From assembly GCF_011297335.1 (NCBI RefSeq), contig NZ_JAAOTJ010000001.1, positions 930,001 through 994,000 of the forward strand: DNA of 64,000 bases, given 5' to 3'. How positions within the stretch are numbered: position 1 is the stretch's first letter; every line of letters starts with the position of its first letter. The DNA is from Catellatospora methionotrophica. Its GTDB lineage: Bacteria; Actinomycetota; Actinomycetes; Mycobacteriales; Micromonosporaceae. The translations under genes were made by a program, and so were the position numbers. The notes below the pieces were generated by a model that saw only the letters and a program-made list of their open reading frames with translations, did not search any database and had not been told where the DNA came from. This document shows, one piece after another, positions 1 to 64,000 of the stretch.

Positions 1-8
1 CCGTGACC

Positions 9-173
9 TCAGGTAGGACTCCGCTGCCTGGTCCAGCGGCCAAGCATCCGGTAACCGGTGCCCAGCGCATCCGGGGCTGCGGCCTCGGCCGCCCGCGGCG
101 CGGGCACCTGCTCCGGCGGCAGCGGCAGGCGCAGGCCGCCGGGATACAGCAGGTCCACCGGCTCTCCCGCCAC
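9..173 (-). CDS. possible 54-aa ORF or C-terminal gene remnant
   Basis: A short reading frame with a GTG at 173 runs to a TGA at 9-11. It is open further upstream until an in-frame TAG near 200, so it could be the tail of a lost gene. The peptide is rich in Pro, Leu and Ala with no motif I recognise. The rest of positions 1-414 shows no convincing gene; it lies downstream of the leftward adenylation gene that ends at 415. Either a small protein or chance; I cannot decide. Confidence 0.2.
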   Translation of the reverse strand: MAGEPVDLLYPGGLRLPLPPEQVPAPRAAEAAAPDALGTGYRMLGRWTRQRSPT

Positions 174-414
174 AAGTAGGCGCCGCGCTGGCGGTGCCGC
201 CTACGGCATGTTCCCTGCCGCGCCGCGGTCACTGAGGCGATGCGCCCCGAGTCGAGACATGCGAAATGCGAGCTTCCTCGGGCGGTTGGTCAGGTGCCAG
301 AACCCATGGCGGGGCAACAAGGAACTCCATCGGCCGTAGCAGATGTCGCCGTGCGCCTGGCACAGTATGTCGTCGTGTTCAGCCACCAGAGGTCGCCTCG
401 CGGCAGGTAGTCGA

Positions 415-1938
<1,524 letters not shown>

Positions 1939-2026
1939 GGTGGGGGCCTCGCAGGCTCGGTGGTCGGCACGGAGATGGTCGATCAGCGCGGCGCTGCGCG
2001 GATGTCGGGTCGCCTGCGGCAGGCGG

Positions 2027-2794
2027 TCAGGCGCGGTCAGGCCCGTGCGCCTGGCTGGCCGGGGGCCGCACCGCGGCGGCCACGGTCTCGGCGAGGCTGT
2101 GCCAGGCGGCGCCGCCGAACAGGTGGCCGGCGCCGGCGATCTCGCGCACGTCGGTGGCCGCGGTGGTCTCGTGGCGCCAGCCGTCGACGGCCGCCCGGTC
2201 GAGCCGCCCGTCGGCCGACCCGTAGAGCACGGTCAGCGGCACGGTGAGCGGGGCGGCGGGCGCGTACCGGTAGCCGGCGACGAGCCTCATGTCCGCCGCG
2301 ACGACCGGCCGCAGGAGCTCGACCAGCTCGGGTTCCTCGCGCAGCTCGTCGGGCACGTACCGGTCCTGGTCGCGGTCGATGTCGACGGAGTCCCCGGCGA
2401 CGTCGGCCGGGGGCAGCTGGGACGCGACGATCAGGGCGGTCAGCTCCGGCGCCCGGTCGAGCCCGCGGAGCGCCCGCGCGGTCTCGAAGGCCACGAGCGC
2501 GCCTGAGCAGTGGCCGAACAGGGCCACCCGCGGCCACGGCAGCGCCGCCAGCTCGGCGGCGAGTCCGGCGGCGAGGCCGCACAGCGTCGCCGGCGCCGGC
2601 TCGTGCCGGCGGTTCTCCCGTCCGGCGATGCGCACGCCGTGCACGGCGGCCGTGGTGACCACCCGCCCCCAGGAGCGGAACGGGCCCGCTCCGGCTCCCG
2701 CCCACGGCACGCATACCAGCGCGGTGCCGGTGTCGGTGGATGCGCTCCAGGGGACGAGCGACGGCGTCGGTTCGCGCACAGCGCATGTGATCAT
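2027..2794 (-). CDS. type II thioesterase with Cys at the nucleophile position
   Basis: A 255-residue alpha/beta hydrolase of the external NRPS/PKS thioesterase family, which normally clears misprimed carrier proteins or releases intermediates. The nucleophile elbow reads GHCSG (Cys96) where the family usually has GHSMG. The other triad residues are visible as Asp195 (YGSAD) and His224 (GAGH). An N-terminal LVCVPWAGAG segment matches the usual FPxAGG-type oxyanion region. I chose the ATG at 2794 because everything upstream in this frame is low-complexity Arg/Pro/Ser sequence unlike the family and overlaps the divergent MFS gene. It shares a 178-base divergent promoter region with that gene. 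The Cys could make it a slow or transacylating enzyme; that is inference. Confidence 0.88.
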   Translation of the reverse strand: MITCAVREPTPSLVPWSASTDTGTALVCVPWAGAGAGPFRSWGRVVTTAAVHGVRIAGRENRRHEPAPATLCGLAAGLAAELAALPWPRVALFGHCSGALVAFETARALRGLDRAPELTALIVASQLPPADVAGDSVDIDRDQDRYVPDELREEPELVELLRPVVAADMRLVAGYRYAPAAPLTVPLTVLYGSADGRLDRAAVDGWRHETTAATDVREIAGAGHLFGGAAWHSLAETVAAAVRPPASQAHGPDRA

Positions 2795-2972
2795 ACGCGG
2801 GCAGTGACCGCAATCCGGTTGTGAAATGTCTAACAACGACATGAACAACGTCCAACATGGATCACACGGGTGCCTGTGATGAGGGCCGGGTTCGGCATAT
2901 GGTGTGCCGAGCCGCCGGATCGAGCAGGTCGGCACGCGACTCGCGGGAGTCGGGAACCCCGCTGACACAACG

Positions 2973-4280
2973 ATGGGACTTGATGTGACCACCAGCGCAG
3001 ACGACAGCCGCACGGCCAGACTGCTCGCCACGCTCCGCGGGCCGTCCGAGCCGCGGCAGCGCCTGTTCGCCCTGTCGACGATCGTCAACACCATCGGCAT
3101 GGGGATCTTCATCTCCGCCGGAACCATCTTCCTCATCCGGTCTGCCGGGCTGAGCCCGACGACGGTCGGCATCGGACTGACCGTCGGTTCGCTGGTCGGC
3201 GTCGGCGCGGGGGTGCTGATCGGCGACCTGGCGGACCGACGCGGCGCACGCGAGGTCGTCGTCGTCGCCATGGCACTGGAGGCCATCGCCAGCCTCGGCC
3301 TGGTGCTGGTGGACAGCCTGTGGTCGCTGATCGCGGTGGCGACACTGGCCGCGGTCGGCCGGACGGGCTCGGTCAGCGCCCGGGGCGCCCTGATCGGCAT
3401 CCTGGCGGAGGAGGGCAAGGGCGCGCAGCTGCGCACCTACCTGCGGGCCGTCACCAATGTCGGGCTCGCGATCGGGACGCTCGGCGCCGCCGCGGTGCTG
3501 GCCTTCGACACCCGGCAGGCGTACCTCGCGATGATCATCGTCAGCACGCTGACGTTCCTCGGCGGCGCGGCGATCCTGTCCCGGCTGCCGCACCTGCCAC
3601 CGACCCGGGTGCTCAACCGCGACGCCGACGCCCGGCCCGACCGGCGCTGGATCGCGCTGCGCGACCGCCACTACCTCGGCCTGACCGCCGCGGCCGCGGT
3701 GGCATCTTTGCAGTACAGCGTGCTGATCCAGGCGCTGCCGGTGTGGATCGTGCTGCGCACGGAGTCGCCGCGGTGGATGGCGGCCATGGTCATGTTCGTC
3801 GCCTCCGTGCTCGTCGCGGCGCTGCAGGTGCCGGCCACCCGCTCGATCGACGGGCCGCGGTCGGCCGCGCGGCTGCTGGTCCGGTCCGGGCCGCTGTTCC
3901 TGGTGGCCTGGATCCTGATGGCGTACGCCTCCGGCCCCTCGGCATGGATCGCGACCGGCCTGCTGCTGGTCGGGGTCGTGGTGCACTCGCTGGCCGAGGT
4001 GTGGCAGGCCGCAGGCACGTTCGAGCTGTCCTTCGCGCTGGCCCGGCCCGATGCGCACGGCCAGTATCAAGGTGTCATGGGGCTGGGCCACGGCATCGCC
4101 GAGGCGGTGGCTCCGGCCGTCGTCATCACGCTGTGCATCAGCGCAGGCAAACTCGGCTGGGTGGCGCTGGGCGTGATCGTCACCGTCGCCGGGGTGGTCT
4201 GCGCGATGGTCGAGCGCCACTGGGCCGCCTCGCGGGCCACCCCTGCGGGCACCCTGGCCGCCGAGCCGTCGGCCGGCTGA
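2973..4280 (+). CDS. MFS transporter, probable product exporter
   Basis: A 435-residue integral membrane protein of the major facilitator superfamily with roughly twelve hydrophobic segments. A signature-like loop between TM2 and TM3 reads GDLADRRGAREVV, matching the MFS motif A (GxLaDrxGrr). It is inferred to export the cluster product and give self-resistance. The ATG at 2973 starts shortly before the first membrane segment; an in-frame GTG at 2904 would add 23 residues without obvious purpose. Four bases separate its stop from the A-T-C NRPS gene, so the two are probably co-transcribed. Substrate specificity cannot be read from the sequence. Confidence 0.85.
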   Translation: MGLDVTTSADDSRTARLLATLRGPSEPRQRLFALSTIVNTIGMGIFISAGTIFLIRSAGLSPTTVGIGLTVGSLVGVGAGVLIGDLADRRGAREVVVVAMALEAIASLGLVLVDSLWSLIAVATLAAVGRTGSVSARGALIGILAEEGKGAQLRTYLRAVTNVGLAIGTLGAAAVLAFDTRQAYLAMIIVSTLTFLGGAAILSRLPHLPPTRVLNRDADARPDRRWIALRDRHYLGLTAAAAVASLQYSVLIQALPVWIVLRTESPRWMAAMVMFVASVLVAALQVPATRSIDGPRSAARLLVRSGPLFLVAWILMAYASGPSAWIATGLLLVGVVVHSLAEVWQAAGTFELSFALARPDAHGQYQGVMGLGHGIAEAVAPAVVITLCISAGKLGWVALGVIVTVAGVVCAMVERHWAASRATPAGTLAAEPSAG

Positions 4281-4283
4281 CCG

Positions 4284-7283
4284 GTGTCACCGGTGTCGAC
4301 CCGGCCGAGTCGCGGCCCGTCCGGCCCGCACCCGAACGTCCTCGGTCCGGTGTGGGCCCAGGTGCGGCACGGTCCGGACCGACCGGCCGTGCGGTGGCGC
4401 GGCCGGTCGGTGACCTACGGGCAGCTCTGGGAACAGGCCGGCCGCGTCGCCGCGGCGCTGCGCGGGCACGGCGTACGGCCCGGCGACACCGTCGGCATCT
4501 GCGCCCGCCGCTCGGCCGACCTGGTCGCGGGCGTCCTCGGCATCCTGCGCGCGGGCTGCGCCTACCTGCCACTCGACCCCGCCTACCCGGCGGACCGCCT
4601 GCGCTACATGCTCGACCAGGCCGGAGCGGGCGTGCTGGTCGGCCACCGGGACGTCGCCGCCGCGCTCGCGGGCGACCGCGCGCCGGTCTGGCTGGAGTCG
4701 CTCGACGGGGTCGCCGCCCTGCCGGCCGACGATCTCGGCTCCCCCGGCGAGATCGCGTACGTCATGTTCACCTCGGGCTCCACCGGCGTGCCCAAGGGCG
4801 TCATGCAGACCCACGCGGCGCTGGCCAACCTGATCCGGTGGCAGCTGTCTGACTCCGCCGTCGGCGAGGGAGACGTCACCGCGCAGTTCGCCCCGATCTC
4901 GTTCGACGTGTCGTTCCAGGAGGTCTTCGCGACGCTGGCCGCCGGCGGAGTCCTGCTCTGCCTCGACGACGAGGTGCGCCGCGACCCCAGGCTGCTGTGG
5001 GGCGTGCTGGCCGAGGAGCGGGTCGCCCGCCTGTACCTGCCGTTCGTCATGCTGCAGACGCTGGCGCTGTTCGCCGGCGAGTTCGGCGGCGGCGCTCCGC
5101 CGCTGCGGGAGGTCATCACCGCCGGGGAGCAGCTGCAGTGCGGCGACCGGATCAAGCGGCTGTTCGCCGGGCTGCCCGGCTGCCGCCTGGTCAACCAGTA
5201 CGGGCCGACCGAGACGCACGTGTGCACCCGCTACCTGCTGCCCGCGGACCGGCGGAGCTGGCCGCTGCTGCCGCCGATCGGCACCGCCGTCGACGGCGTG
5301 CGGCTGTACGTGCTGGACGAGGACGGCCTGCCGGTGCCGCCGGGCGGGTCCGGCGAGCTGCACGTCGCCGGGGTCGCGGTGGCCGCCGGCTATGCCGGGG
5401 CGCCCGAGCTGACCCGGCAGCGGTTCCGACCCGAGCCGGACGGGGCCGGGACCATGTACGCCACCGGCGACATCGTGCGGTGGCACGACGGCGAGCTGCA
5501 CTACCTGGGCCGCGACGACGACCAGATCAAGATCAACGGCATCCGGGTCGAGCCCGCCGAGATCGAGGCCGCGCTGCGGGCCGTTCCCGGCGTACGGGAG
5601 GCGGCGGTGGTCGCCCGCAAGGATCCCGACACGGGCACGCGGCTGTTCGCCTTCGTGACCGGCGCACCGGGCGCCGTCGACACCGCCCTGGTGCGGCGCG
5701 GGATCACCGGCACGCTGCCCGCCCACCTGCTGCCGCACGACGTGCTCGTGCTGGCGGCCCTGCCGACCACACCGAGCGGCAAGCTCGACCGGGCCGCGCT
5801 GGTCGAGGCCGCGGCGACACCGCCGGCCGAGGACGGCGGTGTCGCCGGGCTGGCCGAGATCTGGCGGTCGGAACTGCGCTCGGCCGGCCACGAGACCGAC
5901 GACCTGCGGCAGGCCGGCGTGGACTCCCTCGCCGCGGCCCGGGTGGCCGCGCGGATCGCCGGGCAGTTCGGCGTGCACGTCGCCGTCGACGAGGTGCTGG
6001 GCGCGAAGTCCGTGGAGCACCTGACCGAACTCGTGCTCGCCGCCGGGCCCGCGCCCCGGCTCGCCGCTGCCCCGGTGGACGGCCCGTACCCGGTCAGTGC
6101 CATGCAGGAACAGATCCTCGTGGGTGAGCTGCTCGCCGACGAGGGCCCGTCGCACTGGGTGCTGATCGAGCTCGACGTCACCGGGCCGTTCGACCCCGAC
6201 CGGGCCGAACTCGCCCTGCACCGGCTCACCGCGCGCCACGACGCCCTGCGTACGCGGTTCGACTTCGCCGGGCGCGGCTTGTGCCAGGAGCACGTGGCCG
6301 GTGCCCGGGCACTGGTGCATCGATCCGACGGCGACGATGTCGGCGGGCTGGCCGCGCGGCTGTGCGGGCAGCGTTACGAACTCGGCGACGTCGCCGTGCC
6401 GCAGGTCGTGATCGCGCGTACCGGCGCCGAGCGCCACCGCGTGCTGATCCGGGTGCACCACGCCTGCTGCGACGGCTGGTCGGTGGCGCTGCTGTGCGAG
6501 GAGTTCGCCGCCCTGTACGGCGGGGCGGACCTGCCGCCGCCGGTGCAGCCGTGGCAGGCCGCGGCGGCGGGCGACGTCGCGGCGGACGTCGAGTACTGGC
6601 TGGACCGGCTGCGCCCGGTGACGGGACGGCCGCCCGCCGACGGGGCCGACGCGCGCGGCCGGGCACCGGACCTGCGCCGCCTGCCGTTCACCCTGTCCCC
6701 CGCCGAGGTCGGCGCGGTCCGGTCGGCGGCCCGTGCCGGGCAGGCGACGCCGTTCGCCGTCATGCTGGCGGCCTGGGCCGCCGTCACCGCCGGCGACGAC
6801 GGCGGGACGTGCGTCGCGGTCCCCGTGTCGACCCGGCGTACCGCCCAGGACGCGCAGTGCGTGGGCCTGCTGCTCAACACGGTGCTCCTGCCGCTGGCCG
6901 GGCGGGCGCCGTCGTTCACCGAGCTCGTGGCGCGTACCCAGGCCGAGGTGTCGCGGGCGCTCGGGCACCGCGACGCGCCGCTGGCCGAGCTGCTCACCCG
7001 GCTCGGCGTCGACCGCAGAACCGCCCGTCACCCGATCACGCAGACGATGTTCACCCTGCAACCGCCCGGTCCGCGTGCCTGGACGCTGGCGGGCGGCGCG
7101 CGGATGCGGCTGTGCGTCGACGTCGGCGTGCCCGAGCCCACCCGGTTCGACCTGTGGCTCAACCTCGACGACCAGGGTGACGAGATCGTCGGCTGGGTCG
7201 ACCACGACGCCGGGGTGGTGGACGAGGGCCGGGTTCGCTCCGTGCTGGACCGCTGGCGGCTGGCGCTGGCCGGGCACGGCTGA
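4284..7283 (+). CDS. NRPS, A-T-C module with proline-like adenylation pocket
   Basis: A 999-residue nonribosomal peptide synthetase with the order adenylation (about 20-505), carrier (about 510-580, phosphopantetheine Ser548 in AGVDSL) and condensation (about 590-995, HHACCDG at 725-731). A-domain motifs FTSGSTGVPKG, NQYGPTET and YATGDI are intact. The pocket read by eye is about DVQYIAQVCK, nearest to proline codes such as DVQYIAHVVK but with two changes, so a proline analogue is possible. The order is unusual because the condensation domain is C-terminal. It would pass the loaded residue to an amino acid on a separate carrier, such as the protein encoded at 8207. The GTG start sits four bases after the MFS stop. 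Confidence 0.92.
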   Translation: MSPVSTRPSRGPSGPHPNVLGPVWAQVRHGPDRPAVRWRGRSVTYGQLWEQAGRVAAALRGHGVRPGDTVGICARRSADLVAGVLGILRAGCAYLPLDPAYPADRLRYMLDQAGAGVLVGHRDVAAALAGDRAPVWLESLDGVAALPADDLGSPGEIAYVMFTSGSTGVPKGVMQTHAALANLIRWQLSDSAVGEGDVTAQFAPISFDVSFQEVFATLAAGGVLLCLDDEVRRDPRLLWGVLAEERVARLYLPFVMLQTLALFAGEFGGGAPPLREVITAGEQLQCGDRIKRLFAGLPGCRLVNQYGPTETHVCTRYLLPADRRSWPLLPPIGTAVDGVRLYVLDEDGLPVPPGGSGELHVAGVAVAAGYAGAPELTRQRFRPEPDGAGTMYATGDIVRWHDGELHYLGRDDDQIKINGIRVEPAEIEAALRAVPGVREAAVVARKDPDTGTRLFAFVTGAPGAVDTALVRRGITGTLPAHLLPHDVLVLAALPTTPSGKLDRAALVEAAATPPAEDGGVAGLAEIWRSELRSAGHETDDLRQAGVDSLAAARVAARIAGQFGVHVAVDEVLGAKSVEHLTELVLAAGPAPRLAAAPVDGPYPVSAMQEQILVGELLADEGPSHWVLIELDVTGPFDPDRAELALHRLTARHDALRTRFDFAGRGLCQEHVAGARALVHRSDGDDVGGLAARLCGQRYELGDVAVPQVVIARTGAERHRVLIRVHHACCDGWSVALLCEEFAALYGGADLPPPVQPWQAAAAGDVAADVEYWLDRLRPVTGRPPADGADARGRAPDLRRLPFTLSPAEVGAVRSAARAGQATPFAVMLAAWAAVTAGDDGGTCVAVPVSTRRTAQDAQCVGLLLNTVLLPLAGRAPSFTELVARTQAEVSRALGHRDAPLAELLTRLGVDRRTARHPITQTMFTLQPPGPRAWTLAGGARMRLCVDVGVPEPTRFDLWLNLDDQGDEIVGWVDHDAGVVDEGRVRSVLDRWRLALAGHG

Positions 7284-7287
7284 CGGC

Positions 7288-8064
7288 TCAGGCCCGCGCG
7301 GCGCCCCGGCGGATGAGGTCGGCGGCCTGTTCCGGCTGCTCCAGCCAGAACAGGTGGCCGGCCCGCAGCAGCACGAACCGGGCGCCGGGGATCTCGGCCG
7401 CCAACTGTGCTCCGGCGTCGGCGGCGAGCAGGCGGTCGGTGTCGCCGTGCACGACCGTCGTCGGTGCCGTGACCAGGTGCAGGCGGTCCGCGGGGCCGTG
7501 GGCGGACATGGCGCCGATCTGCAGCGCGGTGGTCCGCGGCGGCACCGGCGTCGTCAGCATGGCGTCGCGGTACTCCGCCCAGGCGTCGGGACGCACCGTC
7601 CCCGGATCGCGCACCCCCAGCCGGAAGAGGTTGTACGCGGTCGCCGACGCGTCCCCGCGCACCACCGCCGCGGCGACCCCGGCGGCCGCGGCCGGGCGCG
7701 GCAGCGGCCGCCCGCCGCGGGTGCAGCCCAGGAACAGGCTCGCCACCCGGCCGGGGTGGCGCATCGCCAGCTCCTGGGCGACCATGCCGCCCATGGATAC
7801 GCCGGCGACGTGGGCGCTGGACCAGCCGACGGCGTCGAGCAGGCCGGCCGCGTCGTCGGCGAGGTCGGCGACGGTGAACGGACCGTCGGCCGCCGCGGAC
7901 TGCCCGGTCCCGCGGTGGTCGACGGCGACCACCTCGAAGTGTGCCGCGAGCGCGGACAGAAACCCGTCCCCCCAGTGCCGGTGGGTGGCCGCGGCGCCCT
8001 GCATCAGCAGCAGGCGCGGCCCGACTCCACATCGGACGTACGCGAGCCCGGCCGCCTTTCGCAT
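7288..8064 (-). CDS. alpha/beta hydrolase
   Basis: A 258-residue alpha/beta-fold hydrolase. The nucleophile elbow GVSMGG places Ser90, the acid is in HGDTDRL near 208-210, and the catalytic His is about 237 (RAGHLFW). The pattern resembles 3-oxoadipate enol-lactonase and proline-iminopeptidase-like enzymes, but the substrate is unknown. The ATG at 8064 was chosen because upstream sequence in the frame is Arg/Gly-rich and non-conserved. It converges on the A-T-C NRPS gene with a four-base gap and diverges from the free carrier protein at 8207. It could be a tailoring or releasing esterase, or unrelated housekeeping. Confidence 0.85.
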   Translation of the reverse strand: MRKAAGLAYVRCGVGPRLLLMQGAAATHRHWGDGFLSALAAHFEVVAVDHRGTGQSAAADGPFTVADLADDAAGLLDAVGWSSAHVAGVSMGGMVAQELAMRHPGRVASLFLGCTRGGRPLPRPAAAAGVAAAVVRGDASATAYNLFRLGVRDPGTVRPDAWAEYRDAMLTTPVPPRTTALQIGAMSAHGPADRLHLVTAPTTVVHGDTDRLLAADAGAQLAAEIPGARFVLLRAGHLFWLEQPEQAADLIRRGAARA

Positions 8065-8206
8065 GCCGGAAGCGTAACCGCCGCAACGGCATTCACCTGC
8101 GGCGGCCCACCGGCCTGATAGGACCGCCGTGCGGGCGGGTGCGTGCCGGCCATCCAGGGTAGGCGTAGACTGCGGTCGACGCTCATCGACACACTGGGGA
8201 ATCGCG

Positions 8207-8578
8207 TTGGAATTACACGGCACGACGGTCGGTCATGCCTCGGCTCCGGTCGAGACGGTCAGCGACAGCGGCGAGAGGCCTGACCGCCACGATTCCACGC
8301 CACTGCACGAAGGGCAGCCCGTCGATGCGTGCCACACCGCCGTCGCGCGCATCTGGGCCGAGGTGCTCGACCTCGACGAGGTCGCGCCCGGCGACGACTT
8401 CTTCGACCTCGGCGGGGTCTCCCTGCAGGTGATCACGGTGATCCGGCGGACCCGCGCCGAACTCGGGGTGCAGCTGCGCACCCAGACCCTGTTCGACGCG
8501 TCCCGGCTCGGCGACTTCGTCGCCTGTGTCCGCGCCGCCGAAGCCGCGCCGGACGCCGCCACGGAGCGCCTTCGGTAG
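8207..8578 (+). CDS. free-standing peptidyl carrier protein
   Basis: About 123 residues, with a carrier domain at about 42-115. The phosphopantetheine attachment serine is Ser72 in DLGGVSLQV, preceded by the typical WAEVLDLDEV helix. I prefer the TTG start at 8207 because it follows a GGGGA ribosome-binding site. An in-frame GTG further upstream (8129) would add Arg-rich sequence. The protein would carry an activated amino acid for trans-acting enzymes. It is separated by 112 bases from the KS-ACP gene and follows a divergent intergenic region shared with the hydrolase, so it may open the operon that runs to 12610. Confidence 0.82.
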   Translation: MELHGTTVGHASAPVETVSDSGERPDRHDSTPLHEGQPVDACHTAVARIWAEVLDLDEVAPGDDFFDLGGVSLQVITVIRRTRAELGVQLRTQTLFDASRLGDFVACVRAAEAAPDAATERLR

Positions 8579-8690
8579 TGCCGGCTGCGCCAATCGCGTG
8601 AGAGCGCCTCTGCGGTGCGTTCCGCGCACCCTGCCGACGGGCGACTGCAGCGCAGCGGGCGCCGATCGACGCCGACCGACTGGAGTTTCG

Positions 8691-11042
8691 ATGCACCCCC
8701 CTCTGCACGCGCTGCCCATCGCGGTCATCGGCATGGCCGCGCGGCTGCCGCAGGCCACTGACGTCGAGCAGTACTGGGCGAACCTGCTCGGCGGTGTCGA
8801 CGCCGTCAGCCGCACCGGTGATGGTCCGGCCGGCCCGGTCCGCACCGGTGGCCGGTACGTCGACGCCGTCGGGAAGCTGGACGGCGTCGAGCTGTTCGAC
8901 GCGGACTTCTTCCGGATCACCCCGGCCGAGGCGACGACGCTCGACCCCCAGCACCGGGTGCTGCTGGAGGTCGCGGCGCAGGCCCTGGAGGAGGCCGGCT
9001 ACGCGGGCCGGCGCGAGGCGGTCGTCGGCGTGTTCGTGGGCTGCGGCGAGAACCACTACCACCGCGACTTCATCGCCCCCGCCGAGGCCGCTGCCGGGCG
9101 GGAGCCCGACACCCGGATCACCCTCGGCAACGAGAAGGACTTCCTCGCCGGGCGGCTGGCGTTCAAACTCGGCTGCACCGGACCGGCGATCACCGTGCAG
9201 ACGGGGTGCGCCACGTCGCTGAGCGCGGTCGCGCTGGCCTGCTCCGCCCTGGCCGCCGGTGACTGCGACATCGCCCTGGCCGGCGGGGTGAGCCTGCTCA
9301 TGCCCGATGTCGACGGCTACGTGTGCCAGGAGGGCGGGGTGCTGTCCGCCCAGGGCCGCTGCCGGGCGTTCGACGCCGAGGCCGACGGCACCGTACCGGG
9401 ATCCGGGGCCGGCATCGTGGTGCTGCGTCGCGACGCCGACGCGGCGGCCGACCGCGACCGCCGGCGCGCGGTGATCCGCGGCTGGGCCGTCAACAACGAC
9501 GGCGGGTCCCGCGCCGGTTTCACCGTTCCCAACATCGCCGGTCAGGAGACGGTGATCCGTGCCGCGCTGGCACGGGCCGGGATGGCGCCCGACGACGTGG
9601 GATACGTCGAGACCCACGGCACCGGCACGGCGATCGGCGACCCGGTCGAGTTCGAGGCGCTGCGGCGCGTGTTCGCCACCCCCGGCCGGGCAGCCGGCAG
9701 CCTGGTGCTCGGCGCGGTCAAACCGAGCATCGGCCACACCGACGCCGCGGCGGGAGTCGCCGGGCTCATCAAGGCCACGCTGGTGGTCGAGACCGGCACC
9801 ATCCCCGGAACCCTGCACTTCGACAAGCCGAACCCGGCCCTGGACCTCGACGGTTCCCCGTTCACGATCACCGCGGCCGGCCGGCCGTGGGCGGCGGGCG
9901 TCCCCCGGGTCGCCGGGATCAGCTCGTTCGGGCTCGGCGGGTTCAACGCCCACGTGGTGCTGCAGTCGGCGCCGCCCGTTCCGGCCGCCGACCCGGCCCG
10001 CCCGCTGCAGGTCCTCGCGCTGTCCGCGCGTACCGACGACGAGCTGGAGCAGCTGCGGCAGCGCCTCGCGGCCTGGCTCGAACACCGGCCTGCCACCTCC
10101 CCGGCCGAGCTGGCCGACGTGGCGTACACCCTGGCGGTGGGCCGCGCGACGTTCCCGAAGCGGTGGGCCGCGGCCGTGTCGGGCCACGCCGACGCCGTCG
10201 CCTGCCTGCGCCGCCCGGCGGCGGCGGCGCGCGCGACCACCCGCTGGTCGCTGGCCGTGCACGGCACCCCGGGCGAGATCGCCACGATGGGGTCCCGGCT
10301 GCTGGCGCAGGAGCCGATGATGCGGCGCGAGCTGCGTGAGCTCGCCGGGCGCGCCGACCTCGACGGCCTGCCCGGGTCCGCGGCCGGTGGCCTGACCGTG
10401 CTCGCCGTCGTGCGCCTGCTGCGCCGGGCCGGGGTGGCCTACTCGCGGCTGGACGCCCCGGCCTGGGCGCGGCCCGTGACGCAGTGGCTGGCCGCGCCCG
10501 GCGACGCCGCGTCCCTGGCGGCCGCGCTGGCCGCGTGCGACGGCGACGGCGACGGCGGAGCCGCCCGCGAGGGCACCGGGGTCCTGCCGATCGGCCCGTC
10601 GTTCACCCTGCCGGCCGCCGTCGCGGCGGTGTGGCAGGCGGGCGTCGCCGTCGACTGGGCCGCCTACCACGACGGCGAGGCCCGCGGGCGGGTCCCGCTG
10701 CCGACCTACCCCTACACCCGGCGGCGTTTCTGGCTCGACCGGCCGCAGGCCGCGCCCGGCACACCGGCGGGCACGTCCCGGCCGGAGCGCACCGGCGCGG
10801 CCGGCGTGCGCGACCGGGTCCGGACGGTCTGGCAGGAGGTGCTCGGCGTCGACCCGGTCGCGCCCGACGCGCACTTCGTCGACGACCTGGGCGGCGACTC
10901 GATGTACGCCGTCGAGATCGGCGCCCGGCTGAACGACGAGTTCCGGCTGCGCCTGCCCCTGGATCTCCCCTTCATCGCGCCGACGGTCACCGCGACCGCG
11001 CAGGCCGTCGAACAGGCACTAGCAACGGAGGCAGACAAGTGA
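8691..11042 (+). CDS. type I PKS protein, KS-(vestigial AT)-ACP
   Basis: A 783-residue polyketide synthase protein. The ketosynthase spans about 8-425 with catalytic Cys173 (QTGCATS), His309 (ETHGTGT) and His349 (IGHTDAA). The usual GGTNAH motif is GGFNAH here. An ACP lies at the C-terminus with Ser737 in DLGGDSM. Between them, about 430-690, is a short stretch ending in a post-AT linker (LPTYPYTRRRFW) but lacking the acyltransferase GHSxGE motif, so no AT is functional here. An AT acting in trans would be needed, or the KS may condense acyl groups already on carriers. No AT gene was found in the window. The ATG at 8691 directly precedes the KS. The next gene overlaps by four bases. Confidence 0.92.
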   Translation: MHPPLHALPIAVIGMAARLPQATDVEQYWANLLGGVDAVSRTGDGPAGPVRTGGRYVDAVGKLDGVELFDADFFRITPAEATTLDPQHRVLLEVAAQALEEAGYAGRREAVVGVFVGCGENHYHRDFIAPAEAAAGREPDTRITLGNEKDFLAGRLAFKLGCTGPAITVQTGCATSLSAVALACSALAAGDCDIALAGGVSLLMPDVDGYVCQEGGVLSAQGRCRAFDAEADGTVPGSGAGIVVLRRDADAAADRDRRRAVIRGWAVNNDGGSRAGFTVPNIAGQETVIRAALARAGMAPDDVGYVETHGTGTAIGDPVEFEALRRVFATPGRAAGSLVLGAVKPSIGHTDAAAGVAGLIKATLVVETGTIPGTLHFDKPNPALDLDGSPFTITAAGRPWAAGVPRVAGISSFGLGGFNAHVVLQSAPPVPAADPARPLQVLALSARTDDELEQLRQRLAAWLEHRPATSPAELADVAYTLAVGRATFPKRWAAAVSGHADAVACLRRPAAAARATTRWSLAVHGTPGEIATMGSRLLAQEPMMRRELRELAGRADLDGLPGSAAGGLTVLAVVRLLRRAGVAYSRLDAPAWARPVTQWLAAPGDAASLAAALAACDGDGDGGAAREGTGVLPIGPSFTLPAAVAAVWQAGVAVDWAAYHDGEARGRVPLPTYPYTRRRFWLDRPQAAPGTPAGTSRPERTGAAGVRDRVRTVWQEVLGVDPVAPDAHFVDDLGGDSMYAVEIGARLNDEFRLRLPLDLPFIAPTVTATAQAVEQALATEADK

Positions 11043-11386
11043 CCCACCCCGCAGCCGACGCCGTCCTCGTACGGGGCCTGGACGTGACGGCCCGCATCAC
11101 CGACACGGTGGCGGCCATCGCCGCGCAGACCGACGGGGGCATCCTGCTGGAGACACTGATCGGCCGGTACGTCCTCAATGGCGACGCGCGGCCGGTCTGG
11201 CTGGCGATCGACGGCCGGCGCAGCGTCGAGCAGATCGTCGCCGAGGTCGCCGCGAAGACGGGCCATCCCGTCGACGAGGTACGCGAACCGGTGCTCGACC
11301 TGTGCGCCCGGCTGCTGGAGTTCCGGCTGGTCGAGGCGGTCTCGGCGGCCGACGCGGCCGGTATCGCGCTGATGGCCGCCGGATGA
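11039..11386 (+). CDS. PqqD-like (RRE-fold) protein
   Basis: A 115-residue protein that looks like PqqD and lasso-peptide B1 proteins. It has DGGILLETL, then YVLNG and VWLAIDGRRSVEQI, then a helix rich in Val, Leu and Glu. PqqD-fold proteins normally bind a ribosomal precursor peptide and present it to a modifying enzyme. I see no RiPP precursor, radical SAM or cyclase gene here. The GTG start overlaps the PKS stop (GTGA), and its own stop overlaps the next ATG, so it is translated as part of the carrier-protein operon. It may instead hold a carrier-bound peptide or a partner enzyme. That role is inference. Confidence 0.75.
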   Translation: MTHPAADAVLVRGLDVTARITDTVAAIAAQTDGGILLETLIGRYVLNGDARPVWLAIDGRRSVEQIVAEVAAKTGHPVDEVREPVLDLCARLLEFRLVEAVSAADAAGIALMAAG

Positions 11387-12357
11387 CCCGGGCGCCGCTG
11401 ACGCGGGTCGGCCTGCAGTTCGCCGGATACACCTTCCCCGGCGTGCTGGACCACGACCTGTTCGAGCACCTGACCGGGATCGCCCGTGCCGCCGAGGCCG
11501 CCGGCTACGACAGCCTGTGGACGATGGACCACGTGCACCAGATCGAGTCCGTCGGCGACCGCGAGGAGCCGATCCTGGAGGCGTACACGGCGCTGGCCGG
11601 GCTGGCCGCCGTCACGTCCTCGGCCCGCCTGGGCGTGCTGGTGTCCGCGTGCGGTTTCCGCAACCCGGCGCTGCTGGCCAAGATGGTGACGACGATCGAC
11701 ATCATCAGCCGGGGGCGGGCCGTGCTCGGCATCGGCGCCGGCTGGCACGAGGAGGAGTGCCGCGCGTACGGGATGGACTTCCCCCCGGCCGGGCAGCGGC
11801 TCAAGGCCCTGACTGAGGCGGTGCAGATCTGCCGGGCGATGTTCACCGAGCACCTGCCGCGCTTCGAGGGTGTCCACCACCGCATCGACGAGCCGCTGAA
11901 CGTGCCGCCGCCGATCAGTCCGCTCGGCCCGCCGATCCTCATCGGCGGCGGCGGCGAGAAGGTGCTGATCCCGACGGTGGCCCGGCTCGGCGACGCGTGC
12001 AACTTCTTCGGCGGGCCCGCCACGGTCGCCCACAAGATCAAGGTGCTGACCCGGGCCTGTGCGGACGTCGGCCGCGATCCCGGTGAGATCACCAAGACGT
12101 GGCTGGGCACCGCGATCATCGCGGACTCCGAGCAGGAGCTGCAGGACAGCCTGGAGCTGCTCGGCAGCCGCCTGCACCTGCCCGCGAGCGCCGCCCGCGG
12201 GATGGCTCTGTGCGGCTCGCGCGCCGAGGTGCGGCGCCAGGTGGCCGAGTATCGCGCGGCGGGCGTCGACGGAATGATCGTGACGCTGCTGAACCCGAGC
12301 GATCTCGACCACCTGCACGAGGTCGCGACGACCATCCGAGGAGTGCTCTGTGGCTGA
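11383..12357 (+). CDS. LLM-class (luciferase-like) F420/FMN-dependent oxidoreductase
   Basis: A 324-residue luciferase-like monooxygenase superfamily protein, a TIM barrel that uses reduced flavin or F420. Typical segments are AGYDSLWTMDHVHQ near the start, VLGIGAGWHEEE, and a C-terminal PILIGGGGEKVL block. Such enzymes in biosynthetic clusters perform oxidations, including hydroxylation of carrier-bound amino acids. It lies between the PqqD-like gene (four-base overlap) and a free carrier protein (eight-base overlap), which suggests that its substrate is carrier-bound. Whether it uses F420 or FMN cannot be settled from the sequence. Confidence 0.88.
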   Translation: MTRAPLTRVGLQFAGYTFPGVLDHDLFEHLTGIARAAEAAGYDSLWTMDHVHQIESVGDREEPILEAYTALAGLAAVTSSARLGVLVSACGFRNPALLAKMVTTIDIISRGRAVLGIGAGWHEEECRAYGMDFPPAGQRLKALTEAVQICRAMFTEHLPRFEGVHHRIDEPLNVPPPISPLGPPILIGGGGEKVLIPTVARLGDACNFFGGPATVAHKIKVLTRACADVGRDPGEITKTWLGTAIIADSEQELQDSLELLGSRLHLPASAARGMALCGSRAEVRRQVAEYRAAGVDGMIVTLLNPSDLDHLHEVATTIRGVLCG

Positions 12358-12610
12358 CAGCCCCGTCGAGATCCAGGCCGGGCCCGACCTGGACGCGCCC
12401 GCCGACGAGATCATCACGGCCGCGCTCGGCGAGATCCTCGAACTCGACGACGTCGACCCGCACTTCGGGTTCTTCGACCTGGGCCTGACCTCGGCGACCG
12501 CGCTGCGCCTGGTCCGGGTGCTGCGCACCCGCTGGCCGGACATCCGGATCATCGACGTGTTCGACAACCCGACCGTCGCCGACCTCGCCGCGCACCTGGA
12601 GCGGGCCTGA
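12350..12610 (+). CDS. free-standing acyl/peptidyl carrier protein
   Basis: An 86-residue carrier protein. The attachment serine is Ser48 in the motif FDLGLTSAT, where GLTS replaces the usual GGDS or GGHS; the serine itself is retained. It has the expected acidic helix II and a VFDNPTVADLA segment typical of carrier domains. The GTG start overlaps the LLM oxidoreductase stop by eight bases, so the pair is translationally coupled. It is the last gene of the rightward operon before the nucleotidyltransferase at 12658, which lies 47 bases downstream. Confidence 0.88.
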   Translation: MADSPVEIQAGPDLDAPADEIITAALGEILELDDVDPHFGFFDLGLTSATALRLVRVLRTRWPDIRIIDVFDNPTVADLAAHLERA

Positions 12611-12657
12611 CCCGCGCGCACTGCCCACCGACCATCACTCGCGACGGGAATCGCATC

Positions 12658-13500
12658 ATGTTCTCACCCGCACTCGAAGTGCTGTACGCACAACCGGCCG
12701 TGCTCGCCCCGCCGGACGTCTCCTTCGACGGCTTCCTGCGCCGCTTCCCGGGCCTGGCCGAGGCCGAGGCCGTCTGCCTGACCGGGTCGATCGCCGCTGG
12801 CTGGGGCAACACCTTCAGTGACATCGACCTGTACGCGTTCGCCGACACCGACATCGACCTGCCCGTCGACGAGACGATGGAGATGTGGCCGGGCAAGGAC
12901 CCGGCCCTGGGCCTGTCGTGGAACAGGTGGATCGGCGCCTACGGCGACAACCGCGTCGACCTCAAGGTCTGGCCGACCGCGACGCTGGCGGTCGTGCTGG
13001 ACCGCTACCTCGCCACCGAGGTCGAATTCGCCGCGACGAGCGCGAACTTCCAGGACTTCATCTACCGGCTGTCGGTCGGGGTGCCGCTGAAGAACCCGGA
13101 CTTCTTCGCGCGGATGAAGGACCTGCTCGACCGGTCGTCGTACCGGCGGGCGCTCGCGCGGGCGTCGAAGACCGAGGCGGAGAACGCCCTCACCGACGTC
13201 GCCGGCCAGCTCGACTCCGGCGACGCGATGACCGCCCGGGTGTCGGCGACCCTCGCCGCCTGGAAGATGGCCGATTCCAGCCTCGCCTTCCACGGCGAGG
13301 TGTGCCGGGGGCAGAAGTGGCTGCTGCGGCGGCTGGAGCGCACCCCGGAGTGCGGTATCACGGCCGACGAGTACCGGTCGGTGGTCCTCGACGGGGCGCG
13401 GCCGGGTGAGTCCGATGCCGACTGTGCCCGGCGGATCGCCCGGTGGACCCAGGCGCACCTGGTGCGGCTGGAGGACCGGATCCTGTCGAACCCGCGCTGA
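12658..13500 (+). CDS. nucleotidyltransferase-fold protein (Pol beta superfamily)
   Basis: A 280-residue protein with the nucleotidyltransferase signature: LTGSIAAGWG then DIDLY (Gly43-Ser44, Asp55, Asp57), with a third acidic residue at Asp101 (RVDLKVW). The metal-binding Asp triad therefore looks intact. Family members transfer a nucleotide to a hydroxyl group, as in aminoglycoside nucleotidyltransferases, so it could modify a cluster intermediate or provide self-resistance. The C-terminal 150 residues look helical with no motif I know. It has an ATG start, lies at the end of the rightward operon, and is followed by a strong hairpin. Its substrate is unknown. Confidence 0.72.
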   Translation: MFSPALEVLYAQPAVLAPPDVSFDGFLRRFPGLAEAEAVCLTGSIAAGWGNTFSDIDLYAFADTDIDLPVDETMEMWPGKDPALGLSWNRWIGAYGDNRVDLKVWPTATLAVVLDRYLATEVEFAATSANFQDFIYRLSVGVPLKNPDFFARMKDLLDRSSYRRALARASKTEAENALTDVAGQLDSGDAMTARVSATLAAWKMADSSLAFHGEVCRGQKWLLRRLERTPECGITADEYRSVVLDGARPGESDADCARRIARWTQAHLVRLEDRILSNPR

Positions 13501-13507
13501 CCCTGTT

Positions 13508-13553
13508 CACGGCCCGGGGCCGGCCGCTCTCGGCGGTCCGGCCCCGGGCCGTG
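13508..13553. terminator. bidirectional hairpin terminator
   Basis: A perfect 16-base inverted repeat (13508-13523 with 13538-13553, 14-base loop) fills the 57-base gap between two convergent genes. The stem is almost pure G+C with no U-run. It would serve both the rightward nucleotidyltransferase operon and the leftward trp/aminotransferase operon. Confidence 0.75.
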
Positions 13554-13557
13554 GTGG

Positions 13558-14348
13558 TCAGCAGGTCTCTGCCACGAGGCCCTTCATGAACAGCCGGTAG
13601 CCTTCCTCACCGAGCTCCTGCCAGGCGTCGAGGCCGGCCGTGCCGACGATGGCGATGTCGGCCAGGCCGCGCACGTTGCGCACGTCGGCGGCGGTCCGGA
13701 TGCCGAAGCCGAGCCCGAGCGGCACCGGCGTCGCGGTGCGGCACCGCTGCATGAACTCGGCGACGCCCTGCGACAGGTCGGTCTTGCGCCCGGTCACGCC
13801 CCGCCGCGCGGTGCAGTAGACGAAGCCCGACGCCTGGCGGCCGATCTCGTTCAGCCGCTCCTGCGAGTTCGTCGGCGACATGATGAACACCGGCGACAGG
13901 TCGTGTTCCCGAGCCAGCGCGGTGAGCTGCGACGCCTCCTCCAGCGGCAGGTCGGGCAGGATGAAGCCCTTCATGCCGGCCTCGGCCAGGCGGGCGCAGT
14001 AGCGCTGCGCGCCCATCTGGAAGACGCTGTTGTAGTAGCCCATGAACACGATCGGGAAGCTGAATCGCGCTGCGGCGCGGGCCGCGAAGTCGAAGTACAC
14101 CTCCCAGCCCATGCCGGCTTCGATGGCGTCGTGATTGGCTTTCACGAACGCCGGGCCGTCGGCGATGGGCTCGCTGAACGGCAGCTGGAGTTCGACCAGG
14201 TCCACCCCGGCGGCGTCCATCGCCTCCAGCATCGTCCAGTTGGCCTCCAGGGACGGGTAGCCGACGACCAGGTGCGTCATGAGCAGCAACGGCTTGTCCT
14301 CGAGCCGCCCCCGCAGGTGGCTTTCAAGGCTCGTGCCCGGCACGGCGC

Positions 14349-14352
<4 letters not shown>
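13558..14352 (-). CDS. trpA: tryptophan synthase alpha chain
   Basis: A 264-residue TrpA that splits indole-3-glycerol phosphate to indole for the beta chain. The catalytic acids are present as Glu54 (VELQLPF) and Asp65 (IADGP), and the GVTG loop is retained (RRGVTGRKT). Glu-Leu-Gln replaces the common Glu-Leu-Gly after the catalytic Glu. The GTG start at 14352 overlaps the trpB stop as GTGA, so translation is coupled. No trpC, trpD or trpF is nearby. Its position in a biosynthetic operon with a chorismate enzyme suggests a dedicated supply of tryptophan or an indole compound rather than housekeeping synthesis. It could also act as a free indole-forming lyase. Confidence 0.93.
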
Positions 14353-15629
<1,277 letters not shown>

Positions 15630-15641
15630 CAGCTTAGCGGC

Positions 15642-16778
15642 TCACAGACCCAGCAGAGCGGCGGCGTTGTCGTGTGTCAGCTTACGCCGCAGCTCCGGCG
15701 ACAGGTGGTGCATCTGGCGCTCGATGGCCTGCCGCGAGAACGGCCACACGCTGTCGGGGTGCGGGTAGTCCGACGCCCACAGCAGGTGCCCCTCGCCGAA
15801 GAACGGGATCAGCGACATCGCCACCTGGTCGTCCTGGAACGTGGCCCACACCTGCCGCTTGAACAGCTCGCTCGGCTTCGTGACCAGTTCGGCTCCGCCC
15901 TTGTCGGCCCAGAACTCCTTCGCCTCCCACAGCTGGTCGTGCAGGTGGTCCAGCTCCTGCACCAGCCACGGCAGCCAGCCCGCGCCGCCCTCGGCCAGCA
16001 CCAGCCGCAGCCCGGGGTGGCGTTCCAGGATGCCCCAGGAGAACAGGTCGACGAAGGGCTCCACGAAGTTGGACAGGAACAGCTTGGTGTTCTCGAAGAC
16101 GCTCGCCGCCTTGCCGGCGATGCGCGGATCCGGCTTGGCGAACGCCGTGATGTGCCAGGACAGGATGATGCCGCTGTCCTCCAGCGCCTGCCAGAACGGC
16201 TCCCAGGCCGGGTCGTCGAGCTTGGGGTCGATGTTGGCGACCATGAAGACCACCTGGCGGACGCCGCCCCGCGCGCGCAGCCGCTCCAGTTCGGCGAGCG
16301 CGGCCGCGGGCGTCTCCGGCAGCATCGGCAGGCCGATCAGCCGCTCGGGCGCCGCGGTGCAGAACTCCAGCAGCCAGTCGTTGTAGACCTGGTAGCAGGC
16401 GGCGCGCAGCTCGGGGTCGTCGGCAGCCAGCTGGTGCACCGGCCCGTAGATCACCTGCGTGGTGACGCCGTCGCGGTCCATGTCGGCGAGCCGGAGTTCG
16501 GCCACGGCCGCCCGACGCGGGCTGGGGTCGTGCATCCCGGCCCGGTCGAAGGCGTCGTACTTCGCCTTGACCGGCCGCTGCGTGCCGCTGTCCGCCGTGG
16601 GCATGCCGACCCAGCGGCCCCAGACCTTGCCGTCGCAGACCCAGACCGCCCGGCCGTCGCGCTCCTCGACCCGCGGCGCGCGGTCGAGCAGCGCGGCGGG
16701 CAGCCGCGTGGTCCACAGGTCGGCCGGGAGCTGGCTGAGGTCCATGTGATCGTCACAGGAGATGAGGGGCCCGGTCAT
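15642..16778 (-). CDS. amidohydrolase-2 family enzyme (ACMSD-like)
   Basis: A 378-residue TIM-barrel metalloenzyme of the amidohydrolase-2 family, which includes ACMSD and gamma-resorcylate decarboxylases. A metal-site start is seen in CDDHMDL (His11), with further ligands in SWHITAF and the final acidic residue in WASDYPHPDS. The common HxH at the N-terminus is HMD here, as in many actinobacterial relatives that carry only the first His. Plausible reactions are decarboxylation or hydrolysis of an aromatic or unsaturated acid, which would fit a chorismate-derived intermediate. It is one base from the DegT stop and 12 bases from trpB. Confidence 0.85.
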   Translation of the reverse strand: MTGPLISCDDHMDLSQLPADLWTTRLPAALLDRAPRVEERDGRAVWVCDGKVWGRWVGMPTADSGTQRPVKAKYDAFDRAGMHDPSPRRAAVAELRLADMDRDGVTTQVIYGPVHQLAADDPELRAACYQVYNDWLLEFCTAAPERLIGLPMLPETPAAALAELERLRARGGVRQVVFMVANIDPKLDDPAWEPFWQALEDSGIILSWHITAFAKPDPRIAGKAASVFENTKLFLSNFVEPFVDLFSWGILERHPGLRLVLAEGGAGWLPWLVQELDHLHDQLWEAKEFWADKGGAELVTKPSELFKRQVWATFQDDQVAMSLIPFFGEGHLLWASDYPHPDSVWPFSRQAIERQMHHLSPELRRKLTHDNAAALLGL

Positions 16779-16779
16779 A

Positions 16780-18060
16780 TCAGCCTCCGATCGGGGAGTT
16801 GGGCGGGCGGTAGGCGTTGCACACCTTGGTGACGGCCTCGACGACGTCGTCGCAGTCGGCCTCCGACAGCGTGATCGACAGCGGAACGTCCACCGTCTCC
16901 TTGAGCAGCGTCGCGCTGCGCTGGTAGCGCCGGATGGTGTCCTGCTCGGTCTCGTGCGGGAAGGCGAAGCGCCAGTTCCAGAAGCACCGGTTGTTCGGGC
17001 GGCTGGCGTCGCCGAGGCCGCGGGCCCCGATGCCCTCGGTGTTGAGCGCCCGCACGAACCAGCCGACCTGCTCCGGGGTGGCTCCCGGCAGGCGGAACAG
17101 CAGCGACTCGCCCAGGAACGCGTCCTCGGCGACCGGCTGGCGCAGCCGGATCGGCGCCAGCCCGGCCAGGCGGGAGGCGACATAGCGGAAGTTGCCCTGG
17201 AACGTGGCCACCCGCTTGTCCAGCCCGGCGAGCTGGTTGCGGGCCATGGCGCCGCGGATCTCGTCCAGCCGGAAGCTGAAGATCGGCAGGGTGAGGTCGG
17301 AGATGGTCGGCAGGACGGGATCGGTGTGCCGGTGCAGTTGCTGCTCGTACGCCCCGGACAGCACCACCGCGCGTTCGAACAGGTCACGGTCCGAGGTGAT
17401 CAGGAACCCGCCCTCGCCGGTGTTGATGCTCTTGTCCGACTGGGTGCTGAACGCGCCCGCCCTGCCGAACGTGCCGAGCTTGCGGCCGCCGAGGCTGACC
17501 CCGAGGGCCGGCACGGCGTCTTCGAACAGCGGGACGCCGTGGCCGTCGGCGACGGCGACCAGGCGCTCGACGTCGCAGGCGAAGCCGCGCATGTGCACGG
17601 CGACCACGGCCTTGACGTCCGGGGTCAGCTTCGCCTGCAGGTCCACCGGGTCCATGTGCAGGTTCTCGTCGACCTCGACGACGACCGGCTTCGCCCCGGT
17701 GAGCATGATCGCGCTGGGTGTCGCCGCGAACGTGAACGCAGGGCACGCCACCGAGTCGCCCGGCCGGACCCCGGCGGCGAACAGGGCCAGCGCCATCGCT
17801 GTCGTGCCGCTCGAGCAGGCCAGGGCGTACCGGGAGTCGAAGAACCCGGCGAGCTCCCGTTCGAGCTGGCCGACCTCGGTCTCGGTGTGCGGCCGGTTGT
17901 CGTAGCGGAACAGCCGCCGGCTCTTGATGGCGCGCAGCGCGGCGGACTCGTCGTCGCCGCAGAGGTCGACGTAGCCCTTGTCGTACGTCGGCCACTCCGT
18001 GGTCCGGGTCCGCTGGCCGCCGTTCAGCGCCAGCGACGCTTCTGACACTGGTTGTGACAT
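16780..18060 (-). CDS. DegT/DnrJ/EryC1/StrS-family aminotransferase
   Basis: A 426-residue fold-type I PLP aminotransferase of the DegT/AHBA-synthase/sugar aminotransferase family. The PLP lysine is Lys210 (TQSDKSINTGEGG), the PLP-nitrogen aspartate is Asp181 (FEDAVPALG), and SSGTTA binds the phosphate. Members aminate keto-sugars or cyclic ketones such as aminoshikimate. No sugar pathway is visible in the window, so a cyclic chorismate-derived ketone is an alternative substrate. The ATG at 18060 follows a good AAGGAGAG ribosome-binding site. It is followed after one base by the amidohydrolase gene. Confidence 0.92.
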   Translation of the reverse strand: MSQPVSEASLALNGGQRTRTTEWPTYDKGYVDLCGDDESAALRAIKSRRLFRYDNRPHTETEVGQLERELAGFFDSRYALACSSGTTAMALALFAAGVRPGDSVACPAFTFAATPSAIMLTGAKPVVVEVDENLHMDPVDLQAKLTPDVKAVVAVHMRGFACDVERLVAVADGHGVPLFEDAVPALGVSLGGRKLGTFGRAGAFSTQSDKSINTGEGGFLITSDRDLFERAVVLSGAYEQQLHRHTDPVLPTISDLTLPIFSFRLDEIRGAMARNQLAGLDKRVATFQGNFRYVASRLAGLAPIRLRQPVAEDAFLGESLLFRLPGATPEQVGWFVRALNTEGIGARGLGDASRPNNRCFWNWRFAFPHETEQDTIRRYQRSATLLKETVDVPLSITLSEADCDDVVEAVTKVCNAYRPPNSPIGG

Positions 18061-18103
18061 TCGCTCTCCTTCCATCCAAGGGGACTGGGTCACCGCGGCG
18101 CGT

Positions 18104-19501
18104 TCAGCGCGCGGCGTCCCGGGCGACCTGGAGCGGGGCCGGTTCCTCACCGGCGTCAGGTCTGTCTTCGCGAGGAGCCGACCGCCACCGCCGGGTCGCC
18201 TCCAGCAGACCCGCCAGCTTGTCCCTGGTCTCGACCAGTTCGCTGTACGGGTTCGACTCCTTCAGAACGCCGACGCCGACCTTGGCGTGGATCACGTCGT
18301 CGTGCAGCAGCGCGTTGCGGATGTTCAGGAAGCAGCCGCCGGCCGCCCGGTGCAGGTGCCCGAACACTCCGCCGTAGTAGCGGTGCGGCGCGGGCTCGGC
18401 GTCGGCGACCGCCAGCAGCTGCCGCGGCCGGGCGCCCAGCAGGGGGAAGATGTTGTCGAGCATGTCGAAGACCGTCACCCCGGGCAGCAGCTCGCCGCTG
18501 AACACCGAGTGCAGGTGGCAGACGTTGCGCAGCGTCTTGACGCGCATGTCCTGCACGACGCGGATCGAGTCCGGCCGGCAGTACGGCCGGAACCGGTCCT
18601 GCCGGTTGCGCAGCGAGGACCGGTGCTCCTTGAGCTGCTTGGGATTGTCGTACAGCTCGGCGGCCAGGTAGTCCTCGTCGCCGGTCGACCGGCACGTCGC
18701 GGCGACCACGTCGACGGTCAGCGTCGGCCCGTCGACCTCGAGGATGTTCTCCGGGGTGGTGCCCAGGGAGTAGACCCCGTCGTCGAGGCAGGCGAAGTGG
18801 CCGCAGGCGTAGTCGCCGTTGCGGCGGGCGTGCAGCTCGTACAGCGTGAACGGGCTGTGCCCGGGGTCTCGCGGGTGGGTGTAGGCGCGGGTCAGCGTCA
18901 TCTTGCCGTCGGGGTGCTCCTGCAGGACGCCGACCGCGTCGGTGAGCCGGGCCAGGAAGCTGTCGTCGTCCTCGGCGGGGGTCCAGCCGTCGGCGAGTTC
19001 GGCCCACTCCCCCGGCTCACCGGCGCCGGACGGCGGGGCGGGCAGCGGCTGCGCGAGGGCGGCCCGCAGCAGGTCGGCGCCCTGCTGCTCGGTCGCCGGG
19101 TCACGGGCGTAGCCGATCCGGCCGTCGGGATGCTCGGCCGAGAAGGTGAACTCGACGGCGGGCTGCACGAACAGCACCAGCGGCAGCGCGCTGTCGACGT
19201 ACCGCCGGCGCAGGTCCGGGCTGACGATGAAGAAGCTCGGCGCGTCCTGGTGCAGGCTCTGCTCGACCCGTTTGAAGATCTGGTCTTCGGACACCGGTGC
19301 GGAGAGGGTCTGCCGGCCGTCCTCGACGCACCGCAGGATGCCGCCGCCGACCGACACCGTGCGCTGGGGCATCAGCCCGATCTTCACGGTGCCGCTGTTC
19401 TTGTTGTGGACGAGGTAGCTGCCCGCCGTGTCGGCCCATCCGGAGCCGCGGAAGAAGCGGCAGGCCCGCTCCCAGTACGAACTGTTCTCGCCGGTCGTCA
19501 C
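18104..19501 (-). CDS. chorismate-utilising enzyme, TrpE/salicylate-synthase family
   Basis: A 465-residue protein of the anthranilate/aminodeoxychorismate/salicylate synthase family. Recognisable elements are GTTPENILEV, the block VVAATCRSTGDEDY at the usual PIAGTR region, VCHLHSVF with the conserved His, DAEPAPHRYYGGVFG, and KVGVGVLKESNPYSE at the C-terminus. The PIAGT-type motif is changed to AATC and no glutamine amidotransferase domain is attached. The nucleophile could therefore be water, free ammonia or a partner-supplied amine, and the product anthranilate, isochorismate, salicylate or an amino-isochorismate. The GTG start follows a GGGGGA ribosome-binding site. It lies in the operon with trpBA and the DegT aminotransferase. 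Confidence 0.85.
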   Translation of the reverse strand: MTTGENSSYWERACRFFRGSGWADTAGSYLVHNKNSGTVKIGLMPQRTVSVGGGILRCVEDGRQTLSAPVSEDQIFKRVEQSLHQDAPSFFIVSPDLRRRYVDSALPLVLFVQPAVEFTFSAEHPDGRIGYARDPATEQQGADLLRAALAQPLPAPPSGAGEPGEWAELADGWTPAEDDDSFLARLTDAVGVLQEHPDGKMTLTRAYTHPRDPGHSPFTLYELHARRNGDYACGHFACLDDGVYSLGTTPENILEVDGPTLTVDVVAATCRSTGDEDYLAAELYDNPKQLKEHRSSLRNRQDRFRPYCRPDSIRVVQDMRVKTLRNVCHLHSVFSGELLPGVTVFDMLDNIFPLLGARPRQLLAVADAEPAPHRYYGGVFGHLHRAAGGCFLNIRNALLHDDVIHAKVGVGVLKESNPYSELVETRDKLAGLLEATRRWRSAPREDRPDAGEEPAPLQVARDAAR

Positions 19502-19526
19502 GTGCTCCCCCGTTGCTCGGCCTGGG

Positions 19527-20714
19527 TCATGCCGCGCCGCTGGCGGCCAGCGCGCGGTCGATGTCGGCGATCAGGTCTCCGCTGTCCTCGATGCCCACCG
19601 ACAGCCGCACGGTCGACTCGGTGATCGCCGACCAGGCCCGCTGCCGGGCGTCGAAGTCGCGCGGCTGCAGCAGCTGCGGCGGCAGGATCAGCGACTCCGT
19701 CGAGCCGAGGCTCGAACTGATCGTGAAGAGCTCCAGCGCCTCGGCGAACCGCTTGGCCACGTCCGGGCCGCCGGGCAGGTCGAACGCGATCATCGAGCCG
19801 AAGTCGCGCTGCTGCGCGCGGGCCAGCTCGTGCTGCGGATGCGACTCCAGGCCCGGATAGCGCAGGTCGCGGATCTGCGGCCGGGTCGCGAGGTGCCGCG
19901 CCACCGCCATGGCGTTGTGGCACTGGCGTTCGTAGCGCAGGAAGTAGGTCTTCAGGCCGCGCTGCAGCAGGAACGCGGCTTGCGGATCGAGGGTCGCGCC
20001 GAGGATCGCCATTTCCGCGCGCAGGTCGTCGATGACGGCCTGGTCGGCGATGATCGCGCCGCCCATCGCGTCGCCGTGACCGGAGACGTACTTGGTCAGG
20101 CTGTGCACGAAGATGTCGACGTCGAACTGCGCGTGGTTGTGCACTCCGGCCAGGGTGTTGTCGAGCAGCGTCAGCGCGCCGTGCCGGCGGGCCAGCGCGG
20201 TGATCCGCCCGATGTCCGCGATCTTGAGGACGGGGTTGGTGGGGCTCTCGAACACGACCAGCCGGGTCGGGGTCGCCGACAGCGCCCGCTCGACGGCGTC
20301 GAGGTCGCCGATCGACAGCAGGGTGTGCCGGACGCCGTACCGTTCCAGCACGCGGCGGATCATGGTGCGCGTCGGCTGGTACATCTCGGCGAAGCACACG
20401 ACGTGGTCGCCCTGCCGGCACAGGGCGAGCATCGCCAGGTTGACCGCCGCCGCGCCGGAGGCGGTCACCAGGCATGCCTCGCGGCCCTGCAACGCGGCCA
20501 GGGTGAGTTCGAGCTGCCGCAGCGTCGGGTTGGACTTGCGGGAGTACCAGTAGCCGTCGCGCTCGCCCTGCGAGAGCCGTTTGGTCTCGGCGACGTCGTC
20601 GAAGGTGAACTTCACCGACTGGTAGATCGGCGCCACCAGCGGCCGGTTGTCGGCCGGGACCTCGACCCGCGGCGGGTGGGTGACGGCGGTGGCGGGCTGG
20701 ACGCGGCCGGTCAC
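19527..20714 (-). CDS. Cys/Met-metabolism PLP enzyme (gamma-lyase/gamma-synthase type)
   Basis: A 395-residue PLP enzyme of the cystathionine gamma-synthase and methionine gamma-lyase family. Lys208 (VHSLTKYVSGHGD) is the PLP lysine, and YSRKSNPT matches the family YSRTGNPT phosphate clamp. SLGSTESLILPP replaces the usual SLGGxESLxxHP, with Pro instead of His. Such enzymes eliminate or replace leaving groups at the beta or gamma carbon of amino acids, including phosphorylated hydroxy amino acids. The GTG start at 20714 overlaps the stop of the kinase-like gene (GTGA), linking the two enzymes. It could act on O-phospho-serine, -threonine or -homoserine; that is inference. Confidence 0.9.
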   Translation of the reverse strand: MTGRVQPATAVTHPPRVEVPADNRPLVAPIYQSVKFTFDDVAETKRLSQGERDGYWYSRKSNPTLRQLELTLAALQGREACLVTASGAAAVNLAMLALCRQGDHVVCFAEMYQPTRTMIRRVLERYGVRHTLLSIGDLDAVERALSATPTRLVVFESPTNPVLKIADIGRITALARRHGALTLLDNTLAGVHNHAQFDVDIFVHSLTKYVSGHGDAMGGAIIADQAVIDDLRAEMAILGATLDPQAAFLLQRGLKTYFLRYERQCHNAMAVARHLATRPQIRDLRYPGLESHPQHELARAQQRDFGSMIAFDLPGGPDVAKRFAEALELFTISSSLGSTESLILPPQLLQPRDFDARQRAWSAITESTVRLSVGIEDSGDLIADIDRALAASGAA

Positions 20715-21355
20715 GACCGCACCGCCGATGCCGCCGGGATCAGCGGCGCCACCGCGCGCCAGGCGGCGTCCAGGACCTCGGCCGGGTCGGCCGCCCCGGG
20801 CAGCAGGTGGAACCGCCGGGCCTCCGGCAGCGACAGGTAGCCCGCGCGCAGCCGGGTGAGGAAGTCCAGCGAGTCCAGGTCGCGGCCGCGCCGGCGCACC
20901 CGATCGGCCGCCACCTGGGGGTCGACGTCGGCGAACAGCACGATGTCGGGCTCCGGAAAGACGCCGAACAGCCGGCGCAGGAGGTCGACGTTGGTCGTGC
21001 CGTGGGCGACGGCGAGCGCGAGATGGGTGTACAGGTATCGGTCGACCACCACGACGTGCTCCGGCCGGTCGAGCGACGGCGCGACGTCGAGCAGCTCCCG
21101 CCACTTGAGCATCGCGGCCATCAGCTGTGCGGTGCCGGCCCCCAGCAGCTCGAACCGGTCGCGGTGGCCGTCCTCGCGGGCCAGGGTGTCCAGGGCGTCC
21201 CGCACCGGTTTGAGGCTGCGGTTGAGGTGGAGGCTTGCGCTCACGCCATGTGCGGTGAGGCGCTCCACCAGCAGGTTCGCCACCGTCGTCTTGCCTGAGC
21301 CGTCGATGCCCTCAAAGGCGATCAGGGTGGCGCGCTTGGATATTGGCTGCAGCAT
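20711..21355 (-). CDS. thymidylate-kinase-like P-loop kinase (first copy)
   Basis: A 214-residue P-loop kinase. The Walker A motif is EGIDGSGKTT near the N-terminus, and the DRYLYTHLA block corresponds to the DRY motif of thymidylate kinase. The LID region RVRRRGRD is arginine-rich. The overall length matches Tmk. Its place at the head of a leftward biosynthetic operon, coupled to a PLP lyase, argues that it phosphorylates a cluster intermediate rather than dTMP. The ATG at 21355 is preferred; an in-frame GTG lies one codon upstream and an ATG 16 codons upstream (21403). A second member of this family is encoded at 25561. Confidence 0.82.
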   Translation of the reverse strand: MLQPISKRATLIAFEGIDGSGKTTVANLLVERLTAHGVSASLHLNRSLKPVRDALDTLAREDGHRDRFELLGAGTAQLMAAMLKWRELLDVAPSLDRPEHVVVVDRYLYTHLALAVAHGTTNVDLLRRLFGVFPEPDIVLFADVDPQVAADRVRRRGRDLDSLDFLTRLRAGYLSLPEARRFHLLPGAADPAEVLDAAWRAVAPLIPAASAVRS

Positions 21356-21865
21356 GACCAGTCTTTCGTGCGTGGGCTGGGGTCGGCGGCGACGAGACGT
21401 CAAGCGGACCTGCCTGCGGCGCTGCGGGCGTGGCGTCGGGGGCGGCGGGCCGCCGCGGAGCGGAAGTGGGGGCCAAGGTGGTCACGCCTTGCTTGCTGGC
21501 CTGGTCATCGTGATTGCGGGGCGGTCGCTTTCTCACCGGGTCCCCGCCGGGACGGCCGGGCGGCGGTGTGGCGGGGCGGACGGAGACCTGGCAACGCGTC
21601 GGCGCGAGACATGGCCGTTCCGTTCACCAACTGTTCCCCCGTCTTCACCCCAGACATCGACGCCAGGGCGTGCAAAAATCGCAGCAGCGTCGCAAAATAT
21701 TAACATCGATTCCATCGTGGACACAGTCCCGGTCGACATCCGATGCGGAACGCGGAACCGGGGAGTCGGCTGCCGCCGCTGCTAGAAGGCCCCTTGCCAC
21801 GGTGACGGCCCGTGGCGCTCGACCGTCCAGTGTGTAATGATGCCTCGGCGCGGAACGGGGGTAAG
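21356..21865. promoter_or_regulatory. divergent intergenic region between two kinase genes
   Basis: No convincing gene in 510 bases. It separates the leftward operon (21355 to 13558) from the rightward one (21866 to 26202), so it must hold two promoters. The only AT-rich stretch, around 21680-21720 (containing AATATTAACATCGATT), is a good place for them or for a regulator site. I could not pair a -35 and -10 box with confidence. Confidence 0.5.
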
Positions 21866-22516
21866 ATGGATACACGTCGTGGAGAGCGGGGCGTCCACGC
21901 CGACCCGGCCCCGCCGAACGGCGCGGCGTGCCTCGTCCTCATCGGCGGCCGGTCGGGCTGCGGCAAGACGACCGTCGTCGAGCAGCTCGTCACGGACCTG
22001 CCCGCGGTCTACGCCCGGGTCCCGTCGTTCACCTCGCGCGCACGACGCCCCGGCGAGGGCGACGGGGAGTACCGGTTCGTCACCCGCGCGGCGATGCTGG
22101 CGATGTCCGCGGCCGGCGACTTGTTCAGCCTGGACGAGGCCTACGGCGACTACTACGCGATGAGCCGCCGGGCGATCGAGGAGATCACCGACGGCGGCCG
22201 GTTCGCGGTGAAGGAGATGCACGCCAAGAACCACCCGGCGGTGCTCGCCCAGCTGCCCGGGACGATCTCGGTGCTGCTGTGGCTGCCCGATGAGCGATGG
22301 AGCGACGACCGGGTCGGCGGGGAACCCGCCCGCAGGCTCAGGCTCGCCGAGGACCAGGCCTACTACGCCGCCCTGGCCCCGGACCGCTTCGACATCGTCC
22401 ACCGGATCGAGGCGGAGGAGACGCCGAGCATGATCGCGCAAGCCCTGCACGTCGGGATACAGCAGCTGGCCGGAGCACGGTGCCGGCCCGCGGTCGCGAA
22501 GGCGCGCCGCCCGTGA
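21866..22516 (+). CDS. guanylate-kinase-like P-loop kinase
   Basis: A 216-residue protein resembling guanylate kinase. The Walker A motif is GGRSGCGKTTV, and FTSRARRPGEGDGEYRFV corresponds to the GMP-binding S-R-x-x-R-x-G-E block of Gmk. The C-terminal part is shorter in clear motifs than in housekeeping Gmk. The ATG at 21866 sits after a GGGGGTAAG ribosome-binding site; an in-frame upstream start (21812) lacks one. The stop overlaps the acyl-CoA dehydrogenase-like GTG (GTGA). It is probably a dedicated enzyme that acts on a phosphorylated intermediate, because it is operonic with tailoring genes; its true acceptor is unknown. Confidence 0.8.
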   Translation: MDTRRGERGVHADPAPPNGAACLVLIGGRSGCGKTTVVEQLVTDLPAVYARVPSFTSRARRPGEGDGEYRFVTRAAMLAMSAAGDLFSLDEAYGDYYAMSRRAIEEITDGGRFAVKEMHAKNHPAVLAQLPGTISVLLWLPDERWSDDRVGGEPARRLRLAEDQAYYAALAPDRFDIVHRIEAEETPSMIAQALHVGIQQLAGARCRPAVAKARRP

Positions 22517-23655
22517 CCGCGATCACCGCACGCGACGCCGTGCTCGAACGCGCCCGCGCCCTGGCGCCGGTGCTGGCCCAGCGTGCGGCGCAGGCCGAGC
22601 GGCTGCGCCAGGTGCCGGCCGAGTCCGTCCAGGACCTGCTGACCGCCGGGCTGGTCCAGGTCGGCAATCCCGAGCGCTTCGGCGGCGCCGGCCTCGACAT
22701 CGACACGGCCTTCGCCGTGGCTGACGAGCTGGGGCGCGGCTGCGGCTCGACGGCCTGGTGCTACTCGGTGTGGGCGGCACACAACTGGTGGCTGGGCCAC
22801 TTCCCGGAGCAGTGCCAGGAGGAGTACTTCGCCGCCGGGCCGGACACCCTGTTCTCCAGCGCGCTCAACCCGGCCGGCGGCACGGCCGAGCGGGTCGCCG
22901 GCGGCTACCGGGTGACCGGCCGGTGGACGTTCTCCAGCGGCTGCGACGCCGCGAGCTGGTTCATGGTGGCGTGCGGTCCCCGTTCCGACGAGCGCCGGTG
23001 GCTGCTGGTGCCGCGCGCCGAGGGCGAGATCGTCGACACCTGGCACGCGGCCGGGCTGCGGGGCACCGGCAGCAAGGACATCGTGGTGCGCGACGTCTTC
23101 GTCCCCGAGCACCGCACGATCAACCCCAATACCGCCGGCGACACCGACCGGACGGGTTGGGAGCTGCACAAACGCGCGAGCTACGCCGTGCCGCTGAAGG
23201 TGTTCCTGGAGTACGCGGTGTCCGCGCCGGTCATCGGCATGGCGCAGGGCATGGTGGACGCTTTCGCGGCGCGGGCCCGGCGCGGCTCCGGCCCGAACCG
23301 CACCGCGGCGCCGGTCGCGCAGCAGCTGCGGCTGGCCGAGGCGGCCGCCGAGGTCGACGCGGCCCGCACCCTGCACCGGGCCGCGGTCCGTGACATCCTC
23401 GACCGCGGCGAGCAGGGCGGATCGTTTCCGGCGCTGGACCGCGCCCGTCTCGTGCGGGACGCGTCCTTCGCCGTCAGGCTGTGCGTGCAGGCCGCCAACC
23501 GCCTGTACGACGCCAGCGGCGCACGGGGGATCATGGACGCGGAGCCGATGCAGCGCCTGCACCGCGACGTCCATGCCGCCTCCCACCACGCGGCGCTCAA
23601 CTGGGACACGGCGGCCGAGCAGTTCGGCCGCCACGCGCTGGGCATCGAGGCCTAG
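22513..23655 (+). CDS. acyl-CoA dehydrogenase-like flavin monooxygenase (class D type)
   Basis: A 380-residue flavoprotein of the acyl-CoA dehydrogenase fold, closest in wording to the HsaA/DszC/KijD3-type hydroxylases. Evidence includes ERFGGAGLDIDTAF early on, GCGSTAWCYSVW, WTFSSGCDAASWF, then LRGTGSKDIVVRDVFVP. The C-terminus lacks the usual catalytic Glu region of beta-oxidation enzymes and instead has ASGARGIMDAEPMQR. Such enzymes hydroxylate carbon or nitrogen with reduced flavin supplied by a reductase. The GTG start overlaps the upstream kinase stop. The SDR gene follows after 54 bases and could oxidise the alcohol formed. Confidence 0.85.
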   Translation: MTAITARDAVLERARALAPVLAQRAAQAERLRQVPAESVQDLLTAGLVQVGNPERFGGAGLDIDTAFAVADELGRGCGSTAWCYSVWAAHNWWLGHFPEQCQEEYFAAGPDTLFSSALNPAGGTAERVAGGYRVTGRWTFSSGCDAASWFMVACGPRSDERRWLLVPRAEGEIVDTWHAAGLRGTGSKDIVVRDVFVPEHRTINPNTAGDTDRTGWELHKRASYAVPLKVFLEYAVSAPVIGMAQGMVDAFAARARRGSGPNRTAAPVAQQLRLAEAAAEVDAARTLHRAAVRDILDRGEQGGSFPALDRARLVRDASFAVRLCVQAANRLYDASGARGIMDAEPMQRLHRDVHAASHHAALNWDTAAEQFGRHALGIEA

Positions 23656-23709
23656 GCGCGGCCCTGCGAAGTGGACGATCCGTCAGGCAACCCGGGAAGC
23701 AGGAAAAGC

Positions 23710-24516
23710 ATGTTCGACGTCAGCGGTAAGGTGTGCGTGGTCACGGGCGCGGGACGCGGCATCGGCCACGCCATCGCGATGATCTACGCCAGGCACGGCG
23801 GGATCGTCGTCGGCGCCGCGCGCAGCCTCGACGAGCTGGAGCAGCTCAAGAAGGACGTCGAGGGCGTCGGCGGCGAAGCCCTGGTGGTCCGGACCGACGT
23901 GACCCAGCGCGGCGAGGTGGACGCGCTGGCTGCGGCGGCCGTCGAGAAGTACGGCACGATCGACGTGTGGGTCAACAACGCAGGCGGCTTCGTCGACGGC
24001 GCCATGTGCGACTGGATCGACGTCGAGGCCGACGCCATGGCACGGATGTGGACGCTGAACGTGTCGTCCTACGTGTACGGGGCCCAGGCCGCCGCCCGGG
24101 TCATGCGCGACGGCGGCCGGGGCGGCTCGATGATCTTCATCAGCTCGCTCGACGCGCTGAACGCCTGCCCCGGCGGCGAGGGCCCCTACGGCGCGGCCAA
24201 GGCCGCCATCACGCACATCATGCAGTCCATGGCGGTGGAGCTGGGCCGTTACCAGATCCGGGTCAACGCCATCGCGCCCGGCCTGGTGCAGACGCCGCTG
24301 CTGGAGCCCTATCTGGCCACGCCTGAGATCGTGCGCCAGCGCGCGCAGTACTACCCGCTGGGCCGCATCGGCCAGCCGGCCGACGTCGCCAACGCGGCCC
24401 TGTTCATGGCCTCCGACGCGTCGTCGTACGTCTCCGGCGCGACCCTGCTCGTGGCGGGCGGCGCGATCTTCAACTCGGATCCGATCCGCTACCTGCAGGC
24501 GCTCGCCGATGCGTGA
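23710..24516 (+). CDS. short-chain dehydrogenase/reductase
   Basis: A 268-residue classical SDR. TGAGRGIGHA is the NAD(P)-binding motif, VNNAGGF follows, catalytic Ser lies in FISSLDAL, and YGAAK is the Tyr-Lys pair. The C-terminal APGLVQTPL and VSGATLLVAGG segments are normal. It oxidises an alcohol or reduces a ketone. The ATG at 23710 follows a GCAGGAAAAG ribosome-binding site; an upstream start at 23671 would add 13 residues. Given its position after a hydroxylase and before kinases, its substrate is probably a tailored intermediate. Confidence 0.92.
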   Translation: MFDVSGKVCVVTGAGRGIGHAIAMIYARHGGIVVGAARSLDELEQLKKDVEGVGGEALVVRTDVTQRGEVDALAAAAVEKYGTIDVWVNNAGGFVDGAMCDWIDVEADAMARMWTLNVSSYVYGAQAAARVMRDGGRGGSMIFISSLDALNACPGGEGPYGAAKAAITHIMQSMAVELGRYQIRVNAIAPGLVQTPLLEPYLATPEIVRQRAQYYPLGRIGQPADVANAALFMASDASSYVSGATLLVAGGAIFNSDPIRYLQALADA

Positions 24517-24549
24517 GCGCCGCCGGCCCGGGCCGGCCCGTCATGCGGC

Positions 24550-25530
24550 GTGGACCGCGTGACGGGCCTGCCCGGCCTTCCCCACCTCCAGCGGCTGCTC
24601 AGCGCCCATGGCGTCACCGCGGCCGGCTGGTCGGAGGCGAACCAGCAGGGGTTCTCCGGGGCTCGGATCTACCGCAACGCCGACCGGCCGGGCGTGCCGT
24701 TCGTGATCAAAGTGACGGCGGCGGACACCGACTGGATCATGCGGGCGACCGGCGACCGGCGGTGCCGGGAGGCCGTGCTGGCCGAGGCCGGCGGAATCGG
24801 CGGCGGCCCGGTCACCTCACCGGCGATCGGAGCCGCCCGCGACGGCGACGTCTGCTCGATCCTGATGCACGACATCGGCGACCAGCTGCTGCCCAACGCA
24901 CCGCTCACCGCCGGACAGCTCGACGTCGTCCTGCGCGCGGTCAGCGGGCTGCACGCGCTGACGCCGCCGGTCACCGCGGACGTTCCCTGGTGCTCGGTCC
25001 GCGACCGGGTGACCCTGTTCCTGCCCGACGAGCGCAAGCTGGCCGGCTTCCGGATCGCCGACGACATCCTGCGCGGCTGGGAGCTGTTCTTCCAGTACGC
25101 GCCGGGCGACGTCGGCGACCTGGTCCGGGCCCTGTTCGACGACACCGGCCCGCTGGAGGCCGCGCTCGGCGAGCTGCCCGACAGCCTGCTGCACGGCGAT
25201 CTCAAGCTCGACAACATCGGCCTGCGCCCCGACGGCGGCCTGTCGCTGATCGACTGGTCCATGCCGCTGATCGCCCCGGCCGCCGTCGACCTGGGCTGGT
25301 TCCTGGCGATGAACTCCCGTGTGCTGCCGGTCCCGGTGCCGGCGGCGCTGGCGGCGTACACGTCCTGCTCCACCATCGAGCGCGGCCTGCACGAGCGGCA
25401 CGAGTCGCTGACGGTGCTGTGCGGGCTGCTCATCCGCGGCTGGCGCAAGGCACTGGACGCGGCGGCGGGCGAGCCCGGCGAGCTGCGCTGGTGGTGCGAG
25501 CGGGCAGCAGCCGCGGCGACACTGCTGTGA
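24550..25530 (+). CDS. APH/choline-kinase-type phosphotransferase
   Basis: A 326-residue small-molecule kinase. The catalytic loop reads LLHGDLKLDNIG, matching the HGDxxxxN motif of aminoglycoside and choline kinases, and SLIDWSMP corresponds to the metal-binding Asp motif. Such enzymes phosphorylate a hydroxyl group of an antibiotic, sugar or amino alcohol. The GTG start at 24550 lies 33 bases after the SDR stop. It may install a phosphate on the product or its precursor, or act in self-resistance. It is one of four kinase-like genes in this part of the locus. Confidence 0.86.
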   Translation: MDRVTGLPGLPHLQRLLSAHGVTAAGWSEANQQGFSGARIYRNADRPGVPFVIKVTAADTDWIMRATGDRRCREAVLAEAGGIGGGPVTSPAIGAARDGDVCSILMHDIGDQLLPNAPLTAGQLDVVLRAVSGLHALTPPVTADVPWCSVRDRVTLFLPDERKLAGFRIADDILRGWELFFQYAPGDVGDLVRALFDDTGPLEAALGELPDSLLHGDLKLDNIGLRPDGGLSLIDWSMPLIAPAAVDLGWFLAMNSRVLPVPVPAALAAYTSCSTIERGLHERHESLTVLCGLLIRGWRKALDAAAGEPGELRWWCERAAAAATLL

Positions 25531-25560
25531 CCATCCCCGACCCGTCTGTTCAGGAGCCCG

Positions 25561-26202
25561 ATGAAGATCTACCTTGAGCCGCACGGCCGCCCGGGGACCC
25601 TGGTGGCGATCTGCGGCTTCGACGGCAGCGGCAAGTCCACCCTGGAGCAGGGGCTGCTGGCCGGGCTGGCGGCGACCGGGCCGGTGGTGCCGGCGTGGGC
25701 GCCGACGCCGTGGTGGCGCAACGACGCGCACGTCAGCCGGACCCTGTTCGGGCAGGGCGCCGGCCAGGTGCTGCCCGAGCAGGCGCTGCTGCACTTCAAC
25801 CTCGCCGACTGCCACCTGCACCAGGCCGACGTGCTGCTGCCCGCCCTGGACCGCGGCGAACTCGTCGTCGGCAACCGCTACCTGTACGACATGCTCGCCC
25901 TGTTCGAGGCGCGCGGGCTGAGCGCGCCCGCGTGGCTGCCCGACGCCGTCGCGCAGCTCGTCCGGCCGGACTTCTGCTTCGTGCTCGACGGCCCGGCGGA
26001 CGTGTTCGTCGACCGGATCATCCGGCGCGACGGTGCGATGCCCGGCCGGTTCGACCAGGACGTGGCCTTCGTCGAACGCTACAACGCGGCGCTGCGGCGC
26101 CTGGCCGACGCGAACGGGCTCACCGTGCTGCGGGCCGAGGCCGACCCCGCGGAGCTGGTCCGGCAGTGCCTCGACGTCGTGCGCGGGGCCCGGCAGGGCT
26201 GA
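25561..26202 (+). CDS. thymidylate-kinase-like P-loop kinase (second copy)
   Basis: A 213-residue P-loop kinase with ICGFDGSGKSTLEQG as Walker A and VGNRYLYDMLA as the DRY-like segment (Asn in place of Asp). FCFVLDGPADVFVDRI resembles the Tmk strand before the LID. It shares family with the kinase at 20711 but differs in sequence, so it is not a recent duplicate. The ATG follows a CAGGAG ribosome-binding site, 30 bases after the APH-type kinase. It ends 12 bases before the convergent adenylation gene. Substrate unknown; it may add a second phosphate to the product of the preceding kinase. Confidence 0.8.
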   Translation: MKIYLEPHGRPGTLVAICGFDGSGKSTLEQGLLAGLAATGPVVPAWAPTPWWRNDAHVSRTLFGQGAGQVLPEQALLHFNLADCHLHQADVLLPALDRGELVVGNRYLYDMLALFEARGLSAPAWLPDAVAQLVRPDFCFVLDGPADVFVDRIIRRDGAMPGRFDQDVAFVERYNAALRRLADANGLTVLRAEADPAELVRQCLDVVRGARQG

Positions 26203-26214
26203 TCCGCCGGGCGG

Positions 26215-27699
26215 TCAGGCGGTGGCGCGGCCGAGCCAGATGTCCTCCATCCGGCGGCGGTCGGCCTTGCCGCTGGGGGTGCGGGGCAGCTGCGCGGCGG
26301 GGACCACCGTGGCGGGCACCAGATGCGCGGGCAGGTGCCGCGCCAGGTGGCTCACCAGCGCCCGGCCGGGCTCGCCGCCGTCCGGGCCGGGTCCGGTGTA
26401 GAAGCCGACGAGCGAGCGCTGCCCGCTGCTGTTGGCCGGCGCGACCACGATGCAGTCGTCGACGCCGGGCGCGGCCCGCAGCGCGGCCTCGACCTCGCCG
26501 AGCTCGATACGGAACCCGCGGATCTTGACCTGGTCGTCGTTGCGCCCGATGTACCACAGCCCGTCGGCGGAGGCGTAGGCCAGGTCGCCGCTGCGATACC
26601 ACGTCTGACCGTCGAGGGTGAGGAAACGCTGCGCGGTCAGCTCCGGCCGGTGCAGGTAGCCGGCGGCGACGCCCGCCCCGGCGAGCAGGATCTCGCCGGG
26701 CTCGCCGAAGGGCACCTCGCGCAGGTCGGTGTCGACGAGCCGGGCCCGCAGGTGCGCCATCGGGTGCCCGACCAGGGTGGCCCCGCCGGTCCCGGCGGGC
26801 AGGTCGGTGACGTCGGCGAAGGTGGAGTGCACGGTGGTCTCGGTGATGCCGTACATGTTGATCAGGCGGGCGCCGGGGGCCAGCTCGCCGCGCCGCCACT
26901 GGGCGAGCACGCTCATCCGCACCGCCTCGCCGGCGAGCACCACGTACCGCAGCGACGACAGGTCGGGACGGCTGCGCAGGGCCGCCTTGACCAGCGCGCC
27001 GAACACGGTGGGCACCTGGTTGAGCACCGTGACCCGCTCCTGTTCGAGCAGGGCGGCCAGCCGGTAGGGGTCGCGGGCGGTCTGCTCGTCGACCACGACC
27101 AGGCAGCCGCCGTGCAGCAGGCACGCCCAGATCTCCCACACGCTGACGTCGAAGCTGTACGAGTGGAACGACGGCCACACCTCGTCGGGCCCGAAGGTGA
27201 AGCGCTGCGCCGCGGCGTGCAGCAGGCTGATCACGTTGCCGTGGGTGACGGCGACGCCCTTGGGCGCTCCGGTGGAGCCGGAGGTGTAGATGACGTACGC
27301 GGTGCCCGGCGGCAGCTCGGCCGGCTCGCCGTCGTGCAGGCGCCGCACCGTGGCCGCCGTGTCGTCGCCGGTGGTGCAGGCCAGGTGCAGCCGGGCCCGG
27401 CTGGAGTCGAGCAGGTGCGCGCGCCGGGTCGCGGGGTAGGCGGGGTCGACGGGCAGGTAGGCGCCGCCGGCGCGGAGCACGCCGAGGATCGCCGCCACGC
27501 TGCCCGCGGCGCGGGGCACGTCGACCGCGACGAGTTCGCCCGGGGTCAGGCCGCTCGCGCGCAGGGCTGCGGCGACCTGCTCGATGTGCGCGTCGAGCGC
27601 GGCATACGTCCACGCCCGGTCTCCCTCGCGCAGCGCGACGCGGTCGGGGTGCTCGGCGACGCGCCGGCGGAGCCACTGGTCGAGGGTCACCTCGCTCAC
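26215..27699 (-). CDS. stand-alone NRPS adenylation domain, threonine-like pocket
   Basis: A 494-residue single adenylation domain with YTSGSTGAPKG, NMYGITET, YRSGDLA and the terminal PSGKADR lysine motif. The pocket read by eye is about DVWNVAMVHK, nearest to the threonine code DFWNIGMVHK, so threonine or a similar hydroxy or substituted amino acid is predicted. There is no carrier domain in the protein, but its GTG start overlaps the stop of the carrier gene immediately upstream (GTGA), which identifies the likely partner. The gene is third in a leftward operon: nucleotidyltransferase, carrier, adenylation. Confidence 0.9.
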   Translation of the reverse strand: MSEVTLDQWLRRRVAEHPDRVALREGDRAWTYAALDAHIEQVAAALRASGLTPGELVAVDVPRAAGSVAAILGVLRAGGAYLPVDPAYPATRRAHLLDSSRARLHLACTTGDDTAATVRRLHDGEPAELPPGTAYVIYTSGSTGAPKGVAVTHGNVISLLHAAAQRFTFGPDEVWPSFHSYSFDVSVWEIWACLLHGGCLVVVDEQTARDPYRLAALLEQERVTVLNQVPTVFGALVKAALRSRPDLSSLRYVVLAGEAVRMSVLAQWRRGELAPGARLINMYGITETTVHSTFADVTDLPAGTGGATLVGHPMAHLRARLVDTDLREVPFGEPGEILLAGAGVAAGYLHRPELTAQRFLTLDGQTWYRSGDLAYASADGLWYIGRNDDQVKIRGFRIELGEVEAALRAAPGVDDCIVVAPANSSGQRSLVGFYTGPGPDGGEPGRALVSHLARHLPAHLVPATVVPAAQLPRTPSGKADRRRMEDIWLGRATA

Positions 27700-28199
27700 C
27701 GGGCGGCCCCGCCGTCGGTGAGCACGGCCGCGATCTGCGCCGCGGTGTGCGCGCCGAGAAGCGCCAGCTCCAGTGGCACGTCGCCGCGCCACCGCGGGCC
27801 GTAGACGCCGGTCAGCGCCACGATGGCCTCGACCGCGCCGAGGGAGTCGCCGCCGAGTTCGAAGAACTCGTCGTCGGCGCCGACCTCCTCCAGTCCGAGC
27901 ACCTCGGCCCAGATGTCGACGATCTGCGCCTCGGTGTCGGTGGCGGGCGGCCGGTACGGCGTGCCGACCGGGGGGCGGGGGTCGCCGAGGTCGAGCGGGT
28001 CGGCGAGGTCGTCGGCGCGGGCGAAGCGGTCGGGGCGCGGCCGGGTGGCGGCGTGGTCCTGGCGCAGCGCGAGCGGGTCGACCTCGTCGGGGTCGGCGGC
28101 GTAGCGCAGCACCAGCAGGTCGCGGCCGAGCCGGGTGCGGTACGGCGCCAGGGCGGCGGCGCGGGCGCCGGGCACGGTGACGGTGGTCGGCTCGGTCAC
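27696..28199 (-). CDS. free-standing peptidyl carrier protein with N-terminal extension
   Basis: A 167-residue protein with a carrier domain at about 88-165 and the attachment serine at Ser119 in FFELGGDSLGAV. The first 85 residues are unlike a carrier domain. They are rich in Asp, Arg and Pro and could be a docking segment or the end of an ancestral adenylation domain. Both ends overlap neighbours by GTGA, so it is translated with the threonine-like adenylation gene downstream and the nucleotidyltransferase gene upstream. It is the probable site where the threonine-type residue is held while kinases or nucleotidyltransferases act. Confidence 0.86.
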   Translation of the reverse strand: MTEPTTVTVPGARAAALAPYRTRLGRDLLVLRYAADPDEVDPLALRQDHAATRPRPDRFARADDLADPLDLGDPRPPVGTPYRPPATDTEAQIVDIWAEVLGLEEVGADDEFFELGGDSLGAVEAIVALTGVYGPRWRGDVPLELALLGAHTAAQIAAVLTDGGAAR

Positions 28200-29359
28200 G
28201 GGTGGTGCTCCCCCACGGTCAGTTCGATGGGCAGGTCCAGCACCCGCGCGAGCGGGTCGCCGAAGTCGGCGAAGTGCGCGCTGTTGCGGGGGGCGGGCAC
28301 GGCCAGGGCCGCCAGGAAGTCACCCGGCACCTCGCAGCCGAACACCCCGCCCAGCATGCGGAAGACGTAGCCCAGCGGGGGCCGCAGGGCGACGTGCCGC
28401 TGGGCGATGTCGGCCAGGGCGGGCCAGTCGACGCGGCCGGCGCGGGTGAGCGCGGCGAGGTCGCCGAGGATCTTGAGGTTGGGGTCGCCGTACAGCATCA
28501 CGTCGGTGTAGAAGTGGTTCGCCGCGAACCAGGCCGCGGTGACGTCGCTGATGGCGTCGAAGGCCACGCCGCGGTAGGCGACCCGCTGCGGGTGCTGCCA
28601 CCAGTCGGCCTCGGTGGGCCGGAACGCGGCCGCGGTCGGGTCGTGCACGCTGTTGAGGTTGTGGTGCACGTCGAACAGGGCGCACAGGTGCACCTGCCCG
28701 CCCAGCAGGACCACCTCGCCGGGCAGGGTGCGCGCGATGAAGTCGGCGTGCTCGTCGAGGTGCGGCGTGCGGACGAGCTTCACCCAGCTGCGGCTCTGTC
28801 CGAAGTGGCCGAACGACGCGCCTTCGCGGGCCGCCACCGCCGGTGGCAGCTTCAGCGGCACGTTCGCGCGCACGATGAGGTCGTCTATGTAGCCCAGTCG
28901 GCGCAGCGTGTCGCAGGTGGTGTCGAAGTCGCCGGAGCGCACCAGCAGGTCGACGTCGGTGGAGAACGGCGGTTCCAGGTGCGGGTACACGGTCGCGGCG
29001 TAGAAGACGCCCTTGGGCACCAGCACCGGCACGCCCTTGGCGCCCAGCTCGGCCTGCACCAGCCGCAGCTGTTCCAGGTGCAGGTCGGCCATCGCGGTGG
29101 CCACCTGCTGCAGCCGGGTCAGGTCGCTGCCCGCGCCGCCGATCTCGTCGAGTTCGCCGCAGACTGCCCGGACGACGTGGCTCAGGCGCCGGCTCATCAG
29201 CAGCGGCACCAGCCCGTCGCCGGAGGCGGCCGGCTCGCCCAGCTCGGCCAGCACCCGGGCGGCCTGCTCCGCGGGCAGCCGCTGCGGGAACACCCGCAGC
29301 GCCCGGACGGCCAGCGCGGCGAGGCCGTTCAACGGCCGGGGTGACGCGTGCATCCACAT
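28196..29359 (-). CDS. nucleotidyltransferase family protein (PF14907-like)
   Basis: A 387-residue protein resembling the uncharacterised nucleotidyltransferase family NTP_transf_5. The signature is VLVPKGVFYA (Lys116-Gly117) followed by STDVDLLV (Asp135, Asp137). C-terminal features include WFAANHFYTD and LKILGDLAAL, also typical. As I recall, this family occurs beside phosphorylated lasso-peptide genes. It heads the leftward carrier/adenylation operon, and the carrier GTG overlaps its stop. The ATG at 29359 follows GAGGAAG; a longer frame to 29539 exists but is unsupported. Its function is unknown. A role in modifying the carrier-bound amino acid is inference. Confidence 0.72.
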   Translation of the reverse strand: MWMHASPRPLNGLAALAVRALRVFPQRLPAEQAARVLAELGEPAASGDGLVPLLMSRRLSHVVRAVCGELDEIGGAGSDLTRLQQVATAMADLHLEQLRLVQAELGAKGVPVLVPKGVFYAATVYPHLEPPFSTDVDLLVRSGDFDTTCDTLRRLGYIDDLIVRANVPLKLPPAVAAREGASFGHFGQSRSWVKLVRTPHLDEHADFIARTLPGEVVLLGGQVHLCALFDVHHNLNSVHDPTAAAFRPTEADWWQHPQRVAYRGVAFDAISDVTAAWFAANHFYTDVMLYGDPNLKILGDLAALTRAGRVDWPALADIAQRHVALRPPLGYVFRMLGGVFGCEVPGDFLAALAVPAPRNSAHFADFGDPLARVLDLPIELTVGEHHP

Positions 29360-29710
29360 GGGCGCTGCTTCCTCTCGTCGCGCGGGTCGGGGTCGGCGCA
29401 CGCGCGAGGTCATGCGAGCGTCGTGCTCCCGCCTGACGAAAGAGGCTGTAGCTCGAATCACGACTTCTTCATGCAAAGAGCCGTGAACCCCCGTGCACAT
29501 TGTCGACCATTTTGGAGGGACGCGGCCGCCGCTGTCCACGCGGTCCCGGCATGCGGAAGGGGTGGCCGCCGCCGCGACCCCGGGTGCAGCGGCTTGCGCG
29601 CGCTGCTCGCCTGCCCCTAGAGTTCGATCGCCGCATATGCAACAGGCGCGAGCACGCGACGATGCCGTCGAGGCCGAATGCCCAGCCGTCCGCCGCGGGG
29701 GAGCACCACC
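29360..29710. promoter_or_regulatory. divergent intergenic region
   Basis: These 351 bases separate the leftward nucleotidyltransferase/carrier/adenylation operon from the rightward ABC exporter operon. No gene is convincing. The stretch around 29440-29520 is less GC-rich than the surroundings and is the most likely promoter area, but no -35/-10 pair could be assigned. Confidence 0.45.
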
Positions 29711-30682
29711 ATGACCTCAGCCCACCGTGAGCCCCTTCTGGTCGAGGGGTCCGGGCTCGGCAAGACCTACCCCGCCGGGCCGGGCGGCGCCGCCGTCCCG
29801 GCGGTGCGCGGCCTCGACCTGGAGCTGCGCCGGGGCGAGGCGCTCGGCCTGCTGGGCACCAACGGCGCGGGCAAGTCCACGACCATGCGCATGCTCGCCG
29901 CGGTGTCCCCGCCGACGCACGGCACCCTGCGGGTGTTCGGGCTGGACCCGCTGCACGACGGACCCCGGATCCGGGCCCGGCTCGGCGTCGTCCCCCAGGA
30001 CGACATGCTCGACCAGGAACTCACCGTCCGGGAGAACCTGGTCGTCTACGGCCGGTACTTCGGCCTGCCGAAACGGGTCCTGCGGGAGCGGGCCGAGCGG
30101 CTGATCGAGTTCGCCGCGCTGGAGGCGAAGGCCGACGCCCCCGTCACGGCCCTGTCCGGCGGCATGCGCCGGCGGTTGACCATCGCCCGTGCCCTGGTCA
30201 ACGAGCCCGAGATCCTGCTGCTGGACGAGCCGACCACGGGCCTCGACCCGCAGGCCCGTCAGCTGCTGTGGGACCGGCTGATCCGGCTCAAGAACGACGG
30301 CGTGGCGCTCATCGTGACCACGCACTACATGGACGAGGCCGAGCAGCTCTGCGACCGGGTGCTCATCATGGAACGCGGCGCCCTCGTCGCGGGCGGCAGC
30401 CCGCGCGAGCTGATCGGCGCGCACGTCCTGCCGGAGGTGCTGGAGCTGCGCTTCACCGGCACCGAGCACGCCGCCGGCTGCGCCGCCGTGAAGGAGCTGA
30501 TCGCCGAGGGTGCGCCGTGGCGGCTGGAGGTGCTGCCCGACCGGCTGCTCGTCGCGGCCGCCGACGGGCAGGACGCCCAGCGCCGCATCGAGGCACGGGT
30601 GCTGCCCCGCGCCAGCCTGGTCCGCCGGGCCACGCTGGAGGACGTGTTCCTGGCGCTGACCGGCCGGGCCCTGGTGGAGTGA
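29711..30682 (+). CDS. ABC exporter ATP-binding protein (DrrA/NodI type)
   Basis: A 323-residue ABC ATPase. Walker A is GTNGAGKST, the signature is LSGGMRRRL, Walker B is ILLLDEPTTGLD, and the H-loop is TTHYMDEAEQ. The C-terminal 80 residues beyond the core and the ALGLLG start are typical of DrrA/NodI-type exporters. The ATG at 29711 follows a GGGG-rich ribosome-binding site; an upstream start at 29678 is unlikely. Two permeases follow, so the three form a drug-type export system. It is the second export route for the biosynthetic locus, next to the MFS protein at 2973. Confidence 0.92.
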   Translation: MTSAHREPLLVEGSGLGKTYPAGPGGAAVPAVRGLDLELRRGEALGLLGTNGAGKSTTMRMLAAVSPPTHGTLRVFGLDPLHDGPRIRARLGVVPQDDMLDQELTVRENLVVYGRYFGLPKRVLRERAERLIEFAALEAKADAPVTALSGGMRRRLTIARALVNEPEILLLDEPTTGLDPQARQLLWDRLIRLKNDGVALIVTTHYMDEAEQLCDRVLIMERGALVAGGSPRELIGAHVLPEVLELRFTGTEHAAGCAAVKELIAEGAPWRLEVLPDRLLVAAADGQDAQRRIEARVLPRASLVRRATLEDVFLALTGRALVE

Positions 30683-30685
30683 GCC

Positions 30686-31468
30686 GTGACCACCCCCGCC
30701 TACTCCCCCGCGTTCGCCGAGTTCCGGTACTGGGGTGCCATCTTCGCCAAGTCGTGGCGGCCGGTGCTGGTCAACAGCGTGGTCAACCCGGTGCTGTTCC
30801 TGGCCGGCATCGGCCTGGGGCTGGGCGGGCTCGTCGACGATCGCTCGCCGCTGGACGGCGGGTTGAGCTACGCGGCGTTCTTCGCCCCCGGGCTGCTGGC
30901 CGCGGCCGCGATGCAGACCGCCGTCGTCGAGGGCGGCCAGGCCGTGTTCAACGCCGTACGCACCCGGCGCAGCTACCGGGTCGCGGCGTACACGCCGCTG
31001 CAGCCGCACGACATCCTGCACGGGCACCTGCTGTTCATCGCCGTGCGCATCCTGCTCAGCAGCGCGGTGTTCGTCGCGGTGATGTACGCCTTCGCCATCC
31101 CCGCCTCACCCGGCGCGGCGCTGGCGGTGCCCGTGGCGGTGCTGCTGGGCGTCACCTGCGCCGCGCCGACCGCCGCGTGGGCGATCACCGTGCAGCAGCC
31201 GTCGGTCATCGGCAACTTCTCCCGGTTCGTCGTCATGCCCCTGTACCTGTTCTCCGCGACGTTCTTCCCCGTCGAGGTCATGCCCGGGTGGTTGCAGCCG
31301 CTGGTGTACCTCAGCCCGCTGTGGCACGGCGCCCGGCTGTGCCGCGACCTGTCCGTCGGGACCGTGAACCCGCTCGACGCCGGCGTCGACCTGGCCCTGC
31401 TGGCCCTCACCGCGCTGGCCGGCTACCTGGCCGCCCGCCGCAGCTACCGCCGCCACCTGCATTCATGA
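30686..31468 (+). CDS. ABC-2 type permease (first)
   Basis: A 260-residue membrane protein of the ABC-2/DrrB-NodJ family with about six hydrophobic segments. Typical wording includes VLFLAGIGLGLGGLV near the start, FFAPGLLAAAAMQTA, and LFSATFFPVEVMPGWLQPLVYLSPL in pieces near the end. It would pair with the ATPase encoded immediately upstream (three-base gap) and with the second permease, whose ATG overlaps its stop (ATGA). The GTG start at 30686 is supported by spacing. Substrate unknown; probably the cluster product. Confidence 0.9.
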   Translation: MTTPAYSPAFAEFRYWGAIFAKSWRPVLVNSVVNPVLFLAGIGLGLGGLVDDRSPLDGGLSYAAFFAPGLLAAAAMQTAVVEGGQAVFNAVRTRRSYRVAAYTPLQPHDILHGHLLFIAVRILLSSAVFVAVMYAFAIPASPGAALAVPVAVLLGVTCAAPTAAWAITVQQPSVIGNFSRFVVMPLYLFSATFFPVEVMPGWLQPLVYLSPLWHGARLCRDLSVGTVNPLDAGVDLALLALTALAGYLAARRSYRRHLHS

Positions 31469-32271
31469 CCGGAGTCGCCATGGGCAGCGCCGCCACCGCA
31501 ACCACCCGCCACCGCGGCGCGGGCCGGCCGTGGTGGCTGGTCGAACGCCACCTGCTCGTCTACCGCCGGTCGTGGTCGGTGTTCGTCGCCGACGTCACCG
31601 AACCCCTGCTGTACCTGATCGCCATCGGCCTGGGCATCGGCAGCCTCGTCGGCGAGGTCGCGGGCACCGGGGTGCCGTACGCGCGTTACCTGGCGCCCGC
31701 GCTGCTGGCGACCTCGGCGATGAACAGCGCGATGAACGAGGCGTCCCAGCGGGTCTTCATGCGCATCAAGCTGGAGAAGACCTACCAGACGATGATCACG
31801 ACACCGATGACGGTCCGTGACATCCAGTTCGGGGAGGTGAGCTGGGCCGTGCTGCGCGGGCTGGCGACCACCGCCGGCTTCCTGGTCGCCGCGACCGCGA
31901 TGGGGCTGGTGCGCTCGCCGTTCGCGCTGCTGGCGATTCCCGCCGCGGCCCTGGTCGGGTTCGCGTTCGCCGCCTGCGGGCTGCTCGTGGCGACCCTGCT
32001 GCGCAGCTGGTACGACTACCTGTACCTGCAGCTGTTCATGCTGCCCATGTTCCTGTTCGCCACCACGTTCTTCCCCCTGGACCGCTTCCCCGACGCCGTC
32101 CGCCCCGTGGTGCAGGCGCTGCCGCTCTACCACGCCGTCACGCTCCTGCGGCAGGTGTGCCTGGGCCGCATCGACCAGCACGCGGCGCTGTCCGCCGGCT
32201 ACCTGCTGCTGCTCGGGCTGGCCGCCTGCGCCCTGGCCGCCGGCCGGTGGCGGCGGATGCTGCAGTCGTGA
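31465..32271 (+). CDS. ABC-2 type permease (second)
   Basis: A 268-residue ABC-2 permease related to the preceding one. It has an N-terminal cytoplasmic Arg-rich stretch, then VTEPLLYLIAIGLGIG, APALLATSAMNSAMNEAS, and LFATTFFPLDRFPDAV before the last segments. Two different half-permeases with one ATPase suggest a heterodimeric channel, as in NodIJ-like systems with duplicated NodJ. The ATG at 31465 overlaps the first permease stop. It is followed after 34 bases by the uncharacterised gene at 32306, probably in the same transcript. Confidence 0.9.
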   Translation: MTGVAMGSAATATTRHRGAGRPWWLVERHLLVYRRSWSVFVADVTEPLLYLIAIGLGIGSLVGEVAGTGVPYARYLAPALLATSAMNSAMNEASQRVFMRIKLEKTYQTMITTPMTVRDIQFGEVSWAVLRGLATTAGFLVAATAMGLVRSPFALLAIPAAALVGFAFAACGLLVATLLRSWYDYLYLQLFMLPMFLFATTFFPLDRFPDAVRPVVQALPLYHAVTLLRQVCLGRIDQHAALSAGYLLLLGLAACALAAGRWRRMLQS

Positions 32272-32305
32272 CATCCGCCGGAGCATCCGCCCCCGAGGAG
32301 GCCCG

Positions 32306-33313
32306 ATGACCGTCGCGCACACCCTGCCGTACGTCGTGCAGCGGCACTACAACGCCTACGCCTACCTGGCGCTGCCGCTGTGCGCGGCACTGGCCGAACC
32401 CGGCGGCGCGGACTGGTTCGACTCCGGCTTCGTCCAGCTGCACGCCTACCGGCTCACCACCCGCCCCGAGGAGGTCCACCTCGACCTCGTCGACGCGTTC
32501 GCCTACCAGCGCTTCCTGCCCACCGAGACCGTGCCCGCCGCCGCCGCGCGGGCGATCACCGACGCGGCGGGCTTCGTCCGCGAGCACCTGGCCGTCGGCC
32601 GCCGCGTCGTGCTGTTCACCGAGGACTCCGCGCTGACCGGGCAGCCCGGCGCGCGGTTTCGCGAGTACCTGTTCGTCGGGCACGCCGGCGACCGGCTGAC
32701 CGCGGTCGGTTTCGACGCCAGGCGCCGGTTCACCACCGTCGAGTTCACCGCCGAGCAGGTCCGCGACGCCTTCCGGGCCGGGCTGCGTCTGCAGGAGCAG
32801 GCGGGCGGCCCTGTGCCGGTCACGGCGTACGCGCAGCTGCTGTCCGCCCGCGCCGAGCCGCCACGCCCGCCCCGCGCCGACCTGGCCGCGCAGGTCACGG
32901 CGTACGCCCTGGGCACCGCGCCGCCCGGCTTCGACCCGCGGCAGGGCTGGTGGTGGTTCGACCGCGCGCTGGACCTGTCGCCGGGGACCGCCGTCAGCTA
33001 CGGCACCGACGTCTACGCCCTGCTGGGCGAGCACCTGCGCGGGCATCTGGACGCCGGGCTGCCGCTGAACTACCCGATGTTCCACCTGCTCGCCGAGCAC
33101 AAGCGGCTGCTGCTGGCCCGGCTGTCGCGACTGACCGCCGACCCCGGCGTGCTGGCCGGCTACCGCGCCCTGGCCGGCGAGGTCGACCTGCTGCGCATGA
33201 AGATCATGCTGTCGCGGGAGCGGCGCAAGGTCCTGCTGACCGGCCCGGACGTCGACGGTCTGGTGGGGCTGGGCCCGCGCGAGCGCGAGCTGGTCCTGGC
33301 GGCGGTCGGATGA
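32306..33313 (+). CDS. uncharacterised protein, weak resemblance to BtrH N-terminal family
   Basis: A 335-residue soluble protein I do not recognise with confidence. The first 170 residues (an early QRHYNAYAYLALP stretch, then YLFVGHAGDRLTAVGFDARRR in parts) vaguely resemble the papain-like BtrH N-terminal family found beside carrier-protein pathways, but I cannot point to a clear catalytic Cys. The second half is helical (MFHLLAEHKRLLLARL) with no known motif. The start ATG follows GAGGAGG. It is last in the ABC exporter operon. It could be an acyltransferase or peptide-processing partner; this is a guess. Confidence 0.55.
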   Translation: MTVAHTLPYVVQRHYNAYAYLALPLCAALAEPGGADWFDSGFVQLHAYRLTTRPEEVHLDLVDAFAYQRFLPTETVPAAAARAITDAAGFVREHLAVGRRVVLFTEDSALTGQPGARFREYLFVGHAGDRLTAVGFDARRRFTTVEFTAEQVRDAFRAGLRLQEQAGGPVPVTAYAQLLSARAEPPRPPRADLAAQVTAYALGTAPPGFDPRQGWWWFDRALDLSPGTAVSYGTDVYALLGEHLRGHLDAGLPLNYPMFHLLAEHKRLLLARLSRLTADPGVLAGYRALAGEVDLLRMKIMLSRERRKVLLTGPDVDGLVGLGPRERELVLAAVG

Positions 33314-33432
33314 TCGTCCGGCGTGTGTGGACGGCCGGCGGACACTGTGGACGGACCATGGTGCATCGATCACCGACCCGTTATGGTCATGACTCGTTGC
33401 CGCCCGACCCCCCGAACGCACGGAGATCCTGA

Positions 33433-34485
33433 ATGCGCCTCACGATACGAACCACCCGCCTGCTCGGTGTCGCCGTCGCCGCCGCGGTGCTGGCCACCGG
33501 GTGTGCCGGCTCCCCCGCGGCGCAGAACGCGCAGGGCCAGAACGGCAGTAGCGCGCCCGCGGGCGCGGCGTCGACGATCACGATCGGCATCGACGTTCCG
33601 TTCCATCCGATCTGGAACTATGTCCAGTCCAACAAGGACACCTACTTCGGCGGCAAGCCGTACCGGGTCGAATTCAAGGTGCTCGACGCCACCACGCAGG
33701 TGCCCGCGTTCGGCAAGGGCGACCTGCAGGTGATGACGACCGTGCCGAGCTTCATGCCCATCGTGAAGAAGCAGTACGGCATCGACACCACGTACGTCTT
33801 CCCGCTGGCCCGCTGGACGGTCGGCCCGCAGATCCTGGTCAAGAAGGGCTCGCCGTACCGGACGCTGGCCGACCTCAAGGGCAGGACGGTCGCCATCTCG
33901 CCGCTCAAGGAGCGCTTCGGCGCCGAGCAGGCCGCCGTGCTCGGGGCCACCGGCCAGAAGATCGAGGACTACTTCAAGCTGGAGCAGACCTCCGCCGCCG
34001 CGCAGCAGCTGACCCTGGGCCGCGTCGACGCCGCGTTCATCGAGGCCCCGACGACGTACCCGCTGCTGCAGGGCGGCCAGTTCGAGGCGATCTACAGCGT
34101 GCACGACGCGTTCCAGGCCGCGTTCAGCGACCCGGCCGTGATGAACGGCGGCTACATCGTGCGGCGCGACTTCGTCGCCGGCAACCAGCAGTTCCTCAAG
34201 GACCTGGTCGCGGCCACCGAGGACGCCTGGAACAAGTACCAGCAGGACCCCAAGGCGGTCAACGAGGTCGCCAGCAAGGTCAGCGGCATCCCGGTGGAGC
34301 AGCTCGACGTCGTCGGCCAGGTGCTCGACCTCAAGACCATGCCGCTGGACCAGCGCCAGGTCACCCAGCGCGACATCGACACCTGGGCGAAGCTGTTCCC
34401 GCTGCTGCAGCAGGCGGGCTTCATCGAGGTCGCGCCCGCCGACGTGCCGGCCATGTTCGTCCTGACCTCGCAGCTCAAGAAGTGA
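33433..34485 (+). CDS. ABC transporter substrate-binding lipoprotein (SsuA/TauA/NMT1-like)
   Basis: A 350-residue periplasmic-binding-type protein. An N-terminal signal with a Cys at about 24 (ATGCAGS) suggests a lipoprotein anchor, followed by a Ser/Gly/Gln-rich linker. The fold-specific part, TITIGIDVPFHPIWN, then FGKGDLQVMTTVP and SPYRTLADLKGRTVAIS, matches the sulfonate, nitrate and thiamine-precursor group. It delivers a small ligand to the permease encoded next (overlapping stop and GTG). The ligand cannot be assigned. The cotranscribed FGGY kinase hints at a polyol or sugar-like solute, which would be unusual for this class of binding protein. Confidence 0.86.
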   Translation: MRLTIRTTRLLGVAVAAAVLATGCAGSPAAQNAQGQNGSSAPAGAASTITIGIDVPFHPIWNYVQSNKDTYFGGKPYRVEFKVLDATTQVPAFGKGDLQVMTTVPSFMPIVKKQYGIDTTYVFPLARWTVGPQILVKKGSPYRTLADLKGRTVAISPLKERFGAEQAAVLGATGQKIEDYFKLEQTSAAAQQLTLGRVDAAFIEAPTTYPLLQGGQFEAIYSVHDAFQAAFSDPAVMNGGYIVRRDFVAGNQQFLKDLVAATEDAWNKYQQDPKAVNEVASKVSGIPVEQLDVVGQVLDLKTMPLDQRQVTQRDIDTWAKLFPLLQQAGFIEVAPADVPAMFVLTSQLKK

Positions 34486-35237
34486 ACCGAGTGTTCCGGC
34501 CGGCGCGGATCGCCATATCCGCGCTGGTCCTGCTCTTTCTGTGGTGGCTGGGCTCGCAGTTCTACGCCGACTACATCTTCCCGTCCGTGCCCAGTGTCTG
34601 GTCGGCGTTCACCAGCGCGGTGTCGCGCGGCGTCTGGATGGAGATGGTCGGCGACACGCTGCTGCACACGCTCAGCGCGGCCGGGGTGATCCTGCTCATC
34701 GGGCTGCCGCTCGGCATCGTCATCGGGCGCTCGCGTATCGCCGAGGACCTGTCCCGGGTGTGGCTGGTGTTCCTGCAGACCGTTCCCACGGTCGTGCTGA
34801 TCGCCATCGCGCTGATCTTCATCGGCGCCAACACCACGGCGGTGGTCACGGTGACGGTCGCCAGCGGGCTGACCTACTTCATGCTGTCGGTCGTGCAGGG
34901 CACCCGGGCGATCGACCGGGACCTGGTCGAGATGGCCAAGGCGTACCACGCCGGCGAGTCGGTCATCATGCGTGCCGTACTGCTGCCCGCCGTGGTCCCC
35001 TACGTGCTGGCCGGGGCCCGGATCATGCTGGGCGTCGCGTGGCAGGTCACGCTGTTCGCGGAGTACCTCGTCGGCAGTGCGGGCGTCGGCTTCCAGATCA
35101 GCTCGGCGATCAAGCTGCTGGACACGTCCGGGGTGTTCATGTGGGGCTTGAGCATCGTGGCGTTCACGCTGCTGTTCGAGTACGGCATGTTCCGTCCCGT
35201 CGAGGCGTACCTGACCCGCCACACCCGCAGGAGCTGA
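34482..35237 (+). CDS. ABC importer permease (SsuC/TauC-like)
   Basis: A 251-residue inner-membrane permease of the binding-protein-dependent transport family with about six membrane segments. The EAA-like cytoplasmic loop is seen as DLVEMAKAYHAGESVIMRAVLLPAVVPY in sections (EMAKAY and LPAVVPY). The GTG start overlaps the binding-protein stop. The ATPase gene follows after one base. Together the three genes make a complete importer. Length and motif fit SsuC/TauC; the ligand is unknown. Confidence 0.9.
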   Translation: MNRVFRPARIAISALVLLFLWWLGSQFYADYIFPSVPSVWSAFTSAVSRGVWMEMVGDTLLHTLSAAGVILLIGLPLGIVIGRSRIAEDLSRVWLVFLQTVPTVVLIAIALIFIGANTTAVVTVTVASGLTYFMLSVVQGTRAIDRDLVEMAKAYHAGESVIMRAVLLPAVVPYVLAGARIMLGVAWQVTLFAEYLVGSAGVGFQISSAIKLLDTSGVFMWGLSIVAFTLLFEYGMFRPVEAYLTRHTRRS

Positions 35238-35238
35238 C

Positions 35239-36027
35239 ATGTCCTTCGTCGAGATCACCGGTCTGAGCCACCGGTTCGGCCGCGACCGCGGCGGTCCCGT
35301 GCTGAGCGACGTCACGCTCAGCGTGCGCCGCTCGGAGTTCGTCGCCGTGCTCGGTCCGTCCGGCTGCGGCAAGTCCACCCTGCTCAACGTCCTCGCCGGC
35401 CTGGTCTCCCCCACCGAGGGCACGGTCACCGTCGGCGACGGCACGGTCCGGATCGGATACGTGTTCCAGGCCCCCCGCCTGCTGCCGTGGCGCACCGCCC
35501 GGCGCAACGTGGAATTCGGCCTGGAACAGACCGGCGCGTCCCGGTCGGCGGTCCGTGAACGGGCCGCGGCGGCGCTGGAACTCGTCCACCTGGCCGAGCA
35601 CGCCGACAAGTACCCCAACCAGCTCTCCGGCGGCATGCAGCAGCGGGTGGCGCTGGCCCGGGGCCTGGCCATCGAGCCCGACCTGCTGCTCATGGACGAG
35701 CCGTTCGCGGCACTGGACGCGCTCACCCGCTCCTACCTGCAGGAAGAACTCCTGAGCCTGGTACGCCGCACCGACAGCACCACCATCCTGGTCACCCACG
35801 ACATCGACGAGGCGCTGCTGCTCGCCGACCGGGTGGTCGTCATGACCCAACGCCCGGCCCGCATCGCCTCGATCGTGGACGTGCCGTTCGGCCCCGAGCG
35901 CTCGGTCGCCTCGCTGATCGCCGACGAGCGCTACCCCGAGCTGCGCACGTCGCTGCGGGAGCTGCTGCGCCCACAGGTGACCGCCGCGGCCGGGCCGTCG
36001 CGCGCGCAGGTGACCGCCGATGCGTGA
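35239..36027 (+). CDS. ABC importer ATPase (SsuB/TauB-like)
   Basis: A 262-residue ABC ATPase. Walker A is GPSGCGKST, the signature is LSGGMQQRVALAR, Walker B is LLLMDEPFAALD, and the H-loop is VTHDIDEALLLADR. These features match the nitrate/sulfonate/taurine importer subfamily. It energises the permease encoded one base upstream. The following FGGY kinase starts inside its last codons (36020), so both are translated together and the imported compound is probably phosphorylated by that kinase. Confidence 0.92.
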   Translation: MSFVEITGLSHRFGRDRGGPVLSDVTLSVRRSEFVAVLGPSGCGKSTLLNVLAGLVSPTEGTVTVGDGTVRIGYVFQAPRLLPWRTARRNVEFGLEQTGASRSAVRERAAAALELVHLAEHADKYPNQLSGGMQQRVALARGLAIEPDLLLMDEPFAALDALTRSYLQEELLSLVRRTDSTTILVTHDIDEALLLADRVVVMTQRPARIASIVDVPFGPERSVASLIADERYPELRTSLRELLRPQVTAAAGPSRAQVTADA

Positions 36028-37483
36028 GCCGCTGCTGGTCGGCCTCGACATCGGCACGACCGCGACGAAGGCGGCGGTCTTCGACGGCGGCGGGCGGCTG
36101 CTCGCGGCGGCGACGGCGGCCTATCCGGTGCACCGGCCGCGGCCGGGCTGGGCGGAGCAGGATCCGCAGGACTGGCGGGATGCCACGGCGCAGGTCCTGC
36201 GGGAGCTCGGCCGGTCCTGCGACCTGACCGGTGTCGCCGCGCTGGGTCTGGTCAGCCAGGTCAACACGCACGCTTTCGTCGACGCGTCGCACGGCGCGCT
36301 CGGTCCGGCGATCGTCTGGCAGGACCAGCGGTGCGCGGCCGTCGCGGCCGAGCTGGACGCCCGGTTCTCGGCCGCCGACCGGGAGCGGATCTGGGGCGGC
36401 CCGTTCACGATCGACGCGTCGTACCTGGTCTCGCGGGCGGCGTGGTTCGCCGAGCACGGCGCGTGGGCGCGTACCCGCTGGGTCCTGCTGCCCAAGGATC
36501 TCGTCGTGGCGGACCTGACCGGGCAGGTGACCACCGACCCCGTGTCGGCCGTGGGCCTGACCGGCCCGGACGGCTACCTCGGCGAGGCGGTCGAGCTGGT
36601 GCCCGGCCTCGGCGAGCGGCTGCCGCCGCTGGCGGAGCCCGCCGCTGTCGTCGGCCGGATCGGCTCCGGGCGGTGGGGACTGCCGGCGGGCACGCCCGTG
36701 GTGGCCGGGACGATGGACGCCTGGGGCAACCTGTACGGGTCCGGGGCCGTCGGGGTCGGTGACGGGATGCTCGTGTGCGGCACGTCGGAGATCGCGGCCG
36801 TGGTGTCCGACCGGATCGTGCCGACGTTCGGGGTGATCGCGTTTCCGCCGCGTGACGGGCTGATCGTGCACGCCGGGCCGACCCAGGCCGGCGGCGACGC
36901 GTTGCGCTGGTGGGCTCAGGCCCAGGGCCGGTCGATCGCGGCCGTGCTGGCCGACGCCGCCACGGCGCCGCCTGGCGCGGGGGGCGTGCTGTTCCTGCCG
37001 CACCTGGCCGGCCAGCGCGCGCCACTGTGGGACGCCGACGTGCGGGCGTCGTTCCTCGGTGTCAGCGCGGACACGACCGGGGCGGAGCTGGCCCGCGCCG
37101 TGCTGGAGGGCGTGGCGATGTCGGCGCGGGAGGCGTTCGACGCCGTCGCCGCGGCGGCCGGGGTGCCGGTGCGTGGCGTGGCCGTGTCCGGCGGCGGGGC
37201 CCGCAGCGACCTGTGGTGCCAGATCAAGGCGGACGTGCTCGGCAGGCCGCTGGGGCGGCTGGCCGTCGCGGACAGCGCCGTGCTCGGGGCGGCGCTGCTC
37301 GGCGGGGTCGGCGTCGGGGTCTATCCGAGCATGGCCGCCGCCGCGGCCGCCGCCGTACGGGTGGAGCGCGAGTTCGCCCCGTCGCCGGACGGCGCGGCCC
37401 TCGACGAGCTGTACGACGTCTACCGGGCGGCGTACCAGGCGCTCAAACCGGTGCACGCGGCACTGGCCCAGACGCGGAACTGA
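36020..37483 (+). CDS. FGGY-family carbohydrate kinase (xylulokinase-like)
   Basis: A 487-residue kinase of the FGGY family. GLDIGTTATKAAVFD at the N-terminus binds phosphate, WAEQDPQDW matches the family, VAGTMDAWGN is the mid-domain motif, and VSGGGARSDLWCQIKADVLGRP carries the C-terminal signature in parts. It phosphorylates a sugar or polyol at the expense of ATP. Its start overlaps the importer ATPase stop, which suggests uptake followed by trapping. Xylulose, erythritol or other polyols are possible substrates; the sequence does not decide. It may be catabolic and unrelated to the biosynthetic genes on either side. Confidence 0.92.
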   Translation: MREPLLVGLDIGTTATKAAVFDGGGRLLAAATAAYPVHRPRPGWAEQDPQDWRDATAQVLRELGRSCDLTGVAALGLVSQVNTHAFVDASHGALGPAIVWQDQRCAAVAAELDARFSAADRERIWGGPFTIDASYLVSRAAWFAEHGAWARTRWVLLPKDLVVADLTGQVTTDPVSAVGLTGPDGYLGEAVELVPGLGERLPPLAEPAAVVGRIGSGRWGLPAGTPVVAGTMDAWGNLYGSGAVGVGDGMLVCGTSEIAAVVSDRIVPTFGVIAFPPRDGLIVHAGPTQAGGDALRWWAQAQGRSIAAVLADAATAPPGAGGVLFLPHLAGQRAPLWDADVRASFLGVSADTTGAELARAVLEGVAMSAREAFDAVAAAAGVPVRGVAVSGGGARSDLWCQIKADVLGRPLGRLAVADSAVLGAALLGGVGVGVYPSMAAAAAAAVRVEREFAPSPDGAALDELYDVYRAAYQALKPVHAALAQTRN

Positions 37484-37794
37484 CCGTCCGGACGCGCACC
37501 ATCGTCGATATCATGGAGCGCAGCCTCGCACGTCATCGCCGAGGGAGAGATTGCCCACTCATCCCGGAATCGCCTGCCGTTGACTAATGTGGACGTTGAT
37601 GAGAGTCTTTTTGAGCAAGCAAACGGGGATCTGCCAGCCTGCCGCCCTGCCGTGAACCACCGCGGGGTGCGATAGCGGCGTCGGTTCGTTCAATTCGGCA
37701 CATCGGTGTGCCGGGCCTCTTGCCGGGCACCGGTCTCCGTTTCGCGTGTCGGATCGCCTCCCCATGCAGGGGGCTAAGGAGCGTGCCGAAAACC
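37484..37794. promoter_or_regulatory. promoter region of the keto-acid elongation operon
   Basis: The 311 bases between the FGGY kinase and the JmjC gene hold no convincing gene. Around 37575-37625 the GC content drops sharply, with TTGACT at 37580-37585 as a possible -35 box and an AT-rich stretch after it. This is the likely promoter for the operon running to 48036. The exact -10 box is uncertain. Confidence 0.45.
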
Positions 37795-38904
37795 ATGGCA
37801 GACATGCCGATCACTCTCGACAACGTCAAGCGCGTCGACTCGATCAGTGTCGAGGACTTCCAGCGCGACCACGTGTCCACGCACACGCCGGTGATTGTCC
37901 GCAACCTCCAGCAGGGAACCCGGCTGGGCGGGCTGACCACCGAGGAGGCGTTCGCCGCCGCGTTCGGCGACCAGGTCATCCAGGTGCAGCAGAACTACAC
38001 CAGCCCGCTGTCGCGCAGCACTGCCGCGGCGCGCCGGCAGGGCCTGAGCCAGAAGGTCCGCAACCGGATCGAGGACCAGCGGCTGGACGCCTACCTGGAG
38101 CACGTGCGCGACAACCCGGACACCGACCTGCTGTGCGTCGAGTACCGCACGCCGCAGGCGCTGACCGCGGCGCTGCGGGTGCCGGAGATCTGCCTCGGCG
38201 CCGACCGCGCCGAGGACCTCGTCACCTTCACCTTCGTCGCCAACCAGGGCAACTACGCGCACCTGCACTTCGACGGCGACTTCCGCAACGTGCTGCTCTA
38301 CCAGGTCTTCGGACGCAAGCGGGTGGTGATGGTGCCGCTCGACGCGCAGGAGAAGATCTCGCCGGCGATGAACTTCAGCAAACTGCTGATCCAGAACATG
38401 GGCGAGGAGGAGAAGCTGCACCTGCTGCGCTATCTGGGCGCCTACGACTGCGTCCTGCAGCCGGGTGAGGCGATCTACTTCCCGCCGTCGATCTGGCACT
38501 ACGTCGAGTACATCGACACCGGCATGTCGATCAACTTCCGGTTCGGGCGCGACCCGTTCGCGGCGAAGGTCGTCGACGCCAACCGCGTGCCCTTCTACCC
38601 CGACCTGCACGCGGTCCTCGGGCGGGTCACCCGGCTCCCGCAGGGCCCCGAGCGGGCCGCGCTGCAGGAGCGGATCTGGGCCGAGACCGAGCCGGTCCTC
38701 GCCGCCGCGCACGCCGACTCGACGCAGCGGCACCGCGCGGTCGACGCCCTCTACCGGTCGCTTTCCGACACCGTGCCCGGCGGTCCCGCCCGGCCGCTGC
38801 AGGTCGGCATCGACTGCCCGGTCGCCGAGGCGATGGCGGTCGAACGCTACGACGACACGGTCCGGGCGTGGCGCCGCGAGCTGATGCTCGGCGACCCCAT
38901 CTGA
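37795..38904 (+). CDS. JmjC/cupin-type Fe(II)/2-oxoglutarate oxygenase
   Basis: A 369-residue protein with a JmjC-like jelly roll. The HxD iron site is His158/Asp160 (AHLHFDGD), the distal His is His235 (SIWHYVEY), and GRKRVVMVP provides a likely 2-oxoglutarate-binding basic residue (Lys175). Members hydroxylate amino-acid side chains, free or protein-bound. The ATG at 37795 has a GGAG somewhat far upstream; in-frame alternatives lie at 37783 (GTG) and 37708 (GTG). It opens the operon and precedes a flavin monooxygenase gene by 29 bases, so two different oxygenases act in this pathway. Confidence 0.85.
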   Translation: MADMPITLDNVKRVDSISVEDFQRDHVSTHTPVIVRNLQQGTRLGGLTTEEAFAAAFGDQVIQVQQNYTSPLSRSTAAARRQGLSQKVRNRIEDQRLDAYLEHVRDNPDTDLLCVEYRTPQALTAALRVPEICLGADRAEDLVTFTFVANQGNYAHLHFDGDFRNVLLYQVFGRKRVVMVPLDAQEKISPAMNFSKLLIQNMGEEEKLHLLRYLGAYDCVLQPGEAIYFPPSIWHYVEYIDTGMSINFRFGRDPFAAKVVDANRVPFYPDLHAVLGRVTRLPQGPERAALQERIWAETEPVLAAAHADSTQRHRAVDALYRSLSDTVPGGPARPLQVGIDCPVAEAMAVERYDDTVRAWRRELMLGDPI

Positions 38905-38933
38905 CGTCGCCGGCTCATCGGGGGGAGAGAAAG

Positions 38934-40385
38934 TTGTTCGAGTCGCTCAGCGTGCTCGACGAGCGCATCCGTGAGGAGCTCGACGAGCACCGCTTCTACT
39001 CGCGGCAGAGCTGGGTGCCGCCCACCGTGACGGCGGACGGCGATCCGGTGCACGACGTGGTGGTGGTCGGCGCCGGCCAGAGCGGGCTCGCGCTGGCCGC
39101 GCAGCTCAAGCTCCGCGGCGTCCGGCGGGTCGTCGTCGTGGACCGCCAGCCCGTCGACGAACCGGGGCCCTGGTCGACGTTCGCCAGGATGCCGCAGCTG
39201 CGTACGCCGAAGTCCATTCCCGGCCCGGACTGCGGCTACCCGCTGCTGCGGTTCAAGACCTGGTTCTGCTCGGCCTACTCGGCGCAGGAGTACGCGCGTT
39301 TCGAGTTCATCCCGCTGCCGCTGTGGCGCGACTACCTGGCCTGGTTCCGGCGGGTGCTCGACATCGACGTGATCGGCGGCACCGAGGTCGTCGGCCTGCG
39401 CACGGCCGGCGCGGGGCAGCCTGGCGGGCACCTGGAGCTGGACACGGTCGCCGCCGGCGGCGGTGGCCGGCTCAGCGCCCGCAAGGTCTGCCTCGCGACC
39501 GGGATGACCGGCGCGGGCCGGTGGGCCCCACCGGACGGCCTGGTCGACGGCCTGCCCGCGCACACCGTGACCGGGGCGTGGGAGCCCGTCGACTGGACGT
39601 CGATGCGCGACACCGAGGTGGCGGTCATCGGAGCCGGCGCCACCGGGTTCGACAACGCGGTGCGGGCGCTCGACGCCGGCTGCCGCTCGGTGACCGTGTT
39701 CGCCCGCCGCCCGTTCCCGAAGAAGGATCTCTACTTCGAGATGTGGCGGGGGCGCGACGACAGCGGCGTCCGCCCCGACGAGGCCGGGCATCCACCGGCG
39801 GACCTGCTGGACGCCCTGCTGGCCTACCACCGGCTGCTGCCCGACCACGACCGGCTGCGGCTGCTCGACCGGCTCTTCGCGCACGGGCGCTCGCCGGCCA
39901 ATCCGGACTATCTCGCCAGGGTCCGCGACGTCGAGCGGATCCGCATCCTCGAAGGCTGCCCCGTCGACGGCGTCGACTACGACGCCACGGCCGGCAAGGT
40001 GCTCATCCGCAGCGGGGACCGGACCCATGCCGTCGACCGGATCGTGCTGGCCACCGGGCCGCAGCCGGGGCTGCACCACCGGCCCGAGCTGGCGTCGCTC
40101 GCCGACCGTGTCCTGACCTGGGGCGACCACACCGCGGGCGCCCGGACCACGCCGCCGGAACTGGCCGCCTATCCCAAGCTCACCACGCACTACCAGCTGC
40201 GCGCCAAGGACGGCGACGACGCCGGCCTGTCCGACGTGTACAGCCTCGCCGACCTGGTCCACGCCACCGTGGGCCTGCAGAGCATCCAGCACGTGGCACC
40301 GGTGGTCGCCGACCACATCGCCGCCCAGCTCTACCGCGACCACCTACCGGACACGCTGGCGTTCGTAGAGCGCCTCGACGACTGA
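38934..40385 (+). CDS. FAD-dependent (class B-like) monooxygenase
   Basis: A 483-residue flavoprotein with two Rossmann motifs: VVVGAGQSGLALA for FAD and VAVIGAGATGFDNA for NADPH. The block PQLRTPKSIPGPDCGYP is typical of a group that includes amino-acid N-oxygenases. It may hydroxylate an amine of the elongated amino acid. A TTG start at 38934 follows a strong GGGGGAGAG ribosome-binding site, which I prefer to a GTG at 38868 that would overlap the JmjC gene. It is followed after 36 bases by the homocitrate-synthase-like gene, in one operon. Confidence 0.88.
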   Translation: MFESLSVLDERIREELDEHRFYSRQSWVPPTVTADGDPVHDVVVVGAGQSGLALAAQLKLRGVRRVVVVDRQPVDEPGPWSTFARMPQLRTPKSIPGPDCGYPLLRFKTWFCSAYSAQEYARFEFIPLPLWRDYLAWFRRVLDIDVIGGTEVVGLRTAGAGQPGGHLELDTVAAGGGGRLSARKVCLATGMTGAGRWAPPDGLVDGLPAHTVTGAWEPVDWTSMRDTEVAVIGAGATGFDNAVRALDAGCRSVTVFARRPFPKKDLYFEMWRGRDDSGVRPDEAGHPPADLLDALLAYHRLLPDHDRLRLLDRLFAHGRSPANPDYLARVRDVERIRILEGCPVDGVDYDATAGKVLIRSGDRTHAVDRIVLATGPQPGLHHRPELASLADRVLTWGDHTAGARTTPPELAAYPKLTTHYQLRAKDGDDAGLSDVYSLADLVHATVGLQSIQHVAPVVADHIAAQLYRDHLPDTLAFVERLDD

Positions 40386-40421
40386 CCCGACGGCTCCGCA
40401 GACGACTTCCGGGGGGAACGA

Positions 40422-41678
40422 ATGCACGCCACCCAGCACACGCCCAGTTCAGACATGTGGTTCAACTGGAACAACGTTCCGGTCGAGGAGCCGGAGCCGC
40501 CGGCCCCCGACGCCGCCGACGGCATCCTGTTCGACGAGACGCTGCGCGACGGCATCCAGGCGCCGAACGTGCGCACGCCCAGCATCGACGAGAAGCTCCG
40601 GATCGTGGACTTCATGGCCGAGGTCGGTGTGGGCTCGGCCGACCTCGGCTTCCCCGGGTCCGGACCGGCCGCGGCCGAGCAGTGCGCCCGCATCGCGCGG
40701 CACATCGCCGACCGCGGCCTGCCGATCGCGCAGGGCTACGCGGGCCGCACCCACCCCGCCGACATCGCGGCGATCTGCGGCGTCTCGCAGAGCGCCGGAG
40801 TCCGCGTCGAGGCGTACGCGTTCATCGGGGTCAGCCCGATCCGCCAGTACGTCGAGGACTGGGACCTCGACATGATCAAGGCCAACATCGTCGAGTCCGC
40901 CGACAGCTGCCGCCGCGAGGACGTCGAGTTCGTCCTCGTGCTCGAGGACACCGTGCGCTGCACGCCCGAGATCCTCGGCCAGATCTACGACGTCGCCATC
41001 GACTGCGGCGTCGGCCGCGTGACGCTCTGCGACACGGTCGGCGCCGCCGTGCCCGCCGGCACCGCGTCGCTGATCCGCTGGACGACGCGGTACTTCGCCG
41101 ACCGGGGCCGGCCGGTCGGCCTGGACTGGCACGGCCACAACGACCGCGGCCTCGCGCTGGCCAACTCGCTGACCGCGCTCGCGCTGGGCTGCCAGCGGGT
41201 CCACGGCACGATTCTGGGGGTCGGCGAACGCGCCGGCAACGCGTCCATCGACCAGCTCATCGTCAACCACCACCTCGAAGACGGCTCGGCATACGACCTG
41301 CTCGCCCTGCGCCGCTACTGCGACTACGCCGCCGACGTGCTCGGCGTGGACATCCCGGACAACTACCCGGCGATGGGCCGCGACGTCTTCAAGACCAGCG
41401 CCGGTGTGCACGCCACGGCCATCCTCAAGGCCCACGAGAAGGGCAACCAGCGCGTCAAGGACACCGTGTACTCCAGCGTGCCGGCCAGCTCGCTGGGCCG
41501 GGCGCAGGAGGTCCTCATCGACTCCTCGTCCGGCGCGAACAACATCCGGTACTGGCTGACGATGCACGGCTTCCCGGTCGAGGACTCGTCGATCAAACGG
41601 ATCCTGGACACGGCGAAGACGTCCACCACCCCGCTGGACGACCAACAGATCCGGCAGATGCTCGCGGAGGTCAGCTGA
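40422..41678 (+). CDS. homocitrate/isopropylmalate synthase-like enzyme
   Basis: A 418-residue HMGL-like TIM-barrel enzyme that condenses acetyl-CoA with a 2-oxo acid. The family start motif is DETLRDGIQAP, where Ile takes the place of the usual Glu of LRDGEQ. The metal motif is DWHGHNDRGLA, and GVGERAGNASID is the usual GxGERAGN block. No LeuA-type regulatory domain is present, so it should not be leucine-regulated. With the next two genes it forms a complete alpha-keto-acid elongation set. The acceptor acid is unknown; 2-oxoglutarate, oxaloacetate or a phosphono or other analogue are possible. Confidence 0.87.
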   Translation: MHATQHTPSSDMWFNWNNVPVEEPEPPAPDAADGILFDETLRDGIQAPNVRTPSIDEKLRIVDFMAEVGVGSADLGFPGSGPAAAEQCARIARHIADRGLPIAQGYAGRTHPADIAAICGVSQSAGVRVEAYAFIGVSPIRQYVEDWDLDMIKANIVESADSCRREDVEFVLVLEDTVRCTPEILGQIYDVAIDCGVGRVTLCDTVGAAVPAGTASLIRWTTRYFADRGRPVGLDWHGHNDRGLALANSLTALALGCQRVHGTILGVGERAGNASIDQLIVNHHLEDGSAYDLLALRRYCDYAADVLGVDIPDNYPAMGRDVFKTSAGVHATAILKAHEKGNQRVKDTVYSSVPASSLGRAQEVLIDSSSGANNIRYWLTMHGFPVEDSSIKRILDTAKTSTTPLDDQQIRQMLAEVS

Positions 41679-41680
41679 CC

Positions 41681-43651
41681 ATGTCCACACCACCCACGGT
41701 CCGGCTCGACGGCGGCGTCCTGGTCCTGACGGAGGATCCGGCGCTGATCGCCGCGCAGCTGCGCGGGCAGGGGCCGCCGGCGGCCGAGCTGATCCGGCAG
41801 CCGCTGCGCGACAACATCTCCACCGACGAGATCATCCCCGGCTGGTGCTGTTACTGGTACGACCAGCGCCTGGGCGACTTCGCCTACCTCGGCCTGCGTG
41901 ACCGGCAGTTCGAGGAGGGCGCGATCCGGGCCTTAGGGCCGCAGATCATCGTCAGCGGCTCCGGCAAGGGCTGCGGATCGTCGCGCGAGCACGCCGTCTA
42001 CGCCGAGAAGTACGCCGGCGTCCAGCTCGTCTTCGCCCGCTCCTTCGAACGCATCTACCAGCAGAACTGCCGCAACGTCGGCATGGTGACCTGCGAGGAC
42101 TTCGGCGTGCTGGCCGAGCTGATCGACGGCGCCGAGCTGCCGCTGTCGGCGCTGACCAGGCAGGCGACCGGCCTGGAACGCGCGATCATCGACACCGGCG
42201 GCCTGTTCGGCTACAACCACGCCTTCCGCGCCGGCAAGCTCACCCAGGCGGCGGCGACGTTCGGGCCGCCGCGCCCGCTCAACTGCGTGGAGAAGATCGT
42301 CCAGAGCCATCTGGCCGACCGGCACCCGCGCGACGACGGCGCCACCGTCACGGTCGCCGAGACCTACTTCGTCAAAGCCGACGTGCGCTTCTCCCACGAG
42401 TACGTGACCCCGATGGCGGCGGGCATGTTCGAGGAGCAGTTCGGTGCCGACGCCGCCGTCGTCGACCCGTCGTCGACGTATTTCTTCCAGGACCACCTGT
42501 CACTGGCCGGGCAGGTGCTCGCCGCACGCCCGAACGGGCTGCAGCTCACCCGCCGGGTCGACGACCTGGCCCGCCGGCAGGCCGAGTTCGCCGCCGCCTC
42601 CGGCGGCACCCTGGTCGGGGCCGTGCCCACCGGCGGCAGCCAGGCCATCTGCCACAACTACATGGTCGAGCGGGTCGCCGAGCCCGGCCAGGTCGTGATC
42701 GGGACCGACAGCCACACCTGCACCGCGGGCGCGGTCGGCGCGCTCGCCTTCGGCATCGGCGCGACCGACGTCGCGAACGCCTGGTACACCGGCGAGATCC
42801 TGGTCAAGGTGCCCCGGGTGGTCCGCATCGAGCTGCGGGGCGCGCTGCGGCCCGGGGTCTGCGCCAAGGATCTGATGCTGACGCTGCTCGCCGACCCGCT
42901 CGTGGCCGAGGGTCGCAGCCTCGGCGCGGTGCTGCTGTTCACCGGCGCGGGCCGGCACGGGCTCAACATGGACGAGCGGGCCACCGTGTGCAACATGGCG
43001 GTGGAGGCCGGCGCGATGACGGCCATCGTGGAGCCCGACGACGTCACCGCCGCCTACCTCGCCGCCCGCCCCGCCGGCCGGGCCGCACCGCGCCCGCCGG
43101 TCGCCTGCGACCCCGGTGCCGCCTACGCCGAGGAGCTCACCGTCGACCTCGGCTCGGTCGAGGCGATGGTCGCGCTGCCCGGCGACCCGCGCAACGCGGT
43201 CCCGCTGTCGCAGGCGCCGGCCGACGTACGCGTCGACAAGATCTACGGCGGCTCGTGCACCGGCGGCAAGGCGTACGACATGGACATGTACGCGTCGGTG
43301 TTCGACCTGGCCCGCGCGAACGGCGCCCGGGTCCCCGACGGTGTGCAGGCCTACATCCAGATGGGCAGCGACGAGGTGCTGCGGTACGCGACCGAACGCG
43401 GCTACGTCGACCTGTTCACCGCGGTCGGCGTCACCGTGCTCCCGCCGTCGTGCGGCGCGTGCATCAACGCCGGGCCCGGTGTGTCGCTCACCCCCGACGA
43501 GGTCACCGTCAGCGCCCAGAACCGCAACTTCCCCGGCCGCTCCGGGCCGGGCCAGGTCTACCTCGCCTCACCGTACGTCGTGGCGGCCACAGCCATCGCG
43601 GGCCGGCTCAGCTCGGTCGAGGACATGCTCACCACCGGCGGCGCCGCATGA
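41681..43651 (+). CDS. single-chain aconitase/homoaconitase-like hydro-lyase, domain order swapped
   Basis: A 656-residue [4Fe-4S] hydro-lyase. The first 190 residues are LeuD-like (RDNISTDEIIPG, GKGCGSSREHAVYA), and residues about 225-650 are LeuC-like (GTDSHTCTAG, YGGSCTGG, PPSCGACINAG) with all expected cluster cysteines. In aconitase A and homoaconitase the small domain comes last; here it is first, as in aconitase B without its HEAT domain. It should isomerise the tertiary alcohol formed by the preceding enzyme. The ATG lies two bases after that gene, and its stop overlaps the next ATG. Confidence 0.9.
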   Translation: MSTPPTVRLDGGVLVLTEDPALIAAQLRGQGPPAAELIRQPLRDNISTDEIIPGWCCYWYDQRLGDFAYLGLRDRQFEEGAIRALGPQIIVSGSGKGCGSSREHAVYAEKYAGVQLVFARSFERIYQQNCRNVGMVTCEDFGVLAELIDGAELPLSALTRQATGLERAIIDTGGLFGYNHAFRAGKLTQAAATFGPPRPLNCVEKIVQSHLADRHPRDDGATVTVAETYFVKADVRFSHEYVTPMAAGMFEEQFGADAAVVDPSSTYFFQDHLSLAGQVLAARPNGLQLTRRVDDLARRQAEFAAASGGTLVGAVPTGGSQAICHNYMVERVAEPGQVVIGTDSHTCTAGAVGALAFGIGATDVANAWYTGEILVKVPRVVRIELRGALRPGVCAKDLMLTLLADPLVAEGRSLGAVLLFTGAGRHGLNMDERATVCNMAVEAGAMTAIVEPDDVTAAYLAARPAGRAAPRPPVACDPGAAYAEELTVDLGSVEAMVALPGDPRNAVPLSQAPADVRVDKIYGGSCTGGKAYDMDMYASVFDLARANGARVPDGVQAYIQMGSDEVLRYATERGYVDLFTAVGVTVLPPSCGACINAGPGVSLTPDEVTVSAQNRNFPGRSGPGQVYLASPYVVAATAIAGRLSSVEDMLTTGGAA

Positions 43652-44697
43652 GGATCGCGGTCATCCCCGGCGACGGCATCGGGCAGGAGGTCGTGGCCGC
43701 CGCCCTGCCCGCCCTGGATCTGGTCGCCGAGATCTTCGACCTAGACGCCACAGTCGAGCAGTTCGACTGGGGTGCCGACCGGTGGCTGCGCACGGGTGTC
43801 GGCCTGCCCGAGGGCGCCGTCGCGCAGCTGCGCGCCGAGTTCGACGCGGTGCTGCTCGGCGCGCTGGGCGACCCGCGCATCCCGGACATGGCACACGGCC
43901 GCGACATCCTGCTGGGGCTGCGCCGCGGCCTGGACCTGTGCGTCAACCACCGGCCGCTGCCGCTGGCCACCGGCACGATCGAGCTCTTCCGGGAGAACAC
44001 CCAGGGCCTCTACGCCGGGGTCGGCGGCACTGTCGGCCCGCCGGACCGGCCCACCGTCGCCATCGACGAGTGCGTCTACACCCGCGACACCGTGCAGCGC
44101 TTCCTGCGCTACAGCCTGGGGCGCATCCGCGACGCCGGCCAGCGGCGGGTCACGCTCGTGCACAAGGCCAACGCCGTCCCGCACACCGGCCGGCTGTGGC
44201 GGGAACTGTACGCCGCCGAACTCGCCGCCTTCCCCGAACTCGACGGCACCGACGAGTACGTCGACGCGTTCTGCTACCACCTCGTCCGCGACCCCGGCCG
44301 CTACCAGGGCGTGGTCGCGCCCAACCTGTTCGGCGACATCATCAGCGACATCGGCGCCGCGCTGCTCGGCGGCCTCGGGCTCGCAGCCAGCGCCAGCATC
44401 TGCCCGCAGGCCCGGCTCGCCCTGTTCGAGCCGGTCCACGGCAGCGCCCCGGACATCGCCGGCACCGGCGTCGCCAACCCGTACGCGACCGTGCTCTGCC
44501 TGGCCCTGATGCTCGACCACCTCGGCCACCGCGCACCCGCCGACGCGCTGCGGGCGGCCCTGGCCGCGGCCCGCGCCGAGGGGGGCACGCCCGACGTCGG
44601 CGGCCACGACACCACCAGCGGCTTCATGACCCGTGTCCTGGCCGCGCTGCGGCACCAGCACCACCGCGCCCGACCCCGAGAGGTGACAGCACAGTGA
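43648..44697 (+). CDS. isopropylmalate/homoisocitrate dehydrogenase-like decarboxylase
   Basis: A 349-residue beta-decarboxylating dehydrogenase. The N-terminus IAVIPGDGIGQEV, substrate loop LFRENTQGLYAG, catalytic lysine in LVHKANAV and acidic residues in NLFGDIISDIGA are in the family positions. EPVHGSAPDIAGTGVANP is the NAD-binding block. ENTQG replaces the usual ENTEG, which may signal a different substrate. It would oxidise and decarboxylate the isomerised acid to the keto acid extended by one carbon. The ATG overlaps the aconitase stop, and its own stop overlaps the ATP-grasp GTG. Confidence 0.9.
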   Translation: MRIAVIPGDGIGQEVVAAALPALDLVAEIFDLDATVEQFDWGADRWLRTGVGLPEGAVAQLRAEFDAVLLGALGDPRIPDMAHGRDILLGLRRGLDLCVNHRPLPLATGTIELFRENTQGLYAGVGGTVGPPDRPTVAIDECVYTRDTVQRFLRYSLGRIRDAGQRRVTLVHKANAVPHTGRLWRELYAAELAAFPELDGTDEYVDAFCYHLVRDPGRYQGVVAPNLFGDIISDIGAALLGGLGLAASASICPQARLALFEPVHGSAPDIAGTGVANPYATVLCLALMLDHLGHRAPADALRAALAAARAEGGTPDVGGHDTTSGFMTRVLAALRHQHHRARPREVTAQ

Positions 44698-45926
44698 AGG
44701 TAGTCGTCGTCGACCCCATCTCCAGCGGGGCCGCGCTCGCCGACGCGCTCCGCGAACGCGGCACCGAGCCGTTCCTGCTGTACCGGCCCGTGCTCGCCGG
44801 GGCGTTCGCCGCCGATCCCGCGCCCGGCGGGAAGCTGCTGCACGAGTCCTTCGACGACACCCTGGCCGTGCTGCGCGACATGGGCGTGGAGGCGGTCGTC
44901 GCGGGCACCGAGACCGGGGTGACCCTCGCCGACGAACTGGCCGCCGCGCTGGGCCTGCCGCACAACGCCCCGGAGCGGGCCGAGGCCCGCCGCAGCAAGC
45001 TGCACAAGGCGCGGGCGCTGGCGGCCGCCGGTGTGCCCGGACCGGTGACCGTCGAGGTCGGCGACCTGGCGGCGGTGCCCGCGGCGCTGGCGGCCTTCAC
45101 CCGGTTCCCGGTCGTCGTCAAGCCCGTGGCCAGCGCCGGCAGCGACGGCCTGGCCGTCTGCGCCGACGCCGAGCAGGTCCACCGCGCGGTCGGCGAGCTG
45201 CTCGGCACCGCCAGCGCGGTCGGCGGCGTCAACGACACGGTGCTGCTCCAGGAACACCTGACCGGCACGCAGTACGTCGTCAACGCGGTCAGCGTCGCCG
45301 GACGGCACGTGCTGACCGACGTCTGGATCTGCCGTTTCGACGAGATCGAGGGCCGGCCGATCCTGCGCCACCAGGTCTCCCACAGCACCCTGGACCCGGC
45401 CGAGTGGGCGGTGGTCGAGTACACCTTCGCCTGCCTGGACGCCCTCGGCGTGGTCAACTGCGCGACCCACTCGGAGATCCGGCTGACCCCCGACGGGCCG
45501 CGGCTGATCGAGGTCAACTACCGGCTGATGGGCCTGGGCCTGGCCGCGGACGTCTTCGTCCAGGCGCACGGCTACAGCCATGCGACGCTGTTCGCCGACG
45601 CGCTGCTCGGCCGCCCCGAGTTCGACGCGTTCGCCGCCCGGCCCTACCAGCCGCGCGGCGACATCGGCTTCGTCATGATGCGGGCCGCGGGGCGGGGAAC
45701 GGTGAGCGCCATGCCGGGGCTCGACGAGATCCGCCGGCTGCCGACGTTCCGGTGCTTCATCCGGCTGCCGCAGCTCGGCATGCAGATCAAGGACCCGCTG
45801 ATGACCACCGGCACCGCCGGCGTCGCCTACTACAGCGGCCCGGACGCCGCGGCGATCGTCGCCGACATGGAGACGACCCACGACATCGTCGACAGCGGCC
45901 GGCTCTACACGATGAGCGACTCGTGA
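44694..45926 (+). CDS. ATP-grasp ligase
   Basis: A 410-residue ATP-grasp enzyme. RFPVVVKPVASAGSDGLAV is the first ATP-binding lysine strand, LLQEHLTGTQYVVNAVS is the loop and second strand, and LTPDGPRLIEVNYRLMG gives the Mg-binding Glu and Asn. Members form amide bonds between an amino acid and another carboxylate, as in BacD-like dipeptide ligases. It probably joins the unusual amino acid to a second residue. The GTG start overlaps the dehydrogenase stop and the exporter GTG overlaps its stop, so translation is coupled. Confidence 0.9.
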   Translation: MKVVVVDPISSGAALADALRERGTEPFLLYRPVLAGAFAADPAPGGKLLHESFDDTLAVLRDMGVEAVVAGTETGVTLADELAAALGLPHNAPERAEARRSKLHKARALAAAGVPGPVTVEVGDLAAVPAALAAFTRFPVVVKPVASAGSDGLAVCADAEQVHRAVGELLGTASAVGGVNDTVLLQEHLTGTQYVVNAVSVAGRHVLTDVWICRFDEIEGRPILRHQVSHSTLDPAEWAVVEYTFACLDALGVVNCATHSEIRLTPDGPRLIEVNYRLMGLGLAADVFVQAHGYSHATLFADALLGRPEFDAFAARPYQPRGDIGFVMMRAAGRGTVSAMPGLDEIRRLPTFRCFIRLPQLGMQIKDPLMTTGTAGVAYYSGPDAAAIVADMETTHDIVDSGRLYTMSDS

Positions 45927-46855
45927 CCGGCCTCGCCCTCGTCGTCGTCGCGGTCGTCCTGCAGGCCGCGGGCAACGGCCTGCTCTCGGAGAACCTGTCG
46001 GGCACGGAGAGCCTGCTGCTGTCGTTCCTGGCCTTCGGCATCGCCACCGTCGTCTTCCTCGGCGTCGACCGGTGGCGCACGCGCGACGCAGCGGCCGGTG
46101 CCGGCGGCCGCCGGCTGCCGCCGGGCGCCGGGCGGGCCCTGGTGCTGCTCAACGTCGCGACCGCGGTCACGTTCCTCAGCTTCTTCTGGTCGCTGTCGCT
46201 CATCCCGGCACCGCTCGCGGTGGCCGTCGAGGCGAGCATCGGCCCGCTCATCCTCACCGGCGTACGGTGGCGGACGCTGGCGGGCGCGCAGCGCACCGGG
46301 CAGCTCCTGCTCGGCGGTGTCACGGTCGCGCTGGCCGTCGCCGCCGCCAACCGCATCATCGTCGACTCCACGACGGCCGTGAGCACCCAGCTGTTCGGGG
46401 TGGCCGTCGCGGCCGTCGCCGGCGCGTCGGCAGCCGGCATCGCGGTGCTGTCCTACCGGCTCGGCGAGCTGCGCGTCTCACCGGCCCGGGTGACGGCGCA
46501 CCGCTTCCACCTGACCTACGCGGCCGCCGCCGTGCTGCTGGCCGTCACGTCGGGCTGGTCGACGGTCGACGCGCTCGGCGGACGTGCCGGGTTCCTGCTG
46601 CTGGTCGCGACGCTCGGCACCGCCCTGCCGCTGTTCATCCTCCAGGCCGGGCTGCAGACCACGCCGCCCATGAAGGCGTCCATGGTGGTCTCGGCGCTGC
46701 CGGGGCTCACCTATCTGGCCGCGTCGGCGGCCGGTCGCCAGGGCTTCGACGCCGTCACGTTCGTCCTGATCGGCGGGAGCATCGTGCTGGCGTTCGCCGG
46801 GCCCGCGCTGATCAGCGTGCTGGAGCGCCGTACGGCAGCGGAGGTCTCCGCATGA
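45923..46855 (+). CDS. EamA/RhaT-family exporter
   Basis: A 310-residue membrane protein of the drug/metabolite transporter superfamily with about ten hydrophobic segments in two repeats. It resembles RhtA/YdcZ-type amino-acid exporters (FLSFFWSLSLIPAPLAVAVE; ASIGPLILTGVRW). Within a pathway for an unusual amino acid or dipeptide, it is the likely exporter and self-protection gene. The GTG start overlaps the ATP-grasp stop, and the aminotransferase ATG overlaps its stop. The exported compound cannot be read from the sequence. Confidence 0.87.
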   Translation: MTGLALVVVAVVLQAAGNGLLSENLSGTESLLLSFLAFGIATVVFLGVDRWRTRDAAAGAGGRRLPPGAGRALVLLNVATAVTFLSFFWSLSLIPAPLAVAVEASIGPLILTGVRWRTLAGAQRTGQLLLGGVTVALAVAAANRIIVDSTTAVSTQLFGVAVAAVAGASAAGIAVLSYRLGELRVSPARVTAHRFHLTYAAAAVLLAVTSGWSTVDALGGRAGFLLLVATLGTALPLFILQAGLQTTPPMKASMVVSALPGLTYLAASAAGRQGFDAVTFVLIGGSIVLAFAGPALISVLERRTAAEVSA

Positions 46856-48036
46856 GCGCGGGCCCACCCCGGTTGGCGGCCCGGGCCGGTGCCGCCCCGT
46901 CGTCGGTGATCCGCGACTCGCTGGCGCTGATCTCCCGGCCGGAGATCATCTCGTTCGCCGGCGGGCTGCCCGCACCGGAACTGTTCGACGTGTCCGGTCT
47001 GCGCGAGTGCTACGACCGGGTGCTGGCCGACAGCGGACCGCGGGTGCTGCAGTACTCCACCACCGACGGCGACCCGGTGCTACGCGAAGCCGTCGCCGCG
47101 CGGCTGTCCCGCACCGGTATGCCCACCGATCCCGGTGACCTGCTGATCACCAGCGGAGCGCAGCAGGCCCTGTCGCTGCTGTCCACCGTGCTGCTCGAAC
47201 CCGGCGACACGGTGCTGGTCGAGGATCCGACCTACCTGGCCGCCCTGCAGTGCTTCGGCTACGCCGGGGCGCGCGTCGTCGCGGCCCCGACCGACGCCGA
47301 CGGCATACGCACCGACCAGCTGGCCGACCTCGTCCGGCGCGAGCGGCCCAAGCTCATCTACCTGGTGCCGACCTTCGCCAACCCGACCGGGCACACCCTG
47401 CCCGCCGAGCGCCGCGCCGAGGTCGTCCGGGTCGCCGGCCGGCACGGCGTATGGGTCGTCGAGGACGACCCGTACCACGAGCTCCGCTTCCGCGGCGAGC
47501 CCGTGCCGGCGCTGTCGTCGCTGGACGATGCAGGCGGCCACACCATCCTGCTCGGCAGCCTGTCCAAGACGGTGGCACCGGGCATGCGGCTGGGCTGGCT
47601 GCGGGCTCCGGCCGAGGTCCACCGGGCGTGCCTGCTCGCCAAGCAGGCCCTCGACCTGCACACCTCGACGATCGACCAGGCCGCGGCCGCGGCGTACCTC
47701 ACCCGGTACGACCTCGACCGTCACCTGAAGACGGTGCGCGAGGAGTACGGCCGCCGATGCACCGCCATGCTCGACGCGCTGGCCGCCGCGATGCCGCCCG
47801 GCAGCACCTGGACCACCCCCGACGGAGGCATGTTCGTCTGGGTCCGCCTGCCCGCGGGCCACGACGCCGCCGCGCTGCTGCCGTCGGCAGTCGCGCACGA
47901 CGTCGCCTACGTGCCGGGCAGCCCGTTCTTCGCCCAGCAGCCCGACCCGCGCACCCTGCGGCTGTCGTTCACCACCCACCGCCCTGCCGTCATCGCCGAG
48001 GGCATTCGGCGGCTGGGCGAGCTCCTGGCCCGCTGA
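46852..48036 (+). CDS. LysN-like class I/II aminotransferase
   Basis: A 394-residue fold-type I aminotransferase resembling the LysN/2-aminoadipate and MocR-type enzymes. Evidence is ISFAGGLPAPELFDV near the start, YLVPTFANPTGHTL, EDDPYHELRF and the PLP lysine in LGSLSKTVAPGMRLGW. It would aminate the keto acid made by the elongation enzymes, giving for example 2-aminoadipate or an analogue. The final segment DPRTLRLSFT contains the carboxylate-binding Arg. It is the last gene in the operon from 37795, overlapping the exporter stop. No N-terminal HTH domain is present. Confidence 0.92.
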   Translation: MSAGPPRLAARAGAAPSSVIRDSLALISRPEIISFAGGLPAPELFDVSGLRECYDRVLADSGPRVLQYSTTDGDPVLREAVAARLSRTGMPTDPGDLLITSGAQQALSLLSTVLLEPGDTVLVEDPTYLAALQCFGYAGARVVAAPTDADGIRTDQLADLVRRERPKLIYLVPTFANPTGHTLPAERRAEVVRVAGRHGVWVVEDDPYHELRFRGEPVPALSSLDDAGGHTILLGSLSKTVAPGMRLGWLRAPAEVHRACLLAKQALDLHTSTIDQAAAAAYLTRYDLDRHLKTVREEYGRRCTAMLDALAAAMPPGSTWTTPDGGMFVWVRLPAGHDAAALLPSAVAHDVAYVPGSPFFAQQPDPRTLRLSFTTHRPAVIAEGIRRLGELLAR

Positions 48037-48171
48037 GTCCCCCCGGCCGCCGGAGCTCGGCCGAGCGGTGGCGCAAGCTGTCACCCGCCCGGCAGGCGCC
48101 GCCCGTCATGGTCCATCTGCGCTGCGGGCACAGCCTGGTGGCGAAGCTGACGGTCGGCCGCCGTCAGGAGA

Positions 48172-48648
48172 TCAGGATGCCGCCGCGAAGGCGAGCTCGT
48201 TCGCCGTGAGGCGCCGAAGCAGCATCCGCGTTATGGCGATCTCCTCCTGGGTGAGTCCTGACGCTTCACCGATCGTCGTCGGCACGCAACGGATGCGTTC
48301 CCTGAGTGCTTCACCTTCCGCGGTGAGTGCGACCTCGACAACACGTTCGTCCTCGCCTCGACGTCGACGCGTGATCAGCCCGTTCGTCTCCATCCGCTTG
48401 ATCAAGGGCGTCAGGGTGCCGTACTCCAACTGTAGAGCGGAAATGAGGTCCTTTACCGTGACGGTCTTGCGCTCCCAGAGAACCAGCATCACGAGATACT
48501 GGGGATATGTCAGCCCTACTGGTTCGAGGAGGACGCGATAGGCGCTGGTCACGGCGCGCGAGGCGGCGTACAGCGCGAAGCAGAACTGGTCGTCTAGGCG
48601 CATCGAGGCGTAGTCGGGCTCATTCGGGCGTATTGGTGACTGCGTCAC
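48172..48648 (-). CDS. ohrR: MarR-family regulator, OhrR type
   Basis: A 158-residue winged-helix regulator. The N-terminal LDDQFCFALYAASRA block contains Cys23 at the peroxide-sensing position of OhrR, and the recognition helix region is LQLEYGTLTPLIKRME. RRRRGEDERVVEVALT is the wing. OhrR is released from DNA when the Cys is oxidised by organic peroxides. No ohr peroxidase gene is next to it. The GTG start at 48648 follows an excellent AGGAGGT ribosome-binding site. It converges on the keto-acid operon, 135 bases away, and it may regulate distant genes or itself. Confidence 0.87.
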   Translation of the reverse strand: MTQSPIRPNEPDYASMRLDDQFCFALYAASRAVTSAYRVLLEPVGLTYPQYLVMLVLWERKTVTVKDLISALQLEYGTLTPLIKRMETNGLITRRRRGEDERVVEVALTAEGEALRERIRCVPTTIGEASGLTQEEIAITRMLLRRLTANELAFAAAS

Positions 48649-48867
48649 GAGACCTCCTGCGTCCGTATCGGGCTTCGATCGACAGTGCTTGCGACTCGCT
48701 CACGCGGCCTCGTTCAGCCCGTTGCGGCGTCAGCACCGCCAACAAACTAACTTTAGCACGGTTTACTCTTGCACAAGGTATCCGTCGGCAGGACCGCCCC
48801 ATGTTCGCCTGGTGAGGCGGCTGGCATGATCGACGTGATCATGGCGGCTGCACTCGGCCCCGCATTT

Positions 48868-48900
48868 CTGCGCGGGCCGCGCGCCACCCGGCCCGCGCAG
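48868..48900 (-). terminator. hairpin terminator after the GGDEF gene
   Basis: A perfect 11-base inverted repeat (48868-48878 with 48890-48900, 11-base loop) begins two bases past the GGDEF stop on its transcript. It is GC-rich and lacks a U-run, as is common for actinobacterial terminators. The ohrR gene follows further downstream. Confidence 0.7.
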
Positions 48901-48902
48901 GA

Positions 48903-50384
48903 TCAGCGGACCTGCCCGCAGGCGCCTCGTGCGGACACCGATTGACCGCCGAGGTGGTGCTCTCTGCCGTGTTTTGCCGCGTACAGCGCCTCATCGGCGC
49001 GCCGCAGAGTCGTCTCCGCGTCCTCCAGCTGCCGCAGTGTCACCCCGACGCTGATGGTCCGGCCGCCATCGGCCACCGCAGCCGCTATCCGGTTCGCAAT
49101 CTGCAGTGCCTCGTCCCGGCTGGCCACATTCAGTAACGCGACGAACTCGTCACCGCCGACGCGGAACACCTCGTCACCCTCGCGCAGCGCCTGACGGATG
49201 GCGTCGGCCACCTCGATGAGCGCACGATCGCCGACGTCATGGCCCCACGTGTCGTTGATGGCCTTGAAGCTGTCGATGTCGATGGCGAGCACCGCGGTGG
49301 ACCATGGAGCGCCGGAGGCCAGTCTCCGGGCCAGTGGGCGGCGGTGGCGCAGCCCGGTGAGCGGGTCGGAGTCGGCCAGAGTCTGCAGCCTGTGCTGTGT
49401 GGACATGCGCTCGTAGGAAGCGACGGCGTTGATCATCAGCAGTTCCAGGATGACGGCTGTGTCCGGGAGCGGCTGGACCGAGAGCTCGTCCATGATCAGC
49501 GTAGCGGCGTCGAAGTCAGGATGCGGCGTGCCCGGCGGCAGAGTGGCGGCGACCAGAGTGCGCACGCCGACGTCGACGAGTGGTTCGAAACCGCCGAGGC
49601 CGACGATGCCCACTTCGCCTCGTGAGTATGCGGACTGGTGTCGTGCTGCGGCGTCTATCAGCTTGGACAGACTTTCCGGCGGGAGGGCGCCGATGGTGTC
49701 GACCAGTCGCCGGGAGCCGGACCCGCAGTGGTCCGCCACGACGGTGAGCGGCGGACCGCTGTCGACGAGGTCGTTGGCCCTACGGATGAGCGTCACCGCG
49801 CATCGCAGCCCGGACAGGTCGACCGCCGCGCGGCAGAAGCGGGCTGCCAGTTCCGTGAGGTCGTTGGCGGTGGCGATACTCAAGGTGTGGCTGAGCAGCC
49901 ACTGGGGTGGGCTCGGCTCGGACGGGCCATCCAGCTGGTGGATACGCGCGCCCAGGAGCGTGCCGATCTCGGCCAGCACCGATGCCCAGTGCTTGAGATC
50001 GGCCAGGGCGACGTCGGACTCGACCGTGACCACGCCGATGACGGTCTCGTGCGTGCCGCGTACTGGCGCGCAGATCATCGAGCCGACCGGTCGGCGCGCG
50101 TGCTGGCCGGGGCAGCCGATGGCAGCGCCGCGGCGCGCGATCGTATGGCCGGTTGTCAGCACTTGCCCGGCCATGCCGTAGTCGATGCGTACTGCCTGCG
50201 GCGCGTGCCAGACACCGCTGCAGGCACCCAGGTACAGATGGTTTGCGTTGATCAGCAGAACGTTCACCGAGGCGCCCGTGCGGGTGCTGACGGCGTCGAC
50301 CACCGCATTGCACGTTCGGTAGACGGATTCACAGGCGCGCACGGCTTGGGCGACCTCATCGACGAGTCCTGTTGCTGCGGTCAT
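48903..50384 (-). CDS. GAF-type sensor diguanylate cyclase (GGDEF)
   Basis: A 493-residue protein. The C-terminal 165 residues are a GGDEF domain with an intact active-site motif (FRVGGDEFVALL) and DIDSFKAINDTWGHDVGD, so it should make cyclic di-GMP. The N-terminal part (about 15-160) has GAF-like wording (GMAGQVLTTGHTI, GSMICAPVRGTHETVIGVVTVE) and a middle region of unclear fold follows. No EAL domain is present. The ATG follows AAGGAGG. It sits 36 bases downstream of an HD-GYP gene on the same strand, giving a synthesis/degradation pair in one transcript. Confidence 0.9.
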   Translation of the reverse strand: MTAATGLVDEVAQAVRACESVYRTCNAVVDAVSTRTGASVNVLLINANHLYLGACSGVWHAPQAVRIDYGMAGQVLTTGHTIARRGAAIGCPGQHARRPVGSMICAPVRGTHETVIGVVTVESDVALADLKHWASVLAEIGTLLGARIHQLDGPSEPSPPQWLLSHTLSIATANDLTELAARFCRAAVDLSGLRCAVTLIRRANDLVDSGPPLTVVADHCGSGSRRLVDTIGALPPESLSKLIDAAARHQSAYSRGEVGIVGLGGFEPLVDVGVRTLVAATLPPGTPHPDFDAATLIMDELSVQPLPDTAVILELLMINAVASYERMSTQHRLQTLADSDPLTGLRHRRPLARRLASGAPWSTAVLAIDIDSFKAINDTWGHDVGDRALIEVADAIRQALREGDEVFRVGGDEFVALLNVASRDEALQIANRIAAAVADGGRTISVGVTLRQLEDAETTLRRADEALYAAKHGREHHLGGQSVSARGACGQVR

Positions 50385-50420
50385 GTCGGCAGTCCTCCTT
50401 GCTTGAGAGTCGGCGCAGCA

Positions 50421-51425
50421 TCAGCAGCGGCCGTGCCCGGCCGGCTGTCGGCTGCCGTACTCGGACAGCAGTGCGGGCTCGTCGATGGCCCCCTCGTCGG
50501 CAAGTCCGAGGAAGGCGTCGACCGCACGGGGATCGAATTGCGTCCCACGCCCCGCCTCCAGCTCTTTGCGCGCCTCGCCGACCCCGAGCGCGCGGGCGTA
50601 CCGCCGGTCGACGCGCATCGTGGCCCAGGCATCGCACACCGCGATGATCCGCGCCTCGACCGGGATGTCGGCGCCGGCCAGGCCGCGCGGATAGCCGTTG
50701 CCGTCATACCGCTCGTGATGTGCCGCGACCAGCGGGGCCAGATCCGGCCGGTTCATCTCCACGAGCAGCCGGGCGCCTTCGTCCGGGTGGCGGCGCATCT
50801 GGACCCACTCATCGGCGGTGAGCCGGCCGGGCTTCGCCAGCAGCGACTCGTCGATGCTCATCTTCCCCACGTCGTGCAGGCGTCCCGCGGCGGCCGCGCG
50901 CAGCTGCGTCCGCCGATCAAGACCCAGACGCGCGGCGGTCTGTTCGGCCCACCGCGCGACGGCCGTGCCGTGCTCGCGTTCGCTCAGGACGGCGTCGATC
51001 TTGTCGGCCATCCACACCAGGTCCTGTGGGAGCGTGCCTTCGGAGTCGACCGGTGTCGTGCGTTCGCGCCGCGCAGATGCCGGGCTGGAGACGAGCGTGT
51101 CGCCCGGGAAGTCGCCGCCTGGTTCCACGGTGGGCCGGCCCGCCCGGAGAGCCAGCAGTTCGATGCACACCAGCGCCATGACGGCCGAACGGTCGGCATC
51201 GGTGTCTGAGATCGCGGTACCGCGGCGGGGATGCCCGACGAGGATCATCGAACCGCCGATGCCGCCGAGGAGCGTTTGCACGTGCGCCGCAGTCGAAGCC
51301 GTGTCCCAGCTCCAGTTCGTCGGGGCCACTGGGCGGCCGTCTCGCCGCAGGAGTTCGACCGCTTCACTCAAAGTGGACGGTTCAGCGAACACCATCACGA
51401 CTGCCGGCTGCTCTGTGTTGCCCAT
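50421..51425 (-). CDS. HD-GYP domain protein (probable c-di-GMP phosphodiesterase)
   Basis: A 334-residue protein. Residues about 165-300 form an HD-GYP domain with LHDVGKMS and the diagnostic HHERYDGNGYPRGL, both intact. Such domains hydrolyse cyclic di-GMP. The N-terminal 130 residues (SMILVGHPRRGTA) look like a MEDS/DICT or GAF-like sensor that I cannot name. The ATG at 51425 follows GAGGAACC. It is the first gene of a two-gene operon with the diguanylate cyclase, which suggests local control of the cyclic dinucleotide. Confidence 0.88.
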   Translation of the reverse strand: MGNTEQPAVVMVFAEPSTLSEAVELLRRDGRPVAPTNWSWDTASTAAHVQTLLGGIGGSMILVGHPRRGTAISDTDADRSAVMALVCIELLALRAGRPTVEPGGDFPGDTLVSSPASARRERTTPVDSEGTLPQDLVWMADKIDAVLSEREHGTAVARWAEQTAARLGLDRRTQLRAAAAGRLHDVGKMSIDESLLAKPGRLTADEWVQMRRHPDEGARLLVEMNRPDLAPLVAAHHERYDGNGYPRGLAGADIPVEARIIAVCDAWATMRVDRRYARALGVGEARKELEAGRGTQFDPRAVDAFLGLADEGAIDEPALLSEYGSRQPAGHGRC

Positions 51426-52280
51426 GGTTCCTCCTCAGGGAGTGCGCGGGAGCTGGTTCCTGGCCCCGCCTGTATGGTAAAAACCTAGTCCACGTGTTCC
51501 TCGTGTACAAGGTATTTGGTCGTAATTTGAAGTCAATTGTGTTGACTCACGGTGGGGCTGCCGCCCAGGTCAACGAACGTGGACCTTCCAGCTGGTCTAG
51601 ATGACAGTCACTTCGGCTGGGGGTCGCGTCGAGCCGCCGGCCGCTCTCGCGATCAGCCATAAAACACGGCGCCGGTTCCCCCGATCCAGGCGGCGCGAGC
51701 TGGCTCTTTCAACCGACCCGTGTCTCCTTGGGCGTTTTAGCTTTGACGCTCGATCGGCTGACTGGTCGAGCGATCGCTTAGCGTTCCGATTACGGAACGA
51801 TGGTTGGCGAGCGAGATATTCCCCAGCTGGCCGCGCGGTCCGCCACCCTCACCTGAGATCGCGGCTTGACCCTCCGCCCGAGGGAGATGGGATTGTTGGC
51901 ATATGCGCGATGTCAGCTGGCCGAAGACAGATCACCGAGGGGAATGAGAATTGCGGGCTTGGGACGGCGCAGCACTCGCGTGCTGTCACCCGAAGTCACG
52001 ACCTCCGGGCGAAGCAGACCGCCGGAAGCACCTCGACCCGAGCCGACGCGATTGTCCACGACGCAGCCAACAACTGGGCGCAGCCCACAGAAAGCTTGTG
52101 CACAAGCTAAACGTAAGCTAGCTTTTAAGGCTCAGCCTGACGTCGCCAGAAGCCGCATGGTCGTTCTGCGGTCTACCTCGCCGAAGCGTCGGTCGACGTC
52201 AGAAGTCCATCCGGCCGTTGCTACGCGGCCGTGGCCAGGCGCGGCGCGGCGCTGGCTAGCGCATTCGAATCGGGGGAAGC
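51426..52280. promoter_or_regulatory. long intergenic region with relatively low GC
   Basis: The 855 bases between the leftward HD-GYP gene and the rightward GMC oxidoreductase contain no gene I trust. A 169-residue frame at 51601-52110 has no recognisable motifs and atypical composition. The first 120 bases (GTACAAGGTATTTGG near 51505) probably hold the HD-GYP promoter. The last 200 bases contain two palindromes (52093-52108 and 52115-52124) and presumably the GMC promoter. The rest may be decayed sequence. Confidence 0.5.
52093..52108. repeat. 16-bp perfect palindrome, candidate operator
   Basis: AGCTTGTGCACAAGCT is a perfect palindrome about 170 bases before the GMC oxidoreductase start. 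A second palindrome, AAGCTAGCTT, follows at 52115-52124. The CTTG/CAAG arms recur at 48768-48777 (CTTGCACAAG) in the ohrR upstream region. A dimeric regulator such as a MarR-family protein could bind here; this is inference. Confidence 0.5.
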
Positions 52281-53780
52281 GTGGAATTCGATTATGTGAT
52301 CATCGGTGCCGGTTCGGCAGGCTGCGTCCTGGCGGCACGGCTGTCTGAACAGCCGGATGCGAGCGTCCTGCTGCTGGAGACCGGCCCCGCGGACACCCGC
52401 CCGGAGATTCACGTGCCGCCGGCTTGGCCCACACTGTGGGGCACCGAAGTCGATCATGCGTACCGGACGGTACCGCAGGAGGCGATGGACGGCCTGGAGC
52501 GCGACTGGCCGCGCGGGCGGACGCTCGGCGGAAGCGGTTCCATCAACGCCATGGTCTACCTGCGTGGCCATCGCAACGACTTCGACACGTGGGCCCAGGA
52601 CGGCGCACCTGGTTGGGCGTATGACGACGTCCTGCCGTACTTCCAGCGGATGGAGACCGTGCCGCACGGGGATCTGCGGTATCGCGGCTTCCGCGGACCG
52701 TTGCTGCCGCAGAGGTCGACCACGCCCAATCCGCTGTCGCAGGTGTTCGTGGACGCCGCCGCACAGGTTGGCCATCCGGTCACCGAAGACTTCAACGGCG
52801 CGCTGCAGGAGGGTGTCGGCTGGCATGACCTGACCATCAATGTCGGAAAGCGGCAGAGTACCGCGGTCGCGTACCTGCGACCTGCGCTGAGCCGCCCCAA
52901 CCTCACGGTGTGGACCGAGTCGCGCGCGACAAGCCTGCTCGTGCGCGATGGACGCTGCACGGGTGTCCTCGTGCGCCATAACTGCGAACTTGTCGACGTA
53001 CGCGCCAACCGAGAGGTGATCGTGTCGTCCGGCGCGGTGGATTCACCGCGCCTTCTGCTGTTGTCGGGGATCGGGCCCGCGGACGAACTGCGACAGGCGG
53101 GCGTCAAGGTGGTGCACGACCTTCCCGGTGTCGGGAAGAACCTGCAGGACCATCCGCTGACCAGTGTGGTCTATGAGTCCACTCGACAGATTCCGCCCGG
53201 CAACGCCAACCATGCGGAGACTTCGCTGCTTTATCGCAGCAGCGAAGCCGTCGGTGGGCCGGACGCGCAGATCATGTTCCTGCACGTGCCCTTCCACTAT
53301 CTGCCAGCGGCCAGCACTCCGCAGAACAGTTTCACCTTCGGTGTGACCGTCGTGCCCCGCAGCCGAGGGTCCATCCGACTGGCGGACGGCGACCCTGAAA
53401 CCGGTCCGCTGATCGATCCGAACTATCTGGCTGACCCCAGCGATCGGCGTCGCCTGGCCGAGGGCGTGGAGAAGGCGCGAACCATCGCCACGAGTGCGGC
53501 ATTCGATCCTTGGCGCGGACCGGAACGGCTCCCAGGCGGCAACATCGGGGTCGAAGAGTATGTCCGCGCAGGAACGGGTTCCTACTTCCATCCGGCCGGA
53601 AGCTGCAGGATGGGCACTGACGACCAGTCCGTGGTCACGCCGCAGCTACGGGTGCATGGCATCAATAACCTCCGCGTCATCGACGCGTCGGTGATGCCGA
53701 CACTTGTCAGCGTGAACACCAACGCCGCCACCATCATGATCGCCGAGCGCGGCGCTGAACTGATCCGGGCCGGGGTCTAG
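52281..53780 (+). CDS. GMC-family FAD oxidoreductase
   Basis: A 499-residue glucose-methanol-choline oxidoreductase. DYVIIGAGSAGCVLAARL is the FAD motif, TLGGSGSINAMVYLRG the family signature, and the catalytic His lies in GTGSYFHPAGSCRMG, with Asn in VSVNTNAATIM near the C-terminus. It oxidises an alcohol such as choline or a long-chain or aryl alcohol. The GTG start follows a GGGGGAAGC ribosome-binding site. No betaine aldehyde dehydrogenase or choline transporter is adjacent, so choline use is not supported by context. Confidence 0.92.
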   Translation: MEFDYVIIGAGSAGCVLAARLSEQPDASVLLLETGPADTRPEIHVPPAWPTLWGTEVDHAYRTVPQEAMDGLERDWPRGRTLGGSGSINAMVYLRGHRNDFDTWAQDGAPGWAYDDVLPYFQRMETVPHGDLRYRGFRGPLLPQRSTTPNPLSQVFVDAAAQVGHPVTEDFNGALQEGVGWHDLTINVGKRQSTAVAYLRPALSRPNLTVWTESRATSLLVRDGRCTGVLVRHNCELVDVRANREVIVSSGAVDSPRLLLLSGIGPADELRQAGVKVVHDLPGVGKNLQDHPLTSVVYESTRQIPPGNANHAETSLLYRSSEAVGGPDAQIMFLHVPFHYLPAASTPQNSFTFGVTVVPRSRGSIRLADGDPETGPLIDPNYLADPSDRRRLAEGVEKARTIATSAAFDPWRGPERLPGGNIGVEEYVRAGTGSYFHPAGSCRMGTDDQSVVTPQLRVHGINNLRVIDASVMPTLVSVNTNAATIMIAERGAELIRAGV

Positions 53781-54082
53781 CGGGCTGTGCACGTCCATGC
53801 CCCGCACGGCCGCGATGCTCGCAGGGTCTACGGCAGGCACTATCCCGGCCATGGCCGCCTGGCAACCGTGCCTAGCTTTCATATCAAACCGGTATAGGAA
53901 TACCGTAACGGGCGTAGAATGGCGTCCGCAGCGCAGCATCCGATGGCGGCGACGAATCGCCCTAATAGCGCATCTGCCTCTTGCGCCCGCTCGGACCGCA
54001 TCACGTCTCGCATTACCAATGCTTGAGCAAGCACCATCGCAAGTTCGACGGTGGCGTGGCGCGAACCTTCGAAGGAGAGAAC
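53781..54082. promoter_or_regulatory. intergenic region with a 6+6 inverted repeat
   Basis: No gene is visible between the GMC gene and the secreted hydrolase gene. The inverted repeat CGGTAT-AGGA-ATACCG at 53890-53905 sits about 180 bases before the hydrolase start in the only relatively AT-rich part, and could be an operator or promoter element. No confident -35/-10 pair was found. Confidence 0.4.
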
Positions 54083-54934
54083 ATGAAGTTCACATCGACA
54101 ACGCGTTCGTTCGGAGTCCTGACCAGTGCGCTGGTAGCGGCTATCGCCGTGACCACACCGATCCTGGCCAACTCCTTCGCCACATCTGCGCGCGCCGAAG
54201 AACCCCAGCCCGTTCAACAGCAGGACAAGCCGACGGTGGTGTTGGTGCACGGCGCATTCGCCGACGCGTCGAGCTGGAACGGCGTGATCGAACGTCTGCA
54301 GGCCGAGGGATACCCTGTGGTGGCGCCAGCCAACCCACTGCGGGACCTGACAACGGACTCGGCATATCTGCGCAGTGTCCTCAACAGCGTAGAAGGCCCC
54401 ATCGTGCTGGCCGGGCACTCCTACGGCGGGGCCGTCATGTCGAGCGCCGCCGCAGGTGATCCGGACGTGAAAGCCCTGGTCTACATAACTGCGCTGGCTC
54501 CGGACGTCGGCGAGACCACAGCGGAGCTGGTCAACAAGTTCCCGGGCAACACGCTGGGAACGAACCTGCAATCCGTGCCGTTCCCGCTGCCCGGCGGAGG
54601 CGAGGGCACCGACCTGTACGTCAAGCGGGAGGCGTTCCGGGAGCACTTCGCCGCCGATGTCCCCGCACCGACCGCGGCCCTGATGGCGGCCACCCAACGT
54701 CCGGCCGCGACCGCCGCACTGGAGGGCAAGGCGGCCGAGGCAGCCTGGAAGGTCATTCCGTCGTGGGCGCTGCTGGCCACCGACGACAAGGCGATCCCGC
54801 TGGCCGCCCAGAAGTTCATGGCTGAACGCGCCAAGTCCAAGACCGTGGAAGTCAAGGCATCCCATGCCGTCCCAGTATCCCAACCCGGCGCAGTCGCCGA
54901 CCTCATCATCGAGGCCGCCAACGCCTCGAAGTAG
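54083..54934 (+). CDS. secreted alpha/beta hydrolase
   Basis: A 283-residue protein. The first 43 residues look like a signal peptide (MKFTSTTRSFG, a hydrophobic core, then ATSARAEE). The mature part has VVLVHGAFADASSW, the nucleophile elbow AGHSYGG, a likely acid in LLATDDKAIP and catalytic His in ASHAVPVSQP. It resembles the esterase/haloperoxidase-like hydrolases often annotated EstE or RutD-like; the substrate is unknown. The ATG at 54083 follows GAAGGAGAG. It stands alone, followed by a weak hairpin. Confidence 0.88.
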   Translation: MKFTSTTRSFGVLTSALVAAIAVTTPILANSFATSARAEEPQPVQQQDKPTVVLVHGAFADASSWNGVIERLQAEGYPVVAPANPLRDLTTDSAYLRSVLNSVEGPIVLAGHSYGGAVMSSAAAGDPDVKALVYITALAPDVGETTAELVNKFPGNTLGTNLQSVPFPLPGGGEGTDLYVKREAFREHFAADVPAPTAALMAATQRPAATAALEGKAAEAAWKVIPSWALLATDDKAIPLAAQKFMAERAKSKTVEVKASHAVPVSQPGAVADLIIEAANASK

Positions 54935-54954
54935 GCCTGGCCGGTAGGGACTGC

Positions 54955-54978
54955 ACGGCCCGTATCCAAAGGGGCCGT
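54955..54978 (+). terminator. possible hairpin terminator
   Basis: A 7-base inverted repeat (54955-54961 with 54972-54978, 10-base loop) lies 21 bases after the hydrolase stop. It is short and lacks a U-run, so the assignment is tentative. Confidence 0.4.
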
Positions 54979-54979
54979 C

Positions 54980-55760
54980 ACCAGCATGAGCTCGCATACC
55001 AAAGCTCCCGCAGAGCGCGAAGCCCGCATCTGCGGGAGCTTCGGTGTTCTTCACCATGGGGCTGAGGACCGCCTGGACTACAGGTGACAGCGGCGGCCCC
55101 ACCCGCGGTAGCTCCAGGAACGTCACGATCTCGGCAACCACCGACCGCTGTTGCAGGCGTTGAGGCGCGTCCGGTTCGCCGCGGGCCGCCTGCGACGCGG
55201 TGGCGACCTGTCCGTGGCTGCGGCGACTCGGCTGCGTCAGTGTGCCGATGCAGCCACCCACGGTGAGCGAACCGCCACGGCGCGCGGGTGATCCAGGCAC
55301 CCTGGTGCGGCTGGCCGCGCTGGAGGTGTTCGCTGAGGTCGACGGCTACCTGGTTGACGCGTTCGGTGTGGGCGTCGCTGACCGGGATGCGGCGGTTGCG
55401 GGCGATCGCCAGGACGTAGCCCAGGCCGAGGTCTTGCAGGCCAGCGCGTAGTAGCGGGTCCAGTCCGTAGGCCTCGTCGCCGGTGACGAACGCGGCCGGC
55501 ATCCCGGCGTCGACGGCTTGGCGGATCATGGCCATTGCCAATTCGGGTTTGGTGGCGAACTCGTCCGTGTCAGGGACTCCGGCGGCGGTGCAGCGCAGTT
55601 CGTCGTCCGACACGACCTGGGCAGGTACAGCCTGCGGTCGACAAGCGCACGCCCGCGCGGGGACACGTAAGCCAGGAACACCCCGACCTGCTGTCGACGT
55701 ACGCGCTGGAGTACAGAGGCGCGCAGGAGTGAACGGGCTCTGTCGCTGATCTTGCGATGA
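54980..55760 (-). pseudogene. IS701-type transposase remnant
   Basis: On the minus strand an IS701-like transposase core is readable: DEFATKPELAMAMIR, AAFVTGDEAYGLDPLLR and LGYVLAIARNRRIPV, about 60 recognisable residues. Upstream (around 55630-55750) the expected sequence continues in a different frame, and downstream the frame degrades into Arg/Pro-rich text. The element has therefore suffered frameshifts and lost both ends; no terminal repeats were found. It marks a region of past rearrangement next to the frameshifted DUF4241 gene and the tRNA fragment. Confidence 0.75.
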
Positions 55761-55911
55761 CTTAGTCAATCTTCCAAGATCTTTAGGTGCATGAGTCGTA
55801 TGTGGACATTTGTCGCCGCACTTGCGGTTGGTGACCGTTGAACGAGTCCCGCTTGGTCCCCTGTGTGCGGCGCTAGGGTCACGACCGTGTGACTCGCGGC
55901 AGATGTGCGCG

Positions 55912-56561
55912 TCAGATCAGTGTCGGCAGATCTGGGATCACCAGGAAGTCAGTGACGTAACTGGTCACCTTGCCCTCGGCGGCATAGCCGATGAAGGTCG
56001 GGTAGATACCGTCGCCCCAGCCGGAGCTTACGGTGATCACGTTCGCTCCGGTGGGTTCATCGGTGAGGGCATCGACTGCGGCGGGTGCCGGAGGAACCTG
56101 TGCCGGGATGTAGACCTCGTCCAGTTGGTCGAACTCCCACGGGCAAGCGCCTGCACCGCCACCATGTCCGCCAGCGTGCCGACGCCCGCATCAACGGGAT
56201 AGCCGAAGAACCCGTCCGCTCCCAGCTCGGCGGGGTCCTGCCCATCCGTTAGCGCCAGCTCCCAGCGCACCGCAGGCTGATCGGTGACAACGAGCTGGAG
56301 AGCGGCAGTGCGATCCTGCTTATCGCTCCCGCTCTGGTGTACCGCCGCGACCCATGCGCGCAACCGATACCGGCCGGGCGCAACCGCGACCGTGAACGGC
56401 ATCGCTGCCACCGCGTCGACCAACGGATCACAGCCGACAACCTGACCGCTCGGCAACGCCACCATGCCCACCGCACGAGCCTCAACGACATATTCGACGT
56501 CGTCTCGAGTGATCCGAGCACCGTCAGCCAACACCGTGGCCAAGTCCGGCAGATACGGCAT
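55912..56561 (-). pseudogene. DUF4241-family gene interrupted by a one-base frameshift
   Basis: Reading from an ATG at 56561 (after a GGAGGGG ribosome-binding site) gives a DUF4241-like start: ARAVGMVALPSGQVVGCDPL, PFTVAVAPGRYRL, RWELALTDGQD and FFGYPVDAGVGT. Near 56136 the frame breaks. Shifting by one base continues with EFDQLDEVYIPAQ and ends with VSSGWGDGIYPTFIGY and VTDFLV before a TGA at 55914-55912, as the family expects. A single G appears to be missing in a GGG(G) run. Either a recent pseudogene or a sequencing error. DUF4241 proteins have no known function. Confidence 0.8.
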
Positions 56562-56729
56562 ACACCCCTCCAGCTCTACCAGCACACCAGGCACTCTATG
56601 AACCAAGCGGCCATCGTAGTGCCAGCCGATTGGAACCTCCGCTGGCCGGCCACACTTGACGCACTGATCTCGGCATGGCCGCCCGGCTCGCCGCAGATGC
56701 GACGTCTCAGTGCCGGTGGTCGTTGACCT

Positions 56730-57398
56730 CTACCCAGCCACGGTTGCCAGCGGATAGCCGTACTCCTCCGCCTTCGCCCGGATGTAAGTCGGTTCGGCCT
56801 CGGGATTGAGTGCCCGAATTACCTCTTCACTGAGGGGCAGGAACGCAACGATGTGTTCGACCACTGACCGAACCAAGTCGACCTCGTGGACGTCTTCGGC
56901 GTACTCGAGGTACTTCCCCGCGATGTCGTCAAGGAGGATGTCCAGCAGCCAGGAGCCGTCCGGATTCACCTCGTCGTCGTCCGCAGGCGAGAAATCGATG
57001 TCATCTCCGGCTTGCCACTGCTCGTCGCCCGCACGGCGCCACAGGACGAAGCTGGCGTTCAGCGTGCCATCCGGATGACTGAAGGCGGGCTCGGAAACCT
57101 GGGACCGGAACACGTCCGGCAAGCCGTCGAGCAGGCCTGGCCACAGTTGCCCATCTGTGTAGGAGAACATCGAAGACTCGTGGTAGACGCCACGGATGAA
57201 GGCACCGTCGGCCGTGAAGACGATGTCGTACTCCTCGCCGCTGCCGTTGCGCATCGACGCCGCCTCGCCATTGCCCCACGCGCGGTTGTAGGTGTAGTAG
57301 TCGCCTCCGATGATCGCGTCAAGGACTGCCAACGCCTTGCATCGCTGCCGCAGCACCTCTATAGAGGGCATCTGCGCAGCGATGTCGTAGACAGTCAC
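56730..57398 (-). CDS. conserved hypothetical protein
   Basis: A protein of about 222 residues that I do not recognise. It is acidic and rich in Asp, Glu and Tyr. Notable segments are AVLDAIIGGDYYTYN, EEYDIVFTADGAFIRGVYHES, and a C-terminal half with LLDILLDDIAGKYLEYAED. It resembles immunity- or SUKH-like proteins in composition only; no motif supports this. A GTG at 57398 or at 57440 could start it; I prefer the first because the extra 14 residues look unstructured. It lies between the DUF4241 remnant and the tRNA fragment. Confidence 0.65.
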   Translation of the reverse strand: MTVYDIAAQMPSIEVLRQRCKALAVLDAIIGGDYYTYNRAWGNGEAASMRNGSGEEYDIVFTADGAFIRGVYHESSMFSYTDGQLWPGLLDGLPDVFRSQVSEPAFSHPDGTLNASFVLWRRAGDEQWQAGDDIDFSPADDDEVNPDGSWLLDILLDDIAGKYLEYAEDVHEVDLVRSVVEHIVAFLPLSEEVIRALNPEAEPTYIRAKAEEYGYPLATVAG

Positions 57399-57770
57399 GC
57401 CAGCATCGTACGACCAGGCGTTCGGATGGGCGCGCCGCACTCATCGCGGCAAGACCGAATAGCCAATGCCAGGCCGCCATGCCGCTGCGTCGCACTCCTC
57501 TCGCGGCAGGGCGGACGTCTGCCTCCCAGCCCGCGAAGCGTCCGCGTCGCCGTGGCTTGGGTCAGTCCCGGCAGATCCGGAGATGTGGTGCGCTCGTCGT
57601 CGCCGGTGCGGCCCGATCTTCATGCGGTGGGCACTCTGTCCGGCGCCTGCATTGCCTGGGCCACTTGACCAGCGGCAAGATGCGCTTCCAGCCCACCAAC
57701 TGGTCCCCCAGACGCAAGAAAGGCCGATCCCCTGACCGGGAACAGCCTTCTAACCTGCATATTTACCCTG
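57399..57770. other. intergenic sequence without a recognisable gene
   Basis: No coding pattern stands out on either strand. The last part (57700-57770) is less GC-rich and leads into the tRNA fragment. It may be debris from an integrated element. Confidence 0.4.
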
Positions 57771-57812
57771 TCGGGCTAGCCGGATTCGAACCGACGACCC
57801 CTTGACCCCCAG
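57771..57812 (-). repeat. 3' fragment of a tRNA-Pro(GGG) gene, candidate att site
   Basis: On the minus strand 42 bases match the 3' half of an actinobacterial tRNA-Pro: anticodon loop CTGGGGG and stem TCAAG, then variable region, T-arm GTCGG-TTCGAAT-CCGGC and acceptor strand TAGCCCG with discriminator A. The 5' half is absent; sequence before the loop is unrelated. Fragments running from anticodon loop to 3' end are what tyrosine-recombinase elements leave as attL or attR. No integrase gene is in the window. Confidence 0.75.
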
Positions 57813-58036
57813 GGTTGTTGTGAGGGCCAGCGGTGTAATAGGCAACGTTTGCCGAGGTCGCCCGGCTCCGGGCCCGCCGCGTCTGCTGAGGGGGATGGTA
57901 GGCACCGACGGCCCGGTCGCGCCGGCGAACGGCCGGCGGTTACCAGGGCGGGGGTCTCGGACCCGACTGGCGGCACTGGTGTCCGCCGACGCACACGGCC
58001 AGGGCAGCCGCTGTCGTTCGAACGCATCCCGAGCCG

Positions 58037-58639
58037 CTATGGCGCCATACGGTCGCCGGCTGGCGATCGGAGTCCGGTGAGGCAGTGATCGAGGAGGTCG
58101 GGCACGTCCTGAGGGCGAAGGGCGTCGGCGCCGAGCAGCAGTCGATAGTAGACGGGGGCGTAGAGCAGCTCGACCATGGCCCGGGTGGGAATGTCGGCGC
58201 GTAACTGACCGACGGCTACGGCTGTGACCAGCCGTGCCTGGCACGCTCGGGTACGGGGTTCGATGATCGTTTCGAGGATGGCTGCGCCGATCGCCGGGGC
58301 GCTCTGCGCTTCGGCGATCACGCCGCGGAACACGACGCCGATGTCGCCGTTGAGCAGGTTGACCAGTTCGGTGATCTGGCCGCGCAGGTCGGCGACGACG
58401 TCTCCGGTGTCCGGGAAGTCGAGCGCCTCGCCGACGTGGTCGTTGATCGCGTCCAGCGCCAGGGCGCCTTTGGACGGCCACCAGCGGTAGATCGTCGTCT
58501 TGCCGACGCCGGCCGCCGCGGCGATGGCTTCGATGGTGACGTTGGCGTGGCCGTTGCGGGCGATCAGCTCGATGGTGGTGTCGAGGATGTTCCTGCGGGC
58601 CTGGGCGCTGCGCCGGTCCGGGTTCGGGGCGGGGGTCAT
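58037..58639 (-). CDS. TetR-family repressor
   Basis: A 200-residue regulator. The N-terminal HTH reads ILDTTIELIARNGHANVTIEAIA in pieces, followed by GVGKTTIYRWWPSKGAL, a textbook TetR recognition helix. The C-terminal half (TetR_C_11-like, LAPVYYRLLLG-type segment) binds an unknown ligand. The ATG at 58639 is preferred to a start at 58687 that would overlap the operator. It is divergent from the DHFR/RibD-like gene and most likely represses both through the two 17-base operators between them. Confidence 0.92.
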   Translation of the reverse strand: MTPAPNPDRRSAQARRNILDTTIELIARNGHANVTIEAIAAAAGVGKTTIYRWWPSKGALALDAINDHVGEALDFPDTGDVVADLRGQITELVNLLNGDIGVVFRGVIAEAQSAPAIGAAILETIIEPRTRACQARLVTAVAVGQLRADIPTRAMVELLYAPVYYRLLLGADALRPQDVPDLLDHCLTGLRSPAGDRMAP

Positions 58640-58661
58640 GGCGCTGATCCTACCCCATCCA

Positions 58662-58678
58662 CGATACGCAACGTTTCG
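58662..58678. promoter_or_regulatory. TetR operator copy 1
   Basis: CGATACG-CAA-CGTTTCG, a 17-base near-palindrome matching operator copy 2 at all but one arm base. It lies directly upstream of the -35 box of the rightward promoter and between the two divergent genes, ending 22 bases before the repressor ATG on the other strand. Confidence 0.8.
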
Positions 58679-58680
58679 CG

Positions 58681-58710
58681 TTGACAAGAATCGCCCACCG
58701 CCCCTACAGT
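58681..58710 (+). promoter_or_regulatory. promoter of the DHFR-like operon
   Basis: TTGACA at 58681-58686 and TACAGT at 58705-58710 with an 18-base spacer form a good sigma-70-type promoter. Operator copy 1 ends two bases before the -35 box and operator copy 2 begins 11 bases after the -10 box, so bound repressor would block it from both sides. Confidence 0.75.
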
Positions 58711-58721
58711 CACCAACGCAA

Positions 58722-58738
58722 CGATACGTAGCGTATCG
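58722..58738. promoter_or_regulatory. TetR operator copy 2
   Basis: CGATACG-TAG-CGTATCG, a perfect 7+7 palindrome with a 3-base centre, positioned over the probable transcription start of the DHFR-like operon. Its similarity to copy 1 makes a shared TetR dimer site very likely. Confidence 0.85.
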
Positions 58739-58758
58739 CTACAATGAAAGGATCATCA

Positions 58759-59298
58759 ATGCGCAAGATTGTCGCCAGCTACTTCATCTCCGTTGACGGC
58801 GTCGTCGAGTCCCCCCAGAGCTGGCACTTCCCGTACTTCAACAGCGAGATGGGCGCCGCGGTCGGCACCCAGATGGCCGAGTCCGACGCGCTGCTGCTGG
58901 GCCGCCGGACCTACGAGGAGTTCGCCGCCCATTGGTCCACGCAGGGCAGTGACGTCGAGTTCGCCGACCAGATCAACGGTACGACCAAGTACGTCGTGTC
59001 CCGCACGCTCAGCTCCGCCGACTGGCGCAACACCACGCTGCCGGGGGCCGACCCCGTCGGGCAGATCAGGCAACTCAGGGAGCAGCCCGGCAAGAACATC
59101 TCGGTCACCGGCAGCCCGACCCTGGCGCGCTGGCTGCTGGCCAACGATCTCCTCGACGAGATCTCCCTGCTCATCCACCCGATCGTCGTGGGCAAGGGCC
59201 AGCGGCTGTTCGACGGCGACCAGCAGCAGAGCCTCGCGCTGGTCCACTCGGCCACTTTCAGCACCGGCGTCGTGCACGCCACCTACCGCACCGTCTAG
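58759..59298 (+). CDS. dihydrofolate-reductase/RibD C-terminal-like protein
   Basis: A 179-residue protein of the RibD_C/DHFR-like reductase family: MRKIVASYFISVDGVVE at the N-terminus, LLLGRRTYEEFAAHW, SVTGSPTLARWLL and HPIVVGKGQRLFDG. These are NADPH-binding proteins of mostly unknown substrate, common in actinobacteria. The ATG at 58759 follows AAAGGA at good spacing, with 21 bases from operator copy 2. It is the first gene of a small TetR-controlled operon with DUF1801 and the truncated VOC gene. Confidence 0.92.
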   Translation: MRKIVASYFISVDGVVESPQSWHFPYFNSEMGAAVGTQMAESDALLLGRRTYEEFAAHWSTQGSDVEFADQINGTTKYVVSRTLSSADWRNTTLPGADPVGQIRQLREQPGKNISVTGSPTLARWLLANDLLDEISLLIHPIVVGKGQRLFDGDQQQSLALVHSATFSTGVVHATYRTV

Positions 59299-59312
59299 GA
59301 GGAATCATCATC

Positions 59313-59657
59313 GTGGACAGCTACCTCACCGCCCTGCCCGCAGCCCAGCGCGAGGTCACCGACACCCTCACCCCGCTGATCGACAGCGTGCTGCCCGGCC
59401 GCGGCGCGCTCTGGCACGGTCACCCGGTGTGGAGCCTGGGCCCGAAGCCAGGAAACACCCCGGTCGCCTACCTCAAGGCACACAGCACATACGTGACCTT
59501 CGGCCTGTGGCGTGGCCAGGAGATCTCCGACCCGTCCGGCCGCCTGCAGCCCGGCGCCCGAGCCATGGCGGCAGTCAAACTGCGCGCCCCTGCCGACATC
59601 GACCCCGCTCTGTTCACCGCCTGGCTCGACCAGGCCCTCGCCCTGGAGACCCGATGA
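59313..59657 (+). CDS. DUF1801 (YdhG-like) protein
   Basis: A 114-residue small protein resembling DUF1801. YLTALPAAQREVTDTLTPLI is the usual N-terminal helix, followed by WHGHPVWSLG, VAYLKAHSTYVTFGLW and a C-terminal DPALFTAWLDQAL. The family is of unknown function and has an iron-chaperone-like (frataxin-like) fold. The GTG start follows AGGAGGAATCATCATC, an excellent ribosome-binding site. It overlaps the following VOC gene by four bases (ATGA), so the three genes are one operon. Confidence 0.85.
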   Translation: MDSYLTALPAAQREVTDTLTPLIDSVLPGRGALWHGHPVWSLGPKPGNTPVAYLKAHSTYVTFGLWRGQEISDPSGRLQPGARAMAAVKLRAPADIDPALFTAWLDQALALETR

Positions 59658-59950
59658 TCACCCTCAGCGCCATCGACCATGTCGTCCTGCGCGTCATCGA
59701 CGCCGCCGCGATGGAAACCTTCTACCGCAACGTCCTCGGCTGCACGGTCGAGGACCGCCGCGAGGACGTCGGCCTGCTGCAGCTGCGCGCCGGCACGTCC
59801 CTCATCGACCTCGTCACCATCGACGGCCTTGGCAGTTGCACGGTCAACGGCCGCGCTCGTGGTCACGGCCGTGTGCCGTCGCTTCCGCCGCGGCCAGTGG
59901 GTGAAGCAACAGCAGGCCGACCCGCACCCGCCAGCGAATCCCGTCGCTGA
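59654..59950 (+). pseudogene. truncated VOC (glyoxalase-like) gene
   Basis: The first 55-60 residues are a clear VOC domain start: SAIDHVVLRVIDAAAMETFY, NVLGCTVEDRRED, LLQLRAGTSLIDLV. After about residue 60 the wording becomes Arg/Pro-rich and unlike the family, and the frame ends at 59950, well short of the usual 120-140 residues. The second half is missing where the IS5 transposase fragment begins at 59964, so a rearrangement probably removed it. The ATG overlaps the DUF1801 stop. Confidence 0.75.
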
Positions 59951-59963
59951 GCTGTCGTTTGTC

Positions 59964-60071
59964 TCACTTCGGCGGCCGTCCTGGCTTGCGGCCCTTGGGC
60001 AGCAGCGGTTCAAGCGCCGCCCACTGCGCATCGGTCAGGTCCTGCCACCTCGCCGCCGGTATGGTGGCCAC
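59964..60071 (-). mobile_element. IS5-type transposase N-terminal fragment
   Basis: On the minus strand about 36 codons match the start of an IS5-family transposase: ARWQDLTDAQWAALEPLLP and KGRKPGRPPK, ending at a TGA. The DDE region and the ends of the element are absent. It abuts the truncated VOC gene and is probably the scar of the event that broke it. Confidence 0.75.
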
Positions 60072-60203
60072 GTGGTAGCCGGTTTGCGTTCTTCTTCGTC
60101 GTTGGACGGTCTACCGGAGATCTCGCTTTATATCGATCAGCGACACGCCGCGTCTGCGGACTGGGCTGGTCACGGCCGCCCGTGACCTGGAGATTAGTGC
60201 GCC

Positions 60204-60493
60204 GTCCGGGAGCGGTGGGCGAACTTCGGCGTCGCCGCCGAGGACTACTTTGACTACGTAGGGTCCAGTCGGCTGCCTGATCCGCCTCGAAAGACGCCGC
60301 GACCGACATCGTGCGCACACTCCTGGCCGCTGCAGGCGGGGACAAACGATCTATCAACTGGCGGCTGGAGGGTCTGGAGCGGCGAACCGGATGTCCGCAC
60401 ATCAGCGACGAGATCTACTGGCCTGCCGGGCGATCCTGGACGGCCGAGGAGATCATCGAACACGTCGAGGCCTGTACGTCGATCGCCCTGTGA
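60204..60493 (+). pseudogene. decayed gene of unknown family
   Basis: Two adjacent frames read like parts of one protein: ERWANFGVAAEDYFDYVGSS up to about 60284, then, after a one-base shift, DAATDIVRTLLAAAGGDKRS and RTGCPHISDEIYWPAG to a TGA at 60493. There is no start codon in the first frame, and a TAG lies just upstream. I do not recognise the family. The remaining bases from 60072 to 60596 show no other gene; the response regulator promoter must lie at the end. Confidence 0.5.
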
Positions 60494-60596
60494 TCTGCGG
60501 CGGGCGCGGACGGACCAGGGACCGGCGGCGGCGAGGTCGCCGCGCGCCGGGCACGCGCGGGTGGACGTATGCTGGCCGGCGGCGAAGGGAGCGCGG

Positions 60597-61202
60597 ATGA
60601 TCCGGGTGTTGCTGGCCGAGGACGTACGCGTGCTGCGGGAGGCGCTGGCGGAGCTGCTGGGCTTCGAGGACGACATCGAGGTCGTGGGGACCGTCGAGCG
60701 CGGCGACGAGGTCGTCGCGGCCGCGTTGCGGCACCGGCCAGATGTGGCCGTGGTCGACATCGAGATGCCGGGCCTCGACGGGATCGACGCCGCGTTGCAG
60801 TTGCAGCGCGAGCTGCCCACCTGCCGGACGTTGGTGTTGACCGGGGTGGGACGGCCGGCCAACCTGCGACGTGCAGTGCAGGCGCAGGTGGCCGGATTCA
60901 TGCTCAAGGACTGCGGGCCGCGCGAGGTTGTCGACGCGATTCGCGCCGTGGCCGCTGGTGGGAGGGTCATCGACCCCCACCTGGCCTACGCGACGCTCGG
61001 TTCCGGCCGCAGCCCGCTGACCGAGCGGGAGACCGATGTGCTGCGGCTGACCGCTGCGGGAGCCACGCCGCGCGAGGTGGCCACGAAGTTGTTCCTCACC
61101 TACGGCACGGTCCGCAACTACCTGGCTTCAGCGGTGACCAAGCTCGACGCCAGGAACCGGGTCGACGCGATCAGGATCGCGGCCGAGGCCGGCTGGGTGT
61201 AG
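60597..61202 (+). CDS. NarL/LuxR-type response regulator
   Basis: A 201-residue two-component regulator. The receiver domain has the phospho-acceptor Asp54 (VVDIEMPG), Thr near VLTGVG and Lys in FMLKDCGP. The C-terminal LuxR-type HTH reads PLTERETDVLRLTAAG and VRNYLASAVTKLDARNR. It resembles DesR-like regulators in size. The ATG at 60597 follows GGGAGCGCGG. Its 3' end overlaps the convergent histidine kinase gene by 75 bases, an unusual arrangement for a pair that normally runs in tandem. Confidence 0.92.
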   Translation: MIRVLLAEDVRVLREALAELLGFEDDIEVVGTVERGDEVVAAALRHRPDVAVVDIEMPGLDGIDAALQLQRELPTCRTLVLTGVGRPANLRRAVQAQVAGFMLKDCGPREVVDAIRAVAAGGRVIDPHLAYATLGSGRSPLTERETDVLRLTAAGATPREVATKLFLTYGTVRNYLASAVTKLDARNRVDAIRIAAEAGWV

Positions 61203-63110
61203 CCGACCACGCTGAGCGGGCCGCAACGGAACGTATGCGGTGAGCACGAAACCGTCGTGGTCGGACTCCGCACTGAGTCGACCGCAGGCGGCGGCGAGCC
61301 GGGCCCGCAGGTTGACCAACCCGGTTCCGGCGCCGGCGGCGGCGAGGCCGGGTTCACCGTCGTTGGTGACGCGCAGCCGTGCCGTCCCGTCCCGCGTGGT
61401 CAGCGTGATCTTGCAGGTGGTGGCGGTGGCGGTGTGGCGGACGACATTGGTGACCGCCTCCCGCACCACCGTGGCCAGCAGCGTGTCAATGTCGGCCGGC
61501 AGGGCGGCGGCGCCGACCGCCACCTCGGCGTGGATCCCCGACGCGTCGAGCAGGGAGCAGACCGCCCGGAGCTCTTCGGCGAGCCGGAGTTCCGGGGCGC
61601 CCGAGATTGCCGCCTGGATGTCCGCGAGCCCGCGCAGCGCAAGTGTGCCCAGCTCGCGGAACTCGTGCCGGGCCCGGACGGGGTCGGCGTCGACGAGCCG
61701 TGTGATCAGCTCGCATTTCAGGCCGATCGCCGTGATGCTCAACCCCAGCAGGTCGTGGACGTCCCGGGTGACCCGGAGACGTTCGCGGACCACCGCCAGC
61801 CGGGCCAGTCCGGCACTGGCCTGCGCGAGTTCGCGCGCCACCTCCGGCAGGCGGCAGTAGGCGTACGCCTGGATCAGTGCCCCGGTGAGGCTCGCGACCA
61901 GGTAGACGTGGTCCCCCACGGTTGCGCCGGACGGCAGAACCAGCAGCAGCTCCGCCGTCACGATCGCCAGGACACCGAACGACCACGGCCGACGCCACCG
62001 GTACAGCGCCGCCCCGGCCGCCAACGTGATCGTGGGGGCGAAATGCGGGCCGGTCAGCGCGACCGCCACCGCGAGGATCACCAGGTGCAGGGGCAGGGTC
62101 CACCGCCACCGGCGGGGTGGGCGACCGGTCACCTGAGGAGCACCGTGGTACATCTGCAGGATCGCGCACCCGGCCAGCGTCAGCAGCACGAGCACCCACC
62201 CCGCGAAGCTCGGCCGAACGTAGAACGCGAAGTTGACCAGCACCAGCAGCGCGCAGTTGACGGTCGTCGCCAGGGTGAACAACCAGGCCAGCCGCGGCGA
62301 GATCGTGGTCGACGGGAACGCGGAGGCGTCCGGGTCGGTCTGCCCGCCGGCAAGTTCCCGCCGCGTATCGATGATCGACCGTGCCGTGTGCGCCGCTCGC
62401 CGAGCGGTCACGGCGATCTCGGCCAGCCGGGCCCGTGCCTGCTCGCCGTCCAGGCCGAGCCGGCTCAGCCGAACCACCGAGGACAGGTCGGCGCCCAGCG
62501 TGACTCGCATCCGTTCGGCATTGTGGATGCGCTCCTCGGCCACCGCGAGGGCTGCGTAAGCGGCTCGTTCGGCTGTCAGGCGCCGGGTCACGTCGGTGAG
62601 CAGCAGCACGCCTAACAGGTTCGCCCCGACGAGCACGTCGATGACCAGCCTGCCGACCAGGGCGAGCCCGTCCGCGCCCACCCGGCCGAACACCGCGCTC
62701 AGGCCGACGTCGAGCGCGATCACCATGACGGCCGAGAGCCAGGAGATCCGGTGCGGCAGGGTGAACAGCACCGAGGCGACTACCGCTCCGGCGACCGGCC
62801 CCCACACCTCACCGATCAGGAGGTACGGGCCGAACGCCAGCAGCGCCTGCCCGGCCAGTGCCCACAGGTTCGCCCGCGGCGACAGCCGCCGTGCGCCGAT
62901 GACCAGCACCGTCGCCGCGAGACCGCCGACCGCTGCCACGGCGATGAGGCCTGACAGTGCGGTGAGCCCCGATGGCCCGTACTCGCCGGAGAAGACGAAT
63001 CCACTGCGAGCCACGAACCAGGCGGCAAGGGTGATGATCAATAGCGCCTGGGCCGTGGTGGCCCGTCGCCCCACTCCGCCTCCGTGACCTCGATAGAGTG
63101 CATATTGCAT
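61128..63110 (-). CDS. histidine kinase with a duplicated, partly degenerate sensor-DHp unit
   Basis: About 660 residues, much longer than the usual 380-400 of NarL-partner kinases. The N-terminal half has about six membrane segments and a DHp-like helix (ERMRVTLGADLSSVVRLSRL) that lacks the His. The C-terminal half has another membrane block, a proper HisKA_3 motif RDVHDLLGLSITAI (His about 452) and an ATPase domain with REAVTNVVRH and GTGLVNLRARL. The first DHp looks dead, so the protein may be a fusion of two kinases. Starts at 63125, 63110 or 63074 are possible; the last has GGAGG upstream. It is probably the partner of the convergent regulator. Confidence 0.88.
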   Translation of the reverse strand: MQYALYRGHGGGVGRRATTAQALLIITLAAWFVARSGFVFSGEYGPSGLTALSGLIAVAAVGGLAATVLVIGARRLSPRANLWALAGQALLAFGPYLLIGEVWGPVAGAVVASVLFTLPHRISWLSAVMVIALDVGLSAVFGRVGADGLALVGRLVIDVLVGANLLGVLLLTDVTRRLTAERAAYAALAVAEERIHNAERMRVTLGADLSSVVRLSRLGLDGEQARARLAEIAVTARRAAHTARSIIDTRRELAGGQTDPDASAFPSTTISPRLAWLFTLATTVNCALLVLVNFAFYVRPSFAGWVLVLLTLAGCAILQMYHGAPQVTGRPPRRWRWTLPLHLVILAVAVALTGPHFAPTITLAAGAALYRWRRPWSFGVLAIVTAELLLVLPSGATVGDHVYLVASLTGALIQAYAYCRLPEVARELAQASAGLARLAVVRERLRVTRDVHDLLGLSITAIGLKCELITRLVDADPVRARHEFRELGTLALRGLADIQAAISGAPELRLAEELRAVCSLLDASGIHAEVAVGAAALPADIDTLLATVVREAVTNVVRHTATATTCKITLTTRDGTARLRVTNDGEPGLAAAGAGTGLVNLRARLAAACGRLSAESDHDGFVLTAYVPLRPAQRGRLHPAGLGRDPDRVDPVPGVELGHR

Positions 63111-63212
63111 ACGTCCGGCCCGCACCTGTCAACATGATGGGCGGCACTGTGCGCCAGGGGCCGGTGCGCTCGTGCACTGCCGCCGGCACCTGACACGGCG
63201 CAGGATCGGATC

Positions 63213-64000
63213 ATGACGAACAACGCGGAGATCCGGCCGTACCGGATCGACATTCCCGAGGCCGATCTCGCCGACCTGCGGGCCCGCCTGGACCGGACGA
63301 GGTGGACCGATCCCGCGCCCGGACCCGGCTACGGGGTGGGTCTGGACGAGGTGCGCCGGCTCGTGGACCATTGGCGCTCCGGCTTCGACTGGCGCGCCCA
63401 GGAGGCGCGGATCAACCAGTATCCCCAGTTCACCACCGCTATCAACGGGCAGAACATCCACTTCCTGCACGTACGCTCGGCTGAGCCGGCGGCGATGCCG
63501 CTGATCCTCACCCACGGCTGGCCTGGATCAGTCGTGGAGTTCCTGGACCTGATCGGCTCGCTCACCGATCCGATCGCGCACGGTGGCGACGCGGCGGATG
63601 CGTTCCACCTGGTGATCCCGTCCCTGCCGGGTTTCGGCTTCTCCGGCCCGGCCACCGACACCGGCTGGGGCACCGAACGCACGGCCGCGGCCTGGTCGGA
63701 GCTGATGTCGCGCCTGGGATACGAGCGCTACGGAGCGCACGGCAACGACGCCGGCTCGATGATCTCGCCGCGGCTGGCCGCCCATGCCGGTGAGCGGGTC
63801 GTCGGCGTACACGTCATGCAGGTGTTCTCCTTCCCCTCCGGGGACGCTGCCGAATTCGCCGACATGTCCGATCAAGACATGGACCAGATGCAGCAGCTGC
63901 AATGGTTCATGGCCGCGAAGTTCTCGTTCAATCAGCTCCACTCGCAGCAGCCGCAGACCCTCGCCCACGCGCTGGCCGACTCACCGGCCGGCCTGCTCGG
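63213..64000 (+). CDS. epoxide hydrolase, 3' end cut by window edge
   Basis: The first 262 residues of an alpha/beta hydrolase of the epoxide hydrolase type. The N-terminal EHN region (IRPYRIDIPEADLADL) is followed by ILTHGWPGSVVEF with the HGWPGS oxyanion motif, FGFSGPATDTGWG, and the nucleophile Asp in GAHGNDAGSMIS. The C-terminal Tyr, acid and His lie beyond position 64000. The ATG at 63213 is preceded by CAGGATCGGATC. It diverges from the histidine kinase gene, with 102 bases between the two starts. Juvenile-hormone-like or related epoxides are typical substrates. Confidence 0.88.
   Translation, partial: MTNNAEIRPYRIDIPEADLADLRARLDRTRWTDPAPGPGYGVGLDEVRRLVDHWRSGFDWRAQEARINQYPQFTTAINGQNIHFLHVRSAEPAAMPLILTHGWPGSVVEFLDLIGSLTDPIAHGGDAADAFHLVIPSLPGFGFSGPATDTGWGTERTAAAWSELMSRLGYERYGAHGNDAGSMISPRLAAHAGERVVGVHVMQVFSFPSGDAAEFADMSDQDMDQMQQLQWFMAAKFSFNQLHSQQPQTLAHALADSPAGLL

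Follow-up and report, generated by a model that had tools for sequence, protein, structure and literature searches.

Gene content and organization of the locus

We analyzed a window of 64,000 nucleotides from the soil actinobacterium Catellatospora methionotrophica (contig NZ_JAAOTJ010000001.1, positions 930,001 to 994,000). The following genes lie in its left half (positions are those of the window; domain scores are given with the family cut-off).

415..1938, minus strand: A1, stand-alone adenylation domain with a Ser-like code
2904..4280, plus strand: predicted MFS exporter of the NT1 cassette, found in 10/11 cassette loci
4284..7283, plus strand: A-T-C protein with a Pro-like code, found in 2/11 cassette loci within the stretches available
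8526..11042, plus strand: NT1 cassette protein with a KS domain, ~200 unassigned residues and a T domain, 11/11 loci
11302..12357, plus strand: oxidoreductase of the luciferase-like (LLM) type, NT1 cassette, 11/11 loci
12350..12610, plus strand: stand-alone T domain, NT1 cassette, 11/11 loci
12658..13500, plus strand: NT1, Pol-beta-type nucleotidyltransferase with a predicted ANT(4')-like fold (sequence and AlphaFold model)
13558..14352, minus strand: TrpA-like protein
14349..15629, minus strand: TrpB-like PALP protein
15642..16778, minus strand: Amidohydro_2 protein (109.9 bits)
16780..18150, minus strand: DegT-type aminotransferase
18104..19501, minus strand: chorismate-utilising enzyme, divergent
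19527..20714, minus strand: Cys/Met-type PLP enzyme, start overlapping the TmkA stop
20711..21403, minus strand: TmkA, thymidylate-kinase-like P-loop kinase (Thymidylate_kin 83.4 bits, cut-off 27)
21866..22516, plus strand: Gmk-like P-loop kinase with changed base-side residues (Guanylate_kin 40.0 bits, cut-off 25.2)
22513..23655, plus strand: HsaA/HPAH-type flavin monooxygenase, start overlapping the Gmk-like stop
23671..24516, plus strand: SDR
24550..25530, plus strand: APH-type kinase (35.5 bits, cut-off 23.2)
25561..26202, plus strand: TmkB, second thymidylate-kinase-like protein, of another lineage than TmkA (Thymidylate_kin 39.0 bits, cut-off 27)
26215..27699, minus strand: A2, stand-alone adenylation domain with a Thr-like code
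27696..28199, minus strand: T2, stand-alone T domain
28196..29359, minus strand: NT2, NTP_transf_5 (PF14907) nucleotidyltransferase (74.8 bits, cut-off 31.2)

The original prediction had named NT1, TmkA, the Gmk-like protein, APH, TmkB and NT2 as one set and placed these six genes correctly, each being an open frame with catalytic motifs. GC3 is 0.91-0.98 in the frames of NT1, Gmk-like, APH, TmkB and NT2. GTGA overlaps link several of the enzymes to their neighbors, as originally stated. With the chosen starts, four-base overlaps join TmkA to the Cys/Met-type PLP gene, the Gmk-like gene to the oxygenase gene and NT2 to T2, as well as T2 to A2 and TrpB to TrpA, but the SDR/APH and APH/TmkB pairs do not overlap. 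Apart from NT1, the genes of the set lie in three operon-like runs, coupled in part by GTGA. The codes read from the translations are DVWNVAMVHK for A2 and DVWHISLVDK for A1, which we take to be Thr-like and Ser-like, respectively, although several positions differ from the code table. The coupling of NT2 to stand-alone T and A domains supports the original reading in part.

NT1 belongs to a separate cassette

NT1 stays below threshold in Pfam (13.6 and 13.5 bits). A profile search relates it to HI0073, a putative nucleotidyltransferase (E 1.3e-4), and the catalytic G-S...S-D-x-D of the ANT type is present, the residues G-S...G-W...S-D-x-D being invariant across 16 aligned sequences including NT1. 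When the AlphaFold model of NT1 (pLDDT 88.0) was searched with Foldseek, the ANT-like fold ran along the whole chain. The top match was ANT(4') (E 5.3e-6, TM 0.53/0.57, 264 columns) and kanamycin nucleotidyltransferase ranked fourth. The modelled fold points to small-molecule, antibiotic-type nucleotidylation and, because the model matches these enzymes along its length, masking of an antibiotic appears at least as likely as a biosynthetic role. The anti-phage enzyme HalB was also among the fold matches (TM 0.30-0.38), which keeps a role of NT1 in anti-phage defence conceivable as far as the model goes.

A search with NT1 led to 11 loci, and in all 11 it is accompanied by the KS protein, the LLM oxidoreductase and the T domain (46-73% identity for the four proteins together); 10 of these loci carry the MFS gene. 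TmkA, TmkB, the Gmk-like protein, the oxygenase, APH, NT2, the amidohydrolase and TrpA gave no match at E 1e-3 in the 11 loci. In genomes G254, G061 and G291, PF02223 is matched just twice each, always on a different contig or at a distance of 199 kb or more. NT1 belongs to a separate cassette and not to the set of six. A single six-step pathway is not supported since NT1 travels without the other five enzymes. The cassette and the remaining kinases, joined in the first reading, are now separate questions. The small cassette marked by NT1 occurs in streptomycetes, S. capoamus among them, and their relatives; adenylylation may serve to mask its product. A kinship of the Pro-like cassette with detoxins and rimosamides was considered and dropped, as neither 'nucleotidyl' nor 'luciferase' appears in the accessible part of PMC12828459.

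The nucleotide-kinase-like proteins are extra copies with altered base-side residues

The genome holds four PF02223 matches, the best of which (171.9 bits) is on another contig. Two of the four PF02223 and one of the two PF00625 matches lie within a stretch of ~5.5 kb at the locus, a crowding that exceeds chance. Better-scoring dTMP and guanylate kinases are encoded on other contigs. TmkA (78.4 bits) and TmkB (41.8 bits) miss the TIGR00041 equivalog cut-off of 83.25, and the Gmk-like protein remains under its NCBIfam equivalog cut-off (58.2 vs 160.45 bits). TmkA, TmkB and the Gmk-like protein are extra copies and not the housekeeping kinases of the genome, which supports the earlier reading on this point.

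All three retain their P-loops. At the thymine-side segment, TmkA reads DRYLYTHLALA and TmkB NRYLYDMLALF, compared with DRYVDSSLAYQ in the housekeeping Tmk; neither carries the DRY..S..AYQ motif, whose Gln presumably serves on the thymine side. The Guanylate_kin match of the Gmk-like protein is confined to the N-terminal part, where it spans ~105 residues. SxxxRxxRxxE..Y, which we take to be the phosphate-side GMP residues, is kept (PSFTSRARRPGEGDGEY). A Glu and an Asp, in our assumption the guanine-side residues, are replaced by Ser and His in the alignment (LLEWAEF and LKIDLQG in the housekeeping Gmk, LFSLDEA and VKEMHAK here). The lid region appears shortened by eye, and the protein could be inactive. 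As the P-loops are kept and the base-side residues changed, acceptors other than dTMP or GMP are suggested for TmkA, TmkB and the Gmk-like protein. With NT1 set apart, the other kinases resemble nucleotide kinases that have taken on new acceptors.

The Gmk-like protein had no relative in the genome-contig sample and none above 39% identity among the matches listed in the family sample. A search of TmkA DNA against plasmids found nothing; viral contigs hold 12 TmkA relatives, which we set aside as they are only distant (23-42% identity). For anti-phage defence, PADLOC matches were low-scoring throughout, the best being those of TmkA (43 bits to PDC-M51B, 36.5 to VakA).

The APH match covers the C-terminal part only, and the translation carries HGDLKLDN and IDW, which we read as APH motifs. 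In NT2, K-G and DxD are invariant across four aligned sequences, and identity to the other aligned PF14907 proteins is only 21-23%. NT2 is tied to T2, and T2 to A2, by the above-described overlaps, and the ends of TmkB and APH lie ~2.0 kb and ~2.7 kb from NT2. The right-hand genes may tailor a product with phosphate or nucleotidyl groups.

Kinases pair with nucleotidyltransferases in some other loci

A Tmk-like kinase lies near a Pol-beta-type nucleotidyltransferase in 4 of 18 NT1-like loci (0.21 expected). A Tmk-like kinase and a nucleotidyltransferase are paired in five of six plasmid TmkB relatives examined, in none of six further TmkB-type plasmid loci and in only two of nine TmkA relatives, being absent in the other seven. 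The pair is seen in some actinobacteria, rhizobia and vibrios, and similar pairings stand beside biosynthetic genes in some other bacteria. One generalization is that the two enzymes, joined at certain loci by stand-alone A and T domains, form a tailoring module shared across phyla, which would assemble amino acids with a diphosphate or nucleotide link on carrier proteins, the window holding the most elaborate form seen with three nucleotide-kinase-type enzymes of different lineages. We consider this distinctly improbable. As a search handle, the pairing may lead to products that bear phosphate or a nucleotide and whose kinases go under the annotation 'dTMP kinase'.

A possible mosaic of biosynthetic units

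We tentatively favor the reading that two or more biosynthetic units make up the stretch as a mosaic. The first, unit 1, would be the KS-LLM-T-NT1-MFS cassette, here with the A-T-C protein; NT1 would most likely adenylylate the product of this unit or a late intermediate, and the MFS protein would export it. Unit 2 would comprise three runs: TmkA with the PLP enzyme, the chorismate enzyme, DegT, the amidohydrolase, TrpB and TrpA; the Gmk-like protein with the oxygenase, SDR, APH and TmkB; and NT2 with T2 and A2. APH would most likely place a first phosphate on a hydroxyl of an intermediate, probably Thr-derived or aromatic, and the diverged nucleotide kinases would add a further phosphate to that phosphomonoester. 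NT2 might then transfer a nucleotidyl or glycosyl moiety with the help of the phosphorylated group, much like the PsmK/PsmN pair of a lasso peptide. We infer that unit 2 is one pathway, and likewise every substrate and the order of the reactions.

The phosphate might instead be a leaving group. Phospho-amino acids are used by Cys/Met-type and TrpB-type PLP enzymes, and the kinases could activate hydroxyls that these enzymes eliminate or replace, as with O-phosphohomoserine, to give a product without phosphate. The overlap of TmkA with the Cys/Met-type gene fits this equally well, and the sole NCBIfam match of APH is to LxmK, a subunit of class V lanthionine synthetase, with 18.8 bits and thus far below the cut-off of 315. 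However, NT2-T2-A2 would not be accounted for and a single kinase would suffice for one leaving group; we regard this as unlikely. Quite unlikely is a pathway in which the kinases serve to make or salvage a product akin to a nucleotide, as no phosphoribosyltransferase, PyrF or nucleobase gene was found among the unit 2 genes scanned. It would be in line with a region of a same-genus genome (G009, contig 12, ~320-375 kb) that encodes Tmk, Gmk-like, Cmk-like, DCD-like, UDG-domain and PPDK_N proteins and three nucleotidyltransferase motifs. It would also be in line with the nearest TmkB relative in a tree whose deeper forks are weak (88/90): this is encoded on a plasmid of Rhizobium leguminosarum, and its run of genes includes PRPP-synthetase-like, TrpD-like (Glycos_transf_3), PfkB and NTP_transf_2 members. 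Relatives in Vibrio, Agrobacterium and Lactococcus lie near annotated pyrF genes. A phosphonate route was rejected, all four PEP-mutase-family matches being on other contigs.

The original prediction, in which one Ser/Thr residue on a carrier is modified by the six enzymes one after another, is very unlikely. Proximity, the Thr-like A2 and Ser-like A1 codes and the NT2-T2-A2 overlaps speak for it, but the NT1 cassette occurs without the other five in every locus found and the NT1 fold is of the antibiotic type. Moreover, the samples searched gave no second example of the set, as the Gmk-like protein, the chorismate enzyme and TmkB all lacked close relatives there; conservation of the set as proposed fails in the loci seen. 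The extra kinase copies and the NT2-T2-A2 unit survive from that reading, one conserved six-step pathway does not. Relocated or decaying nucleotide kinases without a pathway role are highly improbable, even though the family match of the Gmk-like protein is N-terminal only and its base-side residues are changed: the frames are open, with high GC3 in the five named above, the P-loops are kept, the genes overlap pathway genes and there is some recurrence beside nucleotidyltransferases.

Comparison with known systems

We found no publication in the open-licence literature that describes such an NRPS set of kinases and nucleotidyltransferases. The muraymycin producer carries a nucleotidyltransferase and a phosphotransferase for self-resistance in one cluster. 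Compared with ANT(4') and kanamycin nucleotidyltransferases, the NT1 model is alike over 254-268 columns (TM 0.46-0.58, E 5e-6 to 2e-4) at 11-12% identity, with a TM of only 0.35-0.41 for the related ANT(4')-IIb; in contrast to these enzymes NT1 is part of a biosynthetic cassette that is conserved, and a resistance role is putative only. TmkA, TmkB and the Gmk-like protein share Pfam families and P-loops with housekeeping dTMP and guanylate kinases but fall below the NCBI equivalog cut-offs and have replaced base-side residues.

In lasso peptides, the kinase PsmK and the annotated nucleotidyltransferase PsmN tailor one Ser hydroxyl, PsmN of pseudomycoidin being credited with one or two hexoses on the phosphorylated Ser, according to PMC9266682 and PMC8498205. 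In one actinobacterial sample locus a PF14907 gene stands beside lasso-type genes (names read by eye); no ribosomal precursor or lasso maturation gene was found among the longer genes scanned here. PsmK/PsmN and PadeK of paeninodin act on ribosomal peptides with HPr-kinase-type enzymes, whereas the present locus is of the NRPS type with Tmk, Gmk and APH types. What these systems would share is a dedicated kinase with a nucleotidyltransferase gene nearby and, by analogy, PsmK/PsmN appears to be the closest precedent for the kinase-nucleotidyltransferase pairing.

Gene content of the stretch

Gene calls (GC3 and Pfam scans, 415 to 29359) gave the following order of genes.

415 onward: stand-alone adenylation domain A1; MFS; A-T-C; alpha/beta hydrolase; KS-T protein; luciferase-like oxidoreductase (LLM); T; nucleotidyltransferase NT1
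Minus-strand run: Tmk-like kinase TmkA, Cys/Met PLP enzyme, chorismate enzyme, DegT, amidohydrolase, TrpB, TrpA
Plus-strand run: Gmk-like kinase, HsaA-type oxygenase, SDR, APH, Tmk-like kinase TmkB
Minus-strand run, ending the gene set at 29359: nucleotidyltransferase NT2, stand-alone T domain T2, stand-alone adenylation domain A2

The six phosphate- or nucleotide-transfer enzymes of the original prediction (NT1, TmkA, Gmk-like, APH, TmkB, NT2) were all recovered at their places by these calls and scans. Five pass their Pfam cut-offs; NT1 stays below (13.6 bits), and its assignment rests on conserved residues, on its fold and on a profile that matches HI0073 (E 1.3e-4). In the KS protein (8526-11042), about 200 residues separate the KS linker from the T domain; Pfam matches nothing there, and an AT is absent. 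Just before the window (contig 1, 920001-930000), EPSP-synthase-like, ATP-grasp-like, creatininase-like, class III aminotransferase-like and F420-dehydrogenase-like genes were recognized by eye; from these, the biosynthetic region may reach further back than the window. The genes at 33433-48036 (NMT1-type uptake ABC genes, FGGY kinase, cupin_8, FAD-dependent oxygenase-like, HMGL, aconitase, Iso_dh, aminotransferase) look like a 2-oxoacid chain-extension set.

NT1 is part of a separate cassette

NT1 belongs to another unit than the TmkA run, the Gmk-like run and NT2-T2-A2, which we refer to as unit 2. Scanning genome_contigs (84,980 genomes) with a four-sequence alignment and two peptide patterns for NT1 gave 9 loci, 58-69% identical. 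Together with G291 and a plasmid of Streptomyces sp. NBC_01216, these (G061 and G254 among them) make 11 distinct loci, all located via NT1, whose presence is thus by construction. When 35 window proteins were compared with them (at least 45% identity, at least 50% coverage), KS, LLM and T were each found in 11/11 loci, MFS in 10 and A-T-C in 2; none of the remaining proteins matched at these thresholds. TmkA, TmkB, Gmk-like, oxygenase, APH, NT2, amidohydrolase and TrpA had no match at E 1e-3 in any of the 11, seven of which span just 10 kb either side and could have kinases further off.

In the NBC_01216 cassette (L133, 18828-22162), NT1 and LLM are separated by a PqqD gene and one annotated as leucyl/phenylalanyl-tRNA--protein transferase. 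An NDK-like protein (35.8 bits, cut-off 27) is encoded near the Planosporangium cassette. Pfam gave no support for two candidate HPr-kinase-like proteins, in G254 and S. capoamus.

The AlphaFold model of NT1 (16 sequences, pLDDT 88.0, pTM 0.84) matched ANT(4') and kanamycin nucleotidyltransferase best. Among the 21 chains reaching E 0.001 were, in addition, HalB, which belongs to an anti-phage system (TM 0.30-0.38), the uncharacterised nucleotidyltransferase-like protein 3c18 (TM 0.43-0.46) and ANT(4')-IIb (TM 0.35-0.41).

The kinases are not housekeeping copies

The Tmk-like and Gmk-like kinases of the window, which spans positions 930001-994000 of contig 1, are not the housekeeping copies of this 8.39 Mb genome. 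Its four PF02223 matches are on contig 34 (the best, 171.9 bits), on contig 54, and TmkA and TmkB themselves; the better of two PF00625 matches is on contig 11 (146.4 bits). Aligned with solved guanylate kinases, and compared also with the genome's own, the Gmk-like protein keeps the phosphate-side residues and has Ser and His for the guanine-side Glu and Asp. Neither TmkA nor TmkB has the AYQ seen in the housekeeping Tmk copy. We take these residues of all three kinases to act on the acceptor side. Read plainly, these changes would point to an acceptor that is phosphorylated and lacks the usual base; alternatively, they may reflect loss of function, likeliest for the Gmk-like protein.

TmkA has a relative at E 1e-10 in 11/11 genus genomes (those listed besides its own 32-37% identical) and at E 1e-29 or better in 10/350 family genomes including its own, the other nine at 39-45% identity. 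Relatives of unit 2 are few in the samples searched. Scoring only 4 to 8 first-look candidates per genome, we found the chorismate enzyme (E 1e-40) in 1/350 family genomes and TmkB (E 1e-14) in 1/396 phylum genomes, in each case its own, and Gmk-like (E 1e-8) in 26/350 family genomes including its own, with 28-39% identity for the others listed. NT2 reached at best 25% identity in plasmids. In a 32-row tree, TmkA and TmkB stood apart with a weak split (62/58); TmkB grouped with a Rhizobium leguminosarum plasmid protein (99/99), and of the starred sets comprising at most half of the rows none contained TmkA.

Kinases beside nucleotidyltransferases

There are 18 NT1-like loci outside the window, and three are close orthologues of NT1; we compared their positions by hand with PF02223 matches. 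Such a match, in one case (G177) of 23.8 bits alone and 40.7 with neighbours, lies within 15 kb of four loci and within 25 kb of five. Random placement, in a model of independent loci and genomes that are each a single circle, predicts 0.21 and 0.36 (P 8e-5 and 1e-5). This closeness may arise through common gathering in product clusters.

TmkB relatives occur in 8 plasmid records. Of 6 examined, 5 have a nucleotidyltransferase motif, two being related Vibrio plasmids in which the motif-bearing gene adjoins an acyl carrier protein and an adenylation gene; the V. lentus gene scores 19.2 bits (Pfam cut-off 21), and the motif is absent from S. anulatus. The motif is present in 2/9 TmkA-relative loci (L051, L052) and in 0/6 additional plasmid loci retrieved with the R. 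leguminosarum kinase. These counts argue against a general kinase-nucleotidyltransferase rule, although one of the six, from Curtobacterium, carries a gene annotated as a Thg1-type guanylyltransferase.

PF14907, the NT2 family, was sought in 23 selected family genomes, and in 18 a small Tmk paralogue lies at most 1 kb from a match, one of which is under cut-off (pairs include L162 6362-7854 and L146 8204-9707). Both contexts read are away from any obvious product cluster, so that these pairs may have a general function.

On three Streptomyces linear plasmids (L154, L155, L156), a dTMP kinase gene comes immediately after a radical SAM gene; next is a NUDIX gene on two of them, and on the third a phosphatase-family gene and a MazG-like gene. 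A region of G009 contig 12 (L136, L111, L112, L161) encodes Tmk, Gmk-like, Cmk-like, DCD-like, UDG-domain and PPDK_N proteins and three nucleotidyltransferase motifs. In L148 (G251 contig 47), Tmk-like and PF14907 genes lie near YcaO/TfuA-like and radical SAM-like genes, the last two assigned by eye.

Proposed working of unit 2

The idea that all six enzymes act on one carrier-bound residue is unlikely: proximity and the Ser/Thr-like codes speak for it, conservation and the NT1 fold do not. A search covering part of the literature turned up nothing to contradict the accompanying statement that no described NRPS pathway has such a set. From neighbourhood alone, we infer that unit 2 is one pathway. 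Phosphate could serve there as a leaving group, which would fit the TmkA/PLP overlap; we think this improbable. Phospho-tailoring by unit 2 is a tentative proposal made by analogy, and one we take more seriously: APH would add one phosphate to begin with, and the second would come from a diverged nucleotide kinase. The best precedent is the PsmK/PsmN pair of the lasso peptide pseudomycoidin, in which, according to PMC9266682 and PMC8498205, the kinase phosphorylates Ser and the nucleotidyltransferase-family protein adds hexose to it. NT2-T2-A2, with its Thr-like A2, would fit such tailoring.
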